Shown here: positions 1 through 64,000 of the stretch, one piece after another | How positions within the stretch are numbered: position 1 is the stretch's first letter | Layout: the number at the start of each line of letters is the position of its first letter | Origin: Ginsengibacter hankyongi | GTDB lineage: Bacteria; Bacteroidota; Bacteroidia; Chitinophagales; Chitinophagaceae | DNA: 64,000 bases | Reading direction: 5' to 3' | NCBI RefSeq assembly: GCF_008710285.1 | Contig: NZ_VYQF01000011.1 | Coordinates: 1-64,000, forward strand | Made by a program: the position numbers and the translations under genes | The notes under the pieces: model-generated | What the model was told of the DNA's origin: nothing | Databases searched by the model: none | What the model saw: only the letters and a program-made list of their open reading frames with translations

Positions 1-181
1 TCCTTTTTATCGTTTAGCATCAACTTTATTACTGGCAGGTTGCTCTTCAGCAGAGCCTGATTCCTCTTCAAGTTGATAAGCAAAGTTCATTACTCAAATC
101 AACAAAATCACCAACCATTTTTGTCCACATTGCCTTTGACATTGCAGTCCAAAGCGCTTTAAAACCATTTAAACTCGATTA
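1..181. other. left edge, short coding-like fragments in conflicting frames
   Basis: No complete gene is visible. On the plus strand, bases 2-76 read as a peptide ending in a lipobox-like LLLAGCSS followed by a stop. On the minus strand two adjacent frames give GFKALWTAMSKAMWTK... and MNFAYQLEEESGSAEEQ..., each closed by a stop, which could be a frameshifted gene tail. The two readings cannot both be real. I favour a decayed minus-strand remnant but cannot identify it. Confidence 0.25.
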
Positions 182-2227
182 TTATTTACCCACCACCTTC
201 ATAATCCCTCTCATAAGAAGATAATGTCCCGGATAAGTGCATATGTAAGGATAGTCTCCGGGTTTTGAAGGTGCAGTGAAATAAATAGATTCCGATTTAC
301 CGGGTTGCAATAATAAAGTATGATACAATACTCTTGAAGTAGCTGGCACAAAACTCAGCCTTTGTCCCTTCAATCCCATTTCCAATGCCATTTTACCTAC
401 AATATCGGCTGAACCCGGCACGGTGATTACCACATTGTGCAGCATATCATCCGAGTTTCTGAAAATGAGTTTAATCTTTGCCCCGGCTTTCACGGTGACA
501 GAGTTGATGTTGTATTTTAATCCCGGAACAGGATTTAGCGCAATAATTTGATCGGGCCCTTTTTTCCAATCTGACGGCTGTTTTGTAAGATGCTTAATTG
601 TAACCGTTTTCTTTATTGACGATAGACTTTTTCCTTCATTGTTCAGCATAGCAGCATGATGCATCATTGCCATCCTATTTACTTTATTTTCACTGGTAAT
701 CGTAAGCTTGTCACCGTCGGGGAAATTATTAAGGGTATAATATCCAAAGTCATGCACCAAAGCGTAATTTTCTGTTGACCGTATACCTGAAGCTTTTATT
801 TCATGAATGTAACCCAGCCTTAAGCTATCTACAACCAGCCTTACTTTCAAACCATCAGGCGATACAACAATTGCCTTTATAGGGCAATTGCCTTCGTTTA
901 TTACAGGGCTTCCATATTCGTGGCCATATTTATAAGTAAAGCTTGTGATCTCATAAGAGTGAACATCCGATGCCCTATTCCTGTCGACAGGCAGAGTAAA
1001 TTCAATTTCAAAACCATCGGGCTTTGCTTGCACCGTTTTCATTTCAAAAGGAATTTTTCCATTCCAAACTAACTTTTGCAAGCCATAAAGTTCCCCACCG
1101 GTAGAGCCCCAGCCCCTGGCGGTCATACCAACAAACATACTTCCATCGGAACCCCAGTTTAGTCGTAAAACGCCGGAGCTAAAACCTTCACGGAAGGGAA
1201 AAGAAATTCCCTGGTAAACGCCTTTTATCTTTTCCAAATATACACGCATGATCTTACTTTGTCCCTGGTCGCCTACAAATAACTGTCCTTCGAAAGGCCC
1301 CATTTCCCCTTTATCTTCATAACTTAATATCCCGGAGGTTGAAACGCCGAGAATGGATTGAGGAAACCACACAGACGGACTTTTCAAACCGGGGACTCTT
1401 TTTGCTACATCATATTTTGGCTCACCATCATCGGGAATATCCTTAATGCGCAGTTTCACCGGAGAGCCGGGAAGCCCTGCCCATCGTAAGCTGGCTGGAT
1501 TGCCCAGGAAATCACCTTCATTTATTTCAGTAATATGGCCCGAACCTACCCATTCACCCTGGTTCTCGGCATAAAAAATATCTCCTTTATTATTCAATGC
1601 AAATGCTGCCGGTGAACGCATACCAGCTGCAAAAGGTTTCATACGGCCATCCGGGGTTATCTTCAACATCCATCCATGCCATGGGGAGAGACTTTCCATC
1701 TTATTTGTCCATGCAAGGTTTAATGTAACGACCAAATTACCTTCTTTATCCAATATGGGACCAAAAGCATATTCATGATAGTTACCTGCTAAAGGCCATG
1801 AATAAATGGTTTTATATTCATCCGCTTCGCCATCGTGGTCCAGGTCACGCAATCTTGTAATTTCTGACCGTTGGGTGACGTATAGTTCGCCGTTGATGTA
1901 ATTTATCCCAAGAGGTTCATGCAGGCCTTGTGCAAATAGCCGATAACGAGGTAAAGATCCATTCTTCATGTACGGATTAGAAATCATCCAAACCTCTCCC
2001 CGGCGGGTGCAAACAGCCAACTCATCATCAGGCATAAAAGTCATTCCTCCTACTTCAAGAAGAACACCTTCAGGGATGGGCACAGAATAAATTTTATAAA
2101 AATCTTCTTCCTTTTGGATTTTTGCTGTATCCGTATTTTCTTTTTGTGCAAATACTGTATTTAGTAAGAAACTAAAAATAATTTGCAAAAAGACAATTAT
2201 GAAAATCCTGTTTCTTGTAAAAGACAT
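182..2227 (-). CDS. sorbosone-dehydrogenase-like beta-propeller with C-terminal cupredoxin domain
   Basis: A 681-residue exported protein with a Sec signal (residues 1-27, cut after VFAQ). Residues about 45-395 resemble the PQQ-type sorbosone/glucose dehydrogenase six-bladed propeller found in large secreted Bacteroidota and Planctomycetes proteins (blade phrases such as LAVCTRRGEVWMI and GNYHEYAFGP). The C-terminal 110 residues form a plastocyanin/azurin-like fold with a complete type I copper ligand set: His near 597 (MLHNVV), then Cys663, His668 and Met672 in CTYPGHYLLM. It probably oxidises a sugar or sugar-derived substrate outside the cytoplasm and passes electrons through copper; the substrate is unknown. 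The gene lies 16 bp downstream of the DUF1080 gene on the same strand, so the two are probably cotranscribed. No cytochrome c CxxCH motif is present. The domain call is firm; the reaction is inferred. Confidence 0.8.
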   Translation of the reverse strand: MSFTRNRIFIIVFLQIIFSFLLNTVFAQKENTDTAKIQKEEDFYKIYSVPIPEGVLLEVGGMTFMPDDELAVCTRRGEVWMISNPYMKNGSLPRYRLFAQGLHEPLGINYINGELYVTQRSEITRLRDLDHDGEADEYKTIYSWPLAGNYHEYAFGPILDKEGNLVVTLNLAWTNKMESLSPWHGWMLKITPDGRMKPFAAGMRSPAAFALNNKGDIFYAENQGEWVGSGHITEINEGDFLGNPASLRWAGLPGSPVKLRIKDIPDDGEPKYDVAKRVPGLKSPSVWFPQSILGVSTSGILSYEDKGEMGPFEGQLFVGDQGQSKIMRVYLEKIKGVYQGISFPFREGFSSGVLRLNWGSDGSMFVGMTARGWGSTGGELYGLQKLVWNGKIPFEMKTVQAKPDGFEIEFTLPVDRNRASDVHSYEITSFTYKYGHEYGSPVINEGNCPIKAIVVSPDGLKVRLVVDSLRLGYIHEIKASGIRSTENYALVHDFGYYTLNNFPDGDKLTITSENKVNRMAMMHHAAMLNNEGKSLSSIKKTVTIKHLTKQPSDWKKGPDQIIALNPVPGLKYNINSVTVKAGAKIKLIFRNSDDMLHNVVITVPGSADIVGKMALEMGLKGQRLSFVPATSRVLYHTLLLQPGKSESIYFTAPSKPGDYPYICTYPGHYLLMRGIMKVVGK

Positions 2228-2243
2228 AAACTAATTATATTAA

Positions 2244-3677
2244 TTACCAAATAAATGAATACTCAACCGGTTGCTCCCCATTAATCTTCACGATAATCTC
2301 CTTCCCGTTAGGGGAATTTCGAATGATGGGGGCGTATTTATTATCAATACGGATATAAAACATTTTATCATTAACTGAATATAAATCTTCTCCAAGCCGG
2401 GTGATATCTTTTCCATTAATGATCCTGCAGTATACATTTTCCGGAGGATTAGTAATAGAAATTTTGCGTAAAATACCTTGTCCATTTGCCTCACAAACTA
2501 TGCTGTCTTTTACGTCGATACCTTTAATAGTATAGAGAAATGTGGGATTTCTTTCCTTATTCAGCACATAACCATGATCTTGCAAATCATCGAAAGATAC
2601 AGAATCGGGCCAGGGGGCATTTTCATCATGTAATATGGCAACTGCGGGTGCATCATTGAGGATAATGACACTTCCTAAAGGCGATGCAAGTTGTGACTCT
2701 CCTCTGCCTACCCACATGTCTGTAACGTCCAGAAATTGTCCTCTCCATATTTTAAAAATCGCTCCTTGTTTCAGGTCGTAAGCAAAATTCACTTGCGATG
2801 GGCTGCCAATTGAAATCATATGTGTAAGCTTTTTGTCTCCATACTTCATAAAACTTCGCAGCACATAATTTTTCGTTTGTGGATTTATATAAACCGGATT
2901 TTTTGGCCGCCGGTTGGTAGCATTATTATCACCTTCCACGTTGTCGTTAACAGAAGATAACTTGCGGTATTGTATATTTTTAAAAGCGACGGGTCCATGA
3001 TCGCCCTGTAATACCACGGGGCCCGTAGCTTCTTCATCAGTAAACATACCTGAAGTGGTTGGGCCTGTAACGTTAGCCCCTTCCTGTATAAGAACTCCGT
3101 TTAAATAAACTTCTTCAAAACGTGCGTCTTTTATTTTATTTCCATTTTTATCAAACTGTGGTGCACGAAATTTTATATCCAAATGCTGCCATAACCCTGG
3201 CGCACGCGCAACATTCATCATTGGCGGAACTCCTTCAAAACTTCCACGCTGCTGATCCCTCCTTGGATAGATCGCCCCTTCATCATAAGCCGTAGGATTG
3301 ATCTTTGTCCAGCTATCCAGTAATTGAATCTCGTACCGCCCCTGCAGATATACCCCCGAATTGGAATTTTTCGCCATCATAAAATCCAGTTTCAATTCAA
3401 GGTCTCCAAATTTTTCTTTGGTGTAAAGATGCATCTGGTTATTTTTAGCAAAGTCATCCACTACCACACCGGTGCCTTGTATCGATTGCAGGTCGTGTGT
3501 TTTTGTGTAATCAGCCACTGCATCCCCGGAAATAATCCAATTTTTAGGCGGATCAAGAAATGCATCAAGGTTATTCAATGAAACATTTTTGAAAGATTCC
3601 TGGCTTTGCCCGTAGACTTTACCGAGAAATAAAAAAATTGTCAACAAAAAGCATTTCTTAATTTTCAACTTGTACAT
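2244..3677 (-). CDS. secreted DUF1080 (3-keto-disaccharide hydrolase-type) protein
   Basis: A 477-residue protein with a Sec signal (1-23, GKVYGQ). Residues about 35-240 are a DUF1080 concanavalin-like domain, recognised by KFGDLELKLDFMMAKNSNSGVYLQGRYEIQL, the EGVPPM-type loop, and GPVVLQGDHGPVAFKNIQYR at the domain end. DUF1080 proteins include 3-keto-disaccharide hydrolases that act on glycosides after C3 oxidation. The remaining 230 residues are an extra beta-rich region (YVLRSFMKYGDKKLTHMISIG, VGRGESQLASPLG) that I do not recognise, though it recalls modules accompanying heme- or copper-binding propellers. It is followed after 16 bp by the propeller-cupredoxin gene. An oxidase plus a 3-keto-glycoside hydrolase would make a coherent oxidative glycoside-cleavage pair. 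That pairing is inference. Confidence 0.75.
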   Translation of the reverse strand: MYKLKIKKCFLLTIFLFLGKVYGQSQESFKNVSLNNLDAFLDPPKNWIISGDAVADYTKTHDLQSIQGTGVVVDDFAKNNQMHLYTKEKFGDLELKLDFMMAKNSNSGVYLQGRYEIQLLDSWTKINPTAYDEGAIYPRRDQQRGSFEGVPPMMNVARAPGLWQHLDIKFRAPQFDKNGNKIKDARFEEVYLNGVLIQEGANVTGPTTSGMFTDEEATGPVVLQGDHGPVAFKNIQYRKLSSVNDNVEGDNNATNRRPKNPVYINPQTKNYVLRSFMKYGDKKLTHMISIGSPSQVNFAYDLKQGAIFKIWRGQFLDVTDMWVGRGESQLASPLGSVIILNDAPAVAILHDENAPWPDSVSFDDLQDHGYVLNKERNPTFLYTIKGIDVKDSIVCEANGQGILRKISITNPPENVYCRIINGKDITRLGEDLYSVNDKMFYIRIDNKYAPIIRNSPNGKEIIVKINGEQPVEYSFIW

Positions 3678-4449
3678 ATATATGTCTTTCCTTTATTTCG
3701 AAATTAGATAAGGGGCCGAGATGATATAGCAAAAGGCCTTTTAAAAAAATGTTTTTTAAATCGGGAATTTTAGCTGTAAGCATAAGTCCCACTATGTCTT
3801 TTCAATTGACCATTAATGCCAGCAAAATAGATTTCCGTGGTTCACTTTTCTTTTATAAATCGGAATTTTAAAAATGACCCTCATCTTCCATTCAAACAAA
3901 TTTTCGCTTAAGTGCAAGAGGTATTTTTCATCCAATCGTTTATTTCATCTATATCCTGATGCCTTTTTTGGTGAACTTCTATTTTATTACGGACGGCTTT
4001 CACTCCTGTTGTTTTATGGGCTTATCAACTTATCAATTCTATAGTGACAAATGTATGCTAAGTTTCTCTGCCGGAATAGCAACCGATTACCAAATAATTA
4101 ACAATAATTACCGGATAGGGAACTGCAAGAGAAGGATAAGTTTATTCACTTGTAAGGGCTGCAGCGTATGATTATTACGAACATTTTATGTCATGCAGAT
4201 CAGGAAAATCCGCACTACATTATTAATTTATTTTTGAACAAACTTGCTTGATCGTTCCATTATTTTTTTAATACAAAAAATATATTGGTCAAGAAATAAT
4301 ACCGGCATATCTCATCATGGGACGTGCCAAAAGGATAAACTTATTTCAGCCATCGCACAGTATGTTGCTACCAAAAGTGAAATTTATTCCTGCATTAGTA
4401 GCGCAAAATGCAATGATTCAAAAAAAGGGACGTGGAATTCCTTGAAATT
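3678..4449. other. 772-bp gap between two minus-strand genes
   Basis: No convincing gene. Two plus-strand frames of about 70 codons have low-complexity, non-protein-like translations and no ribosome site. On the minus strand, a short frame ending near 3910 reads VRNKIEVHQKRHQDIDEIND..., which looks coding-like but has no proper start, and could be a relic. A TACATTTG sequence on the minus strand at 4048-4055 fits the Bacteroidota -7 consensus but has no well-spaced -33 partner and lies about 370 bp from the DUF1080 start. I assign no promoter. Confidence 0.4.
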
Positions 4450-6051
4450 CTATTTCTGACCAATTACAATGGGAACAAATCCAATTTCAAGCCCTGGTGG
4501 AGGCTGAACGATCAATGCTGGATCTAACGAAACTAATTCCCCTTCTTTTGGCGGTGCCATATAATTTTTGTTGATTAGCCACTGGCGCTGTATTTTTTCT
4601 ACAAAGGCCTGGAGTTTTTCTTTTTCTTCTTTACTCCAGTGAAATTGTTGCAATGATGGCTGATCGATAAAACGATACCAGCAATAAGTAACGGTTGAAC
4701 CATCAGCTAAAACAACATTAATGGGTTTTGTTGCAGGCCCGGGATTTATCCACGATCCTGAATCAGGAGATGTATAAGGGGCGCCCCATTCAGCTAATTT
4801 GAATTCGCTTTTTTTCAATTCAGCTGGAACTATTGATGCTGAAACAGGCTCTCTTGGTCCATTACCTACCTGCATAAAATATTGAGGAAACTCCCCTTCT
4901 TTTGTTAGCGGATTATTTTTCCATTGCATCCCAAAAACGTTATCAGAAAATATTTTTGTCGTAAAAGTAGTTTCCATGCCGGATAACTTTATTCCCTTTT
5001 GATCAAACACCGGCATTTTGGTAGTTAGCACCGGTTCCCATGTTCCATTTTTATTAAAGGACCCACTGCATTCATTTTTATCATCTTTCCACCCTTTAAA
5101 AGAATTATAAAGCGCATCTTTTGAATAGTATTTTACGTCTCTTACCAGCACGCTTCTTCCCTGGTTATCTACGTGGAAAAATAGCTGGGGGATTTTATAA
5201 AATACCGTATCACCTGAGCGTTTTTCATCCATTCTGGGAACGGTATTGATCTCCATGGCACCACCGCCCATTACACCGGGCCTTGCATCGAGTCCGCGCC
5301 CGTAATCTGCATGATAGTCTTTTGAGATTTTACTCCAGGTTTCAGGTATATAATACGCCACCGGACCTTTGAAATTTGATGAATTTAAAAATAGCGTCCA
5401 GCTTTGATCTCCGGTGGGTGGAGGACCTGGTTTAGCGTCCATAAAACTTAAAGACATCCATGCATAACCTAAAAATTTACCATCGGGATTATTTATGAAA
5501 GTAAATCCATCCGGGGGAACAAGAATACGGTTGCTTAGCTGGGCTATTCCCATTTTATTATCTGGAAGCGCCGTGGCACTATAGAAAAATGACCATCCGG
5601 GAGACGCAATTTCGAGATCATAACAATTTGGTGTACCATTCATACTAAACTTAGGAGGTCCGTAACGAAATCTGTTTCCAGCCCAATAACCCAATCCTCC
5701 TTCAATAGTTTCAAATACACTTCCCCACGTGGGAGCTCGTTTTGGCCAATTATCCCGTGCAAGAGTTCCTACCGGGCAAAGTGGAAAATTGACATCATTG
5801 TTCTCCGGAATGACCCAGGTACCCGGTAATCCTATTTGAAAGTCTGCATACGGCTTATGCACCAGTGGCCAAACGGCAGAATAAAAGCTTATTCCTGCCC
5901 CGAAACCTGCCGGCGGTTTTGTCGAACTAAAACTGATGTAGCCATGTAATCCATCGGATCCCACCGTTATTTTATTTTCATTGTTCTGGCCAAGCCCTGG
6001 CAAACAATTCAAACTCAGAAACACACTTATTATAAATGCTAATTTTTTCAT
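4450..6051 (-). CDS. secreted protein of unknown family, paralogue of 30087-31847
   Basis: 533 residues with a Sec signal (MKKLAFIISVFLSLNCLPGLGQ). I do not recognise the family. It shares collinear blocks with the protein at 30087-31847: an N-terminal GxxIYTAAWPL / GISFYSAVWPL block followed by a GTW motif; a central NQSWTLFLNTGNFKGPVA / DQSWTLFLNSSNFKGPVA block; a C-terminal YWYRFADQPAL / YCWYRFIDQPSL block; then DPALIVTPPAGLEVGYVPI / DPALIVQPPPGLEIGFVPI at the end. Aromatic and Pro/Gly richness suggests an all-beta, sugar-facing secreted protein. The gene sits 64 bp downstream of the GH115 gene and is probably in its transcript. Enzyme, binding protein or surface structural protein are all possible. 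Confidence 0.8.
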   Translation of the reverse strand: MKKLAFIISVFLSLNCLPGLGQNNENKITVGSDGLHGYISFSSTKPPAGFGAGISFYSAVWPLVHKPYADFQIGLPGTWVIPENNDVNFPLCPVGTLARDNWPKRAPTWGSVFETIEGGLGYWAGNRFRYGPPKFSMNGTPNCYDLEIASPGWSFFYSATALPDNKMGIAQLSNRILVPPDGFTFINNPDGKFLGYAWMSLSFMDAKPGPPPTGDQSWTLFLNSSNFKGPVAYYIPETWSKISKDYHADYGRGLDARPGVMGGGAMEINTVPRMDEKRSGDTVFYKIPQLFFHVDNQGRSVLVRDVKYYSKDALYNSFKGWKDDKNECSGSFNKNGTWEPVLTTKMPVFDQKGIKLSGMETTFTTKIFSDNVFGMQWKNNPLTKEGEFPQYFMQVGNGPREPVSASIVPAELKKSEFKLAEWGAPYTSPDSGSWINPGPATKPINVVLADGSTVTYCWYRFIDQPSLQQFHWSKEEKEKLQAFVEKIQRQWLINKNYMAPPKEGELVSLDPALIVQPPPGLEIGFVPIVIGQK

Positions 6052-6115
6052 GATACAATTAATTAGAATAATTTAATTAGATTCCGGATGCATTGTGCAT
6101 GTTCTTTTTGGTTTT

Positions 6116-9022
6116 TTACCGAATAGTTTTTCCATTCTTAAAATAAGATTCCGGGGGGCCAAGGTATGAATCCTTAACGCCACCTGTATTTATTACAAGT
6201 TTATCAATCACAATTCCAGGATCAACCATCCATATCTTAAGAGTATGTTGACCTTCCACTTTAATCAAATCTTTAGCAGTCATTGTCATGAGGTTAGCAA
6301 TCACATCCCGGTTTCCTTTTTGATTTGTAATGATCTTGGGAGGGTCATCATCAAAAGCAACTCCGATTCTGCTGCCGTAATTTGAATTTATGGGAAACGA
6401 TGGTGTACAATAGAATGTCGATGTGACAGAATCAGTTGAAAAAAAATAAATTTTGTATTCAAGGACGGGAGATTTCTCAAGAATATCAGCTGTATTTGCG
6501 TTGCAGGGCACGGTGGAGGGCAGAACCGTAACTGACTTCCCATTTCTTCCCAAACCATTGATTACACTCCACCGCGCCCCGTTTTTATCTATTTTTTTGG
6601 TATAATGTTCGGCTTCTATAGACACATAACCATTACTTTCAATATGGCCATTTACTTTGGACCGAATAGGGGACTGAGGATTAAAAACAGAAACATCCAC
6701 CGCAAATTCATTACCTGGCCCGGTTATTTTAATGAATCCTTTTATATTCCTGCCTTTTGGCACTTTATCCCAGTTAATCGTTACCCAAATCCTTTTTTCG
6801 TGATCAAAGTTCCCGGCCTTTGAACTAAGAATGATCCAATTATCTGATACGGTACTTTGCCACTTTATTTTTCCTGTGCCCGAATTATACAAGTCAATAA
6901 ATCGTTTATCCCGGTTATATTCGCTAAAACCTGGCAATTCTTTTGCATTTCCACCTTCTGTAGCAAGGTTCAGTGTGGCAGGGCCTGACCCGGAAAAATC
7001 ACTAAGTGGCGGCATATCCCATTGATGCCATTGAGCACCCCAAGGACCCGGTAGAGAAGCCATATAATTCCATTTACTTCCAACCGTTAAAAGTTCTTTG
7101 TTGTAATGGTCTATTACTTCATGAATTTGCCGATCCGCTTGTTTTGCCAATAAGGCATAGGTGTCAGCACAAGACCTTTTTTGTTCACCATAAGTGTGAC
7201 TCTTCTGTGCATAAATATCCTTTATATTTTGGAGAGCTGTACATTTAACATCATAAAGCACCATCTCGTAAAAAGCGTCTTTTTTATCCACGGGGAGTGA
7301 TTCATAAACTTCATCAACTTCCTTCATTAATTTTCCGTATTCATCAACTCTTCGCTGCGCTTCGTCATTATAGTTTTGAATACTGAACCACTCCCAGCTT
7401 TTGACACCCTTTGCAAACATTACCATGTGCTCTGGTCTGCGGGCATAGGCAAGATTATAGTGTTCTTCCATGATATCCGCGATTCGTGGAGCATATTTCG
7501 CCCCAAAGTCCCGGGTTGCCCAATCTATTAGGAATCCTCTCGGATCGCTCTTGCTGAAGTCCGAAACGTTCCATGCCATCTGCATGAAAAATTCAATTCC
7601 AATTTCGTAGGGCTTAATATCTCCGACATTCACAATCCACAGTTTCCTTGCATTATAATCATAAGCCTTTTTCATTTCCGACCAGGTTAAGCCAAGCGAA
7701 GTTGTATAGAGCCAGGGGTATGCTGTGGTTGCTCCATTAAGCCACTGGAAATGATAATAAATACCAGATCCACCTGATCTTTGTTGCTCTTTTTTATCTG
7801 GTAGCTGCCGGATATTTCCAAAATTATCATCAGGCCAGCAGATAGTGACATCGTCCGGTACTTTCAATCCTTTATTATATAAGTTCAGGACTTCGGTATA
7901 GGGGATCAGGATTTGCGGTACCTTAGTGACATCGTTATTTACCCATTTTCTTAAAATATTTCTTTGATCTGAAATAACCTGTTCCAGTACCGGTACTGTT
8001 ACCTCTTTTCCAGGTTCGTCATCCTGCCCCCTCTTTCCCAGTGTATAAATGTTTTCATATTTCCCGTTTTCTTTTACCCTTTCTTCCCAGTATTTATAAA
8101 TATGCTCCCTGTTGGTCACATAATTAAAAGGCTCTCCCGGGTAGGCAGAATCCCATTCGGCACCTCTCATATTATTCCGTAGCATCGGTTCAATGTGCGA
8201 TGAACCCATTACAATGGCAAATGAATCAGCAACTATTTTATTTTCAATGAAACTGTTAAACGGTCTTGTGTCCTGTTGCATTGCAGGCCAGAGATAATTT
8301 GCCTTCAGTCGCAATAAAAGTTCAAAGATCTTTCTGTAAGTTGTTGGACCAAGCCCGGTGCTATCCTTTTGTGCCAGAGTTTTTTCCGACCAGGGCCTGA
8401 TTCCCCATATTTCATCATTAATAAATATCCCCCTGTATTTTACGGAAGGTGAATTCATGATATACATTCCTGGTTTTATCATTAACTCTCTGTGCCTTTT
8501 AACCGGTACATCTGCAAAATAATACCATGGTGAAACGCCCATCTGTTTTGAAATTTCTAATAATCCATAAGCCGTCCCTCTTCTGTCGCTGCCTGCAATT
8601 ACGAGGGCCTTGTCGATACCTTTAAACGGCTTATCAACAACCTGGATCAGGCAGCTCTCCCATTTGTTATTTACTTCAGTAACATCAATTTTATGGCTTG
8701 CTATCAACTCCTTAATAAACCGGTTTTTTTGAATGCTGCCTGCAATTACAATATTTTTTGAAACTTCATTGAGACTGTTTCTGAAAGTCGGCCTGAAACC
8801 AGTTACCCGATTTACATCATCAGAAAATAACCCGGCAACAAGTAAGACCGTTTTGTCATCTCCAGGATCAACCAGTATGTTCGCAACAATTCCTTTCTTA
8901 AAGAGCGGAAAGTCTCTAGCCGTACCTTTCACTTCCACAAGATTATTAATAGAATGCACCGACTGTCCCATCAAACAGTCAACACATATTAAAAATATCA
9001 GGGGTAATAATAACTTCTTCAT
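6116..9022 (-). CDS. GH115 alpha-glucuronidase
   Basis: About 968 residues from the chosen start. The frame opens upstream at 9055, but the Met at 9022 begins MKKLLLPLIFLICVDCLMGQ, a proper Sec signal, so I use it. GH115 is recognised from YGLLEISKQMGVSPWYYFADVP, SVKYRGIFINDEIWGIRPW, LLRLKANYLWPAM and SSHIEPMLRNN, followed by a C-terminal beta-sandwich with VSIEAEHYTKK. GH115 enzymes remove (4-O-methyl-)glucuronic acid side chains from glucuronoxylan or arabinogalactan. The enzyme is predicted periplasmic or surface-attached. It heads a minus-strand unit with the unknown-family gene (4450-6051), divergent from the TauE/GH95 pair. Length fits the family. The exact substrate is not readable from sequence; the rhamnosidases and sulfatases nearby favour a complex sulfated heteroglycan. 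Confidence 0.9.
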   Translation of the reverse strand: MKKLLLPLIFLICVDCLMGQSVHSINNLVEVKGTARDFPLFKKGIVANILVDPGDDKTVLLVAGLFSDDVNRVTGFRPTFRNSLNEVSKNIVIAGSIQKNRFIKELIASHKIDVTEVNNKWESCLIQVVDKPFKGIDKALVIAGSDRRGTAYGLLEISKQMGVSPWYYFADVPVKRHRELMIKPGMYIMNSPSVKYRGIFINDEIWGIRPWSEKTLAQKDSTGLGPTTYRKIFELLLRLKANYLWPAMQQDTRPFNSFIENKIVADSFAIVMGSSHIEPMLRNNMRGAEWDSAYPGEPFNYVTNREHIYKYWEERVKENGKYENIYTLGKRGQDDEPGKEVTVPVLEQVISDQRNILRKWVNNDVTKVPQILIPYTEVLNLYNKGLKVPDDVTICWPDDNFGNIRQLPDKKEQQRSGGSGIYYHFQWLNGATTAYPWLYTTSLGLTWSEMKKAYDYNARKLWIVNVGDIKPYEIGIEFFMQMAWNVSDFSKSDPRGFLIDWATRDFGAKYAPRIADIMEEHYNLAYARRPEHMVMFAKGVKSWEWFSIQNYNDEAQRRVDEYGKLMKEVDEVYESLPVDKKDAFYEMVLYDVKCTALQNIKDIYAQKSHTYGEQKRSCADTYALLAKQADRQIHEVIDHYNKELLTVGSKWNYMASLPGPWGAQWHQWDMPPLSDFSGSGPATLNLATEGGNAKELPGFSEYNRDKRFIDLYNSGTGKIKWQSTVSDNWIILSSKAGNFDHEKRIWVTINWDKVPKGRNIKGFIKITGPGNEFAVDVSVFNPQSPIRSKVNGHIESNGYVSIEAEHYTKKIDKNGARWSVINGLGRNGKSVTVLPSTVPCNANTADILEKSPVLEYKIYFFSTDSVTSTFYCTPSFPINSNYGSRIGVAFDDDPPKIITNQKGNRDVIANLMTMTAKDLIKVEGQHTLKIWMVDPGIVIDKLVINTGGVKDSYLGPPESYFKNGKTIR

Positions 9023-9219
9023 CGATTTCTCTATTTTCTGCGGTATTTGGATCATATTCGATTACCTGTTAACTAAATTAAATTTGAATTTAAGGTATTC
9101 AAGCTGGCAAGAAGACATACAATCCCATTAATAGATAAAATAAATTTAAAAAATGATAAATTTTGATCATTTTCAGCTGATATCTGACATATTTTTAGAT
9201 AATATTCACTAATTGCTTT

Positions 9220-9249
9220 TTTGGTTTAATCATAAATGGTATATGTTTC
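9220..9249 (+). promoter_or_regulatory. Bacteroidota-type promoter for the TauE gene
   Basis: TTTG at 9220-9223, 18 nt, then TATGTTTC at 9242-9249. This matches the Bacteroidota -33 TTTG / -7 TAnnTTTG pattern with one mismatch and slightly short spacing. It predicts a transcript start near 9255, about 60 nt before the TTG start codon at 9317. Confidence 0.4.
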
Positions 9250-9316
9250 TCTATTAATATTTAAAAATTATTTAGTGCCTCAAATTCGTAAACACTTTCA
9301 ATTATAGAATTTTATC

Positions 9317-10192
9317 TTGATTACTATTATTTTGATATTACTTATCGCTCTTGCAATCTGGTTCACCATAATATTGACCCGGGATTTTGTAAGACATAGA
9401 GAAAACCTTGAGAAATCAAGCTGGTTAAAAACTTCAATCATAGGTTTTGTAGTTGATTTTTTTGATGCTCTCGGTATTGGCGCTTTCGCCCCTCAAATTG
9501 CCTTATTAAAATTTACGAAGCAAACTGAAGACAGAGTTATGCCAGGAACGCTAAATGTTTCTAACACGATTCCGGCATTAGTTGAGGCGATCATATTCAT
9601 CAAAATAATTGAAGTTGACCCGCTCACATTGATCTTAATGTTATTATCAGCAACGATTGGTGGCGTTTTTGGTGCCGGTATCGTTTCAAAGCTTCCAGTT
9701 AGGAAAGTTAGGATCACCATTGGAATTGCACTTTTGATAGCGGCTTTTTTCATGTTAGCAAACAGGCTGGGATGGATACAGGGTAGCGGTGATGAAATTG
9801 GTTTGACAGGGTGGAAATTGCTTATCGCGTTAATAGTGAATTGTATTCTGGGGGCTATGAATACTGCTGGTATTGGATTGTTTGCTCCATGCATGGCCCT
9901 GGTATTTGCGCTCGGAATGTCGCCGAAGGTTGCTTTTCCGATTATGATGGGGTCCTGCGCTTTTCTTATGCCGCCTGCATCGGCCAGATTTATAAAGGAA
10001 GGAGCTTACAACAGGAAAGCGTCTTTCAGTATGGCTTTTGCCGGTACCGTCGCCGTGCTGATTGCGGTATTTATTGTTAAGTCGTTGCCTTTGGATATTC
10101 TAAAATGGGTTGTCTTTGGAGTTATTGTCTTCACTTCGATGATGATGCTGCGGGCTGCCTTCAAGTGGGAAAAATTTAATATCAATGGTTGA
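9317..10192 (+). CDS. TauE/SafE-family membrane permease
   Basis: 291 residues, starting with TTG. Eight or so hydrophobic segments are visible, beginning at residue 1, with the two-fold repeat typical of the family: FVVDFFDALGIGAFAP in the first half and NCILGAMNTAGIGLFAP in the second. Members export sulfite, sulfoacetate or other small organosulfur or oxo-anions. Its position beside a sulfatase-rich glycan locus suggests handling of released sulfur anions, but sulfatases release sulfate, not sulfite, so the substrate is open. The stop overlaps the alternative TTG start of the next gene at 10189, so the two are probably translationally coupled. An upstream ATG is not available in frame. Confidence 0.8.
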   Translation: MITIILILLIALAIWFTIILTRDFVRHRENLEKSSWLKTSIIGFVVDFFDALGIGAFAPQIALLKFTKQTEDRVMPGTLNVSNTIPALVEAIIFIKIIEVDPLTLILMLLSATIGGVFGAGIVSKLPVRKVRITIGIALLIAAFFMLANRLGWIQGSGDEIGLTGWKLLIALIVNCILGAMNTAGIGLFAPCMALVFALGMSPKVAFPIMMGSCAFLMPPASARFIKEGAYNRKASFSMAFAGTVAVLIAVFIVKSLPLDILKWVVFGVIVFTSMMMLRAAFKWEKFNING

Positions 10193-10203
10193 AAAATTCT
10201 AAT

Positions 10204-12555
10204 ATGAATAATAACTGCGGAAGAAGATTATTTATAAAAAAATCAGCGGCTATTACTGCAGGTGCATTCCTAATTCCTGAATCTTCGGTATTGACCGGTT
10301 CCGACAAAAATATACCATCAAGGTCCGCTAATTTACCCGGGTATACTGATATTAAAATAAATGTTGACTGGCAAAGGATGATGAAAGATCATGACCTTTT
10401 ATGGAAGAAACTACCAGGAGATATGACTGAGGCACCTCATTTTGGAAATGGAATTATTGGATCTATGACATGGGTAGAAAATAATTGCCTGCGCCTCCAG
10501 GTTTTCAGGTCAGATGTGCATGACCATAATGATTACCATTATGGGTGGACAGCGTATAGCCGTCCCCGTTACCAGATTGGGTATTTTTCGATTCAACCCA
10601 AAGGAATAATAATCGATTGTGATCTCAGGCAGGACATATACAATGCCGAACTTAAAGGAAAAATAAACACCAGTATCGGAAGCCTTAACATTCGACATTT
10701 GACTCACAGGCACGACGATGTAATTTTTACAGAAATTGAAGTATCAGGAAAGGAAGAGTTATCCGGATGGGAATGGCATCCATTTGAAGCCAAAACTTCA
10801 AGAGGTGGTGATGCTGATGAAAAAAGATATGGGCAATCCTATGCGCCATACAAAAAGTACGAAAATCCTGAACACAGAGTTGAAAACCATGATGATATTT
10901 GTGTGGGAGTGCAGGATTTATCATCAGGTGGTAATTATGCTACTGCATGGAAAGAGAAAAAAGTGAAGACCAATAAAAAGACTTTGCTGGTGAGCATCGA
11001 AAACAGTTATCCCGACAAAGTATCGGCCAATCGGGCAATAAGTAATATTAAACGGGCCAGTAAAAAAACTGATAATGATATTGATAAATGGATTGTCAAT
11101 CATCGTACGTGGTGGCATAATTATTACAGGGAAAGTTTTGTTTCATTTCCTGATAGTATAGGACAGACATTTTATTGGAATAATATTTATCGATTGGCTT
11201 GTTGTACTCGTCCTGATGCCCAATATATCGATACAGCCGGATTATGGAATTCGGGGGGACCCTGGCCTTACAGTACTCATGACTTTAATACCCAGACAGC
11301 TCATTTCCCGGTTTACACTGCTAACAGACTCCACTTGGGAGAGGCACTGGTAGCATCGCTACACCGAAACTACAGTAACCTTGTTGAAAACGTTGTTCCG
11401 AATGAGTGGCAGTCTGATTCCGCATTACTTCCGCTGGCGACAGCTTTTGATCTTAAAGGGAAAAGGGATGGTGATGGAAGATACAGGGAAATGGTTGGTT
11501 GTCTGCCCTGGCTGCTAAATAACTGCTGGCTTCATTACCGCTATACTATGGATAATGACATGCTAACGATTAAGTTGTTTCCTTTGCTGCGCCGAAGTAT
11601 CAATATGTATCGACACCTGTTATATATCGGTGATGACGGCAAATTACATCTCCCCCCTACATTTTCACCTGAGTCGGGTAATTTTAGTGACTGCAATTTC
11701 GATCTAGCTTTGTTGAGATGGGGATGCAAAAGGCTGATTGAAATTTGCGGAATATTAAAGATCGATGATCCTCTTATTACGGAATGGAAAAATATTCTTA
11801 AGCTATTAATCGATTATTCTGTGGATGAAAGAGGATATATGCTGGGACGTGATAATACAGCTCCTCTTGAATACCGGCATATGTCCCACCTTATGATGAT
11901 CTATCCGCTTTATCTTGAAAATATTGATAACAATACTGACAAAGGCTTAATAGAGAAGTCTGTAAGAAACTTTAAATCCTCCAGCATGCCAAAGATGGCA
12001 GCATCACAATCGTCACCGGCTGCCGCCGCATTAGGACTTGCGGATCTGGCCCTCAAGCGGATGAATGATATCCTGTACACTGAAACGGAGGATGAAAAAC
12101 TGGGTAAAAACGGAATATACTACCTGGCCACTCCCTGCATTGAGACTTCATTAAGTTACAATACATGTGTTCAGGATATGTTGTTGCAAAGCTGGGGGAA
12201 TAAAATAAGGATTTTTCCGGCATTGCCCGACGAATGGAAAGATGTTGCGTTCCATAATTTCAGAACTGAAGGAGCATTTTTGATAAGTGCCTGCCGAAAG
12301 AACGGGATCACAAAATTCGTAAAAATAAAAAGCCTGGCAGGAGAACCATGTAAAATCTGTCCTTCAATTGCTGGTATCCCGGGTATCAGCAGTCAGAATA
12401 GAAATGAATTAACGGAATTAGGTAAGGGTTTTTATGCGATTGATCTCAGGAAAGGCGAAGAGGCCATTCTTTACCCCGGCAATAGAATGCCTGATATCAT
12501 CATTGAGCCTCAACCTCTGGATAAAGGTAAAATAAATTATTTTGGTTTAAAATAG
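10204..12555 (+). CDS. GH95-like (alpha-L-fucosidase/galactosidase type) Tat-exported glycosidase
   Basis: About 783 residues. I choose ATG 10204; a TTG at 10189 overlapping the TauE stop is the alternative. The N-terminus carries a twin-arginine signal (GRRLFIKKSAAITAGAF). An N-terminal beta-sandwich (NGIIGSMTWVENNCLRLQVFRSD) precedes an (alpha/alpha)6 barrel with GLWNSGGPWPYSTHDFNTQ, LPWLLNNCWLHYRYTMDN and SPAAAALGLADLALKRM, and a C-terminal ALPDEWKDVAFHNFRTEGAF domain. This order matches GH95 and its clan relatives. GH95 enzymes invert alpha-1,2-L-fucosides or alpha-L-galactosides. A decayed partial copy of its codons lies just downstream at 12637-12730. Family assignment is by remembered motif pattern and is moderately sure; the sugar cleaved is not determined. 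Confidence 0.7.
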   Translation: MNNNCGRRLFIKKSAAITAGAFLIPESSVLTGSDKNIPSRSANLPGYTDIKINVDWQRMMKDHDLLWKKLPGDMTEAPHFGNGIIGSMTWVENNCLRLQVFRSDVHDHNDYHYGWTAYSRPRYQIGYFSIQPKGIIIDCDLRQDIYNAELKGKINTSIGSLNIRHLTHRHDDVIFTEIEVSGKEELSGWEWHPFEAKTSRGGDADEKRYGQSYAPYKKYENPEHRVENHDDICVGVQDLSSGGNYATAWKEKKVKTNKKTLLVSIENSYPDKVSANRAISNIKRASKKTDNDIDKWIVNHRTWWHNYYRESFVSFPDSIGQTFYWNNIYRLACCTRPDAQYIDTAGLWNSGGPWPYSTHDFNTQTAHFPVYTANRLHLGEALVASLHRNYSNLVENVVPNEWQSDSALLPLATAFDLKGKRDGDGRYREMVGCLPWLLNNCWLHYRYTMDNDMLTIKLFPLLRRSINMYRHLLYIGDDGKLHLPPTFSPESGNFSDCNFDLALLRWGCKRLIEICGILKIDDPLITEWKNILKLLIDYSVDERGYMLGRDNTAPLEYRHMSHLMMIYPLYLENIDNNTDKGLIEKSVRNFKSSSMPKMAASQSSPAAAALGLADLALKRMNDILYTETEDEKLGKNGIYYLATPCIETSLSYNTCVQDMLLQSWGNKIRIFPALPDEWKDVAFHNFRTEGAFLISACRKNGITKFVKIKSLAGEPCKICPSIAGIPGISSQNRNELTELGKGFYAIDLRKGEEAILYPGNRMPDIIIEPQPLDKGKINYFGLK

Positions 12556-12636
12556 CTTTTCAATTAGGCAAAAAAAGTCAAAATCATTTATCTGAAAAAG
12601 TTTCCAGTTCATATTTTGCAATTGAAGACTTACAAA

Positions 12637-12730
12637 TATGGCCGGACAGTGTATAGCCGTTTGCGTCACTAGATTGGATATTATTGATTCAGCCTAAGGG
12701 ACTAATAATCGATGTGGATCTCAGGCAGAA
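12637..12730 (+). pseudogene. relic of a GH95-like paralogue
   Basis: About 94 bp align with 10539-10633 inside the intact GH95-like gene: both run through GGACAG-GTATAGCCG, then AGATTGG, AGCCTAAGGG / AACCCAAAGG, AATAATCGAT and GATCTCAGGCAG. Several substitutions and small indels destroy the reading frame. It is therefore a decayed fragment of a once-duplicated gene rather than a fresh repeat. The rest of the 12556-12839 gap shows nothing recognisable. Confidence 0.8.
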
Positions 12731-12839
12731 TAATAAGTAACCGTTTTTACAAAATTTCTTTAAAAAAATTTACTCTTTTAACTTGATACTTTAAATAACT
12801 CAAACTTAAGATTCAAACTCTTTACTAAATAATATACAC

Positions 12840-14594
12840 ATGAAAAAACTATTGATTCTTATAATAACCGCATTAAATGTAATGGTACTCCCTGCCCAGG
12901 TGAAACCCAACCATATATTTGCAGATAACATGGTTTTACAACGCGACAAACCAATAAAAATATGGGGTTGGGCCTCCCCCGGAGAAAAAGTTCAGGTTAT
13001 ATTTGGCCCCCAGGTAAGAAATACGGAAACTAATAAAAAGGGAGAGTGGTTTTTATACCTTGACCCTTTAAAGGCAAACAACCAACCCAAAGATCTTATT
13101 ATTAAGGGGAAGAAGAACCGTATTGTTTTTACCAATATACTGGTAGGTGATGTTTGGGTATTGGGAGGACAAAGCAATATGGAGTTTGATCTGGACAGAA
13201 TCTACAATGGGGACCTGGAAGTAGCATCCGCCCATTTTAATAATATACGTCTTATGACCATTCCTAAGGCAGCCAGTCAAAAACCTCAACAGGATTTTGA
13301 GCGGATTAACGAGTATGATGGATGGTTAGATCGTTATGATAAAAAGGGATATTGGTTTGTTTGTTCACCTGAAACCGTAAAAACCTTTTCGGCTATGGGT
13401 TATATTTTTGGAAGAAGAATCTATATGGCTTCTCAAATTCCCATTGGTCTTATCGACGTATCAGTCGGAGGAACTACGCTCGAAGCCTGGCTTTCTTCAG
13501 AAATATTGAATGAAATACCGGGGGATAACAAGCTAATTGCCGAATGGAATAAAAAGGTTGAATCATTTGACCCAAAGGAAAATCTGAGATCGAAGATTGC
13601 TAACTGGGAAAGGCGTTCTGAGATCAGAAAAAAGCAGGGCTTGGAACCCGTTCCAAAACCAACCGAGCCAGACCAGAACCCTGCCCTTGACAGAAATTAT
13701 CCCGGCTCTTCCTATAATGGTATGGTAGCAGCAATAGCCGGTCTGTCCATCAAGGGCATTATATTTAACCAGGGATATAATAATGCGCTGTCAGGAGATT
13801 CCAGGCCACAGCTTTATGCAAAAAATTTTATCGCTCTTATACAAGACTGGAGAAAAGCTTTTAATGATGAAAATTTGCCTTTTGGAATAATCGAATTAAG
13901 TGCAGGTGGTACCCCTCAGACCCTTGATAATTATGAAACGCAAATGTTTGATCCTGCCTCTTATATTCGAGAAGGGCAATTCAACGCATATAAACATTCA
14001 AAAAATACAGGCCTTGTTGCCATTTACGATCAACAGGAAAATTGGTATCACCCCAGAAAAAAGATTGAGGCCGGAGAAAGAATGGCACGTTGGGCTTTAC
14101 AAACGCAGTATAACTTAGAAATGGGTTGGGAACCTGCAGAATGTATTGCCAAAGATAGAATATCAGGCAGAATAATACTAACCTTCAATAAAGAGATCAA
14201 GACTTCGGATGATAGACCATTTGAAGGTTTTGCGATAGCGGGGAAAGATGGTCATTTCTTCCCTGCACAGGCAAAATATTTTATCAAGGAAAAGGATAAA
14301 GCAGGAAATGATATACAAGATAAAACGAAGCTTGTAATATGGAATGAATTGGTGCAGGAGCCGGAAGAAGTAAGGTATGCCTGGGCCAGAAACCCTATTG
14401 GAAATGCAGTTAATGAATCTTTTAGAGAAAGAATAATCCCTTTGCCCTCATTCCGCACCGATTCCTGGGATTATCCTGAAGCTCCGTTTGGACAAGATGA
14501 ATTGGAAACTTACAGAAAAAAGACAGATTCCCTGCACAATCAGGCAGTGGAATGGCTTAAACTTAGAAAAATACTGGAGAAAGATATGAAATAG
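12840..14594 (+). CDS. secreted sialate-O-acetylesterase-like SGNH esterase (copy 1)
   Basis: 584 residues with a Sec signal (MKKLLILIITALNVMVLPAQ). The N-terminal beta-sandwich contains IFADNMVLQRDKPIKIWGW, followed by NILVGDVWVLGGQSNMEF. Ser112 in GQSNM is the block I nucleophile. A late DQQENWYHPRK segment with His404 is the likely catalytic His. C-terminal FRTDSWDYP closes the fold. The family (DUF303/SASA) removes O-acetyl groups from sialic acid or from plant and algal glycans such as xylan and pectin; with no sialic acid genes nearby, polysaccharide deacetylation is the better guess. It is longer than copy 2 (28612-30060), mainly through a central insertion near residues 235-300 rich in charged residues. 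Confidence 0.85.
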   Translation: MKKLLILIITALNVMVLPAQVKPNHIFADNMVLQRDKPIKIWGWASPGEKVQVIFGPQVRNTETNKKGEWFLYLDPLKANNQPKDLIIKGKKNRIVFTNILVGDVWVLGGQSNMEFDLDRIYNGDLEVASAHFNNIRLMTIPKAASQKPQQDFERINEYDGWLDRYDKKGYWFVCSPETVKTFSAMGYIFGRRIYMASQIPIGLIDVSVGGTTLEAWLSSEILNEIPGDNKLIAEWNKKVESFDPKENLRSKIANWERRSEIRKKQGLEPVPKPTEPDQNPALDRNYPGSSYNGMVAAIAGLSIKGIIFNQGYNNALSGDSRPQLYAKNFIALIQDWRKAFNDENLPFGIIELSAGGTPQTLDNYETQMFDPASYIREGQFNAYKHSKNTGLVAIYDQQENWYHPRKKIEAGERMARWALQTQYNLEMGWEPAECIAKDRISGRIILTFNKEIKTSDDRPFEGFAIAGKDGHFFPAQAKYFIKEKDKAGNDIQDKTKLVIWNELVQEPEEVRYAWARNPIGNAVNESFRERIIPLPSFRTDSWDYPEAPFGQDELETYRKKTDSLHNQAVEWLKLRKILEKDMK

Positions 14595-14941
14595 AATATT
14601 TATCATAGCTTATCAGAAAAAATAAAAATGATTTTATCATAGTTTTCTTCGGTATCAAAAATAAAGTATGTCGTTATTGTCTTCAGTAAAATATCCGCAT
14701 ACTTTTGAAGCTATTCCATATGCTCTTTAGAGCATGCCTTATCATTGATGTTTTTGATGTCTAGTATATAACTGCGAGTAAATTGATTTTCGCTTATTAT
14801 TTCTACAAAATCTTTATGTTTTAACCCTGAATGAATCATTAAGGGACTGTTTAGGGTAAATTTTGTAAACAAGTGGATAATCTGTTTTTATCCAACGAAC
14901 AAAACTCACCGTAAATTTATCCCAACTAAATATACAGTCTT
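14595..14941. other. 347-bp gap upstream of susC
   Basis: No gene seen. It should hold the susC promoter, but I find no clean TTTG/TAnnTTTG pair; the nearest is TAAATTTTG near 14857, with one extra spacer base. A dyad ATGCTCT-TT-AGAGCAT (14720-14735) stands out and is listed separately. No terminator-like hairpin with a T run follows the esterase gene. Confidence 0.5.
14720..14735. promoter_or_regulatory. dyad symmetry upstream of susC
   Basis: Two perfect 7-bp inverted arms (ATGCTCT and AGAGCAT) separated by 2 bp. It lies about 205 bp before the susC start and has no following T run. It could be an operator for a locus regulator. No regulator gene is present in the window to pair it with. 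Confidence 0.3.
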
Positions 14942-17900
14942 ATGAGAAAACTTAACTTATTACAGTTTACTACCGTAATCCTTGCATTTCTCTTATTTTC
15001 TTTCGGGGCCAACGCACAACAAAGGGTAATAACCGGGGTTGTATTGAATGCTGACGGGAATGGTATTCCTTCTGCTACGGTTCAAATAAAAGAAACAAAG
15101 GAAACAGCCATCACAAACGAAGATGGAAGATTTTCAATAAAAGCTGCCAACGGCCAGCAGTTAGAAATTAGTTCGGTAGGGTATGTAAATAATTCTATTG
15201 TTGTCGGAAAGGGAAGTAATTTACGGATTCGTCTCGAAGCCTCCGGAAAAGAATTGGGGGAAGTAGTGGTAACTGCATTAGGAATATCCAAGCAAAAGAG
15301 ATCGCTGGGGTATGCTGTTCAGACCGTGGACAATAAGCAATTATCTGAAGTAAAACCTGAAAATATTGTAAATGCACTCTCAGGTAAGGTTGCCGGTGTG
15401 CAAGTAACGAATGCTACCGGCGCCGTAGGTGGTTCTGCCCGTATTGTGATCAGGGGAGAAAGTTCTTTTACAAATAGTCAACCCCTGTGGGTAGTAGACG
15501 GAACCCCCTTTATTAATTTTGAATCGAATAAGGACCCTTATGATGGGGCAGACTTTGGTAATGGTGCTTTGGATATTGACCCCAGCAACGTTGAATCAAT
15601 CACTGTTTTGAAAGGTGCAAATGCTGCGGCGCTTTACGGATCAAGAGGTGCGAATGGTGTCATTGTCGTGACCACAAAAAGAGGATCAAAAACAAAAGGT
15701 TTTGGTGTTGAGGTTTCTTCTGCGGTGACTGCCGATGTAGACCCTTATCTTCCTTACTATCAAAATAAGTATGGCGGAGGTAACAATGGAGAAGAATGGT
15801 ATTGGAATGATTACAATAAAAGAAACGGTACAAATTTAACCTACCAGGAATATGCCCAGAAGTTCGGATACAGTTATGTTGATGGAAAAAACGGCGTAAA
15901 TGATGGTACTCCATCAAGCTGGGGTCCGCGATTGGATATTGGCCTTATGCTTCCCCAATTTACCAGTCCGCGTGATGCAAACGGTAACATTATTCCTACA
16001 CCATGGATTTCTCACCCGAATAATGTGAGAGATTTTTATGAAACCGGCATCACGGCTGATAATTCTATTGCATTATCAAAATCAGGAGACCTGGGTTCCA
16101 TGAGAGCATATTTTAATGATAACAGGGAAAAAGGAACCTTGCCCAATACTGATTATCGCAAGAATACATTCGGTTTCAGCAATGATTTAAAATTAAATGA
16201 TCGGTTAAAGTTTAGTTCTAACTTAAGTTATATAGTCAATAGGAGCGATAATATGCCGTCACAGGGTTATTATGGTGATGCACCAAACAGTCCCCAATCA
16301 GGCGTAACGTTCATGCCGCGCCAGGTTGATATTGTACCTTTAAAAAAATACTGGAATACTATTATGCCATCCGGGATGCCTTATAATTTTGGAACTGGTG
16401 AAACACCCAATCCTTACCTGCAGGCGCATAACACCAATAGCCAGGATAGAAACCGAATCTTCGGAAATGTATCCCTGGATCTGAAATTAACAGATTGGTT
16501 AACACTGAGAGGACGTGCAGGAACAGATTATTATGATCAGAACCAGAAAAGTATTTCCAAGTCACTTACATTCAGGGCAACTGATGGTTCCGGAATAAAT
16601 GGCACATTTTCTGAGTCGAATATCATGCAGTCAGAGACAAACTATGATTTGCTGGCCGTATTCAACAAAAAATTGGGAAGCAAATTCACGCTTGATGGAA
16701 CAGTTGGTGGTAACGTGATGGATGCCAAGGTTGTCAGGAAAACTATAGGAGCAAATGACCTCGTAGTACCCGACCTGTTTACCATTGCTAATGCAAAAGG
16801 AGTGCAGTCAGTTAGTGAGTACAATAGCAAGAAGGAGACACAAAGTGTGTTTGGTTCTTTTAATCTTTCTTATAAGGATTACCTGTTCCTGGGTGTTACC
16901 GGCCGTAACGACTGGAGCTCAACACTTCCGTCGAATTCATGGTCCTATTTTTATCCCTCCTTCAGTTTGAGTTTTGTATTTACAGATGCATTTCATATCT
17001 CTTCGGACATATTATCTTATGGCAAGGTGCGTGGAAGCTGGGCAAACGTAGGTAGGGATACTGGTCCTTTTATGCTGCAGCCAACCTATCAGCCATACGG
17101 AGGCGGACTGTGGAACGGGAATGGCCTATATACGCTGCCGGGTACATTACCTAACCAGAAGCTGAAACCTGAAGCTAACAAATCAGTTGAGTTCGGTGGT
17201 AATTTCAAATTCTTTAAGAACAGGATTGGAATTGATGTTTCATACTATGATGCAAAAAACCAGGACCAGATTCTCAATGTTGCCGTTCCAAATTCATCCG
17301 GTTATAATGCTGTAACGGTAAATGCAGGAGAAATTGAAAATAAAGGTATTGAGGTTATACTGAATACAATACCCATAGAAACCCGTAATTTCAGATGGAA
17401 TCTGGATATCAACTATGCGAAAAACAAAAACCGCGTGAACTCACTCTATAAAGACCTTGAAACATACCAGATATCGTCAATGTGGGCATCTTCAATTCAA
17501 GCCCGCCCGGGTGAGTCATTTGGTACTATTATTGGTAATGCATATTTAAAAGATGCTGCCGGAAATATTTTGGTTAACGATAAAGGTAGAATACTCAAAG
17601 CTCAGAATCAGGAGATTGGTAATATTACTCCCAAGTGGTTAGGTGGCATGACCAATACATTTACCTATAAGAATTTTTCTTTACGCGTTCTGCTTGATAC
17701 CAGGATTGGTGGCGACTTTGTTGCAGGTACCATTCGCTGGGGAGGTTCCGGCGGAGCACTTAAGTTTACTGCTGACGGCAATCTCAGGGAAGTAGGAACT
17801 GTTTGGAATGCTCTTAGAAAAAGCGACGGAAAGCCAAACACTCAGAATATAAGTGGTCACGCCTGGGTAAGTGATTTTGCCACGACAACGCAAAACTGGG

Positions 17901-18169
17901 TGGTGGACGGCTCATATGTAAAATTACGCGAAGTGAGTTTTGGATATACCTTACCAGTAAGCAAGATGGGTAATTTTGGAAATTATGTGCATAGTGTAAG
18001 AATAGCCTTAATCGGTAGAAATCTTGCGATTCTTCACCACAGCAAACAAAATATTTATGGAATTGATCCGGAAGTATCATCCGGGAATAGCCTTGTCGGG
18101 CTCGGCTATGAGCAAATGACAGTACCTGTGTGCAGGAATATTGGAGCAAGAGTTACTTTCTCATTTTAA
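14942..18169 (+). CDS. susC: SusC/RagA TonB-dependent outer-membrane receptor
   Basis: 1075 residues. A Sec signal (ending NAQQ) is followed by the carboxypeptidase-D-like domain (VITGVVLNADGNGIPSATV through about residue 97). The plug domain follows, with KPENIVNALSGKVAGV, GSARIVIRGESSF, PLWVVDGTPF and ITVLKGANAAALYGSRGANGVIVVTTKRG. The rest is the 22-strand barrel, ending in a terminal Phe (ARVTFSF), as outer-membrane proteins do. It imports oligosaccharides together with the SusD protein encoded 48 bp downstream. No FecR/sigma-interaction N-terminal extension is present, so regulation through an ECF sigma/anti-sigma pair is not suggested. The substrate is inferred from the locus to be a sulfated rhamnose- or uronic-acid-containing glycan fragment. 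Confidence 0.95.
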   Translation: MRKLNLLQFTTVILAFLLFSFGANAQQRVITGVVLNADGNGIPSATVQIKETKETAITNEDGRFSIKAANGQQLEISSVGYVNNSIVVGKGSNLRIRLEASGKELGEVVVTALGISKQKRSLGYAVQTVDNKQLSEVKPENIVNALSGKVAGVQVTNATGAVGGSARIVIRGESSFTNSQPLWVVDGTPFINFESNKDPYDGADFGNGALDIDPSNVESITVLKGANAAALYGSRGANGVIVVTTKRGSKTKGFGVEVSSAVTADVDPYLPYYQNKYGGGNNGEEWYWNDYNKRNGTNLTYQEYAQKFGYSYVDGKNGVNDGTPSSWGPRLDIGLMLPQFTSPRDANGNIIPTPWISHPNNVRDFYETGITADNSIALSKSGDLGSMRAYFNDNREKGTLPNTDYRKNTFGFSNDLKLNDRLKFSSNLSYIVNRSDNMPSQGYYGDAPNSPQSGVTFMPRQVDIVPLKKYWNTIMPSGMPYNFGTGETPNPYLQAHNTNSQDRNRIFGNVSLDLKLTDWLTLRGRAGTDYYDQNQKSISKSLTFRATDGSGINGTFSESNIMQSETNYDLLAVFNKKLGSKFTLDGTVGGNVMDAKVVRKTIGANDLVVPDLFTIANAKGVQSVSEYNSKKETQSVFGSFNLSYKDYLFLGVTGRNDWSSTLPSNSWSYFYPSFSLSFVFTDAFHISSDILSYGKVRGSWANVGRDTGPFMLQPTYQPYGGGLWNGNGLYTLPGTLPNQKLKPEANKSVEFGGNFKFFKNRIGIDVSYYDAKNQDQILNVAVPNSSGYNAVTVNAGEIENKGIEVILNTIPIETRNFRWNLDINYAKNKNRVNSLYKDLETYQISSMWASSIQARPGESFGTIIGNAYLKDAAGNILVNDKGRILKAQNQEIGNITPKWLGGMTNTFTYKNFSLRVLLDTRIGGDFVAGTIRWGGSGGALKFTADGNLREVGTVWNALRKSDGKPNTQNISGHAWVSDFATTTQNWVVDGSYVKLREVSFGYTLPVSKMGNFGNYVHSVRIALIGRNLAILHHSKQNIYGIDPEVSSGNSLVGLGYEQMTVPVCRNIGARVTFSF

Positions 18170-18217
18170 TTTATGGATAGCTATTATCAACACAGAAAAT
18201 ATTTAAAATTTAAACAA

Positions 18218-19726
18218 ATGAAAAAAAAATATATATACCTACTACCTGTTGTCTCACTTGTCTTTTTGGTGAGTGCATGTACCAAAAAATTCCCGGAGAT
18301 CAACACGGACCCCAACCTTCCGACGGAAGTTCCTCTTGCGAACCACCTGGCGGGAGCCATGATCAGTTTCGATCAGGGTTTTATGGCGCCTTCTAACACT
18401 AATATTGACCTTAGTACAAATTATGTAGGTGAACGAAATTCTGCCTACCCTGCAGATCTTTCCAGTACCTATCAGAATTGGACAAGCGAGGACTGGGGGG
18501 GGTATTATAGCACTCTGAATGATATGAACGACATCATTGCCAAAGCTAAAGAAGCCAATGCTTACAATATGCTGGCTGCTGCGCTTACTTTCAGGGCCGA
18601 AATTACGCAGATTGCCACAGACGAGTGGGGTGACATGCCCTATTCCGAAGCAGCGAAAGCTTCAAACGGCGTATTGCGTCCTAAATATGATGATCAGAAA
18701 TCGATATATGATTCAATCATCAATGACTTAAAAACAGCCGCAGATATATTTAAAGCAGGACACACTGACCAGATTGGTACCGTGGAGCCCTTCTACAGCG
18801 GAGATGTACATAAATGGCAAAAACTATGTAATTCTTTACGTATGCGGGTAGCTACACGTATTTCATTTGTGGATGCAGCTAAAGCCCAATCAATTATTGC
18901 AGAAGTGCTGGGTAATCCCTCTGATTATCCCATCTCTCAGACTATTGATGACAGGGCTGAGATCACTTACGCCGGCGACAATACCTGGCAAATTGGCTTC
19001 TGGTATTGGGCCAACCTGCTTGAGTTCGAATGTGCCGGACAACGTATTGTGGATATATTGAAAGCTTACGATGATCCACGTCTTATGAGACTTGTTGCAC
19101 CTGCAGTTTCTGATGGTCAATACAGGGGTACTTCAAGAATTGGCCGTAGTTCAAATTTTAAAGTTAACGATATCTCCTATTTCAACAAGAACTATTATGT
19201 TGTCAATGGCACCACAGGCCCTAATATTCACTACAGGCACTCAGAAGTGTTGTTTGACGAAGCAGAAATTTATTTAAGGGGATTATATCCTGGCGGAGAT
19301 GCTGCTGCGCAACAGGCCTATGAAGCGGGGATTTACGCATCGATGAAAGAGTTGTCCATTATGGCTGATGGATCTCCAAAAATACCGGATGATTCAATTG
19401 CTTTATATATTGCAAGTGATTCAATAAAATGGAGTGGAACCACCCAGGAAAAACTGTGGAAGATATGGAATCAGAAGTATATTGCCCATTGCTTCATGCT
19501 GAATGAGTCATGGGCTGAAATGAGAAGGACAGATGTTCCACTGTGTTTACCTGCAATAGGTTCTTACTATCCGAGCCATAACAGGGGACCTTTCCGTGTT
19601 CCATATCCTGCTAATGAACAACTGATGAATTCTGTGAATTCTAAACAGTATTTTGCCGCACAAATAGCAGGAGACTACCTTTGGGGAGGCCAACTGTGGT
19701 GGGATAAAAGAACAGGCGTGCATTAA
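18218..19726 (+). CDS. susD: SusD/RagB-family nutrient-binding outer-membrane lipoprotein
   Basis: About 502 residues. The frame opens at 18173, but Met at 18218 begins MKKKYIYLLPVVSLVFLVSACTKK, an ideal lipoprotein signal with lipobox VSAC, so that start is used. FPEINTDPNLPTEVP is the standard SusD-like N-terminus. The helical TPR scaffold follows (YYSTLNDMNDIIAKAKE, AALTFRAEITQIATDEWGDMPYSEA), and VLFDEAEIYLRG is typical of the SusD-like type 2 subfamily. It is the surface glycan-binding lid of the SusC channel. No second SusCD pair is in the window, so this is the only importer of the locus seen here. Confidence 0.93.
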   Translation: MKKKYIYLLPVVSLVFLVSACTKKFPEINTDPNLPTEVPLANHLAGAMISFDQGFMAPSNTNIDLSTNYVGERNSAYPADLSSTYQNWTSEDWGGYYSTLNDMNDIIAKAKEANAYNMLAAALTFRAEITQIATDEWGDMPYSEAAKASNGVLRPKYDDQKSIYDSIINDLKTAADIFKAGHTDQIGTVEPFYSGDVHKWQKLCNSLRMRVATRISFVDAAKAQSIIAEVLGNPSDYPISQTIDDRAEITYAGDNTWQIGFWYWANLLEFECAGQRIVDILKAYDDPRLMRLVAPAVSDGQYRGTSRIGRSSNFKVNDISYFNKNYYVVNGTTGPNIHYRHSEVLFDEAEIYLRGLYPGGDAAAQQAYEAGIYASMKELSIMADGSPKIPDDSIALYIASDSIKWSGTTQEKLWKIWNQKYIAHCFMLNESWAEMRRTDVPLCLPAIGSYYPSHNRGPFRVPYPANEQLMNSVNSKQYFAAQIAGDYLWGGQLWWDKRTGVH

Positions 19727-19799
19727 ACTACTGGTCGCAAAAAATGAACATCCATATTTATTAATAAAACTTCGCGAAATTCTTAGACACTACAAAAGA

Positions 19800-20043
19800 T
19801 GAATTATACAAAAGTGTATTGGATCTATACAAACTAAACGATTCAATAGAAAACATCTATTGTACCGAACCCAAAAATTGTTTGAATTGTAAGATTAATT
19901 TATTGGGTAAAACAGGCAAGCTGTAGTGAAGTGAAAGGAAGCGGCGCAAAGCTGTTTTGCTGGTTTTGTTTGTTGAGGTAAAAGACTTCGTAAACTACTT
20001 GCCAATACCGGAAAACAATATTGCAGACTTAAACAAAATCTTT
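19800..20043 (+). other. coding-like stretch interrupted by stops between susD and the first sulfatase
   Basis: One frame reads DELYKSVLDLYKLNDSIEN, IYCTEPKNCLNCKINLLGK, two stops (TAG TGA), then KAVLLVLFVEVKDFVNYL and IPENNIADLNKIF up to the sulfatase ATG. Composition and codon choice look protein-like and include a CxxC. I do not recognise it. It is either a decayed small gene or a chance open frame. It has no ATG start. Confidence 0.3.
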
Positions 20044-21666
20044 ATGAAAACCAGGCACCGCTGCATTTTTACTATCATTGTAATCTTCGCTTGCGTTGGG
20101 ATATGTGTGGCTTTTAAAGAAAAAAATAAAAGTGTTAAAAGGGCCCCCGACAAGCGGCCTAACATTCTTTTTGTGATCTCGGATGATCAGTCATATCCTT
20201 ATGCGTCAATATATGGGACAACCGGGGTAAAAACGCCGGCTTTTGATGAGGTAGCCAGGTCAGGAGTGCTATTTAACAATGCGTTTGTTGCGGCGCCTCA
20301 GTGTAGTCCTTCGAGGGCTGCGATCTTAACGGGGAGGAATATCTGGCAACTGGAAGAAGCGGGTACACACAGCAGCTATTTCCCCAAAAAATTCCAGGTG
20401 TTTACGAATGTATTGGAAAACTCGGGCTATTGGATCGGCTATACCGGCAAACCCTGGGCGCCGGGTAACTGGAAAAATGCAGGCTGGACACGTAATCCTG
20501 TTGGTCCTGAATTCGACGATAAAACATTACAACCTCCTACGAAGGACATTGCCAATTTAGATTACTTTGAAAACTTTGTTGATTTCTACAATCAGAAAAA
20601 AGATCATGAACCTTTCTTTTTTTGGTATGGAGGGTACGAACCGCATAGAACTTATGCGGAAGGTTCCGGCAAAAATGCTGGTAAAAATATCATGAAAAGT
20701 TTCGTTCCGAAATTTCTTCCATCAGACACCGTCGTGAAAAGCGATATAGCAGATTATGACCTTGAGATTGAATGGTTTGATCAACAGCTAGGTAAAATGA
20801 TCAATTTCCTGCGCCAGAAAGGGGAACTTGAAAATACCATAATCGTGGTCACATCAGATAACGGAATGCCTTTTCCGTCGGCAAAAGCCAACCTCATGGA
20901 ATATGGGACACACGTGCCATTAGCAATAAGCTGGCCCGCAAAAGTAAAAGCCGGAAGAATTTGTAACGACCTGATAAGCCTTATTGATCTGGCGCCGACT
21001 TTTTTACAAGTAGCTGGAACTGACACTATGCACGGTATCACCGGCAAAAGCCTGACCAGCCTTCTTTTAAATAATAATAATAACAGACCGCACCGGACCT
21101 ATGTATTAACCGGACGAGAAAGACATACTCATGCGAGGCCGGATGACCTTGGTTATCCATCGCGAGCCATAAGGACAAAAGACTTTTTATATATTATGAA
21201 TATTAAGCCTGATCTATGGCCCGCAGGTAACCCGCCACCTGATAATGCGATGAGTGCAGATGGTACGATAAAAAGCAAGGAAAATAAATCTATTGGCATT
21301 GGTTACAAGGATATTGACGATCCAAGCCCTACGAAGAAATTTATGATAAAATATAAAGATGAGTTTCCCGCGCTGTTTGAGGAAGGGTTTGAGAAACGCC
21401 CTGCCGATCAGCTATTTGATATAAAAAGGGATCCCTGGTGCACTAAGAACCTTGCTGATAAGCCGGAATATGTTGTCATAAAAAATGCCTTAAAAGATCA
21501 ATTAAAAAAGTTATTGACACAGCAGGGTGACCCCCGCATGCTTGGATATGGTGATATTTTTGACAGTTATCCTCGTTTTGGTTTAATGCGTAACTGGCCG
21601 GGATTTAAGGAGAAAGGGGAATATAACCCGGCATATGAGCCTAAAGGGATGCAAGAAATAAAATAA
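20044..21666 (+). CDS. secreted sulfatase, heparan N-sulfatase-like (S1 family)
   Basis: About 540 residues. A TTG at 19957 opens the frame, but Met at 20044 starts a normal membrane/signal segment (CIFTIIVIFACVGICVAF). RPNILFVISDDQS gives the metal-binding Asp pair, and CSPSR (Cys87) is the formylglycine motif followed by AAILTGR. VTSDNGMPFP gives the second metal-binding Asp-Asn. The phrases YTGKPWAPGNWKNAGWTRNP, HARPDDLGYPSRAIRTKDFLYI and FKPDxWP-like wording recall heparan N-sulfatase-type S1 members, but substrate transfer on this basis is weak. It lies downstream of SusCD on the same strand. A maturase (FGE or anaerobic SME) is needed for the formylglycine and is not in the window. Confidence 0.85.
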   Translation: MKTRHRCIFTIIVIFACVGICVAFKEKNKSVKRAPDKRPNILFVISDDQSYPYASIYGTTGVKTPAFDEVARSGVLFNNAFVAAPQCSPSRAAILTGRNIWQLEEAGTHSSYFPKKFQVFTNVLENSGYWIGYTGKPWAPGNWKNAGWTRNPVGPEFDDKTLQPPTKDIANLDYFENFVDFYNQKKDHEPFFFWYGGYEPHRTYAEGSGKNAGKNIMKSFVPKFLPSDTVVKSDIADYDLEIEWFDQQLGKMINFLRQKGELENTIIVVTSDNGMPFPSAKANLMEYGTHVPLAISWPAKVKAGRICNDLISLIDLAPTFLQVAGTDTMHGITGKSLTSLLLNNNNNRPHRTYVLTGRERHTHARPDDLGYPSRAIRTKDFLYIMNIKPDLWPAGNPPPDNAMSADGTIKSKENKSIGIGYKDIDDPSPTKKFMIKYKDEFPALFEEGFEKRPADQLFDIKRDPWCTKNLADKPEYVVIKNALKDQLKKLLTQQGDPRMLGYGDIFDSYPRFGLMRNWPGFKEKGEYNPAYEPKGMQEIK

Positions 21667-21839
21667 AAAAGTTTTAATTTTTTTTATTATTAACAATTTT
21701 GTTTGATCATCCGGCAATATTCATGCTCCCGGATTGCCTTCACAATTTGTGTTTCTGTACAACCCTTTTTTTTTCATCATTATCCATTTAAAGTGAAAAA
21801 TTTATGCAACTTTTAAACGGACGGTTAAATTTCATATTG

Positions 21840-24533
21840 TCAGCTGCGGACTTTTGAAACCTCAAAGCTTTGCAAAGAACTGGCATCCATTTGCACCCAG
21901 ATAATTAACGTGCAAGTACCATCAGAATCAATAAAGGTTCCCTGCCTGAAATTTGCTCCTGGCTTTATTAAATTTCCATTTATCTTCAAACCTGCTTCTA
22001 CCGTTCTGCTGTTCCAGTTTTTTATCTCAAAGCACAGGTTATGCATAGGACACTTATTGCTGCCAGCAATTTGAAATTTCAGTGGAATATTATTAATGAT
22101 AAAACTATACGCCCGGTGGGCCGGGTTATATCCAAAGCTTTTACCTCCCGAGATATTTACAGCAGAAGGCGCATTCAGCCACGACTTTGCAAGGTTTGTA
22201 AGTGAGACAGCGCGCTTATCGGTCATTCCTTCCATCAAAATATCTTCCTGGTAAGCCGCTTTTCCATCTTTTTCTTTATATAGGTTCCAGTACAAATGAG
22301 AAATCGAACTATGGGAGGCTCTGTCAGGGAAACTTGCGTTTCTACCTGAGGAGTTAATTTGGGCCGTCGGCCAGTGGTTCCAACTCGGGAAAACAGAATA
22401 CCATGTTCTTTCTCCTTTATAAATGTCTCCATCTGTAAAATTCTGGATACTATAGGGATCATATTTTCCAGTATAATTTATTTTTTGAATCAAAGTGCCT
22501 TTAAAGTTGGGCTTCGGCGGATTAGGATTCCAGTCATAATCTACAGACTTGCCAGAAGTGTCAACTAAAGTCATCACCGGAGTTTTTTTAAGCACACTTT
22601 CAGGATGTTGACCTTCACTTAAAACGGCAATTTGTTCGTCCCATTCGTGCCATTCTTCTGGCTTGGAAGAATACCATTTCATAACTTTACAAGCGACACC
22701 ATCCGGATAAATATAATAATCCCAATCAGATATGTCCCCCCAACCTGTTGTTGAATCATAATTGGCCCAGTGATGACTGGGATCGGCCTGCCGATATCTC
22801 CAGTTAACAACAACTCTTGCAGGAGTGTTCTCTATAATCCTGACTTGAGAATCCCAGCATCCTTTGTCAGACATAGGTTCACAGTCTCCCGGCGCATCTT
22901 TTGTAAATCCTGTTTCATCGAATTGGTTTGTAAACCATTGACCGGATTCATTTACGATCATGGGAATATAACTAACTCCTCTCCAGAAAACATACTTTAT
23001 TGGCAATTTATCAAACCCCACAACAACGTCAGCAAATTTACCAAAACGAAACATATTCTCCCATGTTTCATAATAAGGCAGATGCGTATAAACTCCTTTA
23101 AATTCTCCGTTTGTAGAGGGAGCCGGAAATTTACGTTTTTGCAGGTCCGGAGAGTTGGCAATTGCTTTTCCTGGAAAAAAATTCCTGTAAGTTTCGGCAA
23201 TCTGGTTATTATTTAATGCTACATCATATATCTGCACTTCATCAATTAGTCCATCTATTCCAAAATTACTTGGATAAGTATCATGGGTTCCTTCAGTGGG
23301 CGTTCTCATTATACCTGCTTTCCCGATGCGAATGTCGGTATTGACAGTCCGGACACCGCTTTTGCCAACTGATTTACTCGCAATTTCTTTTCCATCTAGA
23401 AACAGCCGCATTACCCCTTGGGTTTTATCATAGCTCGCTGCAAGGTTGTACCACCTGAAGAGTGCAAGATGATTTGCATCATTATACGGCGGCTTATTTG
23501 GCACACTCAATTTTTCCCACGTCGTATCAATTTTTATCATAACCCCGGGGTAACCATGGCTATCTACACCCAGAAAATATCCATCATTATCACCTTGTTG
23601 TACTAAAGGCGCCCAGTTCCAGGGATATGCGCCAAGAGCAATCCATCCTTCAAGGGTTAAACTTTCTCCTGAAGCAACAGCTCTACCAACAGGCGGAATT
23701 GATACTACCGTATTATAACCATCAAAATCGAGAGATGTGCCCGAAATGCCCTTTTTCCAAAGTGTTTTATTGCCTGGCACCACGTCTTTTATTTTATGAA
23801 TTTTTTCACTAACATTATCTCCGAGGCCCTCGTCAAAACTGAACCATATCTTTGGCCGAACTACAACCGGACCTGTTGCCCGGTTGCCCTTAACCCTGAT
23901 CTCTTTCAATGAATGTCTGGGCTCGCTAATACTAATTTGCCTTATGCCATTTGCTCTTAATTGAAGCTTTTGAGTGGTTTTAAATGCGGGGTCGTTCCAT
24001 TCGTCAATTTTTACTGTTCCGGTTTTTACTTCACGTTTTACCATGCCATCTGGAGCAATTGTAAAAGTTTCCTCCACAAAGTTATCTGGGTTAACTCCCT
24101 TATGAGGATTGCCTTCGGCAAATTGTGATAAATACCGCCATTGAATGATGATTTGTTTGGGACTGTTTTGAATAATTTCTGCGTGAGAATATACATTTGC
24201 TCTATCGGGCATTTCACTTGTGCCATTCCCGGTACGCGATATAATTTCCGAAAAATTCCACTGCCCCTGATCTGTTTTCCAGTAGGGTAAATAGCTATTC
24301 CCCCTCCAGAAAACAATTTGGCCTCCTGCGCCAGAAAGTTTTACGATAATATCGGCACGGCTACCGGTCCGGGAGTATGCTTCCCAATTCTGTCCCGTAT
24401 TTATTTTCGTATAATAGGCGCCAAAATCAACTTGACCAGTTGCACCGGTGACAATTAATACAGCTGCAAGAATTGTAAAAAATGTTTTTAGACCGATTTC
24501 TGGTAAAATAAATGTTCCTTTCGTGATGTGCAT
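21840..24533 (-). CDS. secreted LamG protein with a duplicated flanking module
   Basis: 897 residues with a signal or anchor near residues 17-34. A central LamG/concanavalin domain spans about 225-450 (SLTLEGWIALGAYPWNWAPLVQQGD, MRLFLDGKEIASKSV, GLIDEVQIYDVALNNNQI). It is flanked by two copies of a module of about 200 residues: ADIIVKLSGAGGQIVFWRGNSYLPYW...QWNF / ADVVVGFDKLPIKYVFWRGVSYIPMI...QWFT, then IIQNSPKQIIIQWRY / IIENTPARVVVNWRY, then IAPDGMVKREVKT / IYPDGVACKVMKW. I cannot name the family. A glycan-binding or lyase-like beta scaffold is plausible. It is the only minus-strand gene between plus-strand blocks and is convergent with the sulfatase before it. Confidence 0.75.
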   Translation of the reverse strand: MHITKGTFILPEIGLKTFFTILAAVLIVTGATGQVDFGAYYTKINTGQNWEAYSRTGSRADIIVKLSGAGGQIVFWRGNSYLPYWKTDQGQWNFSEIISRTGNGTSEMPDRANVYSHAEIIQNSPKQIIIQWRYLSQFAEGNPHKGVNPDNFVEETFTIAPDGMVKREVKTGTVKIDEWNDPAFKTTQKLQLRANGIRQISISEPRHSLKEIRVKGNRATGPVVVRPKIWFSFDEGLGDNVSEKIHKIKDVVPGNKTLWKKGISGTSLDFDGYNTVVSIPPVGRAVASGESLTLEGWIALGAYPWNWAPLVQQGDNDGYFLGVDSHGYPGVMIKIDTTWEKLSVPNKPPYNDANHLALFRWYNLAASYDKTQGVMRLFLDGKEIASKSVGKSGVRTVNTDIRIGKAGIMRTPTEGTHDTYPSNFGIDGLIDEVQIYDVALNNNQIAETYRNFFPGKAIANSPDLQKRKFPAPSTNGEFKGVYTHLPYYETWENMFRFGKFADVVVGFDKLPIKYVFWRGVSYIPMIVNESGQWFTNQFDETGFTKDAPGDCEPMSDKGCWDSQVRIIENTPARVVVNWRYRQADPSHHWANYDSTTGWGDISDWDYYIYPDGVACKVMKWYSSKPEEWHEWDEQIAVLSEGQHPESVLKKTPVMTLVDTSGKSVDYDWNPNPPKPNFKGTLIQKINYTGKYDPYSIQNFTDGDIYKGERTWYSVFPSWNHWPTAQINSSGRNASFPDRASHSSISHLYWNLYKEKDGKAAYQEDILMEGMTDKRAVSLTNLAKSWLNAPSAVNISGGKSFGYNPAHRAYSFIINNIPLKFQIAGSNKCPMHNLCFEIKNWNSRTVEAGLKINGNLIKPGANFRQGTFIDSDGTCTLIIWVQMDASSLQSFEVSKVRS

Positions 24534-25159
24534 GATGAGTATAAATTGTATGATTAAGTTGCGTTAGTTGGCTTAACTGCAAGTAACCGCCGTTAATCCA
24601 AGGGAATCTATACCTTCAACATTCAGGACTTTGTCCGGACGACAATTCTGATCGTGAGACCAAACGTTATTTTTTGATCTCTTGAGGCAAAGGATAACAG
24701 GCGCCTCTCATATCGTAATAAGTCCCGGAATCGCCTTTTCATCTGCCACTTATGATTGATTCTCTTTTTTATTCTTATTGATAGTACCAGTCAAAACGGA
24801 TAACTCCAGGCTGGTTTCAAATATCGGCCATTAATGAAAGAGATAATTATTAATAAATATCACCAATGACAAAACTCACTAACACTTATTACATCGTCTC
24901 GGGGGCTGTAGTAGCATCATAATTCGTGTAAACGGAACCTTCCCTTTCACTGTTATTTCAAAAGTAATACTTTCGATTTTACAATGATTCCTCCCATTTA
25001 AAATTGGTTAATATCAGCTAAATACTTGGCAATTTATGGATATTAAATAATAGTGATTAACAATAGCTTTATCATTACCTAGATATTGCTTTTAAGTGCC
25101 GCTATTTCACGAAAATAAAATTAAGAACTAATCATGATATCCAAAAAATCACTAGTGAA
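24534..25159. other. 626-bp gap with possible minus-strand coding relics
   Basis: No intact gene. On the minus strand, 24667-24735 reads GDSGTYYDMRGACYPLPQEIKK in two parts followed by a stop, and about 50 bp upstream another frame reads NQPGVIRFDWYYQ and a stop. Both look like protein C-termini and could be pieces of one frameshifted gene. I could not identify the parent. A TTTC-N19-TACTTTCG arrangement at 24945-24975 on the plus strand is a weak promoter candidate. Confidence 0.35.
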
Positions 25160-25405
25160 ATGAAAAGACAATTTATCTGCGTTGGTAAAAATCAACCTAT
25201 TTCGTTACGGAATCTGAAAATGAATTTAATTACAACCTTTTTTTTGTTAGCAGTTCTGCAGCCTTCTGCAACAAAAAAGCCCAACGTAATTTATATACTT
25301 ACCGACCAGTGGCGTTCTACCGCTTACTATCTGACAAATTTGGTTTTCATGAAATGTTTCAACATACCATTTTCACTTTTAAAAGTGAGTTTTGAAAAGG
25401 CGTAA
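25160..25405 (+). pseudogene. truncated sulfatase (N-terminus only)
   Basis: The frame of 81 codons contains a signal segment from Met at 25220 (MNLITTFFLLAVLQPSA), then KKPNVIYILTDQWRSTA, which is the opening metal-binding block of S1 sulfatases. The sequence then departs from the family and stops after 24 unrelated residues. The formylglycine motif and everything beyond are missing. The end overlaps the TTG start of the next gene by 14 bp, so a deletion probably joined the sulfatase start to DNA just before the GH-D-like gene. Confidence 0.75.
25373..25388. promoter_or_regulatory. 16-bp perfect palindrome before a TTG start
   Basis: TCACTTTT followed by its exact reverse complement AAAAGTGA, ending 3 bp before the TTG start of the GH-D-like gene. 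It may be an operator, or a hairpin covering the ribosome site. Low GC makes chance a real possibility. Confidence 0.3.
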
Positions 25406-28400
25406 ATTTTTACAATCAACCGGGCTGCTGACTACTATGGGATATCTGTCTCAAGCTACTCTTTTGCGTGGCCGCTTTTTCATGGGACAAAATATTATAA
25501 ATGCTGACTTTCATAAAGCTATTATTAGCAAATCCGGGAACCATGTAATCCTGGAAAATCAATATACTTCATTTGCTTTTGATACCGGCACCGGGACCTA
25601 TGTTATAACGGATAAACTATCCGGAATTAACTCCATATCAGACGCTGCATTCAAAATAAATGAATGGCGTTCTGACGATAAAGATTTTGAAAGGAATTAT
25701 AAAAAAAGAAAAGTCAGTGATGATTCGGGTGATGCGTTGGCGCTGGATATAACACTCGAAAAACCGAATGGCCCGCGTTTACTTTTTACAGTTATTCTTT
25801 ACCATAATTACGGATTCCTGAATATTACCGGCGGTATTAAAAATACACTTAACCATTCGATACAGGTACAAGAGATATATGCTGTATCCAATGCAAAGAT
25901 TTTTCAAGATACAGATGTTGCTGAAAATTTTGCAATGATTGATGGGTTTAGCGGGGGGGAACCACTTGAATATGGAACCAGGATGTATTCGCCGCTCACA
26001 AGAAGTAATGCTTTAAAATCGCGAAATAATATACTGCTGACTTTTACAAATGATAACCAGCGAAAAGTTGCCGTCCTTGGAGGGCTTACCTATCATGATT
26101 TTGACAAGTTTGCTTTCATCGAACAGGCAAGAAGAACGGAACTGGAGAAGGGGGCCGATGGTAAAAACAGTTTGTTATGTTATCTAAATCTACCCTTTGA
26201 TACATCAGACCAAAAAGATGATAAAGAACTCCTGCGGGTTGAAAGCAAAATGCTATTACAAAGATGGAATTATCATGAATTTCGTTGTGAGGAAACAGCT
26301 ACTTCAGCTAAATCACCCGGAGATATAATAATAACTACTGAACACATTGATCCTGACAAAAGATATTTACTCGGATTCTCCTGGTGGAACGGATACCAGC
26401 ACGGAGATCATGAAGATAATCACCAATCCGTTTATATTGAATATACCAAGGATGATCATTATAAGAGAATTTCTTTAATCAGTAATCATACCGTACCTCG
26501 TTTTGATGGTGTGAAAAAGAAAGATGTTGAGCAGGTGGAATTTTCCTTGCCTGCGGACGCGATCGCTTCAAAAACTTTTAAAATAATATTCACAAAAGGT
26601 GACGGCCAGGAGAAGGACAGGAACGTTTACCTCAGCGAAATTTGGTTAAGAGATGGTTCCTTTCAGCCGTTATTACCAAATTCATTAACGGAAGTAAAAG
26701 AATGTGTGAAACCCCGCATTAGTTATACCGCAAATCTTTTTGCCAAAGACCCTGTTGGAAAGAAAGTGGATCCGGGAATTGTGTACAAACCTCTTGATAG
26801 TTTTTACATCGACGTGGGGAGTAATGATCCATTTATTGCCCTGGAAGAATATGGCAAAAGAGTATGTTCGGCACAGGCGGTGAATCTTAGCATCTATGAT
26901 TTTCCAACCGTTTGCCTTTGGTATGCTGAGAGTGCAGGATATGGCAACAGTGGCGCAGAAAATTCAACGGTTGGGGCCGTGAATGAAATGCAAATTATTA
27001 AGGACTCCGGGTTCTTAAATTATTCCCGTGTGGCAGTGCGTTTGGTTCCGGATTCCTATATGCCCGATAACCAGCAGGGATGGTGGGATGATGAACACTG
27101 GCAACGTGAAATAAAAGAACATGTCGGAGGTAAACACGGCAGATATATTTCACCTTTTGAGACATCAGAAAAGTGGGGGAAAGCGGTAACCGAACTGGGT
27201 GGTATTCCGCTTACTTATTTTCAGACGGGTTACAGGTCAGAAGACTATGCAAAGGCCTATCCCGGACACATGTTATTTAATAAAACGTATGCCTGGAAAA
27301 ATGGTGCTGAAGACCCGAACGGGGAAATATTTACTTCATGGAAGAAAACATGGGAGCGCAATGGACAAGTGGTTTGGGGGTATGATTATACCGACCCTGG
27401 ATTCCTTCAACATTTAACCGAAGTATATCATAATCTCAGGAAAGGAGGCGTCAAGGGTTTAATGTTTGATTATCCTTCTTCGGGTTGGGCCAAAGACGGT
27501 GGAATGGAGGACAAGCATGCTACGACTGCTGCTGCCTACAGAAATATTTTTAAGTACGCCAGTGACGGCTTAGGGCCCGGGGCTTATGTTCATGAACGTA
27601 ATATGGAGCGGGGAAGTGATAGTACCATTGGCCTGGTTGCATCGATGCGAACAGAAAATGATACGGACATTATGGACAGCGCAACTGTCACCCGTTGTGG
27701 ATTGCGGTGGTATAAGAACCGGGTCTTGATAAACCAGGATACTGATTCGAAAAATATTGTGCGGCTAAAGGATAACAGGGATGTGGTGCGGTCTGTGCTA
27801 ACTATGTGTTATGTGGTTTCAGGAAGATTATTATTGGCAAATAGTTTTCGCCAGTTTTCTAAAGATATGTTTTGGGACCTGACAAGAACCTTTCCTTATC
27901 ATACCCAAAATAAAAGTGCAAGACCTGTAGACGCATTTGTTTCACCCATACCAATGGTATATGATTTTGAGGTAAATGATAAATGGCACCAGGTAACATT
28001 TTTTAATCCCGACCAGGAAAAAGAAAAAAAGATTGGAATTTATATTTCAGGAGATCGTTTTAACGGATCTCTGGCGCTTAATAAACATAAATCTTATTAC
28101 GTGTATGATTTCTGGAATGACAACTTCACAGGCAAATTAAAAGGATCTGCAAAGCTTGAACAGGTATTGCGTCCCGGCGAAGCACGCATGATGTCGGTAA
28201 GAGAAGTGCTTGAGGTGCCGCAGGTGTTATCCACAAATCGTCATATTATGCAGGGATACCTTGACATGATAAAAACGAAGTGGAATCCCGTTACAAAAAC
28301 ATTAAACGGTATCAGCAAGATTGTTAGCAACGATCCTTATGTTATAAGCATTGCTTCCAACGGTTACAAAAGTCTTTATTGTTTCTGCAATGATGATGGG

Positions 28401-28505
28401 ACAAGATTAACCTTGTTCAATGAAAGCAATGGTCTTGTAAAGCTCAAAATCGAATGTCCGGGAAACAAAGAAATTGAATGGGCCGCAGTTTTTGATAGAA
28501 GGTAA
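25392..28505 (+). CDS. Tat-exported clan GH-D-like (GH36-type) glycosidase, family uncertain
   Basis: 1037 residues from a TTG start that gives a clean twin-arginine signal (MKRRKFLQSTGLLTTMGYL). An N-terminal beta-supersandwich (residues about 45-470) precedes a TIM barrel with VRLVPDSYMPDNQQGWWDDEHW and GIPLTYFQTGY. In GVKGLMFDYPSSGW, Asp693 is a candidate nucleophile; in SMRTENDTD, Asp757 or Asp759 is a candidate acid/base. A beta-rich C-terminal domain follows. The layout resembles alpha-galactosidase-type clan GH-D enzymes, but similarity to named families is loose. It starts a long plus-strand run of glycan genes. The start depends on TTG because no ATG precedes the Tat motif in frame. 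It could be a member of an uncharacterised glycoside hydrolase family. Confidence 0.6.
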   Translation: MKRRKFLQSTGLLTTMGYLSQATLLRGRFFMGQNIINADFHKAIISKSGNHVILENQYTSFAFDTGTGTYVITDKLSGINSISDAAFKINEWRSDDKDFERNYKKRKVSDDSGDALALDITLEKPNGPRLLFTVILYHNYGFLNITGGIKNTLNHSIQVQEIYAVSNAKIFQDTDVAENFAMIDGFSGGEPLEYGTRMYSPLTRSNALKSRNNILLTFTNDNQRKVAVLGGLTYHDFDKFAFIEQARRTELEKGADGKNSLLCYLNLPFDTSDQKDDKELLRVESKMLLQRWNYHEFRCEETATSAKSPGDIIITTEHIDPDKRYLLGFSWWNGYQHGDHEDNHQSVYIEYTKDDHYKRISLISNHTVPRFDGVKKKDVEQVEFSLPADAIASKTFKIIFTKGDGQEKDRNVYLSEIWLRDGSFQPLLPNSLTEVKECVKPRISYTANLFAKDPVGKKVDPGIVYKPLDSFYIDVGSNDPFIALEEYGKRVCSAQAVNLSIYDFPTVCLWYAESAGYGNSGAENSTVGAVNEMQIIKDSGFLNYSRVAVRLVPDSYMPDNQQGWWDDEHWQREIKEHVGGKHGRYISPFETSEKWGKAVTELGGIPLTYFQTGYRSEDYAKAYPGHMLFNKTYAWKNGAEDPNGEIFTSWKKTWERNGQVVWGYDYTDPGFLQHLTEVYHNLRKGGVKGLMFDYPSSGWAKDGGMEDKHATTAAAYRNIFKYASDGLGPGAYVHERNMERGSDSTIGLVASMRTENDTDIMDSATVTRCGLRWYKNRVLINQDTDSKNIVRLKDNRDVVRSVLTMCYVVSGRLLLANSFRQFSKDMFWDLTRTFPYHTQNKSARPVDAFVSPIPMVYDFEVNDKWHQVTFFNPDQEKEKKIGIYISGDRFNGSLALNKHKSYYVYDFWNDNFTGKLKGSAKLEQVLRPGEARMMSVREVLEVPQVLSTNRHIMQGYLDMIKTKWNPVTKTLNGISKIVSNDPYVISIASNGYKSLYCFCNDDGTRLTLFNESNGLVKLKIECPGNKEIEWAAVFDRR

Positions 28506-28611
28506 AAAATTATGGCTTGGTTGTTTTATTAAAATGCCTAAACCAATTTTAATAAATTCTTGATTTAAGCGAATGAAATAAAGCAGAATTGAAATATTAA
28601 AAGATGTAAAC

Positions 28612-30060
28612 ATGAAAAAAAAGCTATTTGTATTGGTGTTGATTTTCTTAGGTTGTCTTTTTACAACTCTTACTTACGCAAAAGTTACGTTGCCGGAAAT
28701 TATTTCTTCGAACATGGTATTGCAACGCAATACGAAAGTTTCTTTATGGGGCTGGGCTAATGCGGGCGAAAAAATTAGTATCAGGACATCCTGGTTGAAG
28801 GAGACAATGCATGTAACTGCAGCTAATTCTGGTGATTGGAAAATAATACTACAAACTACTAATAGTAAAAAGCCTCAATCAGCATGGATCAATAGCAATA
28901 AACAAACTATTGCCCTTACTAATATTTTGTTTGGAGAAGTATGGCTGTGTTCAGGTCAGTCAAATATGGAAATACCCATCAGCGGTTATATGGGGCAGCC
29001 GGTATATGGAGCACAAGAAGCAATTGCTGATGCTGCAAATGATAATATCCGGTTGTTTACTGTGAGTAACCAGGCCAGTCTCACGCCCCAGAACAAACTC
29101 GGAGCTTATAAAGAATGGCAATCGGCATCGGCTGCAAGTGTAAAAGATTTTAGTGGGGTAGCCTATTTCTTTGGAAAACATTTGCAGGAAGTATTGGGAG
29201 TACCTGTAGGGCTAATACATTCATCCTGGGGAGGTAGCCTCATTGAAGCCTGGATGAGCAAAGAATCTTTAGGGGCAATAAAGCATTTTGATCTCAATAA
29301 TGTTGACCTCAAACGGGGGAATCGTTTCCCGACTGTTCTCTTCAATGCAATGATACATCCGCTTATTCCTTATACTATCAAAGGCGCTATTTGGTACCAG
29401 GGAGAAGCCAATATCAGCCAACCCAAACTCTATAAATTACTTTTCCCGGCAATGGTAAGCGACTGGCGTGCCCGCTGGGGAATCGGTGATTTCCCTTTTT
29501 ATTATGTACAGATTGCACCATTTGCCTACAGCAAACAAAACCGCATGGATGATCCGGATAACGCCGCCTTCTTACGTGAAGCCCAATTGCAGTGCCTCGA
29601 TATAATTCCCAATTCGGGTATGGCGGTTACGCTTGATATTGGTACAGAACATATCATTCATCCCACTGACAAAAAAGATGTGGCCGACAGGCTTTTATAC
29701 AATGCCTTAAATAAAACATATGGATACAAAGCCATCGATTATGCAGGACCTATGTACGATTCAATGTATAACAAAAATGATGGCATTTATATCACCTTTA
29801 AAAATGCTGAAAAAGGATTGTACGCCTTTAATAAACTCGATGGATTTGAAATAGCCGGAGCAGATAAAGTTTTCTATCCTGCTGAAGCAACTATTTATCA
29901 AAGGAAAGAGGTTTTTGTTAAGAGTGATAAAGTAATCAATCCTGTCGCAGTTCGTTACTGTTGGAGAAGCTGGACGGTTGGCACCCTCTTCGATAATTTT
30001 TTATTGCCCGCTTCATCTTTCAGAACAGATAATTGGGATGATGCAAAACAATCAGAGTAA
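28612..30060 (+). CDS. secreted sialate-O-acetylesterase-like SGNH esterase (copy 2)
   Basis: 482 residues, Sec signal to about residue 22 (LTYA). It has IISSNMVLQRNTKVSLWGWANAGEKI, then NILFGEVWLCSGQSNMEIP with nucleophile Ser117. HSSWGGSLIEAWMS is block II-III of the fold, AIWYQGEANI the conserved Gln-Gly-Glu block, and DIGTEHIIHPTDKKDVADRL the catalytic His region (His350 likely). FRTDNWDD ends the protein. It is the compact, canonical-length form of the family; copy 1 is about 100 residues longer. It likely removes O-acetyl groups that would block the glycosidases and sulfatases encoded alongside. It is followed after 26 bp by the unknown-family paralogue. Confidence 0.88.
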   Translation: MKKKLFVLVLIFLGCLFTTLTYAKVTLPEIISSNMVLQRNTKVSLWGWANAGEKISIRTSWLKETMHVTAANSGDWKIILQTTNSKKPQSAWINSNKQTIALTNILFGEVWLCSGQSNMEIPISGYMGQPVYGAQEAIADAANDNIRLFTVSNQASLTPQNKLGAYKEWQSASAASVKDFSGVAYFFGKHLQEVLGVPVGLIHSSWGGSLIEAWMSKESLGAIKHFDLNNVDLKRGNRFPTVLFNAMIHPLIPYTIKGAIWYQGEANISQPKLYKLLFPAMVSDWRARWGIGDFPFYYVQIAPFAYSKQNRMDDPDNAAFLREAQLQCLDIIPNSGMAVTLDIGTEHIIHPTDKKDVADRLLYNALNKTYGYKAIDYAGPMYDSMYNKNDGIYITFKNAEKGLYAFNKLDGFEIAGADKVFYPAEATIYQRKEVFVKSDKVINPVAVRYCWRSWTVGTLFDNFLLPASSFRTDNWDDAKQSE

Positions 30061-30086
30061 TTAGAAAGTGAGATTAAAAATTAAAA

Positions 30087-31847
30087 ATGGTTACAATGAA
30101 AAATAACAAAAAATGCCGGTATGTGTCAGCTAATCTGTGCATGGATGGCGTAGCGGTCAACACATGCCTTTTTCAATTTTATCGCCCGGTAATCTTAATC
30201 TTAAAGGCCGGCATCTTATCTCTTATTTTCATGTTCTTATGCCCTAAAACCTTTTCCCAAAAAAAGAACAACAAACCAGAAATGGTTAACAACAGTGGGC
30301 AAAGTGTTGGTGGCTATATGATCGTGCAAACTAAAAAAGTGGATCAAAAATTTAATGCAGGCTATTCGATTTATACAGCCGCGTGGCCTTTATTAAAAGA
30401 GTATCCGGGCCGAAGTTTTCAATCTGGTTTGTTTGGCACATGGATGTTCCCCATGCGTGACTCTTCAAAAACAAAAGAGAAACTATATTCTGATATAGAA
30501 GGAGGATTAGGATGGTGGCGCTCTACACAGTATGCAACGACCACTCCTAAATTTAATATGGGTGGGGTACAACTGAATTTTGCCGGCTGGGCAAACGGCC
30601 CCGGTTCAGGTAAAGGCACGGATTGGAATAAGCCAGAGGGTAAATATGGGGTGGCTCAATTGAGTCCATGGTTGCTTTTCCCGCCAGACGGTCTTAATTT
30701 GAAACAAGGAACTTGTGGTGAACTGTTCGGTTACGGATACCTCCCTTTGCCACTAACCGAAGCAAAATCCACTACTGCAGGAGAAAATATCCCAACCGGA
30801 AACCAGAGCTGGACCTTATTTCTGAACACCGGAAACTTTAAAGGTCCGGTTGCTTTTTTCACGCCTTATTTCTGGTCACAGGTGGCTCTAAAGAATCCCG
30901 GAGTGAGTGGGTTATTCCTGGATGTTTTGCCTTCAAATGCGAACAAGTACTATGAGATGGAAACCCAATATGTTCCTTCCGCTGAAGGTACCGACGCTAA
31001 AGGAGAAAAATATATGCGTATTGCATCCATTCAGTATCCTGCGGCACCTGATGGAAATTCCCGAGTGATGAACCGGCTAATGGTGTATAACAAAAAAGCA
31101 CTTTGGGATGGCGTAAAAGCCTGGTTCGATGGCGGAAAGCCTGTCAGCGGGCTTATTGATACCAGCGAGGGGTTTATGCAACATTTTACCGGAAAAGTCA
31201 GGTCGACTTGGCAGTTATTTGAAGACAATGTTCCAAAGAACCACAGAGCGCTGTTGAACATAAATACGTTTTTAAGTGCAGATTCAGCAGACCCGATTAC
31301 ACTCACGCTAAACTGGAATAGCAACCTGGTGACCCGGAGAAAAATAGCTTCTGGCTACTTGTTAACTCTGCCTGAATATTATCATTTTGTAAAAAATAAT
31401 AACGACAGTATTGGTGAGTGGGTTGCTGTGGCTCCCTCAGACGTACCAACAGAAACAGGATTGCAGAAAGTTTATTTCAAAAATTCAGATACAGCACCAC
31501 CAAGGTTATATGCTACTCCCGATGATAAAAATAGTTGCTGGAAAAATCCCGGCCCTGTAGCCGGACCTTACAAAGTAAAACTGGGAGACGGAAGTACCCT
31601 GACTTATTACTGGTATCGTTTTGCTGACCAGCCAGCTTTACTTAATGCAGATTTGACAAGTGCTGAGCGTGAAGAAATGCAGGGGCGGGTGGAGAAACTT
31701 CAAAGGTCATGGACTAAAGACAAAGAATATTTGCCACCGCCAACTATTGGAAAACTGGCGGATATTGACCCGGCACTGATTGTTACTCCTCCTGCGGGTT
31801 TGGAGGTTGGTTATGTTCCGATCGTTTCCCGCCAGGATATCGAATAG
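30087..31847 (+). CDS. secreted protein of unknown family, paralogue of 4450-6051
   Basis: 586 residues with an unusually long n-region before a hydrophobic segment at about residues 33-50 (VILILKAGILSLIFMFLC) ending PKTFSQ; a Met at 30096 is an equally good start. It shares the blocks AGYSIYTAAWPL, FGTWMFP, NQSWTLFLNTGNFKGPVAFF, YYWYRFADQPAL and DPALIVTPPAGLEVGYVPI with the other copy. The spacer between the first blocks is shorter here, and the C-terminal third is the best conserved. No catalytic signature is recognised. Having a copy in each half of the locus, one beside GH115 and one between an SGNH esterase and a propeller protein, argues for a role in handling the same glycan. Confidence 0.8.
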   Translation: MVTMKNNKKCRYVSANLCMDGVAVNTCLFQFYRPVILILKAGILSLIFMFLCPKTFSQKKNNKPEMVNNSGQSVGGYMIVQTKKVDQKFNAGYSIYTAAWPLLKEYPGRSFQSGLFGTWMFPMRDSSKTKEKLYSDIEGGLGWWRSTQYATTTPKFNMGGVQLNFAGWANGPGSGKGTDWNKPEGKYGVAQLSPWLLFPPDGLNLKQGTCGELFGYGYLPLPLTEAKSTTAGENIPTGNQSWTLFLNTGNFKGPVAFFTPYFWSQVALKNPGVSGLFLDVLPSNANKYYEMETQYVPSAEGTDAKGEKYMRIASIQYPAAPDGNSRVMNRLMVYNKKALWDGVKAWFDGGKPVSGLIDTSEGFMQHFTGKVRSTWQLFEDNVPKNHRALLNINTFLSADSADPITLTLNWNSNLVTRRKIASGYLLTLPEYYHFVKNNNDSIGEWVAVAPSDVPTETGLQKVYFKNSDTAPPRLYATPDDKNSCWKNPGPVAGPYKVKLGDGSTLTYYWYRFADQPALLNADLTSAEREEMQGRVEKLQRSWTKDKEYLPPPTIGKLADIDPALIVTPPAGLEVGYVPIVSRQDIE

Positions 31848-31931
31848 TAGTGATGTATCCGGAGCATGGTTGGAAAGTATTTTCCAGGCGCGGTTTTTAA
31901 AATGATTTTTTTATTGAAAAAAATATATGAT

Positions 31932-33221
31932 ATGAGTGTTCGATGTGTGGTTGTTTTCATTGCCTTACTTCTATTGGAAGAGGGTTCTGTCCAATCACAA
32001 CGAGTGACTTTGTCTCCTGATACGGTAAACTATACTTCTTTTGTCTGGCCTTCTGAAACTCCCGGGGATTGTCCTTTTCCTCAATCAAAAGAATTTAATT
32101 CCATAAAATTTCTTGGAATAAAAAGTGGCTATCATTATGGTGATACATGGTTTCCCACCTGGGCCTCCAACGATACATTATATTCACCATGGACCGATGG
32201 TGAAACAAGAAGAATCGACGGTTATAATGACCTTTCACAATCATGGATTGATCCGGTGCATATCACAACCGGAGATGGCGTTATCGTTGGGGATGATCCT
32301 TTAACCTTACAGGCGTACAGCATTGGGCTTGATAAAAATTCGCCGGCTTTTCCTTACCATGGCCGTTATCCCTCCGGATCATTAATATATAACGGCGTGT
32401 GGTATTATGGCACTTATTGCCTCGACCCTGCAGGTCGTGCACAATATGGAAATGAAATCATAAACTGGCCCTGGATGGGACCGTTTGTAGGTTTCAGGTA
32501 TTCCAAAAACTATGGACACACCTGGATAGCTTGCCCACATACGCCGGAAAATCCATTGTTTGGTGAAACAGGAATTAATGGATACCCTGTTAAAATTGGC
32601 GCTCCTCACTTCGTTGATTTTGGCAAAAACATGCAGTATTCCCCCGATGGCAAAGCCTACCTGGTAGCGCATGGCGCTGATACAACAGATAAAAAATGGC
32701 GCTTCTGGAATGATAGCTGGATAACGGGAGACCAGATTTATTTGCTGCGGGTTAGTCCTTCCCCAGAGAATATTAATGATGCATCAAAGTATGAATATTA
32801 TGCGGGCAAAGATGCCAATGGTGTTCCCGTGTGGACAAAAAATTTTAATGAAATACAACCTTTATTAAAATGGAATAACAACATGGGTTGCGTAACGGTT
32901 ACGTATAATGCGCCACTTCATAAATACCTGATGTGTGTTACCGATGGTGGCAACACCTATTCAAAAATGAACACTTATATGTTGGAGTCAAATAGTATTA
33001 CAGGTGATTGGCAATTAATCGCCTACATGAAGAATTTTGGTGAACAAGCCTATTTTGTAAATATTCCTTCAAAATTCATTGGTAAGAATGGAAAGACTTT
33101 CTGGTTGCTCTACTCAGCAAACTACTGGAGAAGTATGAATGGTCAATCAATTGCCGTAAATCCACCCGGTAGTCATTACGGGATGGTATTTCAGAAAGTG
33201 GAGTTGACGAAAATGAAATAA
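31932..33221 (+). CDS. secreted beta-propeller-like protein (DUF4185/GH43-like fold suspected)
   Basis: About 429 residues from Met at 31932, which starts a signal segment (MSVRCVVVFIALLLLEEGSVQSQ); the frame itself opens 66 bp earlier. Repeating short strands ending in acidic or aromatic turns (YHYGDTWFPTWASND, NGVWYYGTYCLD, VGFRYSKNYGHTWIACP, YNAPLHKYLMCVTDGG, GKTFWLLYSANYW) are typical of five-bladed propellers of the GH43, GH32 and DUF4185 type. I cannot assign a family or a catalytic acid triad with confidence. It lies between the unknown-family protein and a sulfatase with short intergenic gaps, so cotranscription is likely. Confidence 0.65.
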   Translation: MSVRCVVVFIALLLLEEGSVQSQRVTLSPDTVNYTSFVWPSETPGDCPFPQSKEFNSIKFLGIKSGYHYGDTWFPTWASNDTLYSPWTDGETRRIDGYNDLSQSWIDPVHITTGDGVIVGDDPLTLQAYSIGLDKNSPAFPYHGRYPSGSLIYNGVWYYGTYCLDPAGRAQYGNEIINWPWMGPFVGFRYSKNYGHTWIACPHTPENPLFGETGINGYPVKIGAPHFVDFGKNMQYSPDGKAYLVAHGADTTDKKWRFWNDSWITGDQIYLLRVSPSPENINDASKYEYYAGKDANGVPVWTKNFNEIQPLLKWNNNMGCVTVTYNAPLHKYLMCVTDGGNTYSKMNTYMLESNSITGDWQLIAYMKNFGEQAYFVNIPSKFIGKNGKTFWLLYSANYWRSMNGQSIAVNPPGSHYGMVFQKVELTKMK

Positions 33222-33267
33222 AAATATCAGGCTGACGCTCAAATTAATTTTTTAAAATATCTGCGAG

Positions 33268-34809
33268 ATGACATCATTAAAAAAAATCCTCATTACCTCC
33301 ATTTGCCTTTTACTGGCTCTTTTAGCCCTATGTACAAGTATGGCTGGTTTTCAGAAACGGAAGACTGATCCGAAAAAGAAAGTTATGCCAAATATCCTCA
33401 TAGTAACGGTTGATGATATGGCTTATAATTCAGTGGGTGTTTTCGGCTGCAGGATTTCGGGAATTACTCCGAACATTGACAAACTTGCCGCAGAAGGAAT
33501 GGAGTTTACTTATGCTTTTGTAAATACCGCAGTATGCCAGCCCTGCCGGGAAAGTCTTCAAACCGGCAGGTATCCTCATAACAATGGTGCTGAAGGATTT
33601 GAACCCATTAAGTCAGAGGTACCCACACTTTCTGAGCAACTGAGAAAGGCCGGATATATCAATGGAATTCTGGGAAAGGAGATCCACCTACAACCCCTCG
33701 AAAAATTCTGTTGGGATTATATTCCATTTAAAACGGAAAAAGATTCTGTGTGGAGAAATAGCTTTGGCCGCAATCCAAAGTTTTATCATGACTATTCAGC
33801 AAGATTTTTTCAAATGGCAAAAACGGCGAATAAGCCTTTCTTCCTGCTCGCCAATTCGCAGGATCCCCACCGGCCTTTTGCCGGCAGTGCTGATGATACT
33901 GCAGAATTTGGTAACAGACGTCCGCCTTTAACAAGACAGTATAGCCCTGAGGAGGTTGATGTGCCGGGTTACCTTCCCGATATTCCAAACGTGCGAAAAG
34001 AAGTAGCACAATACTATGGATCAGTCCATAGAGCCGATCAAAGTATCGGCGGCGTATTAGATGCGTTGAAAGAAAGCGGAATGGCCGACAACACACTTGT
34101 CATATTTTTGAGCGACCATGGAGCCGCGTTTCCTTTTTCAAAATCTCAATGCTACTTTAATAGTGATAAAACGCCATTGATTATAAAGTGGCCGCATAAA
34201 GTTAAACCGGGTTCTGTGGATTCTACACATATGATTTCAGGAATCGATCTAATGCCCACAATCCTTGATGCATTAGGTCTTCCATTGGTTCCGCATTTAG
34301 ACGGAAGAAGCTATTTGCCCTTACTTTTCGGAAAAAAACAAAGTGGAAGGACTTACGTGTATGCTACGTTCTATCAGATCTTTGCGAAGATTCGCTATCC
34401 TATGAGAGCACTCGAGGACAAAAATTTCGGTTATATCTATAATTTCTGGTCGGATGGTAAATTAGCTATGACCGGCGATGCCACATCGGGCCTAACCTGG
34501 AAAGCTATGGTTAAAGCCGCCCAAACCGATCCTTACATAGCACAGCGGGTAGAACTTTACAAGCACAGAGTACCTGAAGAATTTTATGATTTTAAAAAAG
34601 ATCCTAACGGCTTGCACAACTTGGTAAATGATCCGGCTTATTCTAGTGAAGTACAAAAATTTCGAGACAAGATGCTTGAAGTCATGCGCAATTTTAACGA
34701 CCCCGCTTTTCAGGCTTTCAGAGATAGAAAGCAGACTGGAGTAATAAAAGAATTTATGCAGCAACAAAAAGTCAAAGCTAGCCATACCGGACATGATATT
34801 CGATTCTAG
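33268..34809 (+). CDS. secreted sulfatase with a CQPCR active-site motif
   Basis: 513 residues. The signal or anchor is at residues 8-25 (ILITSICLLLALLALC). MPNILIVTVDDMAYNSVG carries the metal-binding Asp pair. VCQPCRESLQTGRYPHNNGAEGF holds the formylglycine motif C-x-P-x-R at Cys90, with a second Cys in place of the usual Ser or other residue before Arg. LSDHGAAFPFSKSQCYF carries the second metal-binding Asp-His. HMISGIDLMPTILDALG is the C-terminal sub-domain entry. The call to S1 sulfatase is firm; the subfamily is not determined. It is the first of three consecutive sulfatase genes. Confidence 0.88.
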   Translation: MTSLKKILITSICLLLALLALCTSMAGFQKRKTDPKKKVMPNILIVTVDDMAYNSVGVFGCRISGITPNIDKLAAEGMEFTYAFVNTAVCQPCRESLQTGRYPHNNGAEGFEPIKSEVPTLSEQLRKAGYINGILGKEIHLQPLEKFCWDYIPFKTEKDSVWRNSFGRNPKFYHDYSARFFQMAKTANKPFFLLANSQDPHRPFAGSADDTAEFGNRRPPLTRQYSPEEVDVPGYLPDIPNVRKEVAQYYGSVHRADQSIGGVLDALKESGMADNTLVIFLSDHGAAFPFSKSQCYFNSDKTPLIIKWPHKVKPGSVDSTHMISGIDLMPTILDALGLPLVPHLDGRSYLPLLFGKKQSGRTYVYATFYQIFAKIRYPMRALEDKNFGYIYNFWSDGKLAMTGDATSGLTWKAMVKAAQTDPYIAQRVELYKHRVPEEFYDFKKDPNGLHNLVNDPAYSSEVQKFRDKMLEVMRNFNDPAFQAFRDRKQTGVIKEFMQQQKVKASHTGHDIRF

Positions 34810-35004
34810 GTGAGTAAGGCAGCCAAGCTTATAAAAGTGTTATTTAGCTGGATCTATATTTTCACGGTGAACTTATGTAGCGACAATTTCTTCCTGGGTA
34901 GTCTGAATCCAAATACTGTGTATTCTAAGAATAGGATGGTTGCCAACAGAAGAATGGATGCAGCCATTGTTTGGGTGGATGAAGAAAAATTACTGGACAC
35001 GTAA
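34810..35004 (+). other. short GTG-started open frame between sulfatases
   Basis: 64 codons directly after the sulfatase stop, beginning with GTG. It encodes KLIKVLFSWIYIFTVN and then MVANRRMDAAIVWVDEEKL. The second half looks protein-like. No family is recognised and no ribosome site stands out. Given the decayed genes on either side, a relic is more likely than a functional gene. Confidence 0.25.
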
Positions 35005-35053
35005 TTTTAAATTTGGAGAGTAAAATCGAATTTTTCATTATTAATATTTATAA

Positions 35054-36526
35054 ATGAAAACTATACAAATACCCTTATTGCCTGCTACATTACAACTGGG
35101 AAGAAGAAACTTATTTGCAATCATTGCGACTTTATCGTTTACCTCATCCGTAAGCAGTCAAACAACGAATAGCAGTCGACCGAATGTATTAATTATACAT
35201 GTGGATGAATGGCGAGCCCAGTCGACCGGATACTCAGGTGATAAGGATGTTAAGACACCAAATCTTGATAAGTTATCTGCCACAAGTGCCAATTTTGTTA
35301 ATGCAGTATCCGGTATACCGGTATGCACTCCTTTCCGGGCTTCTCTAGTGACAGGACAAAGGCCTCTGACTAATGGGATATTTATGAATGACGTGAGGCT
35401 CGATACTAATGCTATTACGATAGCCAAAGTGTTTGACGAAAACGGATATCAAACAGGTTATATTGGCAAATGGCATCTTGATGGAAAGTACAGGTTAAGC
35501 TTCACACCGCCGGGAGCCAGGCGGCAAGGCTTTGAATATTGGAAAGCAGTAAACTGCGATCATAATTATAATCATTCAGTTTATTATGATAATGATGATA
35601 CAACAAGACACTATTGGAAGGGGTATGATGTTTTTGCTGAAGCAAAAGATGCAGAGAAATATCTCAGAAATCACGCTCATGATCATAATCCTTTCTTCCT
35701 GATGCTGGCATTTGGACCACCGCATAATCCCTATAACACAGCACCAGAAGCATATACTAAAATGTACGATCCGTCGAAACTGGCATTGCGCCCCAATGTG
35801 CCGGTTAATATGCAAAATGAAGTTCGAGAAAATTTAGTCGGGTATTACTCACACATGACAGCCATTGATGATATGGTAGGTGAAATAATCAATACCTTGA
35901 AACAAGAAGGTGTTTATGACAATACCATCATTTTATTTACTTCAGATCATGGAGATTTAATGGGCTCCCATGGAGCTTACCGAAAACAAAAGCCATGGGA
36001 CGAATCTATTAAGGTACCAATGTTGTTTCATTATTCAGGAAACAATGGGATTAAAGAAGGCAACTATAGTGCTATGATCAATTCTGAAGATATTATGCCT
36101 ACACTTCTTGGGATGTGTAATATAAAAGTTCCCGGTACGGTAGAAGGCATTGATTTTAGTAAATACTTACAAGGGAAGGAAAAAGACCCGAAAGACACGG
36201 TTTCTATAATTACGTGCATACAGCCGTTTGGAGAATGGGCACGGGTTAGGGGCGGTAAAGAATATCGTGGAATACGGACTCCTCAATATACATACGTAAG
36301 GGATTTAAATGGACCATGGCTATTATTTGATGATGCGAACGATCCTTACCAAATGAAGAACCTTGTAAATAATCCAGGATATACTTTATTACAGCATCAT
36401 CTTGATAGTTTACTAGCGGAAAAACTTAAGGTTGCGAACGATAAGTTTTTACCAGGTTTATTCTATGTAAAAAAATTCCATTATCCTCCGTTGGATGCTA
36501 CCGGCACGGTGGGATATTATGAATAA
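35054..36526 (+). CDS. secreted sulfatase with a CTPFR active-site motif
   Basis: 490 residues, signal to about residue 35 (FTSSVSSQ). RPNVLIIHVDEWRAQSTGY gives the first metal site. PVCTPFRASLVTGQRP gives the formylglycine Cys91. GKWHLDGKYRLSFTPPG supplies the catalytic Lys-His pair. FTSDHGDLMGSHGAYRKQKPWDES supplies the second metal-binding Asp-His and substrate-facing residues. This is a standard S1 sulfatase of the CTP[FY]RASL type common in Bacteroidota glycan loci. A decayed copy of this gene is present at 38186-38410, and an SGNH-esterase relic follows directly after its stop. Confidence 0.9.
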   Translation: MKTIQIPLLPATLQLGRRNLFAIIATLSFTSSVSSQTTNSSRPNVLIIHVDEWRAQSTGYSGDKDVKTPNLDKLSATSANFVNAVSGIPVCTPFRASLVTGQRPLTNGIFMNDVRLDTNAITIAKVFDENGYQTGYIGKWHLDGKYRLSFTPPGARRQGFEYWKAVNCDHNYNHSVYYDNDDTTRHYWKGYDVFAEAKDAEKYLRNHAHDHNPFFLMLAFGPPHNPYNTAPEAYTKMYDPSKLALRPNVPVNMQNEVRENLVGYYSHMTAIDDMVGEIINTLKQEGVYDNTIILFTSDHGDLMGSHGAYRKQKPWDESIKVPMLFHYSGNNGIKEGNYSAMINSEDIMPTLLGMCNIKVPGTVEGIDFSKYLQGKEKDPKDTVSIITCIQPFGEWARVRGGKEYRGIRTPQYTYVRDLNGPWLLFDDANDPYQMKNLVNNPGYTLLQHHLDSLLAEKLKVANDKFLPGLFYVKKFHYPPLDATGTVGYYE

Positions 36527-36530
36527 CAGG

Positions 36531-36617
36531 GTTGAAACATTAAGCGTAAGAAAAAAAATCGATGGAACCGTTGCAAAACTGAAAAATGTGCTGATTGGTG
36601 AAGTTTGGCTTTGTTAG
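36531..36617 (+). pseudogene. relic of a sialate-O-acetylesterase-like gene
   Basis: In one frame 36531-36614 reads VETLSVRKKIDGTVAKLKNV and then LIGEVWLC before TAG. LIGEVWLC corresponds to the LFGEVWLC that leads into the GQSNM nucleophile block of the intact esterase at 28612-30060. The match breaks off exactly before the Ser block. No further esterase sequence follows. Confidence 0.65.
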
Positions 36618-36691
36618 TTTTTGCCTTTAACTGTTTTTCGGGAATTATTATCAGTCTTTAAGTTGCATTAGAAACTATCAATATAAATCAA

Positions 36692-38134
36692 ATGAAAATG
36701 ATGTATAAAAAAATTAAAGTCCTGTTTACAATTAGCCTGGTATTATTATTTTTTTCAGATTCTAAGGCACAAAAAAATGTAATTAGCGTTAAACCCAACA
36801 TCATATTTTTATTAACGGATGACCAACGATGGGATGCGATGGGGGCAATGGGTAATCCGATTATCCAAACCCCCAATATGGATAAGTTGGCCAGTGCAGG
36901 GATATTATTTCAAAATGCATATGTCACAACTTCCATTTGCTGCACAAGCCGCGCCAGTATAATGACTGGCCAATATGAATCGGGCAACCATATAAATGAT
37001 TTCCGTACAGATTTAAGCGCGGAATCGGTTGCAAATTCCTATCCGGCATTGTTAAAAGCAGCAGGCTATAAAACCGGATTTATTGGCAAATTTGGAATAG
37101 GTACACATCCACCACAGCAGGTATTTGACTTTTGGGTTAATTCAGAGGGCGGAGGTAAGATGCAACCAAATTATATTACGTTGGATAAAAACGGAAATAA
37201 AATTCATGATACCGATACATTGGGGCACGCAATTCAAGAATTTCTGGATCAGTTTGGCAAAAATGGTCCATTTTGCCTTTCTGTAAGCTTTAAGGCGCCG
37301 CATGAACAGGACGGAGATCCCCCAACTTATGTGATTCAACCAAACTATAAAAATTATTATAAAGATGTAACTATCCCTGAACCAGTAACCGCTGATCCCA
37401 AGTATTGGCAGCAGTTTCCCGACTTTTTCCGCACAGATACAAACTTCGCAAGGTCAAGATGGAAAGGATTATTTGGGACGCCTGAACTTTATCAGGAAAA
37501 TGTAAAAAATTATTATCGCCTGATAACAGGAGTGGACGATGTGATTGGAAAAACCATGAAGAAATTGGATGAATTAGGTATAACAAAAAATACCATCATC
37601 ATATTAATGGGGGACAATGGAATGTTCCTGGGTGAACATGGCATGGAAGGTAAATGGTATGGTTATGAAGAGTCCATTCGGGTACCGCTCCTCATATATG
37701 ATCCTAATTTGCCGGATAAAATAAAACAGTATAAAGCCCGTCAGATGGCTTTAAATATTGATATCGCCCCTACTATCCTGGGTATGGCAGGTGTTCAGGC
37801 CCCCAAAAAAATGCAAGGAGTTGATTTAATAAGTATGCTCGAAAACAAGATTCCTGAAAGAAAAGATTTCTTTTACCAGTATTATTTTTTAGGCGGACCA
37901 CGGTTACCAGCAGAGGAAGGGGTTGTAACAAGGGACTTTAAATACATGAACTATATTGAACACAATTATGAGGAGTTGTTTGATATAAAGCATGATCCTC
38001 ATGAAACAAGGAATTTGGCAAATGATCCAAAATACAGGATGAAACTGGAAGAATTACGTATAAGATATCACGAATTGAAAGACATATATGGTCTGCCTCC
38101 AAATGAAAGGATGCGTTCGAAGACTAAGTTTTAG
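36692..38134 (+). CDS. secreted sulfatase with a CCTSR active-site motif
   Basis: 480 residues, Sec signal to about residue 25 (SDSKAQ). KPNIIFLLTDDQRWDAMG provides the metal-binding Asp pair. The active-site block is SICCTSRASIMTGQY: counting back from Arg, the modified residue is Cys83, with Thr where C-x-P-x-R sulfatases have Pro. This CCTSR variant is, from memory, common in a subset of Bacteroidota and Planctomycetes sulfatases. GKFGIGTHPPQ contains the catalytic Lys, and MGDNGMFLGEHGMEGKWYGYEES the second metal site. MALNIDIAPTILGMAG and MNYIEHNYEELFDIKHDPHE close the fold. Confidence 0.88.
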   Translation: MKMMYKKIKVLFTISLVLLFFSDSKAQKNVISVKPNIIFLLTDDQRWDAMGAMGNPIIQTPNMDKLASAGILFQNAYVTTSICCTSRASIMTGQYESGNHINDFRTDLSAESVANSYPALLKAAGYKTGFIGKFGIGTHPPQQVFDFWVNSEGGGKMQPNYITLDKNGNKIHDTDTLGHAIQEFLDQFGKNGPFCLSVSFKAPHEQDGDPPTYVIQPNYKNYYKDVTIPEPVTADPKYWQQFPDFFRTDTNFARSRWKGLFGTPELYQENVKNYYRLITGVDDVIGKTMKKLDELGITKNTIIILMGDNGMFLGEHGMEGKWYGYEESIRVPLLIYDPNLPDKIKQYKARQMALNIDIAPTILGMAGVQAPKKMQGVDLISMLENKIPERKDFFYQYYFLGGPRLPAEEGVVTRDFKYMNYIEHNYEELFDIKHDPHETRNLANDPKYRMKLEELRIRYHELKDIYGLPPNERMRSKTKF

Positions 38135-38185
38135 AAAGTCTGAGTTTATCATGACAGGGAGAAGATCAGAACTAATTTATTGTCA

Positions 38186-38410
38186 CTTTTTACGTGCATG
38201 AGTGGCAATGCTAGGGTCGATAGGTACACGGGATACAGGTACGTTGAGACAGCGAATTCTGTGGAATTAGCTGCCACAAGTTCCAATTATGTTAATTGAA
38301 GGAGGTAACTTTAATGCTTTGATAAATTCGGAGTACCTTATGCTCACCTTTTGAGATTACGCGACATAAAGTTCCCGAAACATTAGAAGTTATTGATTTT
38401 ACCGGTACTA
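38186..38410 (+). pseudogene. internally deleted, decayed sulfatase copy
   Basis: Two segments align in order with the intact sulfatase at 35054-36526. Bases 38186-38295 match 35191-35301, the HVDEWR to ATSANFVN region (shared GCCACAAGT-CCAATT-TGTTAAT). Bases 38296-38410 match 36049-36160 (GAAGG-AACT, AAATTC-GA, AAAGTTCCCG and TTGATTTTA). About 750 bp, including the formylglycine Cys and catalytic residues, are deleted between them. Several frameshifts are present. The remaining bases of the 38135-38517 gap show nothing else. Confidence 0.85.
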
Positions 38411-38517
38411 ATTCGAAATAATCCTTTGATAATTTGCAACCCTTAGTTTTAGGTAAAGAAAAATGAAAAACGAGTAATATGTTATCACCCAATTTCACTT
38501 TTTTAATCATACTAAAA

Positions 38518-41500
38518 ATGAGATTTAATATCAGGAAGCCTTACCCATTAAAATATTTTCTTATCTCGGTATCGATGACTTATGGTTTTATAGCGTCTGC
38601 ACAAAATATCACTTATTCATTACGTACATCTCCTAAACTTGATTATGACGTATTAAATAAAGGCTTTGCCGTCACTCCCAGTGAGTCTCGTTTAAGGTGC
38701 TACTGGTGGTGGCTAAATAGCATGGTGACCCAAGAATCAATAACCCACGATCTCGAACAGATGAAGGCTAATGGATATGGAGGGGCTTCAATTGTTGATG
38801 CAGGGAGTTCTAATTATACGGTAGCCAAAAAAACTAAAGCAGGTCCTGTTTTTATGAGTCCTGCGTGGATGGAGCTTTATAAATTCGCCATAAAGGAGGC
38901 CCAACGGCTGGGAATAGAATTGAGTGTGAATGTGCAAAGCGGATGGAATCCGGGAGGGCCGACAATAACCCCTGATCTCGCATTAAAGAAACTTGTGTAT
39001 TCAGATACCATGATAGCAGGTGGAAAAAAGGTATCAGTAAAGCTTCCTCAACCTGAAATGAATCTGTTGTATAAAGATATCCTGGTACAAGCTTTTCAAC
39101 AACCCAAAACCAACTTGCCGCTGAAAGATAGCGCCATCAAATTTTGGGCACTCAAATCATTTAACAGGGGTTTTGGAGCCATGGGAACCTATCCACTGTA
39201 TAAACTTCGCGAAGAATATCCCGGTGCTGATCAACTTACCGGGCTTAAAAAAAATAAGATTATTAATCTTACCGGTAATTTTAAAAACGGTGTCTTAACA
39301 TGGGATATGCCTGCAGGAGAATGGACTATCATCAGGTACGGATGGACTTGTACCGGTGCCATGACCTCCACTACCAGTGAGGGATGGGGAGGATTGTCAT
39401 TGGATCATTTAAATCCGGATGCGTTTAAAAAATTCAGTCATGATGTAATACTTCCTTTGATCAACGCAGCACAGTCTGTAGGAAACAGTTTGCATTTTCT
39501 TCAAACTGATAGCTGGGAAATGGGTAATGTAGGATGGACAAATAATTTCCCCGCTGATTTTAAAAAGTTCAGGGGATATGATCTTACGCCATGGCTCCCG
39601 GTACTTGCCGGAAGGGTGGTTGAAAGTGCTGAAGAATCAGGCCGGTTTCTTCACGACTATCGCAAAACAATTGGCGATTGTATTGCAGCTTACCATTACC
39701 AACTATTCAGCGACCTGGCGCATAAGCATGGACTGGGCATTCACCCGGAATCAGGAGGCCCTCACTCTGCTCCTGTAGACGCCTTGAAAGTAATGGCCAT
39801 CAGCGATTTTCCGCAGGGAGAGTTTTGGGCTACAGCCAATACGCACCGGGTAAAGGATGATGAACGGTTGTCCGTTAAACAAAGTGCCTGTGTTGCTCAT
39901 ACTAATGGTAAAAGATTTGTGGCTGCCGAAGGTCCTACTTCTATAGGGCCTCAGTGGGAGCGGGCTCCAAAAGATCTAAAGAGTAATATAGATCGTGTGT
40001 TTTGTTCTGGTGTCAACAGAATTGTATGGCACACGTTTACCTCTTCCGGGAAAGAATTCGGAATTCCAGGAAATGAATATTTCGCCGGAACTCACCTGAA
40101 TCCCAATGTTACCTGGTGGAAACAGGCAGGTAATTTTATAGGGTATCTTGACAGGTGTTCGTACATGCTTTCGAAAGGATTGTTCGTAGCTGATGCACTT
40201 TATTACTATGGCGATGATGTTCCAAATTTTGTTTTCCTGAAAGAAGATGTGAAAGATTTGGGTTTTGGATATGATTGGGATAAATGTTCAAAAGATGTCC
40301 TTTTAAAGAGAGCTTCTGTAAAAAATAAAAAATTATTTCTTCCGGATGGGATGAATTATAGAGTATTGGTTCTCCCTTCTGAAAAAGCTATTGATCTTAG
40401 TGTACTTCTAAAAGTTGAATTGCTGGTGAAGCAAGGATTAACCGTTATTGGCCCTCGTCCGGAAAGGGCAACAGGATTGACAAATTATCCTGCAAGCGAC
40501 CAGGAAGTAAAGGCCATCGCATCGCGTATGTGGGGCGGCATTGATGGTGCAACAATAACAGAAAATAATTATGGGAAAGGAAGAGTTGTCTTTGGTGAAG
40601 ACGTAAAGACCGTCTTGCAAGAAATGAAGGTGAAGCCGGACCTCGAATTTACCAGTGCAGAGAAAAACACGGCGTTGGATTACATTCACCGTACTGGCGA
40701 CGGGATGGATATTTACTTCGTAGTGAATCGATTTGGGCGAAAAGGGATCAACGACTTTGCATTTCGGTATTTAACCACTCTACCTGACAGGTTCGAGCAG
40801 GTGGAGTGCAAATTCAGGGTTACCGGTATGGTACCTGAACTTTGGGACCCAATGACTGGTGAAACTAAAGAGATATTAACTTACAGGGAAGAAAACGGGC
40901 AAACGATCATACCCCTTAGCTTCGAACCTGAAGGATCGCGATTGATAGTATTTAGGAAAGCACAAGCTTCACCTCACATTATTAAGATTGAAAAGAATGG
41001 TAAGACCTTCTTTCCCAACAATCAGTTTACGGGCATTGACCAACCGCCTATTCAAATATTTGAGGATAAAGGAAAGATGAAAACCACCATCTTTGAACCA
41101 GGAAATTATACGGTAACCTGGAACGATGGAAAGACAACAAAGTTGGCTCTTACAACTCCAAATGCCACGCTAGCACTATCAGGAAAATGGGAGATTGATT
41201 TCGATACAAGCTGGGGTGGCCCTTCACACATAGACGTTGATTCTCTTCAATCCTGGACACAATTTGAACAACCGGGAATTAAATATTATTCGGGGACAGC
41301 CATTTATAAAAAAACTTTTTTGCTGTCAGCCGGTAATCTCAAAGGGAAAAAAACAATTCTTGATTTAGGAAATGTTCTTGAGATGGCGTCTGTAAAAATC
41401 AACGGTAACAAATTACCCGTTAGGTGGAATGCTCCTTTCCGTTTTGATATTACAAATTATGTAAGGCCAGGCAATAACCAGTTAGAAGTGGAAGTTGTTA

Positions 41501-41682
41501 ATCTTTGGCCTAACCGCCTGATTGGAGATAGTAAATTACCCGCTGATAAAAGATTTACCAAAACCAATATCATTAAATTTGAAGCTCCCGACTCGGAAAA
41601 ATTATTGCGTGAGTCAGGCTTATTAGGCCCAGTAAAACTTACGTTTGTCCGCTGTGAAAGAGATAAAACTTCAAATCAATAA
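38518..41682 (+). CDS. GH106 alpha-L-rhamnosidase
   Basis: About 1054 residues from Met at 38518 (MRFNIRKPYPLKYFLISVSMTYGFIASAQ), preferred over the frame opening at 38479 because it begins a signal peptide. RLRCYWWWLNSMVTQESITHDLEQMKANGYGGASIVDAG is the GH106 N-terminal barrel signature. IELSVNVQSGWNPGGP, FLQTDSWEMGNVGWT and HPESGGPHSAPVDALK follow in the barrel. The C-terminal half adds a jelly-roll (GKWEIDFDTSWGGPSHID, YSGTAIYKKTF, VLEMASVKINGN). GH106 enzymes remove alpha-linked rhamnose from rhamnogalacturonan and related glycans with inversion. Together with the GH78 gene downstream it makes rhamnose the best supported sugar of the target glycan. Confidence 0.9.
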   Translation: MRFNIRKPYPLKYFLISVSMTYGFIASAQNITYSLRTSPKLDYDVLNKGFAVTPSESRLRCYWWWLNSMVTQESITHDLEQMKANGYGGASIVDAGSSNYTVAKKTKAGPVFMSPAWMELYKFAIKEAQRLGIELSVNVQSGWNPGGPTITPDLALKKLVYSDTMIAGGKKVSVKLPQPEMNLLYKDILVQAFQQPKTNLPLKDSAIKFWALKSFNRGFGAMGTYPLYKLREEYPGADQLTGLKKNKIINLTGNFKNGVLTWDMPAGEWTIIRYGWTCTGAMTSTTSEGWGGLSLDHLNPDAFKKFSHDVILPLINAAQSVGNSLHFLQTDSWEMGNVGWTNNFPADFKKFRGYDLTPWLPVLAGRVVESAEESGRFLHDYRKTIGDCIAAYHYQLFSDLAHKHGLGIHPESGGPHSAPVDALKVMAISDFPQGEFWATANTHRVKDDERLSVKQSACVAHTNGKRFVAAEGPTSIGPQWERAPKDLKSNIDRVFCSGVNRIVWHTFTSSGKEFGIPGNEYFAGTHLNPNVTWWKQAGNFIGYLDRCSYMLSKGLFVADALYYYGDDVPNFVFLKEDVKDLGFGYDWDKCSKDVLLKRASVKNKKLFLPDGMNYRVLVLPSEKAIDLSVLLKVELLVKQGLTVIGPRPERATGLTNYPASDQEVKAIASRMWGGIDGATITENNYGKGRVVFGEDVKTVLQEMKVKPDLEFTSAEKNTALDYIHRTGDGMDIYFVVNRFGRKGINDFAFRYLTTLPDRFEQVECKFRVTGMVPELWDPMTGETKEILTYREENGQTIIPLSFEPEGSRLIVFRKAQASPHIIKIEKNGKTFFPNNQFTGIDQPPIQIFEDKGKMKTTIFEPGNYTVTWNDGKTTKLALTTPNATLALSGKWEIDFDTSWGGPSHIDVDSLQSWTQFEQPGIKYYSGTAIYKKTFLLSAGNLKGKKTILDLGNVLEMASVKINGNKLPVRWNAPFRFDITNYVRPGNNQLEVEVVNLWPNRLIGDSKLPADKRFTKTNIIKFEAPDSEKLLRESGLLGPVKLTFVRCERDKTSNQ

Positions 41683-41802
41683 ATAGAACTTCTAACAATA
41701 AAAAAATATTTGATCCCCAAAAATATACGATTATTCAATGCATATGATGAAATGAAAATGGAATTAATACTTTTTTGAACATCAAGATAACAATCTAATA
41801 AA

Positions 41803-42630
41803 ATGAAAACAGAACTTACAAACGAACAAATTCTTCTTTACCAACAAAATGGTTTTGTGCTCATAGAAGATTTTTTAAACAAAGATGAACTCGAATTTTG
41901 GCGGGAAGCGGTTACAGAAGCAATCCGGCAAAGAAATGGTCAAAAAATGCCGGGCAGTGATACCAAAGTTGGTGAAGACGATGGAATCAATAAAGATGCA
42001 GATTACTACGGTAAAGTATTTGATCAAATGCTGAATCTTTGGCAAACCAATGATAAGGTAAAGCAACTGATGTTAGACCAAAACCTGGGTAAAGTAGTGG
42101 CAGACCTGGCCGGATGGGAAGGTACCAGGATCTGGCACGATCAGGCTTTAATCAAACGTCCGTGGGCCAATCCTACTTCCTGGCATCTAGATACTCCTTT
42201 TTGGTCGTTTAGCGACAGAAGAGCATTGTCCATCTGGGTAGCGTTAGATGATGCTACGTTGGAAAATGGATGCCTTTATTTTATACCAGGCTCTTATCAT
42301 ACCACAACCTTTGATAACCCTGGCATTGGCAAAAATATGGATGCGATTTTTGACTTTTATCCTCAGTTTATTCAATCAAAATCGATAGCAGTGCCCATGA
42401 AAGCCGGAAGTTGTTCATTTCATAATGGGCTCACCATTCATGGTGCCGGAGCTAATATGACCAATGGGTTCAGGCGTGCAATGACCTGTGCGTATATGCC
42501 CGATGGCGCTACTTTTAATGGCATAAAAAATATTTTAAGTGATGAACAGGTGGCAAAGTTAAAGATCGGCGACTTGCTCAATGATGAGGGGCAAAACCCC
42601 TTAATTTATTCCAAATCAACAGCTATGTAA
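41803..42630 (+). CDS. phytanoyl-CoA dioxygenase (PhyH) family Fe(II)/2-oxoglutarate oxygenase
   Basis: 275 residues, no signal peptide, so probably cytoplasmic. The 2-His-1-carboxylate triad is visible: His128 and Asp130 in SWHLDTPFW and distal His213 in TIHGAGANMTNGFRRAM, with Arg about 11 residues later for 2-oxoglutarate. The N-terminal LYQQNGFVLIEDFLNKDEL is the usual PhyH opening. It sits between two rhamnosidase genes, so a small sugar-derived or aglycone substrate is possible. PhyH family members act on very diverse molecules and the reaction cannot be told. Confidence 0.85.
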   Translation: MKTELTNEQILLYQQNGFVLIEDFLNKDELEFWREAVTEAIRQRNGQKMPGSDTKVGEDDGINKDADYYGKVFDQMLNLWQTNDKVKQLMLDQNLGKVVADLAGWEGTRIWHDQALIKRPWANPTSWHLDTPFWSFSDRRALSIWVALDDATLENGCLYFIPGSYHTTTFDNPGIGKNMDAIFDFYPQFIQSKSIAVPMKAGSCSFHNGLTIHGAGANMTNGFRRAMTCAYMPDGATFNGIKNILSDEQVAKLKIGDLLNDEGQNPLIYSKSTAM

Positions 42631-42794
42631 TCAAACTGTTATAAGCGTAACATAATAAAATATTTCCTGATCTTGAACTTGTTACCGTAATAGATGTTCC
42701 GAAGTGTAGGTTTTGGAGCACGGTTCAATGCCAATATAATAGATGGATTTAATAAATCAGGTCAATACAGGATAGTAATAATATTAATGATTGT

Positions 42795-42802
42795 TATTTT
42801 TG
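42795..42802 (+). promoter_or_regulatory. possible -7 element for the GH78 gene
   Basis: TATTTTTG matches TAnnTTTG exactly and would place a transcript start near 42807, inside the long open frame but upstream of the Met at 42845. No TTTG lies 19-20 nt before it, so support is partial. It agrees with choosing the 42845 start. Confidence 0.25.
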
Positions 42803-42844
42803 ATTCTATTCCTTGATCATTTATTTATTTATTTATCAAACTCC

Positions 42845-45565
42845 ATGAAAAAATTTATTGGTATAATCCTTTTTCAATGTATTGGTTTTTTGAGTTTTTC
42901 TCAGGTTAACCTAAAACAATTGTTATGTAATAATTGTACCAATCCTATTGGCATTGGTACTTCAAGGGTTCGATTTACTTGGCAACTACATTCCAATAAG
43001 AGAAATGTAATGCAATCCGGGTATGAAATAAGGGTGAGCGAAAGTGAACCGCTGTTGCAACAGGGGAAAAAACTAGAATGGAATAGCGGCAAGATTTTAT
43101 CAGATCAGTCTGTATATGTGGATTATAAGGGTAGCCCGCTTCAATCCAATAAAAAATATTACTGGCAGGTGAGAGTGTGGGATAATGAGGGGAAGCTGTC
43201 TGATTGGAGCCAACCTGCTTTTTTTCAAACAGCTTTTTTTCAAACTAATGATTGGAAAGCCAAATGGATACAACCAGGATTTATAGATTCCGTAGGTCAA
43301 CCAAGCCCCATGTTTAGAAAACAATTTACTGCAAAGAAAAAAATAAAATCAGCTACTGCATACATCACTGCACATGGCTTATATGAAGCGCAGATAAATG
43401 GTCAGCGTGTTGGAGATGCTTATTTTACTCCTGGCTGGACCAGCTATAATAAGCGGCTCCAGTACCAGGCATACGATGTAACCAATCTGTTAAAAAAAGG
43501 AAGTAATGCTATTGGTGTTACACTGGGCAGTGGTTGGTATAGGGGGCACCTTGCATGGGGCGGCAATAAAAATATCTATGGAAAAGATATTTCGCTTCTG
43601 CTTCAACTGATTATTACTTATACTGATGGTACGATGCAAACCATTGTATCAGATGGAAGCTGGAAATCGACTACTGGCAGCGTTATCAGTTCCAGCATTT
43701 ATGATGGAGAAACAATTGATGACCGTGCCCAAAAGGCAGACTGGACTTTGCCTGGGTATGACGATTCAAAATGGAGCGGGGTAAAAATGGAGAGCTTTTC
43801 AAATGATAACTTAATAGCTACAATCAATGAACCAGCAAAAAAACATGAAACAATTAAACCGGTAAAAGTTATTACTACCCCAAAGGGTGAAAAGGTAATT
43901 GACTTTGGACAAAATCTTGTAGGCTGGGTAATGCTGAAAGTAAAAGGCAATACAGGAGACACCGTTATTATAAAACATGCTGAAGTGTTAGATAAAGAAG
44001 GTAACTTTTATACAACCAACCTTCGCGCCGCAAAAGCTACTTCAACTTATATTTTAAATGGAAAAGGAGAAGAATATTTTGAGCCGCATTTTACGTACTA
44101 TGGATTCCGTTATATTAAAGTTGAAGGGATCAAAGGGGCATTAAACCCGGAAGATTTTACTGCGGTTGCTATTTATGCCGATATGAAAGAAACCGGCACT
44201 TTCTCTACCTCCAATGCAATGATCAATCAATTGCAACATAATATCCAGTGGGGGCAAAAAGGAAATTTTTTGGATGTTCCTACAGATTGTCCGCAACGGG
44301 ATGAACGCCTCGGGTGGACTGGTGATGCACAAGTTTTTTCCCCCACAGCCTCCTTTAATATGAATGTGAATAATTTTTTAGACAAATGGATGAAAGATGT
44401 TGCAGCGGATCAGTTTCCCGATGGCAGGGTACCTCATGTGATACCTAACGTTCTAGGCCCCGACGCCGGAGGCTCCACCGGGTGGTCAGATGTGTCAACC
44501 ATTATCCCGTGGAATATGTATCTGGCTTATGGCGACAAACAAATATTGGAGGATCAGTACAGTAGTATGAAGGCCTGGGTAGAATATATGCATAAGCAAA
44601 GTCATAATAACCTCTGGAATACGGGGACACATTTTGGTGACTGGCTTTTCTATCGTCCGGATGATGATAATAGCGGAAGAGCAGCCGTTACAGATAAATA
44701 CCTTATTGCACAATGTTTCTATGCACATTCCACACAACTATTGATTAGTTCAGCTAAAGTATTGGGTAAAACAGATGATGTTGATTATTATACTGACCTG
44801 TTGCAAAAAATAAAAGGCGCCTTTCTGAAAGAATACGTTACTCCAAACGGAAGGCTTGTTTCCAGCACCCAAACTGCCTATGTGCTGGCCTTGAATTTTG
44901 ATATGTTGCCTGAATCCTTGCGGACACAGGCTGCAGAACGACTCGTTGAGAATATTAAAAGTTACAACAATCATCTTTCGACAGGTTTCCTTGGAACACC
45001 TTATTTATGCCATGTGCTAACACGTTTTGGTTATGACGATGTTGCCTATAAATTATTGTTGCAAACGACTTATCCTTCATGGCTATATCCAGTAAAAATG
45101 GGTGCCACCACTATATGGGAAAGATGGGATGGAGAAAAGCCAGATAGCACTTTTGAAAATCCTGGTATGAATTCCTTCAATCATTATGCATATGGTGCAA
45201 TTGGAGATTGGATGTACCGTAAGATGGTTGGACTGGACACCTATGAAGATGGTGTGGGTTATAAGCATATAAAGATTCAGCCCCACATTGGAGGAGGCTT
45301 TACGTACGCATCTGCAAGTCTGCAAACTTACTATGGCAAAGTCAGCAATAGCTGGAAAATTGAAAATCATAAAATACTTATGGACGTTGAGATACCCGCA
45401 AATACAAAGGCGACAGTATTTGTTCCTGCAGAGAGCGCAGATGCAATCAAAGAAAGTGGTAACGTTCTATCACAAGTCTTGGGTATAAAATTAAAGAATA
45501 GTAAAGATGGTTATGTGGCACTTGAGCTAGGTTCGGGTACCTATCATTTTGAAATTCAAAAATGA
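42845..45565 (+). CDS. GH78 alpha-L-rhamnosidase
   Basis: About 906 residues from Met at 42845 (MKKFIGIILFQCIGFLSFSQ), a cleaner signal than the frame opening at 42791. Domain order follows the Bac_rhamnosid pattern: an N-terminal fibronectin-like domain (RVRFTWQL...YYWQVRVWD), a carbohydrate-binding sandwich (AYITAHGLYEAQINGQRVGD), a further beta-domain, the (alpha/alpha)6 barrel, and a C-terminal sandwich. DCPQRDERLGWTGDAQ holds the general acid (Glu487), and ATTIWERWDG the general base (Glu759). It releases alpha-L-rhamnose from oligosaccharides or glycosides in the periplasm. It is the last intact hydrolase of the locus, followed by the rhaT relic and the lactate-dehydrogenase-type gene. 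Confidence 0.93.
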   Translation: MKKFIGIILFQCIGFLSFSQVNLKQLLCNNCTNPIGIGTSRVRFTWQLHSNKRNVMQSGYEIRVSESEPLLQQGKKLEWNSGKILSDQSVYVDYKGSPLQSNKKYYWQVRVWDNEGKLSDWSQPAFFQTAFFQTNDWKAKWIQPGFIDSVGQPSPMFRKQFTAKKKIKSATAYITAHGLYEAQINGQRVGDAYFTPGWTSYNKRLQYQAYDVTNLLKKGSNAIGVTLGSGWYRGHLAWGGNKNIYGKDISLLLQLIITYTDGTMQTIVSDGSWKSTTGSVISSSIYDGETIDDRAQKADWTLPGYDDSKWSGVKMESFSNDNLIATINEPAKKHETIKPVKVITTPKGEKVIDFGQNLVGWVMLKVKGNTGDTVIIKHAEVLDKEGNFYTTNLRAAKATSTYILNGKGEEYFEPHFTYYGFRYIKVEGIKGALNPEDFTAVAIYADMKETGTFSTSNAMINQLQHNIQWGQKGNFLDVPTDCPQRDERLGWTGDAQVFSPTASFNMNVNNFLDKWMKDVAADQFPDGRVPHVIPNVLGPDAGGSTGWSDVSTIIPWNMYLAYGDKQILEDQYSSMKAWVEYMHKQSHNNLWNTGTHFGDWLFYRPDDDNSGRAAVTDKYLIAQCFYAHSTQLLISSAKVLGKTDDVDYYTDLLQKIKGAFLKEYVTPNGRLVSSTQTAYVLALNFDMLPESLRTQAAERLVENIKSYNNHLSTGFLGTPYLCHVLTRFGYDDVAYKLLLQTTYPSWLYPVKMGATTIWERWDGEKPDSTFENPGMNSFNHYAYGAIGDWMYRKMVGLDTYEDGVGYKHIKIQPHIGGGFTYASASLQTYYGKVSNSWKIENHKILMDVEIPANTKATVFVPAESADAIKESGNVLSQVLGIKLKNSKDGYVALELGSGTYHFEIQK

Positions 45566-45656
45566 CGGGAAAAATATCTTTTTTAAATCGTAATTAAAAA
45601 AGTGGGATTATATAATATCACAACAATTCTACTATTCTTCCATTAAATTATACAAA

Positions 45657-45888
45657 ATGCAAATAATCTTAAGAATAATATTTCACTTTATTGGCGGCGC
45701 TGCCTCAGGGAGTTTTTATGTGCCTTATAATAAAAGTGAAGAGCTGGCATTGGGGAAGTTTTTGGATTGTTGGCGGACTTTTCTCCTGGCTAGTTATTCC
45801 GCCGGTAGCTGCGTGGATCACGGTTCCACATCTTTTGGAGATAAATCTTTACCCAATAATATTATCCATCTGAAATCTTTTTCATCAA
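45657..45888 (+). pseudogene. rhaT: frameshifted, truncated L-rhamnose-proton symporter (RhaT)
   Basis: The first frame gives MQIILRIIFHFIGGAASGSF and YVPYNK; the +1 frame continues VKSWHWGSFWIVGGLFSWLV and IPPVAAWITVPHLLEI. Joined across the A-run at 45732-45735 (one A too many), they match the RhaT N-terminus ([25 protein letters not shown], GG-SW, -P style pattern). Only two transmembrane segments remain; the following eight are missing before the next gene. The gene is therefore dead twice over, by frameshift and by truncation. The 45566-45978 gap contains nothing else recognisable. Confidence 0.8.
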
Positions 45889-45978
45889 CCTATAATTCGA
45901 TCTCATGATAATTGCGTATATTCGTAACCGTTATTTATAAGAATTTTAAAGAGAGATTTTAAAACTAAAACAGCATCA

Positions 45979-47142
45979 ATGAAATTTGAATATAATCCAC
46001 GTTATCCATCTGTTGAAGACCTTAGAAAAAAAGCAAGAGCCAGAATACCCGGATTCGCATTTGACTACCTTGATGGGGGTTGTAACGAGGAAATAAATCT
46101 CATAAAAAATACGTCTGAAATCAGGAAGATTGAGTTAATGCCTGAGTACCTAAAAAAGTATTCAGGTATTGATATGAAAACAGAGTTGTTCGGTCATATG
46201 TACGATGCACCTTTTGGGATTTCTCCGATTGGTTTGCAAGGGTTAATATGGCCCAATTCTCCTGAAATACTGGCAAAAGCCGCGTTTGATCATAACATCC
46301 CATTTATCTTAAGTACCGTAAGTACAAGTAGTATAGAACGAATCAGCGAAATTACAGAAGGAAAAGCATGGTTTCAATTATACCACCCTGCAGACAATGG
46401 CCTCCGTGATCAGATTTTACAAAGGGCTGACGCTGCACACTGCCCTGTGCTCGTCATTCTGAGCGATGTACCATCGTTTGGCTATCGGGCTAAAGAAATC
46501 AGGAACGGGCTGGCAATGCCACCAAGGATGACGATGAAAAACGTGCTCCAAATTTTAAGTAGACCCAATTGGGCATTCAAAACACTTATGCATGGTCAAC
46601 CTTCCTTCCAGACATTACGGCCCTATATACCCAAGGGAATGAACATGCATCATCTCGGTTTATTTATGAACAAAACTTTTGATGGAAGGCTGAATTCAGA
46701 GAAGGTTGCTGAGATTCGCAATAAGTGGAAAGGTAAGCTGGTTTTAAAGGGTATCGTCAACGAAGCCGATGTTGTGAAAGCAATGCAGTTGGGTATTGAT
46801 GGAATTATTGTTTCCAATCATGGTGGCCGGCAGTTGGACGCAGGCGAATCCGCTATAAAATCGCTTTTTCGGATTGCAGAAAACTACAGAGATAAAATTA
46901 AGATTATGATGGATAGTGGCTTACGGTCTGGCCCCGACATCGCAAGGGCTCTTGCGTCCGGTGCCACCTTCACCTTTCTGGGGAGAAGTTTTATGTATGG
47001 TGCTGCTGCTTTAGGAAAACAAGGAGGCAATCATACAGTTGCGATTTTAAAAACCCAGCTTCAGCAAGTGATGCAACAAATTTGCTGCGAAAGAGTAGAA
47101 GATTTACCCAATCATTTGATAACTAATATTAGTCAATTATGA
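45979..47142 (+). CDS. lldD: FMN-dependent alpha-hydroxy-acid (L-lactate) dehydrogenase
   Basis: 387 residues, no signal. The N-terminal KKARARIPGFAFDYLDGGCNEEINL and FGISPIGLQGLIWPNSPEILAKAA are standard for the LldD/glycolate-oxidase family. IVSNHGGRQLDAGESAIKSL contains the catalytic His281 and substrate-binding Arg284. SGLRSGPDIARALASGATFTFLGRSFMYG binds the FMN phosphate. It oxidises L-lactate or another 2-hydroxy acid to the keto acid. Rhamnose catabolism can yield L-lactaldehyde and then L-lactate, so its place after GH78 and a rhaT remnant fits the end of a rhamnose pathway. No kinase, isomerase or aldolase for rhamnose is in the window. The substrate is inferred. Confidence 0.85.
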   Translation: MKFEYNPRYPSVEDLRKKARARIPGFAFDYLDGGCNEEINLIKNTSEIRKIELMPEYLKKYSGIDMKTELFGHMYDAPFGISPIGLQGLIWPNSPEILAKAAFDHNIPFILSTVSTSSIERISEITEGKAWFQLYHPADNGLRDQILQRADAAHCPVLVILSDVPSFGYRAKEIRNGLAMPPRMTMKNVLQILSRPNWAFKTLMHGQPSFQTLRPYIPKGMNMHHLGLFMNKTFDGRLNSEKVAEIRNKWKGKLVLKGIVNEADVVKAMQLGIDGIIVSNHGGRQLDAGESAIKSLFRIAENYRDKIKIMMDSGLRSGPDIARALASGATFTFLGRSFMYGAAALGKQGGNHTVAILKTQLQQVMQQICCERVEDLPNHLITNISQL

Positions 47143-47655
47143 TCGCTACACGTTAGAAAAGCCTGTAGGGCGAATTTGAGCTTTTAAATTCTTTTTCAAA
47201 TTTCCTAATAACTTCTCCAATTTCTGAGTAGAACATTTTGAAAGTAACCAGTTATTCCATTGTACGTACCGAAAACAGTTCCATTGATTGTTGCTGTTTG
47301 TTGGGATGGTGCGAACTGCGTATACTCGTAAACGTTATCGCACACATTTTTAAACGCGGTGGATAATTCGTCCAATTTACCTGACTTAATATTGGTTGGA
47401 ATTGCTTTATTAGGAACCATGACCAGTTGTGTTAATTGTTTTAATCAAATAGAAATTCTGTCATGAAAATTTCGGGAGGCTTTCCCACAATGTTCAGAAA
47501 ATAGTGGAGAGTTCTCAATTTAAAAAGATTATTCACACACGTAATGGTAACCGTTAGATATTTACAAAAACGGAAATAGTAAAAACGAAAAACGAAGCTA
47601 AAAGTTTATTTCCCTTTGCTGCCCCGAAGACTTTAACTACTGTAAGAAATGGACG
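47143..47655. other. 513-bp boundary gap with a possible phage/plasmid-type gene relic
   Basis: Separates the glycan locus from the second island. On the minus strand, 47205-47420 encodes 71 residues: MVPNKAIPTNIKSGKLDELS and later APSQQTATINGTVFGTYNG. It has a protein-like composition and recalls the C-terminal part of DUF932-type phage/plasmid proteins from memory; the match is unverified. It has no clear ribosome site and is short, so a relic is likelier than a gene. It hints that mobile DNA once sat at this junction. Confidence 0.35.
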
Positions 47656-48750
47656 TTAGCGATAAATTGAATAAATAATTCGACAATCAAGGAAATCGGC
47701 CGTTTGACGATGTGCTGACAAATTTGCTCCCGCCATCCAATTTTTGCCGAACTTATAATACAAGCCCCACCGGTGGTAAATACGGGTAAGTTCGGGGATT
47801 TGATTATATCCATAAATACCAATTTGCTGGCTAAAATTGAATTTTTTAAAAATGAATTCATGCCCCAGTAAAATTCCGGCACGCTTATAATCTAAACCTG
47901 ATCTTCCCTCTATTTCCAGAGTTTTCTTGGCGCCAAAATCAACTACACATTCCAATCCAACATTAACCGCATTAAAATATCCTATTTTCCGGTTCGCCTG
48001 CAACGCAGCCCCATACACCCAATAAAAATGTTTCTTATCCAGTGAAATTGTTTTATAAGAAGCAAATGGCATCAGGTCAAACCTCCAAACAAACTTTTCA
48101 GGAGGTATAATATCTTTGATCTTCGTTCTCTTTAAATCATAGACAATTCCCAATGATGCAGTGGGAAAATTAATACCATAATTTGGATGATACACCGCTC
48201 CATTAGAATTATGATTGAACATAACGTCTAAGTCAAGATCAAGATTTTTACTAGCGCTGATAGAGCTATTAAACCCAAGACACAAATAGGGATTAAGATA
48301 TAAGCTATAGGAAAAGTTTTGGCTGTTTGTTATTTCATTAAATGGGTTACTGTTATAGCTTAACCCTGCTTTTGCTACCACTCCAAGCACAAACTTTTTA
48401 TGATTGATTAAATAAGGCTCAATATAGTACGAGCCATAAAATGCATATCCCAAAAAATCCTTGCTGAATTGATAATAGGCCAGTGAAAAACCTGAATTAA
48501 ATGAGTTATGAATATAATGTTTTGCTTCAGCATCAAGTCGTATCCTCTTGAGCTTAATCTCTACTCCGGTAACTATAGTGCCAGCCGTATTTTTAACCTG
48601 CACGTCGTGCGCAAAAACAAAACCATAGACAGGACTTAAAGAAATTTTGAAACGTGTAATTTTTTTTTCAGGTAGATCGTTAATTTGAGCCAACGATTTT
48701 TCAATTATTAAAAAAATGAAAAAAAATAATATGCCTGTAATTTTTTTCAA
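47656..48750 (-). CDS. PagL-like acyloxyacyl hydrolase (lipid A 3-O-deacylase family)
   Basis: 364 residues with a Sec signal (to SLAQ). Alternating hydrophobic residues through the length indicate an outer-membrane beta-barrel. The first half holds FNHNSNGAVYHPNYGINFPTASLGIVYDL, matching the PagL active-site surroundings (His, then Ser-Asn-Gly and N-x-G-x-N). The second half, from about residue 220, repeats a barrel-like pattern (KNWMAGANLSAHRQTADFLDCRIIYSIY). It probably removes an ester-linked acyl chain from lipid A or otherwise reworks outer-membrane lipids. It is read from promoter 48806-48870 with the tandem dyads, so membrane remodelling is part of the island's response. Confidence 0.7.
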   Translation of the reverse strand: MKKITGILFFFIFLIIEKSLAQINDLPEKKITRFKISLSPVYGFVFAHDVQVKNTAGTIVTGVEIKLKRIRLDAEAKHYIHNSFNSGFSLAYYQFSKDFLGYAFYGSYYIEPYLINHKKFVLGVVAKAGLSYNSNPFNEITNSQNFSYSLYLNPYLCLGFNSSISASKNLDLDLDVMFNHNSNGAVYHPNYGINFPTASLGIVYDLKRTKIKDIIPPEKFVWRFDLMPFASYKTISLDKKHFYWVYGAALQANRKIGYFNAVNVGLECVVDFGAKKTLEIEGRSGLDYKRAGILLGHEFIFKKFNFSQQIGIYGYNQIPELTRIYHRWGLYYKFGKNWMAGANLSAHRQTADFLDCRIIYSIYR

Positions 48751-48805
48751 TGCCAGGGTTGACGGGTTTATTATTGTTTTGTAAGAACATGTACAACAAC
48801 CTTAA

Positions 48806-48870
48806 TAAAACTACAGAAGTATGCGATGAAATTTAATGACCGCAATCACCGCTGCAAATGATTATGGACT
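48806..48870 (-). promoter_or_regulatory. tandem-dyad promoter of the PagL-like gene
   Basis: Read on the minus strand: distal dyad AGTCCATAATCA centred at 48864.5, proximal dyad TGATTGCGGTCA centred at 48842.5, then TAGTTTTA (48813-48806). Spacing is 22 bp between dyads and 23 nt from TCA to the -7 element. The distal upstream half is degenerate. Confidence 0.6.
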
Positions 48871-48933
48871 TTACTATTTAAGTCTCTTTGATGAGCCTCT
48901 TAATAAGTTGCCATCTTCTAATTGGAAATTTAC

Positions 48934-48998
48934 TTTCGCCAATCAGCAATGCCGATGACTGCGGTCATTCAAATTCACGGGTTACTCCCATAATTTCA
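48934..48998 (+). promoter_or_regulatory. tandem-dyad promoter of cysQ
   Basis: Distal TTTCGCCAATCA centred at 48939.5, proximal TGACTGCGGTCA centred at 48961.5, -7 element TAATTTCA at 48991-48998. The transcript start would be near 49003, 33 nt before the cysQ ATG. The proximal dyad is one of the best in the set. Confidence 0.6.
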
Positions 48999-49035
48999 AA
49001 GTGGAAATTTTCACCTCAACCAAACAGATGTACAA

Positions 49036-49812
49036 ATGGACATTAAGCCATTAATGCAAATAGCAGAAAAAGCAGCATTTGAAGCAGGCAAAGCAATAAT
49101 GGATGTGTATGGTTCCAGTGATTTTTCAACAGAACTAAAGAATAATAAATCGCCGGTAACAAAGGCTGATAAAAATGCTCATCAACTTATAACTGAATAT
49201 TTAAAAGAAACACATCTTTCTGTTCTTTCGGAAGAAGGATCGGATACTAATTTCCTGGAAAGACGATCGTGGGAATATTTTTGGCTGATAGATCCACTTG
49301 ACGGAACGAAAGAGTTTATAAATAAGAATGGTGAATTCACTGTTAATATAGCATTGTTAAAACAGAACAAACCCCTAGGGGGCATTATTTATAGACCATC
49401 TACAGGCACTTTATATACAGGCTCAAAAGAAACTGGTGTTTATAAAATCAAGAACGGTACACAAACCCAACTTTCACCTTTAACGAAAAGAACGACTTTC
49501 GATGAACTTCTAAAAAAAGACTGCGTAAGAATCGTTGCATCAAGATCTCATCCATCGCCGGAGACAAAGCTTTTTGCTGATAAGTTTAAAAATGTGACAC
49601 TGTTGACAATGGGAAGCGCACTTAAATTTATGCTGCTTCTTGAAAACGAAGCTGACATTTATCCAAGATATGGAACTACAATGGAATGGGACACTGCCGC
49701 AGCGCATGCTATTTTAAATGCGTCAAACCGCGGCGTATATCAATTAGATTTAAGATCGGAATTGATGTATAATAAACCGGATCTCCGGAATCCGTTTTTT
49801 ATTTCTTTTTGA
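49036..49812 (+). CDS. cysQ: 3'(2'),5'-bisphosphate nucleotidase CysQ
   Basis: 258 residues. The inositol-monophosphatase-superfamily motifs are present: VTKADKNAHQLI, LSEEG (metal-binding Glu), DPLDGTKEF (Asp86 and Asp89, the lithium-sensitive metal site) and TMEWDTAAAHAIL (second motif WDxAA). It hydrolyses PAP to AMP, relieving inhibition by the by-product of PAPS-dependent sulfation or sulfate reduction. Cytoplasmic. It stands alone under the promoter at 48934-48998. The preceding sulfatase locus makes a sulfur link tempting, but the promoter places it in the second island. Confidence 0.93.
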   Translation: MDIKPLMQIAEKAAFEAGKAIMDVYGSSDFSTELKNNKSPVTKADKNAHQLITEYLKETHLSVLSEEGSDTNFLERRSWEYFWLIDPLDGTKEFINKNGEFTVNIALLKQNKPLGGIIYRPSTGTLYTGSKETGVYKIKNGTQTQLSPLTKRTTFDELLKKDCVRIVASRSHPSPETKLFADKFKNVTLLTMGSALKFMLLLENEADIYPRYGTTMEWDTAAAHAILNASNRGVYQLDLRSELMYNKPDLRNPFFISF

Positions 49813-50143
49813 ATGAATGTGCGATCTTCAGGAGAATATAAATTTTTAAACGAAGGGTCAACAATAGTCTCAACAACTGTCTACAGAGATTTAAAAAATA
49901 TCTTCTTATCGGACTTACGATCCAGGCCGTCTTAATTAATAAAAGCTGGATTTCTTACAATCTTCCGGGAAAAAACAACTGCTGACCAAATGGCCTTCAC
50001 GGGTAGAAAGTCATATACTCCAGTGCCGGGAATCATTGTATTATTAACCATAATAATGTTCTTTTAATTGTCGAATGAAATGAAATATCGATCCTTAATA
50101 AGTAATATAAAAAAACTTTCGTAAAAATTAAAACAGGTTTAAA
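49813..50143. other. 331-bp gap upstream of the kinase pair
   Basis: No gene. It holds the promoter at 50002-50066 and leaves a 5' untranslated leader of about 70 nt before the ATG at 50144. No hairpin terminator with a T run follows cysQ. Confidence 0.5.
50002..50066 (+). promoter_or_regulatory. tandem-dyad promoter of the kinase pair
   Basis: Distal GGTAGAAAGTCA centred at 50007.5, proximal TGCCGGGAATCA centred at 50029.5 followed directly by TTG, -7 element TTCTTTTA at 50059-50066. Upstream half-sites are weak, but both TCA halves and all spacings agree with the other promoters. Confidence 0.5.
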
Positions 50144-50629
50144 ATGGTTGTAATAGTTTTCGGTTTACCGGGTTCTGGCAAAAGTTATTTTGCTGAAAGA
50201 CTTGCTAAATTGATTAAGGCTGATTATATAAATAGCGACAGGGTAAGGAAGGAGCTGTTTAAAAAGAGAACCTATTCAAAGGCCGAAAAACAATCAGTGT
50301 ACGATGAAATGCTGGCAACCATGAAGGACGCAGTTGATCAAGATAGGAATGTGGTCTTGGATGCAACATTTCATACAAAAGAAACAAGAAACCCATTTGT
50401 GAAGGAGATGAAAAGCAAGGGTGGAATTTATTTCATTGAAGTAACGGCCAATGAGGAATTAATCAGGGAAAGATTAAAAAAAGCGAGACCCTACAGCGAG
50501 GCTGATTTTAAGATTTATAAAATTATCGGCAGTGATAATGAACCGCTGAAGGAGCCGCACCTGGTATTGCAATCAACTAATAATAACATAGGAGAGATGC
50601 TTCAAAAAGCTTATGATTACCTGAAATAA
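50144..50629 (+). CDS. P-loop (AAA/zeta-toxin-like) kinase
   Basis: 161 residues. Walker A is GLPGSGKS at residues 7-14 and NSDRVRKELF is the DR segment of small P-loop kinases. VVLDATFHTKETRNPFV is the Walker-B-like strand with Asp and Thr, and RLKKARPYSEADF the lid region. This type occurs fused to an aminoglycoside-phosphotransferase-like domain in the DosR-regulated mycobacterial protein Rv2004c and its relatives. Here the two parts are separate genes 3 bp apart and in reversed order. The phosphorylated substrate is unknown. Cytoplasmic. Confidence 0.85.
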   Translation: MVVIVFGLPGSGKSYFAERLAKLIKADYINSDRVRKELFKKRTYSKAEKQSVYDEMLATMKDAVDQDRNVVLDATFHTKETRNPFVKEMKSKGGIYFIEVTANEELIRERLKKARPYSEADFKIYKIIGSDNEPLKEPHLVLQSTNNNIGEMLQKAYDYLK

Positions 50630-50632
50630 AAA

Positions 50633-51643
50633 ATGACAAAAGAACAAATCAATAGACTGGTTTCAGATGGAATATTTCCCGACGTCTCCGGGAATCGGGA
50701 ATTAATTGAAACCCACATATCATGGGTAATTAAGTGCAATAAATTCGTATACAAAATCAAAAAGCCGGTTCATTACTCATTCCTCGATTTTTCCACCGTT
50801 GAGTTACGACGACATTTTTGCGAAAGGGAAATTGAGCTGAATAGAAGATTGGCAAAAAAAGTATACCTGGATGTGCTGCCGATACATGAATGGAAGAGTA
50901 AATTTATTGTAGGTGGAAAAGGAGGGAAGATAATTGACAATACAGTGCGGATGCTTAAACTGGACGCGAATAAGCAAATGGATCATCTTTTAAAAAAGAA
51001 CCAGGTAACGAAATCCCATATAAAAAAGCTCGCTAAGACAATAGCCGGCTTCCACAAGCGCACTGAAATAATTTATGAAAAAGATTTTATGAAAATAAAA
51101 CAGGATTTTAGTGACCTGAAAGTTGATAAAACTTTTTTAGTTAACCAGTTGGGAAGCGAATACAACAACATGATTAATGATGCAGTGGAAAAATCAGATT
51201 CATTTATAGAACAGAATAAAGAACTGCTTGCAGCAAGGCTCCGTGACGGTTTGTACAGGGATTGCCACGGAGATTTACATTCGAGGAACATCTTTTTGTT
51301 GCCGGCTCCGTTGCCTTTCGATTGTATAGAATTCAATGATGATTTTCGCCAAATTGATGTGGTGAATGAGATCGCATTTCTTTGCATGGACCTTGATGCA
51401 TTTGGAAGGGAAGATCTTTCAGCTTTATTTATAGATTATTATAACCGTTTTTTTCCTGCGATAAAAACAAATAAAGACCATACTCTTTTTATTTATTATA
51501 AAAGCTATCGGGCTAACGTACGGGCAAAAGTAAACGGCCTGAGAGCAAAGTCAGCGGCGAACAAAGAAGATAGAACAAAAGCGCTGAGTGAGGCAGAAAA
51601 ATATCTTCGGCTGATGAATGATTATTTGCGATCTGTTGGATAG
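50633..51643 (+). CDS. aminoglycoside-phosphotransferase-like kinase
   Basis: 336 residues. THISWVIKCNKFVYKIKKPV gives the beta-strand Lys region of the kinase fold. YRDCHGDLHSRNIFL gives the catalytic loop (His212, Asp214), and FDCIEFNDDFRQIDVVNEIAFLCMD gives the metal-binding Asp230 and the following helix of this subgroup. It starts 3 bp after the P-loop kinase stop and is certainly cotranscribed. The pair corresponds to the fused Rv2004c-type protein of dormancy regulons. Resistance to aminoglycosides is not implied; the physiological substrate is unknown. It is convergent, 2 bp away, with a methyltransferase gene, and Rv2003c beside Rv2004c is also annotated as a methyltransferase. Confidence 0.85.
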   Translation: MTKEQINRLVSDGIFPDVSGNRELIETHISWVIKCNKFVYKIKKPVHYSFLDFSTVELRRHFCEREIELNRRLAKKVYLDVLPIHEWKSKFIVGGKGGKIIDNTVRMLKLDANKQMDHLLKKNQVTKSHIKKLAKTIAGFHKRTEIIYEKDFMKIKQDFSDLKVDKTFLVNQLGSEYNNMINDAVEKSDSFIEQNKELLAARLRDGLYRDCHGDLHSRNIFLLPAPLPFDCIEFNDDFRQIDVVNEIAFLCMDLDAFGREDLSALFIDYYNRFFPAIKTNKDHTLFIYYKSYRANVRAKVNGLRAKSAANKEDRTKALSEAEKYLRLMNDYLRSVG

Positions 51644-51645
51644 GC

Positions 51646-52281
51646 TTATTTAACTGCTTTTACCAAAACAAATGATCCTTTTCCATAACCAGGCAAAGGC
51701 GTTTCCGTACTTTCGGTTTTATCAAGAGCATGAAACAATGTTTGCGAAAACTGCAATTCTTTAAATCCTGCTTTTTTTAATTCCTCTTCAACTTTGTTCA
51801 CTGAATAGAAATTAGCGTGTTTATAAAAAATGCTTTTCGGTTTCCTGTCTTCATAATACTTCCCTATTCGGCTGTTTTTATCTATAAAGCCAACGATGAG
51901 GCAGCCTTTCCGTTTCAGTACTCTCAGGGCTTCCTTAAAGGCGTCCTGAACGTCAGTGAAATAACTAATACAAGAATTCATTAGCACAAAATCGAACTGA
52001 AGAGATTTGTAAGGCAGCTTTTCAGCTACTGCGTTCATGACAAAAATCTTTTTCTTTAGTGCCAGCGCACGCATATTTGCAGCCGGTTCTATTCCTTCTT
52101 TTATCCCTAATGCCTTTGCAAAGCGGCCGGTGCCTAATCCCACTTCAATGCCGTGAATATTTTCTCCCTTTGGCATTAACTCTCTTATTGCGGCTACTTC
52201 TGATTTAAATACAAAAGGATATTTTTTATACCACTCTTCATATTCAGCCACATGATCATTAAATGGAAGTGTTAGCGTCAT
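51646..52281 (-). CDS. class I SAM-dependent methyltransferase
   Basis: 211 residues. Motif I is GIEVGLGTGRFAKALG, followed by the acidic motif II GIEPAANM, the motif AEKLPYKSLQFDFVLMNS and KEALRVLKRKGCLIVGFID. This is the Methyltransf_11 pattern. No substrate domain is attached. It is read from its own tandem-dyad promoter at 52323-52387 and faces the kinase pair tail to tail with only 2 bp between stops, leaving no room for a separate terminator. Cytoplasmic; substrate unknown. Confidence 0.88.
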   Translation of the reverse strand: MTLTLPFNDHVAEYEEWYKKYPFVFKSEVAAIRELMPKGENIHGIEVGLGTGRFAKALGIKEGIEPAANMRALALKKKIFVMNAVAEKLPYKSLQFDFVLMNSCISYFTDVQDAFKEALRVLKRKGCLIVGFIDKNSRIGKYYEDRKPKSIFYKHANFYSVNKVEEELKKAGFKELQFSQTLFHALDKTESTETPLPGYGKGSFVLVKAVK

Positions 52282-52322
52282 AACAAAATTTATAATAGAT
52301 AAATCAAATAAAATCCTGTTTG

Positions 52323-52387
52323 TAAAGCAACTCTAAATAAGTATTATATACAATGACAGTTATCACTGATGCTAGTGATGACAGTCA
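52323..52387 (-). promoter_or_regulatory. tandem-dyad promoter of the methyltransferase gene
   Basis: Read on the minus strand: distal TGACTGTCATCA centred at 52381.5, proximal TGATAACTGTCA centred at 52359.5 followed directly by TTG, then TTGCTTTA (52330-52323). Both dyads are complete TGA-N6-TCA. The start would lie near 52318, 37 nt before the ATG. Confidence 0.65.
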
Positions 52388-52519
52388 GTAATATAAAAAT
52401 GAGAACAATGAAATCGGCTACATCAATCATTTTTGAACTCTTTAGAAAGCAGCTATTATTGTTTCACCACTTAAATGATATGTAGCTTAATCGTGATTGA
52501 CCAGGAAAATATTGAATTC

Positions 52520-52765
52520 TTACTTTTTGTTCTGCATGATATAATTCACAAGATCTTTCAGCGTAGTGATCTTCCCGTAATCCTCTTCAGGTGTTTCAAT
52601 TCCAAACTGCTCATCGAGTGCTACAACAAATTGCAACGCATCAAAAGAATCTATTTCCAATGTATGCCGGATGTCATCTTCCGGTTCCAGTTTTTCAGGT
52701 TCTGTATCAGGAGCAATTTTTTTCAGCAACTGAAAAATTATTTGTTTGATTTCCGGTTCTGTCAT
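52520..52765 (-). CDS. acyl carrier protein
   Basis: 81 residues, acidic. Ser40 in LEIDSFDALQFV is the phosphopantetheine attachment site, with DIRHTLEIDS before it and ALDEQFGIETPEED after. It differs from the housekeeping AcpP consensus (GADSLD), so it is a specialised carrier. Its ATG overlaps the E2 stop (ATGA), giving translational coupling. As the last gene of an AcsA/pyruvate-dehydrogenase operon it could accept an acyl group made from acetyl-CoA; no ketosynthase or holo-ACP synthase is nearby in the window. Confidence 0.9.
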   Translation of the reverse strand: MTEPEIKQIIFQLLKKIAPDTEPEKLEPEDDIRHTLEIDSFDALQFVVALDEQFGIETPEEDYGKITTLKDLVNYIMQNKK

Positions 52766-53913
52766 AACGCTTCTGGTTTTTGTAAATGATTTTTTACAGC
52801 CATTAAAAAACGACTTCCTGTTGCTCCGTCTGATGCACGATGATCAGCGGATAAAGTAATGGTCAACACAGGCCGCACATCCAGCATCCCTGATTCTGCC
52901 CAGGGTTGTTCAATAATGCTGCCAAAGCCTGCCAGGGCCACTTGTGGCGGATAGATTACACCATAAACGGTCTCAACATTTCCTTCGCCCAGGCTGGTAA
53001 CCGTAAAGGTTGATTCGCTTAATTCAGAACTTCTCAGCTTCATTGCCCTTGCTCTCGGAATAATATCATTCAGTGAAGTCATCAGTTCATCAACCGTTTT
53101 TTTATCAGCGTTATGAATAGCTGGTATCATTACACCACCTGTCCGCAATGAAACCACAAAACCAATATTGATATCTTGCTTTTGATGCAAACCATTTTCC
53201 CAATAGCCATTGAGATCGGGCAATTCTGTCAATGCTTTGGCGACCGCTTTTATTAATAATACAACCGGCAGCAATCTTTGTTTTACTGATCGTTGCTTAT
53301 TTGCTCCAGCCAGCCAGGATAATGCCTTGCTCATGTCAACTTTTGTTTCTAAATAGTAATGTGGTATTTCCCGGTTGGATTTACTCATAGCAGCAGCAAC
53401 AGCCATGCGGATATTTTCCGCTGTTGCTATTTTCTTTTCTTCTTTGGGCGCCATTTTTTCTACAATAGCTTTTTCCACATCATCTTTAGTAATGGCACCG
53501 TCTTCTCCAGTTCCGTGTATCGTATTTAACTCAATTCCTTTTTCTGCCGCAATTCTTTTTGCTAATGGCGAAGCTTTGATAAAATGGGGAGCTTTAGCGG
53601 CTACAATTTTTTCCATTGCTATTTTCTCTTCAACTTTTTTTGCCGGCTTTATTACTTCTTTCTTTATTCCTTCTTCTTTACCTGATGCAATCAATGCCAT
53701 CACAGTGCCCACCGGGACTTTTTCATTTTCTTTGATCACCAATTCACTGATGGTTCCTTCATCAAATACTTCAATATCTATCAAACCTTTTTGTGTATCC
53801 ACCACGGCAATAATATCTCCACGCTTAACAGGATTGCCGGGTTTTACGAGCCACTCCACCAAAGTACCCGCTTCCATATCAGCGCCAAGGCTGGGCATTT
53901 TAAACTCAATCAT
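52762..53913 (-). CDS. 2-oxo-acid dehydrogenase E2 (dihydrolipoamide acetyltransferase)
   Basis: 383 residues. One lipoyl domain (residues 1-78) carries Lys42 in [11 protein letters not shown] as the lipoylation site. An Ala/Lys/Glu/Pro-rich linker follows, then the peripheral subunit-binding domain ([34 protein letters not shown]). The catalytic domain ends in [11 protein letters not shown] with His358 and Asp362. It overlaps the E1 beta gene by 8 bp at its start and the ACP gene by 4 bp at its end. It transfers the acetyl group from lipoate to CoA. No E3 gene is present; the complex must borrow a lipoamide dehydrogenase encoded elsewhere. Confidence 0.92.
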
Positions 53914-54901
53914 GCTGTAACATTTTCTTTACCTTTTTAACAATGTCTGCATTCTGTGGTATGGAGGCATCTTCCAGGTGTTTGGGATAAGGAATCGGGA
54001 CTTCTACTCCGCCGAGCCTTTGCACTGGCGCATCCAGTTCATAAAAAACATTCTCCATAATTCTTGCGCTTACTTCCGACGAAACATTCACAGAACCCCA
54101 TGCTTCTTCTACCAATAATACCCTATGCGTCTTTTTTACCGAATTAAAAATAGTTACCTCATCCAATGGGCGTAGCACTCTTAAATCAATTACTTCTGCG
54201 TCTATCCCTGTTGCTATTAATTCTTTTGCAGCATCCAATGCTTTATATACTCCGGCTCCATAAGTGATAATGGAAACATCTCTTCCTTCACGACGAACTT
54301 TTGCTTTTGTAATATCTACCGCACCAGCATTGGCCGATATTTCTTCTTCTTTATTTAACAGGAAAGTATATTCAAAAATAATTACAGGGTCGCGGTTTTG
54401 TAACGCGGTTAATAGCATTCCTCTTGCATCTTCATGTGTACCTGCAGATAACACTTTTAATCCCGGAATATGCGCATACAATGGTTCCCAGCTATGTGAA
54501 TGTTGTGCAGCCAGTTGCCTGCCGATTCCGCAGCTTATTCGTATCACAACCGGTACATTTATTTGACCACCTGACATGTGTAATAAAGTGGCTGCATTAT
54601 TCACTATCTGGTCCATTGCCAACAAACTAAAATTCACTGTCATTATTTCCACAATAGGGCGCATGCCATTAAGTGCAGCGCCGATACCGGCACCCACAAA
54701 TCCGGATTCTGATAGGGGGACATCCATGATCCTTTCGGGACCAAACTCCTGCAGCAAACCTTTACTTACAGCAAAAGCGCCACCATAACGGCCTACATCT
54801 TCACCCATCAAAAAAACTTTTTCATCTTTTTGCAACGCTTCGCGAATACCTCGCTTAAGCGCTTCGCGATAAGTGAGTTTAATGATGTTGTTTTCACTCA
54901 T
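53906..54901 (-). CDS. pyruvate/2-oxo-acid dehydrogenase E1 beta subunit
   Basis: 331 residues. [33 protein letters not shown] is the standard start, with GEDVG binding Th[44 protein letters not shown] covers the catalytic Glu/His region. [27 protein letters not shown] and the transketolase C-domain [28 protein letters not shown] follow. It pairs with the E1 alpha at 55886-56884, but two small genes (flavodoxin, zinc ribbon) separate the subunit genes, which is unusual. It decarboxylates pyruvate or a related 2-oxo acid (acetoin is the main alternative). Confidence 0.92.
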
Positions 54902-54945
54902 TATTTTATTTTTGTTGAATCCGCTATTATACTGCTATCAAGCTA

Positions 54946-55218
54946 TTATAAAGTAACTGCCACCGTTTTCCATCTCTTTAAATTAGGTAAGGCGCTTACC
55001 GCTATATCAATTGCTCTCGAATCCATATTCATTTTTTCCATTTGAGTTATAACAATTGACGTCATTTCCTTTAAAGTCGTATTGGGATTAATGAAAGCTC
55101 CATCCCGGTAACAATACTTGCAATACTCATTGCTTTTAGTGCCATCTTTTTCTGTGCCCTGCAGATCGGGATTGTCTAACGGCATGCTGCAGCTTTGACA
55201 ATATGTTTCGGTTTGCAT
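54946..55218 (-). CDS. small zinc-ribbon protein
   Basis: 90 residues. ETYCQSCSMPLDNPDLQGTEKDG followed by EYCKYCYRDGAF gives two CxxC knuckles about 25 residues apart. The C-terminal helix region (TTLKEMTSIVITQMEKMNM) completes a form like the putative zinc-ribbon family PF12674. Its role is unknown; such proteins may bind nucleic acid or a partner enzyme. It lies inside the acetyl-CoA operon between flavodoxin and E1 beta with gaps of about 45 bp. Confidence 0.8.
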   Translation of the reverse strand: MQTETYCQSCSMPLDNPDLQGTEKDGTKSNEYCKYCYRDGAFINPNTTLKEMTSIVITQMEKMNMDSRAIDIAVSALPNLKRWKTVAVTL

Positions 55219-55263
55219 AATTTAATTATTTATAATTTAAATATTTTTTTCATGAGTAAATAA

Positions 55264-55836
55264 TTAGCCATGAGTCGCGACGCTGGTTGATGACAGTAGC
55301 TGTCCGCGATAATAAAAATCGTTGACCGAGTTTATCAAGGGTGTAAGGTTATCCTTTTTTACTGCATCAAGATCGGACCGCATAGCTTTTCTTTTTTCCG
55401 GATTTTTTTCAATCCTTACGCCAATTGCAACCATTAGCCGGTCGAATAAAGTAAGTTTTTTGTGTATTAACCTTCCGGGAAGAAAATATATGGAACTCTT
55501 TGCCCTTATTTCTCCAGGGAGATTATCCAGCACAAATTTATCTCGCTTGGCCAATTCACCAGGCGCCGTGGCATTTACAATAAAAAAGAATAATTTTTTA
55601 TTCCTGATATTCTTCATGTTTTTCCTTATCCATTTTAACATCCTGAACTTTCCCATATAAACAGGGGTGCCAATCAATAAAAAATCAGCGTTTGTTACTT
55701 GTGCTGCTGTTGTTTCACCGCTGCGTATTAACGGTATTTTCAACGCCTGGGCCAGCCATTCTGCATATTGCCTGGTAGCTCCGTATTTACTGTTATAAAT
55801 AATTAACCCATTCAATATCGAATCTTTATTTTTCAT
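55264..55836 (-). CDS. flavodoxin-domain protein (HemG-like)
   Basis: 190 residues. LIIYNSKYGATRQYAEWLAQAL is the flavodoxin FMN-phosphate loop, and ADFLLIGTPVYMGKFRMLKWIRKNM the second FMN region. FFFIVNATAPGELAKRDKFVLDNLP and the C-terminal part resemble menaquinone-dependent protoporphyrinogen oxidase (HemG) type flavodoxins. It may carry electrons between a dehydrogenase and quinone. Within this operon a redox role connected with the 2-oxo-acid dehydrogenase or with survival at low oxygen is plausible but inferred. Cytoplasmic. Confidence 0.82.
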   Translation of the reverse strand: MKNKDSILNGLIIYNSKYGATRQYAEWLAQALKIPLIRSGETTAAQVTNADFLLIGTPVYMGKFRMLKWIRKNMKNIRNKKLFFFIVNATAPGELAKRDKFVLDNLPGEIRAKSSIYFLPGRLIHKKLTLFDRLMVAIGVRIEKNPEKRKAMRSDLDAVKKDNLTPLINSVNDFYYRGQLLSSTSVATHG

Positions 55837-55885
55837 GTTATCAATTTTAAATTAAGTAATTATTAACGTTAACTAACGGTGCCGG

Positions 55886-56884
55886 TTATCCGTTTTCGCT
55901 ATATACAAATTTTGTCAATTCTTCTGCCGGTTCCCATGTTCCCGCCTCAGCGAAGTCCACTGCTTTTTGAACTTCGTCCTCCACCTTTTTGCTCATGATC
56001 ACTATATCATTTTGTGAAATGAAATTTTCGCCAAGCATTTGTTGCTGCAGTTTTGGAATGGGGTCTCGTTTTTTCCACTCTTCCACTTCGGTTTTATCAC
56101 GGTATAATTCTGCATCAAACATGGAATGAGCACGAAAGCGATAGGTGTTGCAAACAATAAAGTATGGCTTTCCTGTGGCGTGTATTTTTTCAACGGCTCT
56201 CCCGGCTGCATTTTCCACTGCCAATACATCCATCCCATCCACAACAACAGTTTCAATACCATAAGCCGGCCCTTTTTTTTCTATTTCTGTTACTGCATGA
56301 GAATACCTGATTGCAGTTCCCATAGCATACAAATTGTTTTCGCAAACAAACAAAACAGGCACACTCCATAATGCCGCAAGGTTCATAGCTTCATGAAATT
56401 CACCTTCTGCCGCAGCGCCTTCACCAAAGAAACAAACCGTGATATTATTTTTCTTTTGCTTTTTGGAAGCCAGTGCCATACCAACAGACATAGCCAGGTG
56501 CCCACCCACAATAGCATTCCCTCCGTAAAATTTTCTCTTCGCATCAAATAAATGCATAGAACCGCCACGACCACGACTGCAGCCCTCCTGCTTTCCGTAC
56601 ATTTCAGCCATAATCATTCCGGCGTCTATGCCTCTTGCCAGTGCATGGCCATGTTCACGATATGTACAAAGTATATTATCATCAGCACTTAATGTGTTGA
56701 TCACTCCAACTGCTACAGCTTCTTCACCTACGTACAAATGCAGGAATCCACGGATTTTTTCTTTTGTATATAATTCAGCACTTTTTTCTTCAAACCTACG
56801 TATCAGCATCATCTGGTACAAAAGATCTAAGCCATGATTTTTTTCTATTGCCGGGAGGGATTGTATAGTTTGTACTTCTTCCAT
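55886..56884 (-). CDS. pyruvate/2-oxo-acid dehydrogenase E1 alpha subunit
   Basis: 332 residues. [40 protein letters not shown] is the classical PdhA/AcoA start. [24 protein letters not shown] precedes the ThDP motif [33 protein letters not shown], in which the usual GDG is [14 protein letters not shown] is the phosphorylation-loop region of eukaryotic homologues. It starts 8 bp after the AcsA stop. Pyruvate is the likeliest substrate; acetoin dehydrogenase E1 is similar and cannot be excluded. Confidence 0.92.
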
Positions 56885-56891
56885 AAATTGA

Positions 56892-58655
56892 TTATGGGGT
56901 TTGTTCTAATGTTGAAATATCTCCTTCTGGCAACCCCAGTTCCCTTGCTTTTAATAACCGTCTTAATATTTTTCCGCTTTTTGTTTTGGGTAGTTCGTTT
57001 ACAAAAGCAATTTCTTTTGGTGCAACAGCCGCACCTAATTTTTTTCTCGCATAACCGATAATATCCAATTGCATTTTTTCATCAGCGGTAAATCCTTTTT
57101 TTAATACTATGAAAGCTTTCACTAATTCGCCAATTATTGGTTCAGGTTTTCCAATCACTGCAGCTTCCGCCACAGCGGGATGTTCCATTACAATATTTTC
57201 CACTTCAAAGGGGCCTACCATGTGGCCCGAACTTTTGATAATATCATCGGCTCTGCCAACAAACCAATAATAACCGTCTTTATCTTTTTTTGCTAAGTCG
57301 CCTGTTAGGTACCAATCGCCGCGAAAAGATTTTTTATAGCGTTCTTCATCATGCAGGTATGAGCGAAACATAGAAGGCCATCCTTTTTTTAATATTAAAT
57401 GACCTTGTTTATTTGGCTCTGTTATAATTTCTATTTCTGTATCCGTTACTTCTGCTATGGCTGCTTCCACACCCGGTAAAGGTTTTCCCATGCTGCCGGG
57501 TTTTACTTTCATCGATAGATAGTTGGCAATCATAATACCACCTGTTTCTGTTTGCCACCAGTTATCCAGTATTGGCATACCAAAAGTTTTTTCTCCCCAA
57601 AGCACTGCTTCTGCATGTAATGGTTCACCTACGCTGCATATTAACCGGAGATGTTCAAGATTATATTTTTCTTTTGGTTGAATATCCATCCTCATTAATC
57701 TTCGTATTGCAGTTGGAGCCGTGTACCAAACATTTACTTTTTGGTCCTCCAGGATAGAATACCATCTCACTGCATCAAATTCTTCTGCATCGACAACATT
57801 GGTAATGCCATTTACCAGGGGTGCAATAATCCCATAGGAAGTTCCGGTAACCCATCCGGGGTCTGCAGTGCACCAGAAAATATCTCCTTCATGAAAATCT
57901 AAAACATACTTGCCGGTAATATAATGCATCAGCACAGCACCATGCACATGCAATGCACCCTTAGGGATACCTGTAGTACCACTGGTAAAATGAAGCAGGG
58001 CGGGATCTTCCGGATCAGTCGGTGGAATAAAAAATTCATCATAAGCTTCTTCCAACAATCTTGGCAGTGATAGGACTTTATCATTCACATGCAATTCTTC
58101 ATCAGTTAATAAAATAAATTGAAGCATTGGTAATCTATCAAGCAATTGCTTTACTTTTTTTTCAAACAATTCTTTAGTTGTAACTAACACTTTTGCATCG
58201 CCTTTACTTAAACGCTGAAATATGGGCTCAGGCCCAAATACTGAGAACAAGGGACAAAATACCGCTGTCTTTTTTAAGGTGCCAAGTGCAGCGATATATA
58301 ATTCAGGTATCCTGCCGGTTAATGCAAAAACCCTTTCACCTTTTTTTATTCCTAATGAGGTAAGCACATTGGCAAAACGTGAACTGAGTTTATGTATATC
58401 GTAATAAGTAAAGTCTTTAAAGGTTTTATCTTTTAGTATCCAGCGGAGAGCAACAGTGTCTTTTAATTTCCCCTTAGCATGTCGCTCCAGCGCTTCATAA
58501 GCTATATTAAATCCTTTTTGTTCGGGTAATCCATCCAGGAATTTTTGTTCATCCTGCCAGGTAAAAGAATGGCGGAAGACTTCATAATCCTTTAGGTTTG
58601 GAACAACACCGGGAGATAATGTAATTCCGGATCGATTTTGCATTGACTCATTCAT
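56892..58655 (-). CDS. acsA: acetyl-CoA synthetase (AcsA-type)
   Basis: 587 residues. The P-loop-like motif is [17 protein letters not shown]. The adenylation signature is [54 protein letters not shown] is the hinge and C-domain entry, and [15 protein letters not shown] contains the catalytic Lys that is often acetylated. The length and sequence fit the shorter AcsA subgroup of Firmicutes type rather than the 650-residue Acs. It makes acetyl-CoA from acetate, CoA and ATP, and it shares an operon with a pyruvate-type dehydrogenase that makes the same product. Confidence 0.93.
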
Positions 58656-58666
58656 TTTTATAAATC

Positions 58667-59095
58667 CTATAAAAGTGTTTCAGGCTTGTCTTCATTTTCC
58701 GTAAACTTTTCCTCATAATCAGAAATTATCAATTCATCAGAAGAACTTCTTCCAAATTCATTTACCTCTTTTAGAGTAAAATCATCCATGCCTGTTGTTT
58801 GCTCCCATTTGTCTTTTTCTTTGCGCAGAATTTGAACAGAAAGGCCAAAGCGCTGTATGAATTCTTTCTCAACATCTGCAATTCGATAGTAGGGTTGAAT
58901 TTCCAATAAACCGGATACATGACTGAGTTTAATATCACCCACCAGGCTGTTAGGATCAAGGCGGTCTGCTTCTGAAGAAGCTTCATATTTTTTGTGTGGT
59001 TTATGAAAAAAATCAATTTTCAGGTAAGGATAATAGTTAGAAAATGTTTCCTGTATTTCCCTAAAACTTGTGTTATCATTTATTTCGAGATGCAT
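58667..59095 (-). CDS. hypothetical protein, first gene of the acetyl-CoA operon
   Basis: 142 residues, acidic, no signal or membrane segment. It contains [68 protein letters not shown] and an acidic tail. I do not recognise a named family; the alpha/beta look and the absence of catalytic motifs suggest a small regulatory or binding protein. It is followed by AcsA after 11 bp and read from the promoter at 59133-59197, which has the best -7 element of the series. Confidence 0.8.
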
Positions 59096-59132
59096 TACTA
59101 CATTTATAAGTTGTTAGTAAATGAAGCCATCT

Positions 59133-59197
59133 CAAAGCTATTGCAAGGTTGTAGCAGGCTCAATGATAACCGTTACCCGAGGGTATGATGGTGGTCA
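59133..59197 (-). promoter_or_regulatory. tandem-dyad promoter of the acetyl-CoA operon
   Basis: Read on the minus strand: distal TGACCACCATCA centred at 59191.5, proximal TAACGGTTATCA centred at 59169.5 followed directly by TTG, then TAGCTTTG (59140-59133), an exact TAnnTTTG. Eight genes down to 52520 lie behind it with no gap over 51 bp. Confidence 0.7.
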
Positions 59198-59274
59198 GAA
59201 TTTGGTTATCGATATTTTAAATTAGAAGACAAAAATTTATCATCACTTAGAAAATAAAATCATTCCGCTAATTC

Positions 59275-59339
59275 TGATTAATATCATTCAGTTCACTGCA
59301 CACCGTCATCTATATAAGTTGTTCAACATTGTAATTTCA
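59275..59339 (+). promoter_or_regulatory. tandem-dyad promoter of polX-nrdJ
   Basis: Distal TGATTAATATCA centred at 59280.5, proximal TGCACACCGTCA centred at 59302.5, -7 element TAATTTCA at 59332-59339, the same octamer as for cysQ. The start would be near 59344, giving a very short leader before the ATG at 59356. Confidence 0.6.
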
Positions 59340-59355
59340 TTAAAAAGAAAAGATT

Positions 59356-61095
59356 ATGCCTGTTGTAAATAAAGAGTTAGGCAAGATTTTTAGTGACATG
59401 TCTCATATTTATCAATATAAAAATGGTAAGCAGAGATTCCGTGCTATAGCATATGAAAAAGCATCAAGAGTAATTAATGATCTACAGGACGATATTACAA
59501 CGTTCACTAAAAAAGGCCAGCTGGAAGAAATACCCGGGGTTGGGTCGAGTATCGCAGAAAAAATAAATGAATATGTCAAAACAGGAAAGATCAAAAAATT
59601 TGAGAGCCTGAAAAAAACGGTTCCTATTGACATGCTCGAACTCATGAATATTTCAGGGTTTGGACCGCAATCTTTAAAGCGCATTCACCAAAGGTTAAAA
59701 ATTAATAATCGTGATGAAGTGATAAAGGCTTTGCAGGATGGAAGGATCAGTGAAATAAAAGGCTTTGGAAAGAAAAAGGTGGATAACATGCTTCGTAGCC
59801 TGAAGCTGCATAAAACGGTTGAAGAACGCATGTTGCTTTGGAATGCGATTGAAGCAGGCAACAAGGTCCTGGATGAATTTAAAAAGATGAAAGAAGTACG
59901 GCAGGCAGAGTTGGCTGGCAGCCTTCGAAGAAAAAAAGAAACCATAGGCGATATAGATATTTTAGTTACATGTGATGAAAAGAGCAGGAAAAAAATTATT
60001 ACAAAGTTTGTAGCTCTTCCTCTTGTTAAAGAAGTGCTTGCGAAAGGCGACACCAAAGCCAGTGTAATTATTAATGAGTTTAACAAGCAGGTAGATGTTC
60101 GTATCATTAATCCTGATGAATGGGGTTCTGCTTTATTATACTTCACAGGATCAAAAGAGCATAATGTTCAGTTGCGAACCATAGCCAGGGATAAAGGATA
60201 TAAGATAAGTGAATATGGTTTGTTCGATATAAAGACGGGCAAACGAATTGCCGGAGGCACCGAAGAAGAAATCTATAACAAATTGGGATTTGAATCGATT
60301 CCTCCCGAGATGCGTGAACAAAAAGGCGAGCTTGATCTTGCTGCCAAAAATAAAATTCCTTCGCTGGTTACATTGACAGACATAAAAGGCGACATGCAAA
60401 TGCACAGTACCTGGAGTGATGGAACAATGGATATTGAAGATTTGGCCCGGTTTGTTTCAGGGCATTATCCTTACGAATACATTGTATTGACAGACCATTC
60501 GAAATCAGAGATAATTGCAGGTGGAATGAATGAAGAACAATTTATTGACCAGGTAAAAGAGATCAGGCGTGTAAATACTAAACTGAAAAAAGATTTCATT
60601 AAAACGGGTACAGAAGTTGACATCAAGGCCGATGGCAGCTTAGATCTGAAAGATGAACTGCTTGAGCAATTGGATTGGGTTTGCGCTTCTATTCACACCG
60701 GGTTTACACATGATAATACAGAAAGAATTATTGCAGCTTGTGAAAATAAATTTGTGAATTGCATTGGTCATCCTTCAGGTAGATTAATTGGCCAACGGGA
60801 AGCTTACCCTGTTAATTGGGAAAAAGTTTTCAGAGTAGCTAAACAAACAAATACTGCTTTTGAAATTAATTGCCAGGCTGATCGTATGGACCTGAATGAT
60901 GAGCTCGCCATAATGGCAAGAGAAAATGGGGTTAAGCTGACCATCAGCACTGACAGTCATCAGCAAAGTCAATTCGCTTTTATGCAATTAGGAGTTTTTA
61001 TTGCCCGCCGTGCCTGGTGTACAAAGAACGATATATTGAATACAGCATCATGGAACGAGATTAAAAAATTTGCAGAACGTAAGAGAAAAAAATAA
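59356..61095 (+). CDS. polX: PolX-family DNA polymerase/3'-5' exonuclease
   Basis: 579 residues. The N-terminal helix-hairpin-helix region (LEEIPGVGSSIAEKINEY, MNISGFGPQSLKRIHQRL) binds DNA. The polymerase-beta nucleotidyltransferase motif is GDIDILVT with Asp199 and Asp201 as metal ligands, and VDVRIINPDEWGSALLYFTGSKEHN supplies the third. The C-terminal PHP phosphoesterase starts with MQMHSTWSDGTM (His350, Asp355) and runs to CINC-type FEINCQADRMDLND and TISTDSHQ. Both activities look intact. PolX repairs gaps and base lesions. It is followed after 7 bp by nrdJ, joining dNTP supply to repair synthesis. Confidence 0.95.
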   Translation: MPVVNKELGKIFSDMSHIYQYKNGKQRFRAIAYEKASRVINDLQDDITTFTKKGQLEEIPGVGSSIAEKINEYVKTGKIKKFESLKKTVPIDMLELMNISGFGPQSLKRIHQRLKINNRDEVIKALQDGRISEIKGFGKKKVDNMLRSLKLHKTVEERMLLWNAIEAGNKVLDEFKKMKEVRQAELAGSLRRKKETIGDIDILVTCDEKSRKKIITKFVALPLVKEVLAKGDTKASVIINEFNKQVDVRIINPDEWGSALLYFTGSKEHNVQLRTIARDKGYKISEYGLFDIKTGKRIAGGTEEEIYNKLGFESIPPEMREQKGELDLAAKNKIPSLVTLTDIKGDMQMHSTWSDGTMDIEDLARFVSGHYPYEYIVLTDHSKSEIIAGGMNEEQFIDQVKEIRRVNTKLKKDFIKTGTEVDIKADGSLDLKDELLEQLDWVCASIHTGFTHDNTERIIAACENKFVNCIGHPSGRLIGQREAYPVNWEKVFRVAKQTNTAFEINCQADRMDLNDELAIMARENGVKLTISTDSHQQSQFAFMQLGVFIARRAWCTKNDILNTASWNEIKKFAERKRKK

Positions 61096-61102
61096 TTATT
61101 CA

Positions 61103-62848
61103 ATGCCATTTTCAAAAAATGCTTTAAAGGTTTTGGAGAGCCGTTATCTCCGCAGAAATTTAAAAGGAGAATTAGCTGAAACTCCGGATGAATTATTTAT
61201 GAGAGTTGCTAAAGCGGTAGCAGAAGCAGAATTGGCGTGGGGAACACATAGCGAAGCAGAAAAATGGCAGGCGATATTTTATGAATCCATGAAGAACTTA
61301 TTATTCCTTCCGAATTCTCCTACGTTAATGAATGCAGGAACGTCATTAAATCAGCTAAGTGCTTGTTTTGTATTACCAATAGAAGATAATTTGGATAGCA
61401 TATTTACCACTTTAAAGAATGCAGCGATGATTCAACAAAGCGGCGGCGGTACCGGTTTTAATTTTTCACAGCTCAGGCCTAAGAATGATCTCATTTCAGT
61501 AACAGGTGGCGAAGCTTCAGGTCCTGTTTCATTCATGAAGGTTTTTAATTGCGCAACGGAACATGTAAAACATGGCGGAAAAAGGAGAGGAGCCAATATG
61601 GGTATTTTAAAAGTTGATCATCCCGACATTGAAGAATTTGTTGTTTCAAAAACAGATGAAAAAGCGCTGAACAATTTTAATATCTCCGTGGGCATTACCG
61701 ATAAATTTATGCAGGCTGTTGAGAAAGACGAAACGTGGGAACTCATTCATCCAAATTCCAAATCAATTATCAAAACAATAAAGGCAAAAGATTTATGGAG
61801 ATTAATTATAGAAAATGCCTGGTCAAGCGGTGATCCCGGATTAGTATTTCTGGATACCATTAATGCAGGTAATCCTTTGTTACCACTTGGGAAAATTGAA
61901 TGCACCAATCCATGCGGTGAAGTTCCATTGTTGCCTTACGAATCATGCAACCTGGGTTCTATAAACCTTTCAAAATTTGTTGAACAGGAAGGAAGAAAAA
62001 ACATTATCAATTTTACAAAGCTGGGATCAACAATTGAAATGGCCATTCGGTTTTTGGATAATGTAATTGAAGTGAACCATTACCTGCTTCCGCAAACGAA
62101 AACCATTGTTACAGCAAATAGAAAAATCGGTTTAGGTATAATGGGTTGGGCTGACCTGCTGATCATGCTTGAGCTTCCGTATGATTCCAATGAGGCAATA
62201 TCACTCGCTCACCAGGTAATGAAATTCTTCAAAGAAAAAAGCCTTGAAGCTTCCGTTCAACTGGCAAAGGAAAGAGGCGTTTTCAAAAATTGGGAGAAAA
62301 GCATTTTCTATCCAAATATTAAACTTCGCCATGCAACAAGATTAAGTATTGCGCCAACAGGAACTATCTCTATTATTGCTGACACTTCTTCGTCTATTGA
62401 ACCTTTGTTTGCCGTTGCTTATCGCCGCAGTCATGTGCTTGACGGAAATATTCTTTCAGAAATAAATCCTCTTTTTATTGATTATCTCAAAAAAAATAAA
62501 TTGTATTCTGAAGGCTTGATGGACGAAGTAAAAGAAACCGGGTACTTACAACATATCAAACAAATACCAGCCGCAACTAAGAATGTTTTTAAAACAGCTT
62601 TGGAGATTTCCCCTGACTGGCATTTGAAGCACCAGGTGGTTTTTCAGCGCTATGTTGATAATGCTGTTTCTAAAACAATCAACCTGGCCGAAACAGCCAG
62701 TGTGAGTGATATAAGTGAAATCTATTTGAATGCATGGAAACAAAAGACAAAAGGAATTACCATTTTCCGTTACAATTCAAAAAACAAGCAAGTACTTGAA
62801 AAGGGCATCAGCAGCGGCATACAATCCTGCAAGGTTTGTATTAATTAA
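61103..62848 (+). CDS. nrdJ: adenosylcobalamin-dependent (class II) ribonucleotide reductase
   Basis: About 581 residues from ATG 61103; a TTG at 61070 would overlap polX and is less likely. LNQLSACFVLPIEDNLDSIF holds the first active-site Cys. QQSGGGTGFNFSQLRPK and HVKHGGKRRGANMGIL precede NPCGEVPLLPYESCNLGSINL with the radical-site Cys and Asn/Glu. RLSIAPTGTISIIADTSSSIEPLFA follows. The C-terminal CKVC is the redox relay pair. Class II enzymes work with or without oxygen and need B12, fitting a low-oxygen or resting-cell programme. No ATP-cone domain precedes the barrel. Confidence 0.93.
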   Translation: MPFSKNALKVLESRYLRRNLKGELAETPDELFMRVAKAVAEAELAWGTHSEAEKWQAIFYESMKNLLFLPNSPTLMNAGTSLNQLSACFVLPIEDNLDSIFTTLKNAAMIQQSGGGTGFNFSQLRPKNDLISVTGGEASGPVSFMKVFNCATEHVKHGGKRRGANMGILKVDHPDIEEFVVSKTDEKALNNFNISVGITDKFMQAVEKDETWELIHPNSKSIIKTIKAKDLWRLIIENAWSSGDPGLVFLDTINAGNPLLPLGKIECTNPCGEVPLLPYESCNLGSINLSKFVEQEGRKNIINFTKLGSTIEMAIRFLDNVIEVNHYLLPQTKTIVTANRKIGLGIMGWADLLIMLELPYDSNEAISLAHQVMKFFKEKSLEASVQLAKERGVFKNWEKSIFYPNIKLRHATRLSIAPTGTISIIADTSSSIEPLFAVAYRRSHVLDGNILSEINPLFIDYLKKNKLYSEGLMDEVKETGYLQHIKQIPAATKNVFKTALEISPDWHLKHQVVFQRYVDNAVSKTINLAETASVSDISEIYLNAWKQKTKGITIFRYNSKNKQVLEKGISSGIQSCKVCIN

Positions 62849-62870
62849 ATTCAAAAAAATTGTTTTTTTA

Positions 62871-62899
62871 TAATAAAAAGGGACTGTATTAGCAGTCCC
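62871..62899 (-). terminator. intrinsic terminator (minus strand)
   Basis: A 7-bp GC-rich stem GGGACTG/CAGTCCC with a 6-nt loop (62880-62899) is followed on the minus strand by TTTTTATTA. It would end minus-strand transcripts coming from the PEBP gene. On the plus strand no T run follows, so it is a poor nrdJ terminator. Confidence 0.75.
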
Positions 62900-62954
62900 A
62901 CGATACAGTAGTTTTAATATCTTTTTGCGAATTTTCAAAGCATCCCCGTGTCAA

Positions 62955-62988
62955 TGACAACGGTCAGCATATCTGATGATAGACAGCA
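62955..62988. promoter_or_regulatory. orphan tandem dyads between convergent genes
   Basis: TGACAACGGTCA (centre 62960.5) and TGATAGACAGCA (centre 62982.5), 22 bp apart as in the promoters. Read on the minus strand the proximal dyad is followed by TTG. The expected -7 position (62931-62924) reads TTCGCAAA, which does not fit. A minus-strand transcript from here would meet the terminator after about 45 nt. Confidence 0.45.
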
Positions 62989-62997
62989 TTATTTAAA

Positions 62998-63495
62998 CTA
63001 TCGCCTTTTATATAAACCAATCAGTTCGCCGAATCCAAGAATATGATCGCTCATAGCTTTTTCCAATTCTATCTTTTTTGTTGTAGCAGGCAAACGCAAC
63101 AATGCATCCAGGGCATAAATTTTAAAAAAGTATCGATGGGTACCAGATGGCGGGCAGGGGCCGTTGTAATGATTTTTCTGAAAATCATTAATTCCTTCTA
63201 TACCCTTTATATCATTTTCTTTTATGTGGTGAGTTACGGGAATATTCCATACCACCCAATGAACCCATGTGCCAATCGGGGCATCGGGATCATCAACAAT
63301 CAAAGCAAGGCTTTTTGTTGCTTCCGGAATAACTTCAATTTCAAGCGAAGGGCTGATATTATCACCATCACAAGTATATTTTAAAGGAATATATTCATTG
63401 TTATTAAAAGCGGAACTGGTGATTTTTAGCTCCGGGTTAGTAACTTCAACAGATGGAATGGCGAATTCCTTGTCTGGTTGTTTTTTCTTTTGCAT
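62998..63495 (-). CDS. YbhB/YbcL-type phosphatidylethanolamine-binding protein
   Basis: 165 residues, no signal. IPLKYTCDGDNISPSLEIEVIPE, TKSLALIVDDPDAPIGTWVHWVVWNIP and GPCPPSGTHRYFFKIYALD are the three PEBP signature blocks containing the anion-pocket Asp, His and Pro residues. The bacterial homologues are usually called Raf-kinase-inhibitor-like; their ligand and role are unknown. It is read from promoter 63573-63637 with two complete dyads and ends at the terminator near 62880. It is divergent from the PRPP synthetase gene. Confidence 0.93.
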   Translation of the reverse strand: MQKKKQPDKEFAIPSVEVTNPELKITSSAFNNNEYIPLKYTCDGDNISPSLEIEVIPEATKSLALIVDDPDAPIGTWVHWVVWNIPVTHHIKENDIKGIEGINDFQKNHYNGPCPPSGTHRYFFKIYALDALLRLPATTKKIELEKAMSDHILGFGELIGLYKRR

Positions 63496-63572
63496 AATGA
63501 ACGTTTACTGCACTAAAAACATAAAGTTTAAAAAGAATCGCAAAAATTAAAGCGCCGTTTTTAAATATCCCC

Positions 63573-63637
63573 CAAAGCAAATACATTAATTGTTTGGCGT
63601 CAATGAGTATCGTCAGCGGTTCTATTGATTATGATCA
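63573..63637 (-). promoter_or_regulatory. tandem-dyad promoter of the PEBP gene
   Basis: Read on the minus strand: distal TGATCATAATCA centred at 63631.5, proximal TGACGATACTCA centred at 63609.5 followed directly by TTG, then TTGCTTTG (63580-63573). Both dyads are complete. Confidence 0.7.
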
Positions 63638-63723
63638 TTATAAAATCGTATTCAGCCAATAGAATGTTTTAAGGTTGATAAGCACAATTTATATTTCCCG
63701 AAGGCAAAACTGCTGTTGTTTTC

Positions 63724-63788
63724 TGATTACAATCAATGCAATCAATAATTATCGTCATAAATAAAGAATCCGGATATTAGTTCCTTTG
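63724..63788 (+). promoter_or_regulatory. tandem-dyad promoter of the PRPP synthetase gene
   Basis: Distal TGATTACAATCA centred at 63729.5, proximal TAATTATCGTCA centred at 63751.5, -7 element TTCCTTTG at 63781-63788. The start would be near 63793, 18 nt before the ATG. Confidence 0.65.
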
Positions 63789-63810
63789 AATACTAATAGG
63801 GATCTTTTAA

Positions 63811-64000
63811 ATGAAATTATTTGCATTAAACAAAACGCGAAGCTTTGGCGAATTGGTCGCCAAAGAGCTAAACTTATCATTAAGCTTATATGAAGAAAGG
63901 GAATTTGAAGATGGCGAGCATAAAGCCCGGCCACTTGAAAATGTACGTAACCAGGATGTGTTTGTAATTCATTCTCTTTATAGTGATGGAGACCAAAGTG
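63811..64000 (+). CDS. prs: ribose-phosphate pyrophosphokinase (partial, runs off the window)
   Basis: The first 63 codons only, from ATG 63811. [20 protein letters not shown], then [20 protein letters not shown] and [15 protein letters not shown], match the N-terminal phosphoribosyltransferase-like domain of PRPP synthetases, in particular the branch with [15 protein letters not shown] that occurs in proteobacterial stress islands (from memory). It makes PRPP from ribose 5-phosphate and ATP. The active-site flexible loop and PRPP loop lie beyond the window. Its promoter has the tandem dyads, so it belongs to the second island. Confidence 0.85.

Follow-up and report, generated by a model that had tools for sequence, protein, structure and literature searches.

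A rigid 65-bp paired-dyad promoter recurs across Bacteroidota together with a candidate receiver-fused Crp-type regulator

We found that a 65-bp promoter layout with two Crp-type dyads, described in an earlier note for the eight promoters of one gene island, is used throughout a 5.5-Mb genome (G000) and recurs across the phylum, where it accompanies a response regulator with a Crp/Fnr output, here called REC-CRP. It is probable that these 65-mers are activator-dependent sigma-A promoters of one global low-oxygen and stress regulon bound by two Crp-type dimers, with REC-CRP as the most likely activator.

The promoters of the window and of the whole genome

The window is the whole stretch of DNA that was analysed, 64,000 nucleotides of G000. 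A check of the sequence found all eight 65-mers at exactly the coordinates and strands that had been claimed. The upstream dyad half had been described as variable and the downstream half as kept; TCA is present in 16 of 16 dyads and a full TGA in 9 of 16. Moreover, each of the eight transcription units of the so-called second island, counted from the called genes between 47,656 and 64,782, is preceded by one 65-mer, as the note had stated. The promoters, with their weight-matrix scores, and the genes behind them are as follows.

48806-48870, minus strand: 65-bp paired-dyad promoter, 29.9 bits, 56 bp before the start of 47656-48750 (minus)
47656-48750, minus strand: gene for a PagL-like protein (Pfam PagL, 27.2 bits)
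48934-48998, plus strand: 65-bp paired-dyad promoter, 23.3 bits, 38 bp before the start of 49036-49812 (plus)
49036-49812, plus strand: gene of the inositol-monophosphatase family
50002-50066, plus strand: 65-bp paired-dyad promoter, 20.0 bits, serving 50144-51643 (plus)
50144-51643, plus strand: unit of an AAA_33 P-loop protein and a protein of 336 aa that matches no Pfam family
52323-52387, minus strand: 65-bp paired-dyad promoter, 31.9 bits, 0 mismatches, serving 51646-52281 (minus)
51646-52281, minus strand: methyltransferase gene
59133-59197, minus strand: 65-bp paired-dyad promoter, 36.1 bits, 0 mismatches, serving the operon 52520-59095
52520-59095, minus strand: eight-gene operon whose genes overlap or lie no more than about 80 bp apart (142-aa protein, AMP-binding acetyl-CoA-synthetase-like enzyme, E1-alpha, flavodoxin, zinc ribbon, E1-beta, E2, acyl-carrier protein)
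59275-59339, plus strand: 65-bp paired-dyad promoter, 28.8 bits, 17 bp before the start of 59356-62848 (plus)
59356-62848, plus strand: unit of a PolX-type DNA polymerase and the ribonucleotide reductase large subunit
63573-63637, minus strand: 65-bp paired-dyad promoter, 31.6 bits, 0 mismatches, serving 62998-63495 (minus)
62998-63495, minus strand: gene for a phosphatidylethanolamine-binding (YbhB-like) protein
63724-63788, plus strand: 65-bp paired-dyad promoter, 32.0 bits, 0 mismatches, 23 bp before the gene start at 63811
63811-64782, plus strand: gene extending past the window, a PRPP synthase by reading of the sequence

In the 5.5-Mb genome the degenerate 65-bp pattern gave 55 matches (26 + 29) with at most one mismatch, against 2 (1 + 1) for the reversed pattern, and a stricter consensus gave 72 matches with at most three mismatches, against 0 when reversed. 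With the weight matrix, two of the 55 (C1:1979791 and C12:433286) reach no more than 2.7 and 9.2 bits, which suggests that they match by chance. The matrix was trained on 50 sites including the eight of the window, so that its counts in G000 are partly circular: it found 72 sites above 20 bits in 494 kb spanning all 55 matches, at a coding density of 83%. Sixty-six of these 72 lie within 300 bp of a same-strand gene start and one, C4:96383, has its dyads inside an open reading frame. This site is located just 5' of an ATG of a ferredoxin-like protein, whose called start was set too far upstream; genes were called with our own simple hexamer caller, which misplaced at least one start. A further 220 kb from elsewhere in G000 held no site above 15 bits and one above 13 bits, inside an open reading frame. 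The genome scan proposed in the earlier note places the sites in front of genes. The logo also revealed conserved positions absent from the search pattern, namely Y after TGA, R before TCA and T after the proximal TCA.

The layout is real in the second island but not confined to it, since the pattern occurs genome-wide and across the phylum. We set aside the idea that the island is a unit of its own kind; its promoters belong to the genome-wide set, and the island is cargo of narrow distribution under a promoter in wide use. Its PRPP-synthase-like gene was found, at E <= 1e-80, only in G000 among 198 class genomes, and its acetyl-CoA-synthetase-like gene in 2 of 59 genomes (G000 and the congener G517). 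Although the island is rearranged in G517, the paired promoter is retained there before three orthologous transcription units. The counterparts of 50002-50066, 59275-59339 and 63724-63788 are found before the orthologous genes at G517:C71:95009-95073, 96683 (with the -7 box at 24 nt, not 23) and 100337-100401, respectively. The G517 promoter at 116631 was rejected as an orthologue of 59133-59197, as it precedes other genes that lead the same operon there, and no conserved counterpart of 59133-59197 was seen in G517, where the operon begins with these other genes. Between G000 and G517, 67 of 76 motif positions are identical compared with 85 of 184 other positions, a comparison on which we do not lean, as it is partly circular (the sites were found with the matrix) and includes the non-orthologous 116631 pair.

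Spacing of the dyads and the predicted start site

The spacing was assessed in 80 loci, 1.40 Mb in total, that come from other genomes, were selected for REC-CRP and lie outside the matrix training. These loci hold 227 sites above 17 bits compared with 0.4 in random sequence, all random-sequence controls being first-order Markov. The TWnnTTTR element peaks 23 nt after the proximal dyad (65 cases, with no other offset between 0 and 60 exceeding 6). Position before genes, the -7 box and the rigid spacing support the promoter reading of the 65-mers. The dyad centres had been placed at -41.5 and -63.5, relative to a start predicted about 12 nt after the first T of the -7 element. Three observations agree with this predicted geometry: the 23-nt spacing to the -7 box, the conserved 5' ends of small RNAs, which at four promoters fall at +1 to +3 relative to the predicted start, and the flavobacterial sigma-A box, which is put at -12 to -5 (PMC9723704).

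The small RNAs (C23:3899, C23:241192 and C1:195997 among them) form a conserved family without an Rfam match, and some copies lie under the 65-bp promoter. Rfam returned only a chance-level match to FnrS for the small RNA (19.2 bits against a gathering score of 60, E 0.61) and, at gathering scores, nothing in three other small-RNA loci.

Two other explanations of the layout have to be weighed. It is unlikely that the proximal dyad works alone and that the distal one is a relic, a spacer or a DNA-shape element. Such a role would suit the three of eight distal dyads in the window that lack any TGA-like half, and a small class of single-dyad promoters may exist: among 434 single strict dyads in the 80 loci, the -7 element stands at offset 23 in 13 cases, against 0-3 at the other offsets listed. 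Strict dyads nevertheless pair at 22 bp start to start in 43 cases of the 80 untrained loci, with no other distance between 13 and 59 exceeding 3, and conservation of the distal TCA comes close to that of the proximal TCA in sites that were picked by a pattern containing both dyads. That the 65-mers are a dispersed repeat or a mobile element rather than a promoter code has next to no probability; there are many copies and some are clustered, but according to the logo only the motif positions are alike, while spacers and flanks are little shared, the small-RNA copies excepted.

REC-CRP and other candidate readers

REC-CRP is encoded at G000:C1:810176-811234, outside the window, beside a PAS histidine kinase, and is one of 5 Crp-type matches in G000. 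It comprises Response_reg (PF00072, 93.7 bits), cNMP_binding (PF00027, 79.0 bits) and HTH_Crp_2 (PF13545, 57.0 bits) domains. In the cluster around it (C1:793-829 kb) ten promoters score above 20 bits, including the promoters of a cbb3 oxidase, Hsp20 and a HemN-like gene. A second Crp gene, C28:235584, carries a paired site of its own.

In the alignment the recognition helix of REC-CRP reads TESVIR where CRP has RETVGR, so that E181 and R185 are kept and R180 is replaced by T. We take E181 and R185 to be the recognition Glu and Arg for the TGA/TCA core, and E72, R82 and S83 to be the cAMP contacts of CRP. A TGA core without outer bases would fit such a protein, because it keeps the recognition Glu and Arg but not R180; the alignment of this best candidate reader supports the assignment of the dyads to the Crp/Fnr type. 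E72, R82 and S83 read Y, K and D in the alignment, so that REC-CRP does not appear to be CRP proper and an input through the receiver rather than through cAMP is plausible. Nor does it appear to be FNR proper, as the protein starts with the receiver and has no N-terminal cysteine cluster. The nearest solved relative of the Crp part is 2gau, a Crp/Fnr family regulator (96.2 bits over 187 residues), which belongs to the same family but was matched without the receiver part. Among the best 60 of 215 matches, none had a best stretch spanning both parts.

The upstream neighbour of REC-CRP has a kinase-type N-box in 73 of the 75 loci, out of 80, where the gene was callable. In 28 of these 75 the 65-bp promoter (above 13 bits) precedes the gene adjoining REC-CRP upstream; in G000 it sits before an 83-aa gene that precedes the kinase. 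The PAS domain of the kinase matches 14 solved chains; a multi-sensor kinase ranks first, followed by FixL and DosP, both heme-PAS proteins. We examined 72 kinases and could read the motif in 57 of them (12 gave none and 3 matched elsewhere), and the FixL heme-His position is kept in 53 of the 57. The distal Arg of FixL is Met here, with both roles assumed from FixL, the best solved match is not a FixL, and the case for a heme-binding PAS appears weak.

At least one such promoter lies near the REC-CRP orthologue in 75 of the 80 loci of the phylum; Chitinophaga arvensicola is among the species with an orthologue. Sites were also counted per genome in 345 genomes of the phylum, and the counts and regulator lists were entered by hand; the Crp genes C1:784516, C1:139109 and C1:605942 were left out of this comparison. 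The 49 genomes with REC-CRP have a mean of 7.61 sites (median 5), with at least one in 45 and no strict site in 4. The 40 genomes with only a stand-alone relative have a mean of 2.62 (median 0, no site in 21), and the 256 genomes with neither a mean of 0.12. Within the class, REC-CRP versus none gives p = 1e-7 with G000 left out, a value that overstates independence as relatedness was uncorrected. Seven genomes without REC-CRP have at least three sites, and all seven encode a stand-alone relative, which accompanies the same layout in another class. Genomes with a stand-alone relative and no REC-CRP have up to 26 sites (G271, G306). The stand-alone relatives of site-bearing genomes share the helix GTATE[ST]xIR with REC-CRP and carry an N-terminal CxxC with none to three further cysteines nearby. 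Some genomes, e.g. G126 and G146, have both kinds of regulator.

These data favour the idea of a single regulator as far as REC-CRP co-occurs with the sites, and qualify it in that the C28 Crp has a paired site and the stand-alone relatives share the layout. We see little chance that the reader is a stand-alone Crp of the C28:235584 type, sensing NO or redox, with REC-CRP as a mere neighbour. The gene is flanked by nos genes on one side and an NnrS-like gene on the other (some of these names by reading), it has its own paired promoter of 33.6 bits, as does a 60%-identical relative in G150 (36.0 bits), and its product also has the recognition Glu and Arg in the alignment. Its presence, however, fails to predict the number of sites: among REC-CRP genomes of the class other than G000, the 19 with the C28 type have a mean of 5.63 sites and the 29 without a mean of 6.69 (p = 0.87), and where REC-CRP is missing the means are 1.19 for the 16 genomes that have the C28 type and 1.80 for the 20 that lack it. 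Moreover, it stands apart on a long branch in a tree of 54 rows, for which every third of the 80 loci with a recognised REC-CRP row was taken and in which bootstrap is not settled and the backbone is open. We therefore set it aside as the sole reader. It is possible, though rather doubtful, that several Crp-type proteins (REC-CRP, the stand-alone relatives and the C28 type) read one code, each with a signal of its own, and so integrate phosphorelay, redox and NO inputs. The site-rich G271 and G306 without REC-CRP, the shared helix, the genomes with both kinds and the site before the C28 gene would agree with this, but a search of G000 with the Crp part gave no further match at E <= 1e-28. The Crp genes C1:784516 and C1:139109 were set aside as readers, being distant from REC-CRP both pairwise and in the tree.

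Proposed mechanism and relation to known systems

In our preferred reading, with REC-CRP as the activator, two Crp-type dimers would bind TGAY-N4-RTCA dyads centred 22 bp apart (two helix turns, on the same face), with the centres at -41.5 and -63.5. The proximal dimer would take the class II position, over the place of the absent -33 element, and bring RNA polymerase to the TAnYTTTR -7 box; cooperative binding and a second polymerase contact would come from the distal dimer, and the outcome would be activation rather than repression. As the dyad pair is symmetrical, one pair could serve a divergent pair of promoters. When oxygen falls, the adjacent PAS histidine kinase would phosphorylate REC-CRP, and in many genomes the kinase gene is itself under the same promoter. 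Oxygen limitation as the signal is suggested by gene content, in that cbb3 oxidase, nos, Hsp20 and universal stress proteins (identified by Pfam in relatives and by reading in G000) point there; the family count covers 145 of the 154 proteins with a length of 60 aa or more.

The system resembles Crp class II activation and the logic of FixL-FixJ-FixK with two parts fused. Class II and tandem (class III) CRP promoters of E. coli, where spacings vary, are alike in the -41.5 dyad, in two sites on one side and in the TGA...TCA core. Class II, I and III CRP sites are centred at -41.5, -61.5 and -93.5 (PMC5957442). Here, by contrast, a fixed 22-bp dyad pair with the distal centre at -63.5 and a Bacteroidota -7 box is found at dozens of promoters in many genera. 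FixL-FixJ-FixK, a rhizobial cascade, shares with our proposed system a PAS kinase (FixL is among the solved matches), a receiver, a Crp-type activator and cbb3 targets; it differs in that receiver and Crp output are one protein here, which has no LuxR-type FixJ output domain. The mycobacterial DosS/DosR system is similar in its two-component control and in overlapping kinds of genes, of which ribonucleotide reductase, nitroreductase, Hsp20 and universal stress proteins occur here. This likeness concerns gene content and logic, as DosR is a NarL-type regulator whereas the candidate here is Crp-type. A table of dormancy genes lists, besides DosR/DosS/DosT, B12-dependent ribonucleotide reductase, nitroreductases, Rv2004c and a phosphoribosyltransferase (PMC5309233). 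In the literature we found no paper on a paired-dyad Bacteroidota regulon or on such a receiver-Crp regulator, a weak negative as most subscription papers were not covered.

To our knowledge, the way in which aerobic and facultative Bacteroidota detect a lack of oxygen and then induce cbb3 oxidase, N2O reductase and stress proteins is poorly understood. Tentatively, and with somewhat less than even confidence, we propose that an old two-Crp-dimer cis code governs low-oxygen survival across Bacteroidota, in which the sensor has been swapped (a CxxC FNR-like Crp in some lineages, a receiver-fused Crp in others) and the DNA code kept; cargo islands would join through the 65-bp promoter, which in some species would drive small-RNA copies with a role like that of enterobacterial FnrS. 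If true, the receiver-fused Crp compresses FixL-FixJ-FixK into two proteins, and the system may be a case of sensor replacement with the DNA code unchanged.

Overall, the layout offers a natural system where a pair of activator dyads stays in fixed register at dozens of promoters. With a strict, searchable code and a named candidate regulator, the regulon can be predicted from the sequence of many genomes and tested with few constructs. The promoter-regulator pair recurs across the phylum and could explain its adaptation to low oxygen.

Layout and distribution of the paired promoter

The eight 65-mers of the second island (the gene block at 47,656-64,782, whose last gene runs past the window) were all found in the sequence exactly as the earlier note had written them, and each of the eight transcription units called in this block has one upstream. 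In these paired promoters, where two TGA-N6-TCA dyads lie 22 bp apart and a -7 box follows 23 nt downstream, the TCA half is kept in 16 of 16 dyads, while the upstream TGA half varies as described, being complete in 9 of 16. That the layout stands before every unit of the second island was borne out; its confinement to this island was not, for it is spread over the whole genome.

The source genome (G000) comprises 5.5 Mb in 33 contigs, with the window at the start of contig C3. Across the genome, tandem dyads alone (up to 2 mismatches) occur 346 times versus 123 for the reversed pattern, the full 65-bp pattern (up to 1 mismatch) 55 times versus 2, and the consensus (up to 3 mismatches) 72 times versus 0. 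A weight matrix was built from 50 sites and applied to stretches covering all 55 matches (494 kb including the window) and to 220 kb elsewhere. Two of the 55 matches look like chance because they score just 2.7 and 9.2 bits. Sites above 20 bits number 72 in the 494 kb and stand mostly before genes: 66 have a same-strand gene start within 300 bp, the median distance from -7 box to start codon is 38 bp, and the dyads fall inside an ORF once, at a coding density of 83%. This one case, C4:96383, precedes the ATG of a gene for a ferredoxin-like protein, the called start of that gene being too far upstream. The 220 kb held no site above 15 bits and one above 13 bits, located in an ORF. Near-identical paired promoters were seen at C4:96383-96447(-) and in a congener, G517, at C71:131075-131139.

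The logo of the 50 sites reads TGAY-N4-RTCA, N10, TGAY-N4-RTCA-T, N22, TAnYTTTR, and its conserved Y, R and final T were absent from the search pattern. Spacing was examined in 1.40 Mb of sequence from 80 loci in other genomes. Here 43 strict dyad pairs are spaced 22 bp start to start, and no more than 3 share any other spacing between 13 and 59; TWnnTTTR occurred 65 times (out of 224 pairs, both strands counted) at 23 nt past the proximal dyad and at most 6 times at any other offset from 0 to 60. In a flavobacterial start-site study the sigma-A box spans -12 to -5 (PMC9723704), which puts the dyad centres at -41.5 and -63.5, in agreement with the earlier note. Independent support for the predicted start comes from the invariant 5' GG of a small RNA (described below), which lies at +1 to +3 behind three promoters of the source genome and one of locus L064. 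The dyad pair is symmetrical, and 18 pairs in the hit stretches exceed 13 bits in both directions, the dyads themselves supplying much of the score. Five reach about 20 bits or more both ways (C1:176161, C1:184003, C1:591106, C23:1487 and C23:136742) and are the likeliest examples of a single pair shared by two promoters. Of 434 strict dyads that lack a partner upstream, 13 have a -7 box at offset 23, against 0-3 at the other offsets listed, so that a small class of single-dyad promoters may exist. Overall, the layout is genuine and strict, extends over the whole genome and recurs in the phylum; it would represent Crp-type activation in a variant form.

A receiver-Crp fusion as candidate regulator

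The Crp-type helix-turn-helix family has five matches in the genome. A strong candidate for the regulator reading the 65-mers is REC-CRP (C1:810176-811234, minus strand), a protein of 352 aa with Response_reg, cNMP_binding and HTH_Crp_2 domains (Pfam). A PAS histidine kinase gene lies directly upstream, preceded by an 83-aa DUF4342 gene with its own 31.7-bit paired promoter; on the other side is a convergent Hsp20 gene with a 30.3-bit paired promoter. Ten paired promoters above 20 bits lie within C1:793-829 kb, preceding genes that include a cbb3 oxidase (COX1 fused to FixO, by Pfam), a HemN-like gene and genes for universal-stress-type proteins. Gene names without a Pfam result were assigned by reading the sequence.

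The best relatives of REC-CRP are Bacteroidota records, many from Chitinophagaceae. Among 80 orthologue loci (55-75% identity), 75 carry at least one site above 17 bits; together the loci have 227 such sites, against 0.4 expected. The adjoining upstream gene could be judged in 75 loci; it has a kinase-type N-box in 73 and a paired promoter (above 13 bits) in 28. REC-CRP itself is directly preceded by one in 3 loci. A kinase/REC-CRP pair was also seen in L084, titled Azovibrio restrictus, a betaproteobacterium; this MAG looks mis-binned or mislabelled, since its kinase begins almost exactly like the one on a Bacteroidota contig (L086).

Site counts were compared with regulator presence in 345 genomes of the phylum, using cut-offs of E <= 4e-67 for full-length REC-CRP and E <= 1e-28 for stand-alone relatives of its CRP part, which lack the receiver.

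Sites per genome by regulator content
REC-CRP (n=49): 45 with at least one site; mean 7.61, median 5
Stand-alone relative only (n=40): 19 with a site, 21 without; mean 2.62, median 0
Neither (n=256): 25 with a site; mean 0.12, none above 2

Within the class (85 genomes, G000 left out), REC-CRP versus none gave p = 1e-7, uncorrected for relatedness. Seven genomes have at least 3 sites but no REC-CRP, and all seven have a stand-alone relative with an N-terminal CxxC, up to three more cysteines close by (in some none) and the recognition helix GTATE[ST]xIR, three matching the GTATESVIR of REC-CRP letter for letter. Two of the seven, G271 and G306, belong to another class and show this layout at 25 and 26 sites. 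Since receiver-less CxxC Crps accompany this layout (L144 and L145 in these two genomes; others L149, L153-L157), we suggest that the sensor part was exchanged under an unchanged DNA code. A tree of 54 Crp domains places the 29 REC-CRP rows together with modest support (80/94), its backbone not settled. The strict site is absent in 4 REC-CRP genomes, 3 of them one clade (L147, L148 and L152 of G226, G130 and G053), where the helix starts with GIA[TS]E, not GTATE; this would fit an altered DNA preference.

Aligned to E. coli CRP, the REC-CRP helix keeps E181 and R185 and has T for R180, and the cAMP contacts E72, R82 and S83 read Y, K and D. These residues would fit a TGA core without the outer bases of CRP, as well as a signal that enters through the receiver. 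The kinase PAS matched 14 solved chains, a multi-sensor kinase PAS first, then FixL and E. coli DosP. The heme-His position of FixL is kept in 53 of 57 kinases with a readable motif (of the 72 examined, 12 yielded no motif and 3 matched at another place). As FixL is not the first match and its distal Arg is replaced by Met here, heme in this PAS is put forward as a hypothesis.

Regarding the other Crp genes, one lies in the region G000:C28:230494-242423 together with nos-type genes and, by reading, an NnrS-like gene. The paired site shared between the divergent units there scores 33.6 bits towards this Crp and 14.6 the other way. The Crp may be autoregulated or under the control of REC-CRP. 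Presence of a C28-type Crp did not predict sites among REC-CRP genomes (5.63 with versus 6.69 without, p = 0.87). Two further Crp paralogues, C1:139109-139741 and C1:784516-785154, are 39% identical, adjoin sulfur/persulfide-type genes (rhodanese, thioredoxin, TauE-like by reading) and probably form a separate regulon. A fifth Crp-type frame (C1:605942-606115) has an in-frame TAA near its 3' end.

Putative target genes and a small RNA

By Pfam, putative targets in G000 include the cbb3 oxidase, Hsp20, a NuoE/F-like subunit, a nitroreductase and the nos gene unit with the C28 Crp; those in the window include ribonucleotide reductase, PolX and a 2-oxoacid-dehydrogenase operon. Sequence reading adds universal stress proteins, HemN, a HypC-like protein, PEP synthase and P-type ATPases. 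In the 80 loci, sites above 20 bits are followed by 169 first genes, of which 154 encode at least 60 aa and 145 entered a family count: 25 kinases, 15 universal stress proteins, 9 P-type ATPases, 7 DoxX, 4 COX1/FixO, 4 Hsp20, 3 hemerythrins, 2 FixS and 2 glutamyl-tRNA reductases, with kinases over-represented because the loci were chosen for REC-CRP. The regulated genes appear to be an oxygen-limitation and stress set, with oxygen a candidate signal. The set overlaps in kind with the dormancy genes given beside DosR in PMC5309233. In F. psychrophilum, cbb3 and heme genes go up when oxygen is limiting, and a word search found neither crp nor fnr in the main text of that study (PMC9723704).

Behind each of two paired promoters without an ORF, C23:3828 and C23:241122, comes a unit of some 60 nt that carries an intrinsic terminator; past this unit the two copies are no longer alike. 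A BLAST search (E <= 0.001) places the unit in 192 of 294 family genomes, often with at least two copies. In 27 aligned copies, all found by similarity, an invariant 5' stretch, GGTTTTTCATA-GATATTGGA, precedes the terminator hairpin, and for 3 of the 10 predicted pairs there is a single sequence in which both partners have changed. Seven copies lie in 714 kb of G000, three of them behind a paired promoter.

Copies of the small RNA
C23:3899 (+), source genome
C23:241192 (+), source genome
C1:195997 (+), source genome
C23:6239 (+), source genome
C23:240018 (+), source genome
C12:116180 (-), source genome
C12:116003 (-), source genome
L064:7585, behind a paired promoter
L226-L244, other family genomes

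Among 30 rows compared, the paired promoter stands at three distinct places (C23:3828, C23:241122 and L064) and is absent from all 21 rows of other family genomes (L226-L244). The small RNA is therefore older and wider than its link to the regulon, seen in G000 and L064 only. Rfam gave no match at gathering score. A 20-base stretch is exact in five IMG/VR contigs (L245-L249), either phage copies or host contamination.

The second island in a congener

Much of the second island is present in G517, of the same genus, in a different order, with the paired promoter directly before three orthologous units.

Counterparts of window promoters in G517
C71:95009, counterpart of 50002, before the orthologous unit
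C71:96683, counterpart of 59275, -7 box one nt further away
C71:100337, counterpart of 63724, before the orthologous unit

The acetyl-CoA-synthetase-like operon of G517 has its own paired promoter at 116631; this was rejected as the counterpart of 59133, as the operon begins with other genes there. In the source genome, window 50633-51643 and G000:C3:64797-65843 encode two similar proteins, each about 340 aa long and lacking a Pfam match, with an HGDL motif that resembles the one in aminoglycoside-phosphotransferase-like kinases. The former gene follows that of an AAA_33 protein, an arrangement similar to Rv2004c.

Of 198 class genomes, G000 alone has the PRPP-synthase-like island gene (E <= 1e-80), and the acetyl-CoA-synthetase-like gene was found in 2 of 59 relatives, G000 and G517 (E <= 1e-200). 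The second island is narrowly distributed cargo under the promoter of a far more widespread regulon.
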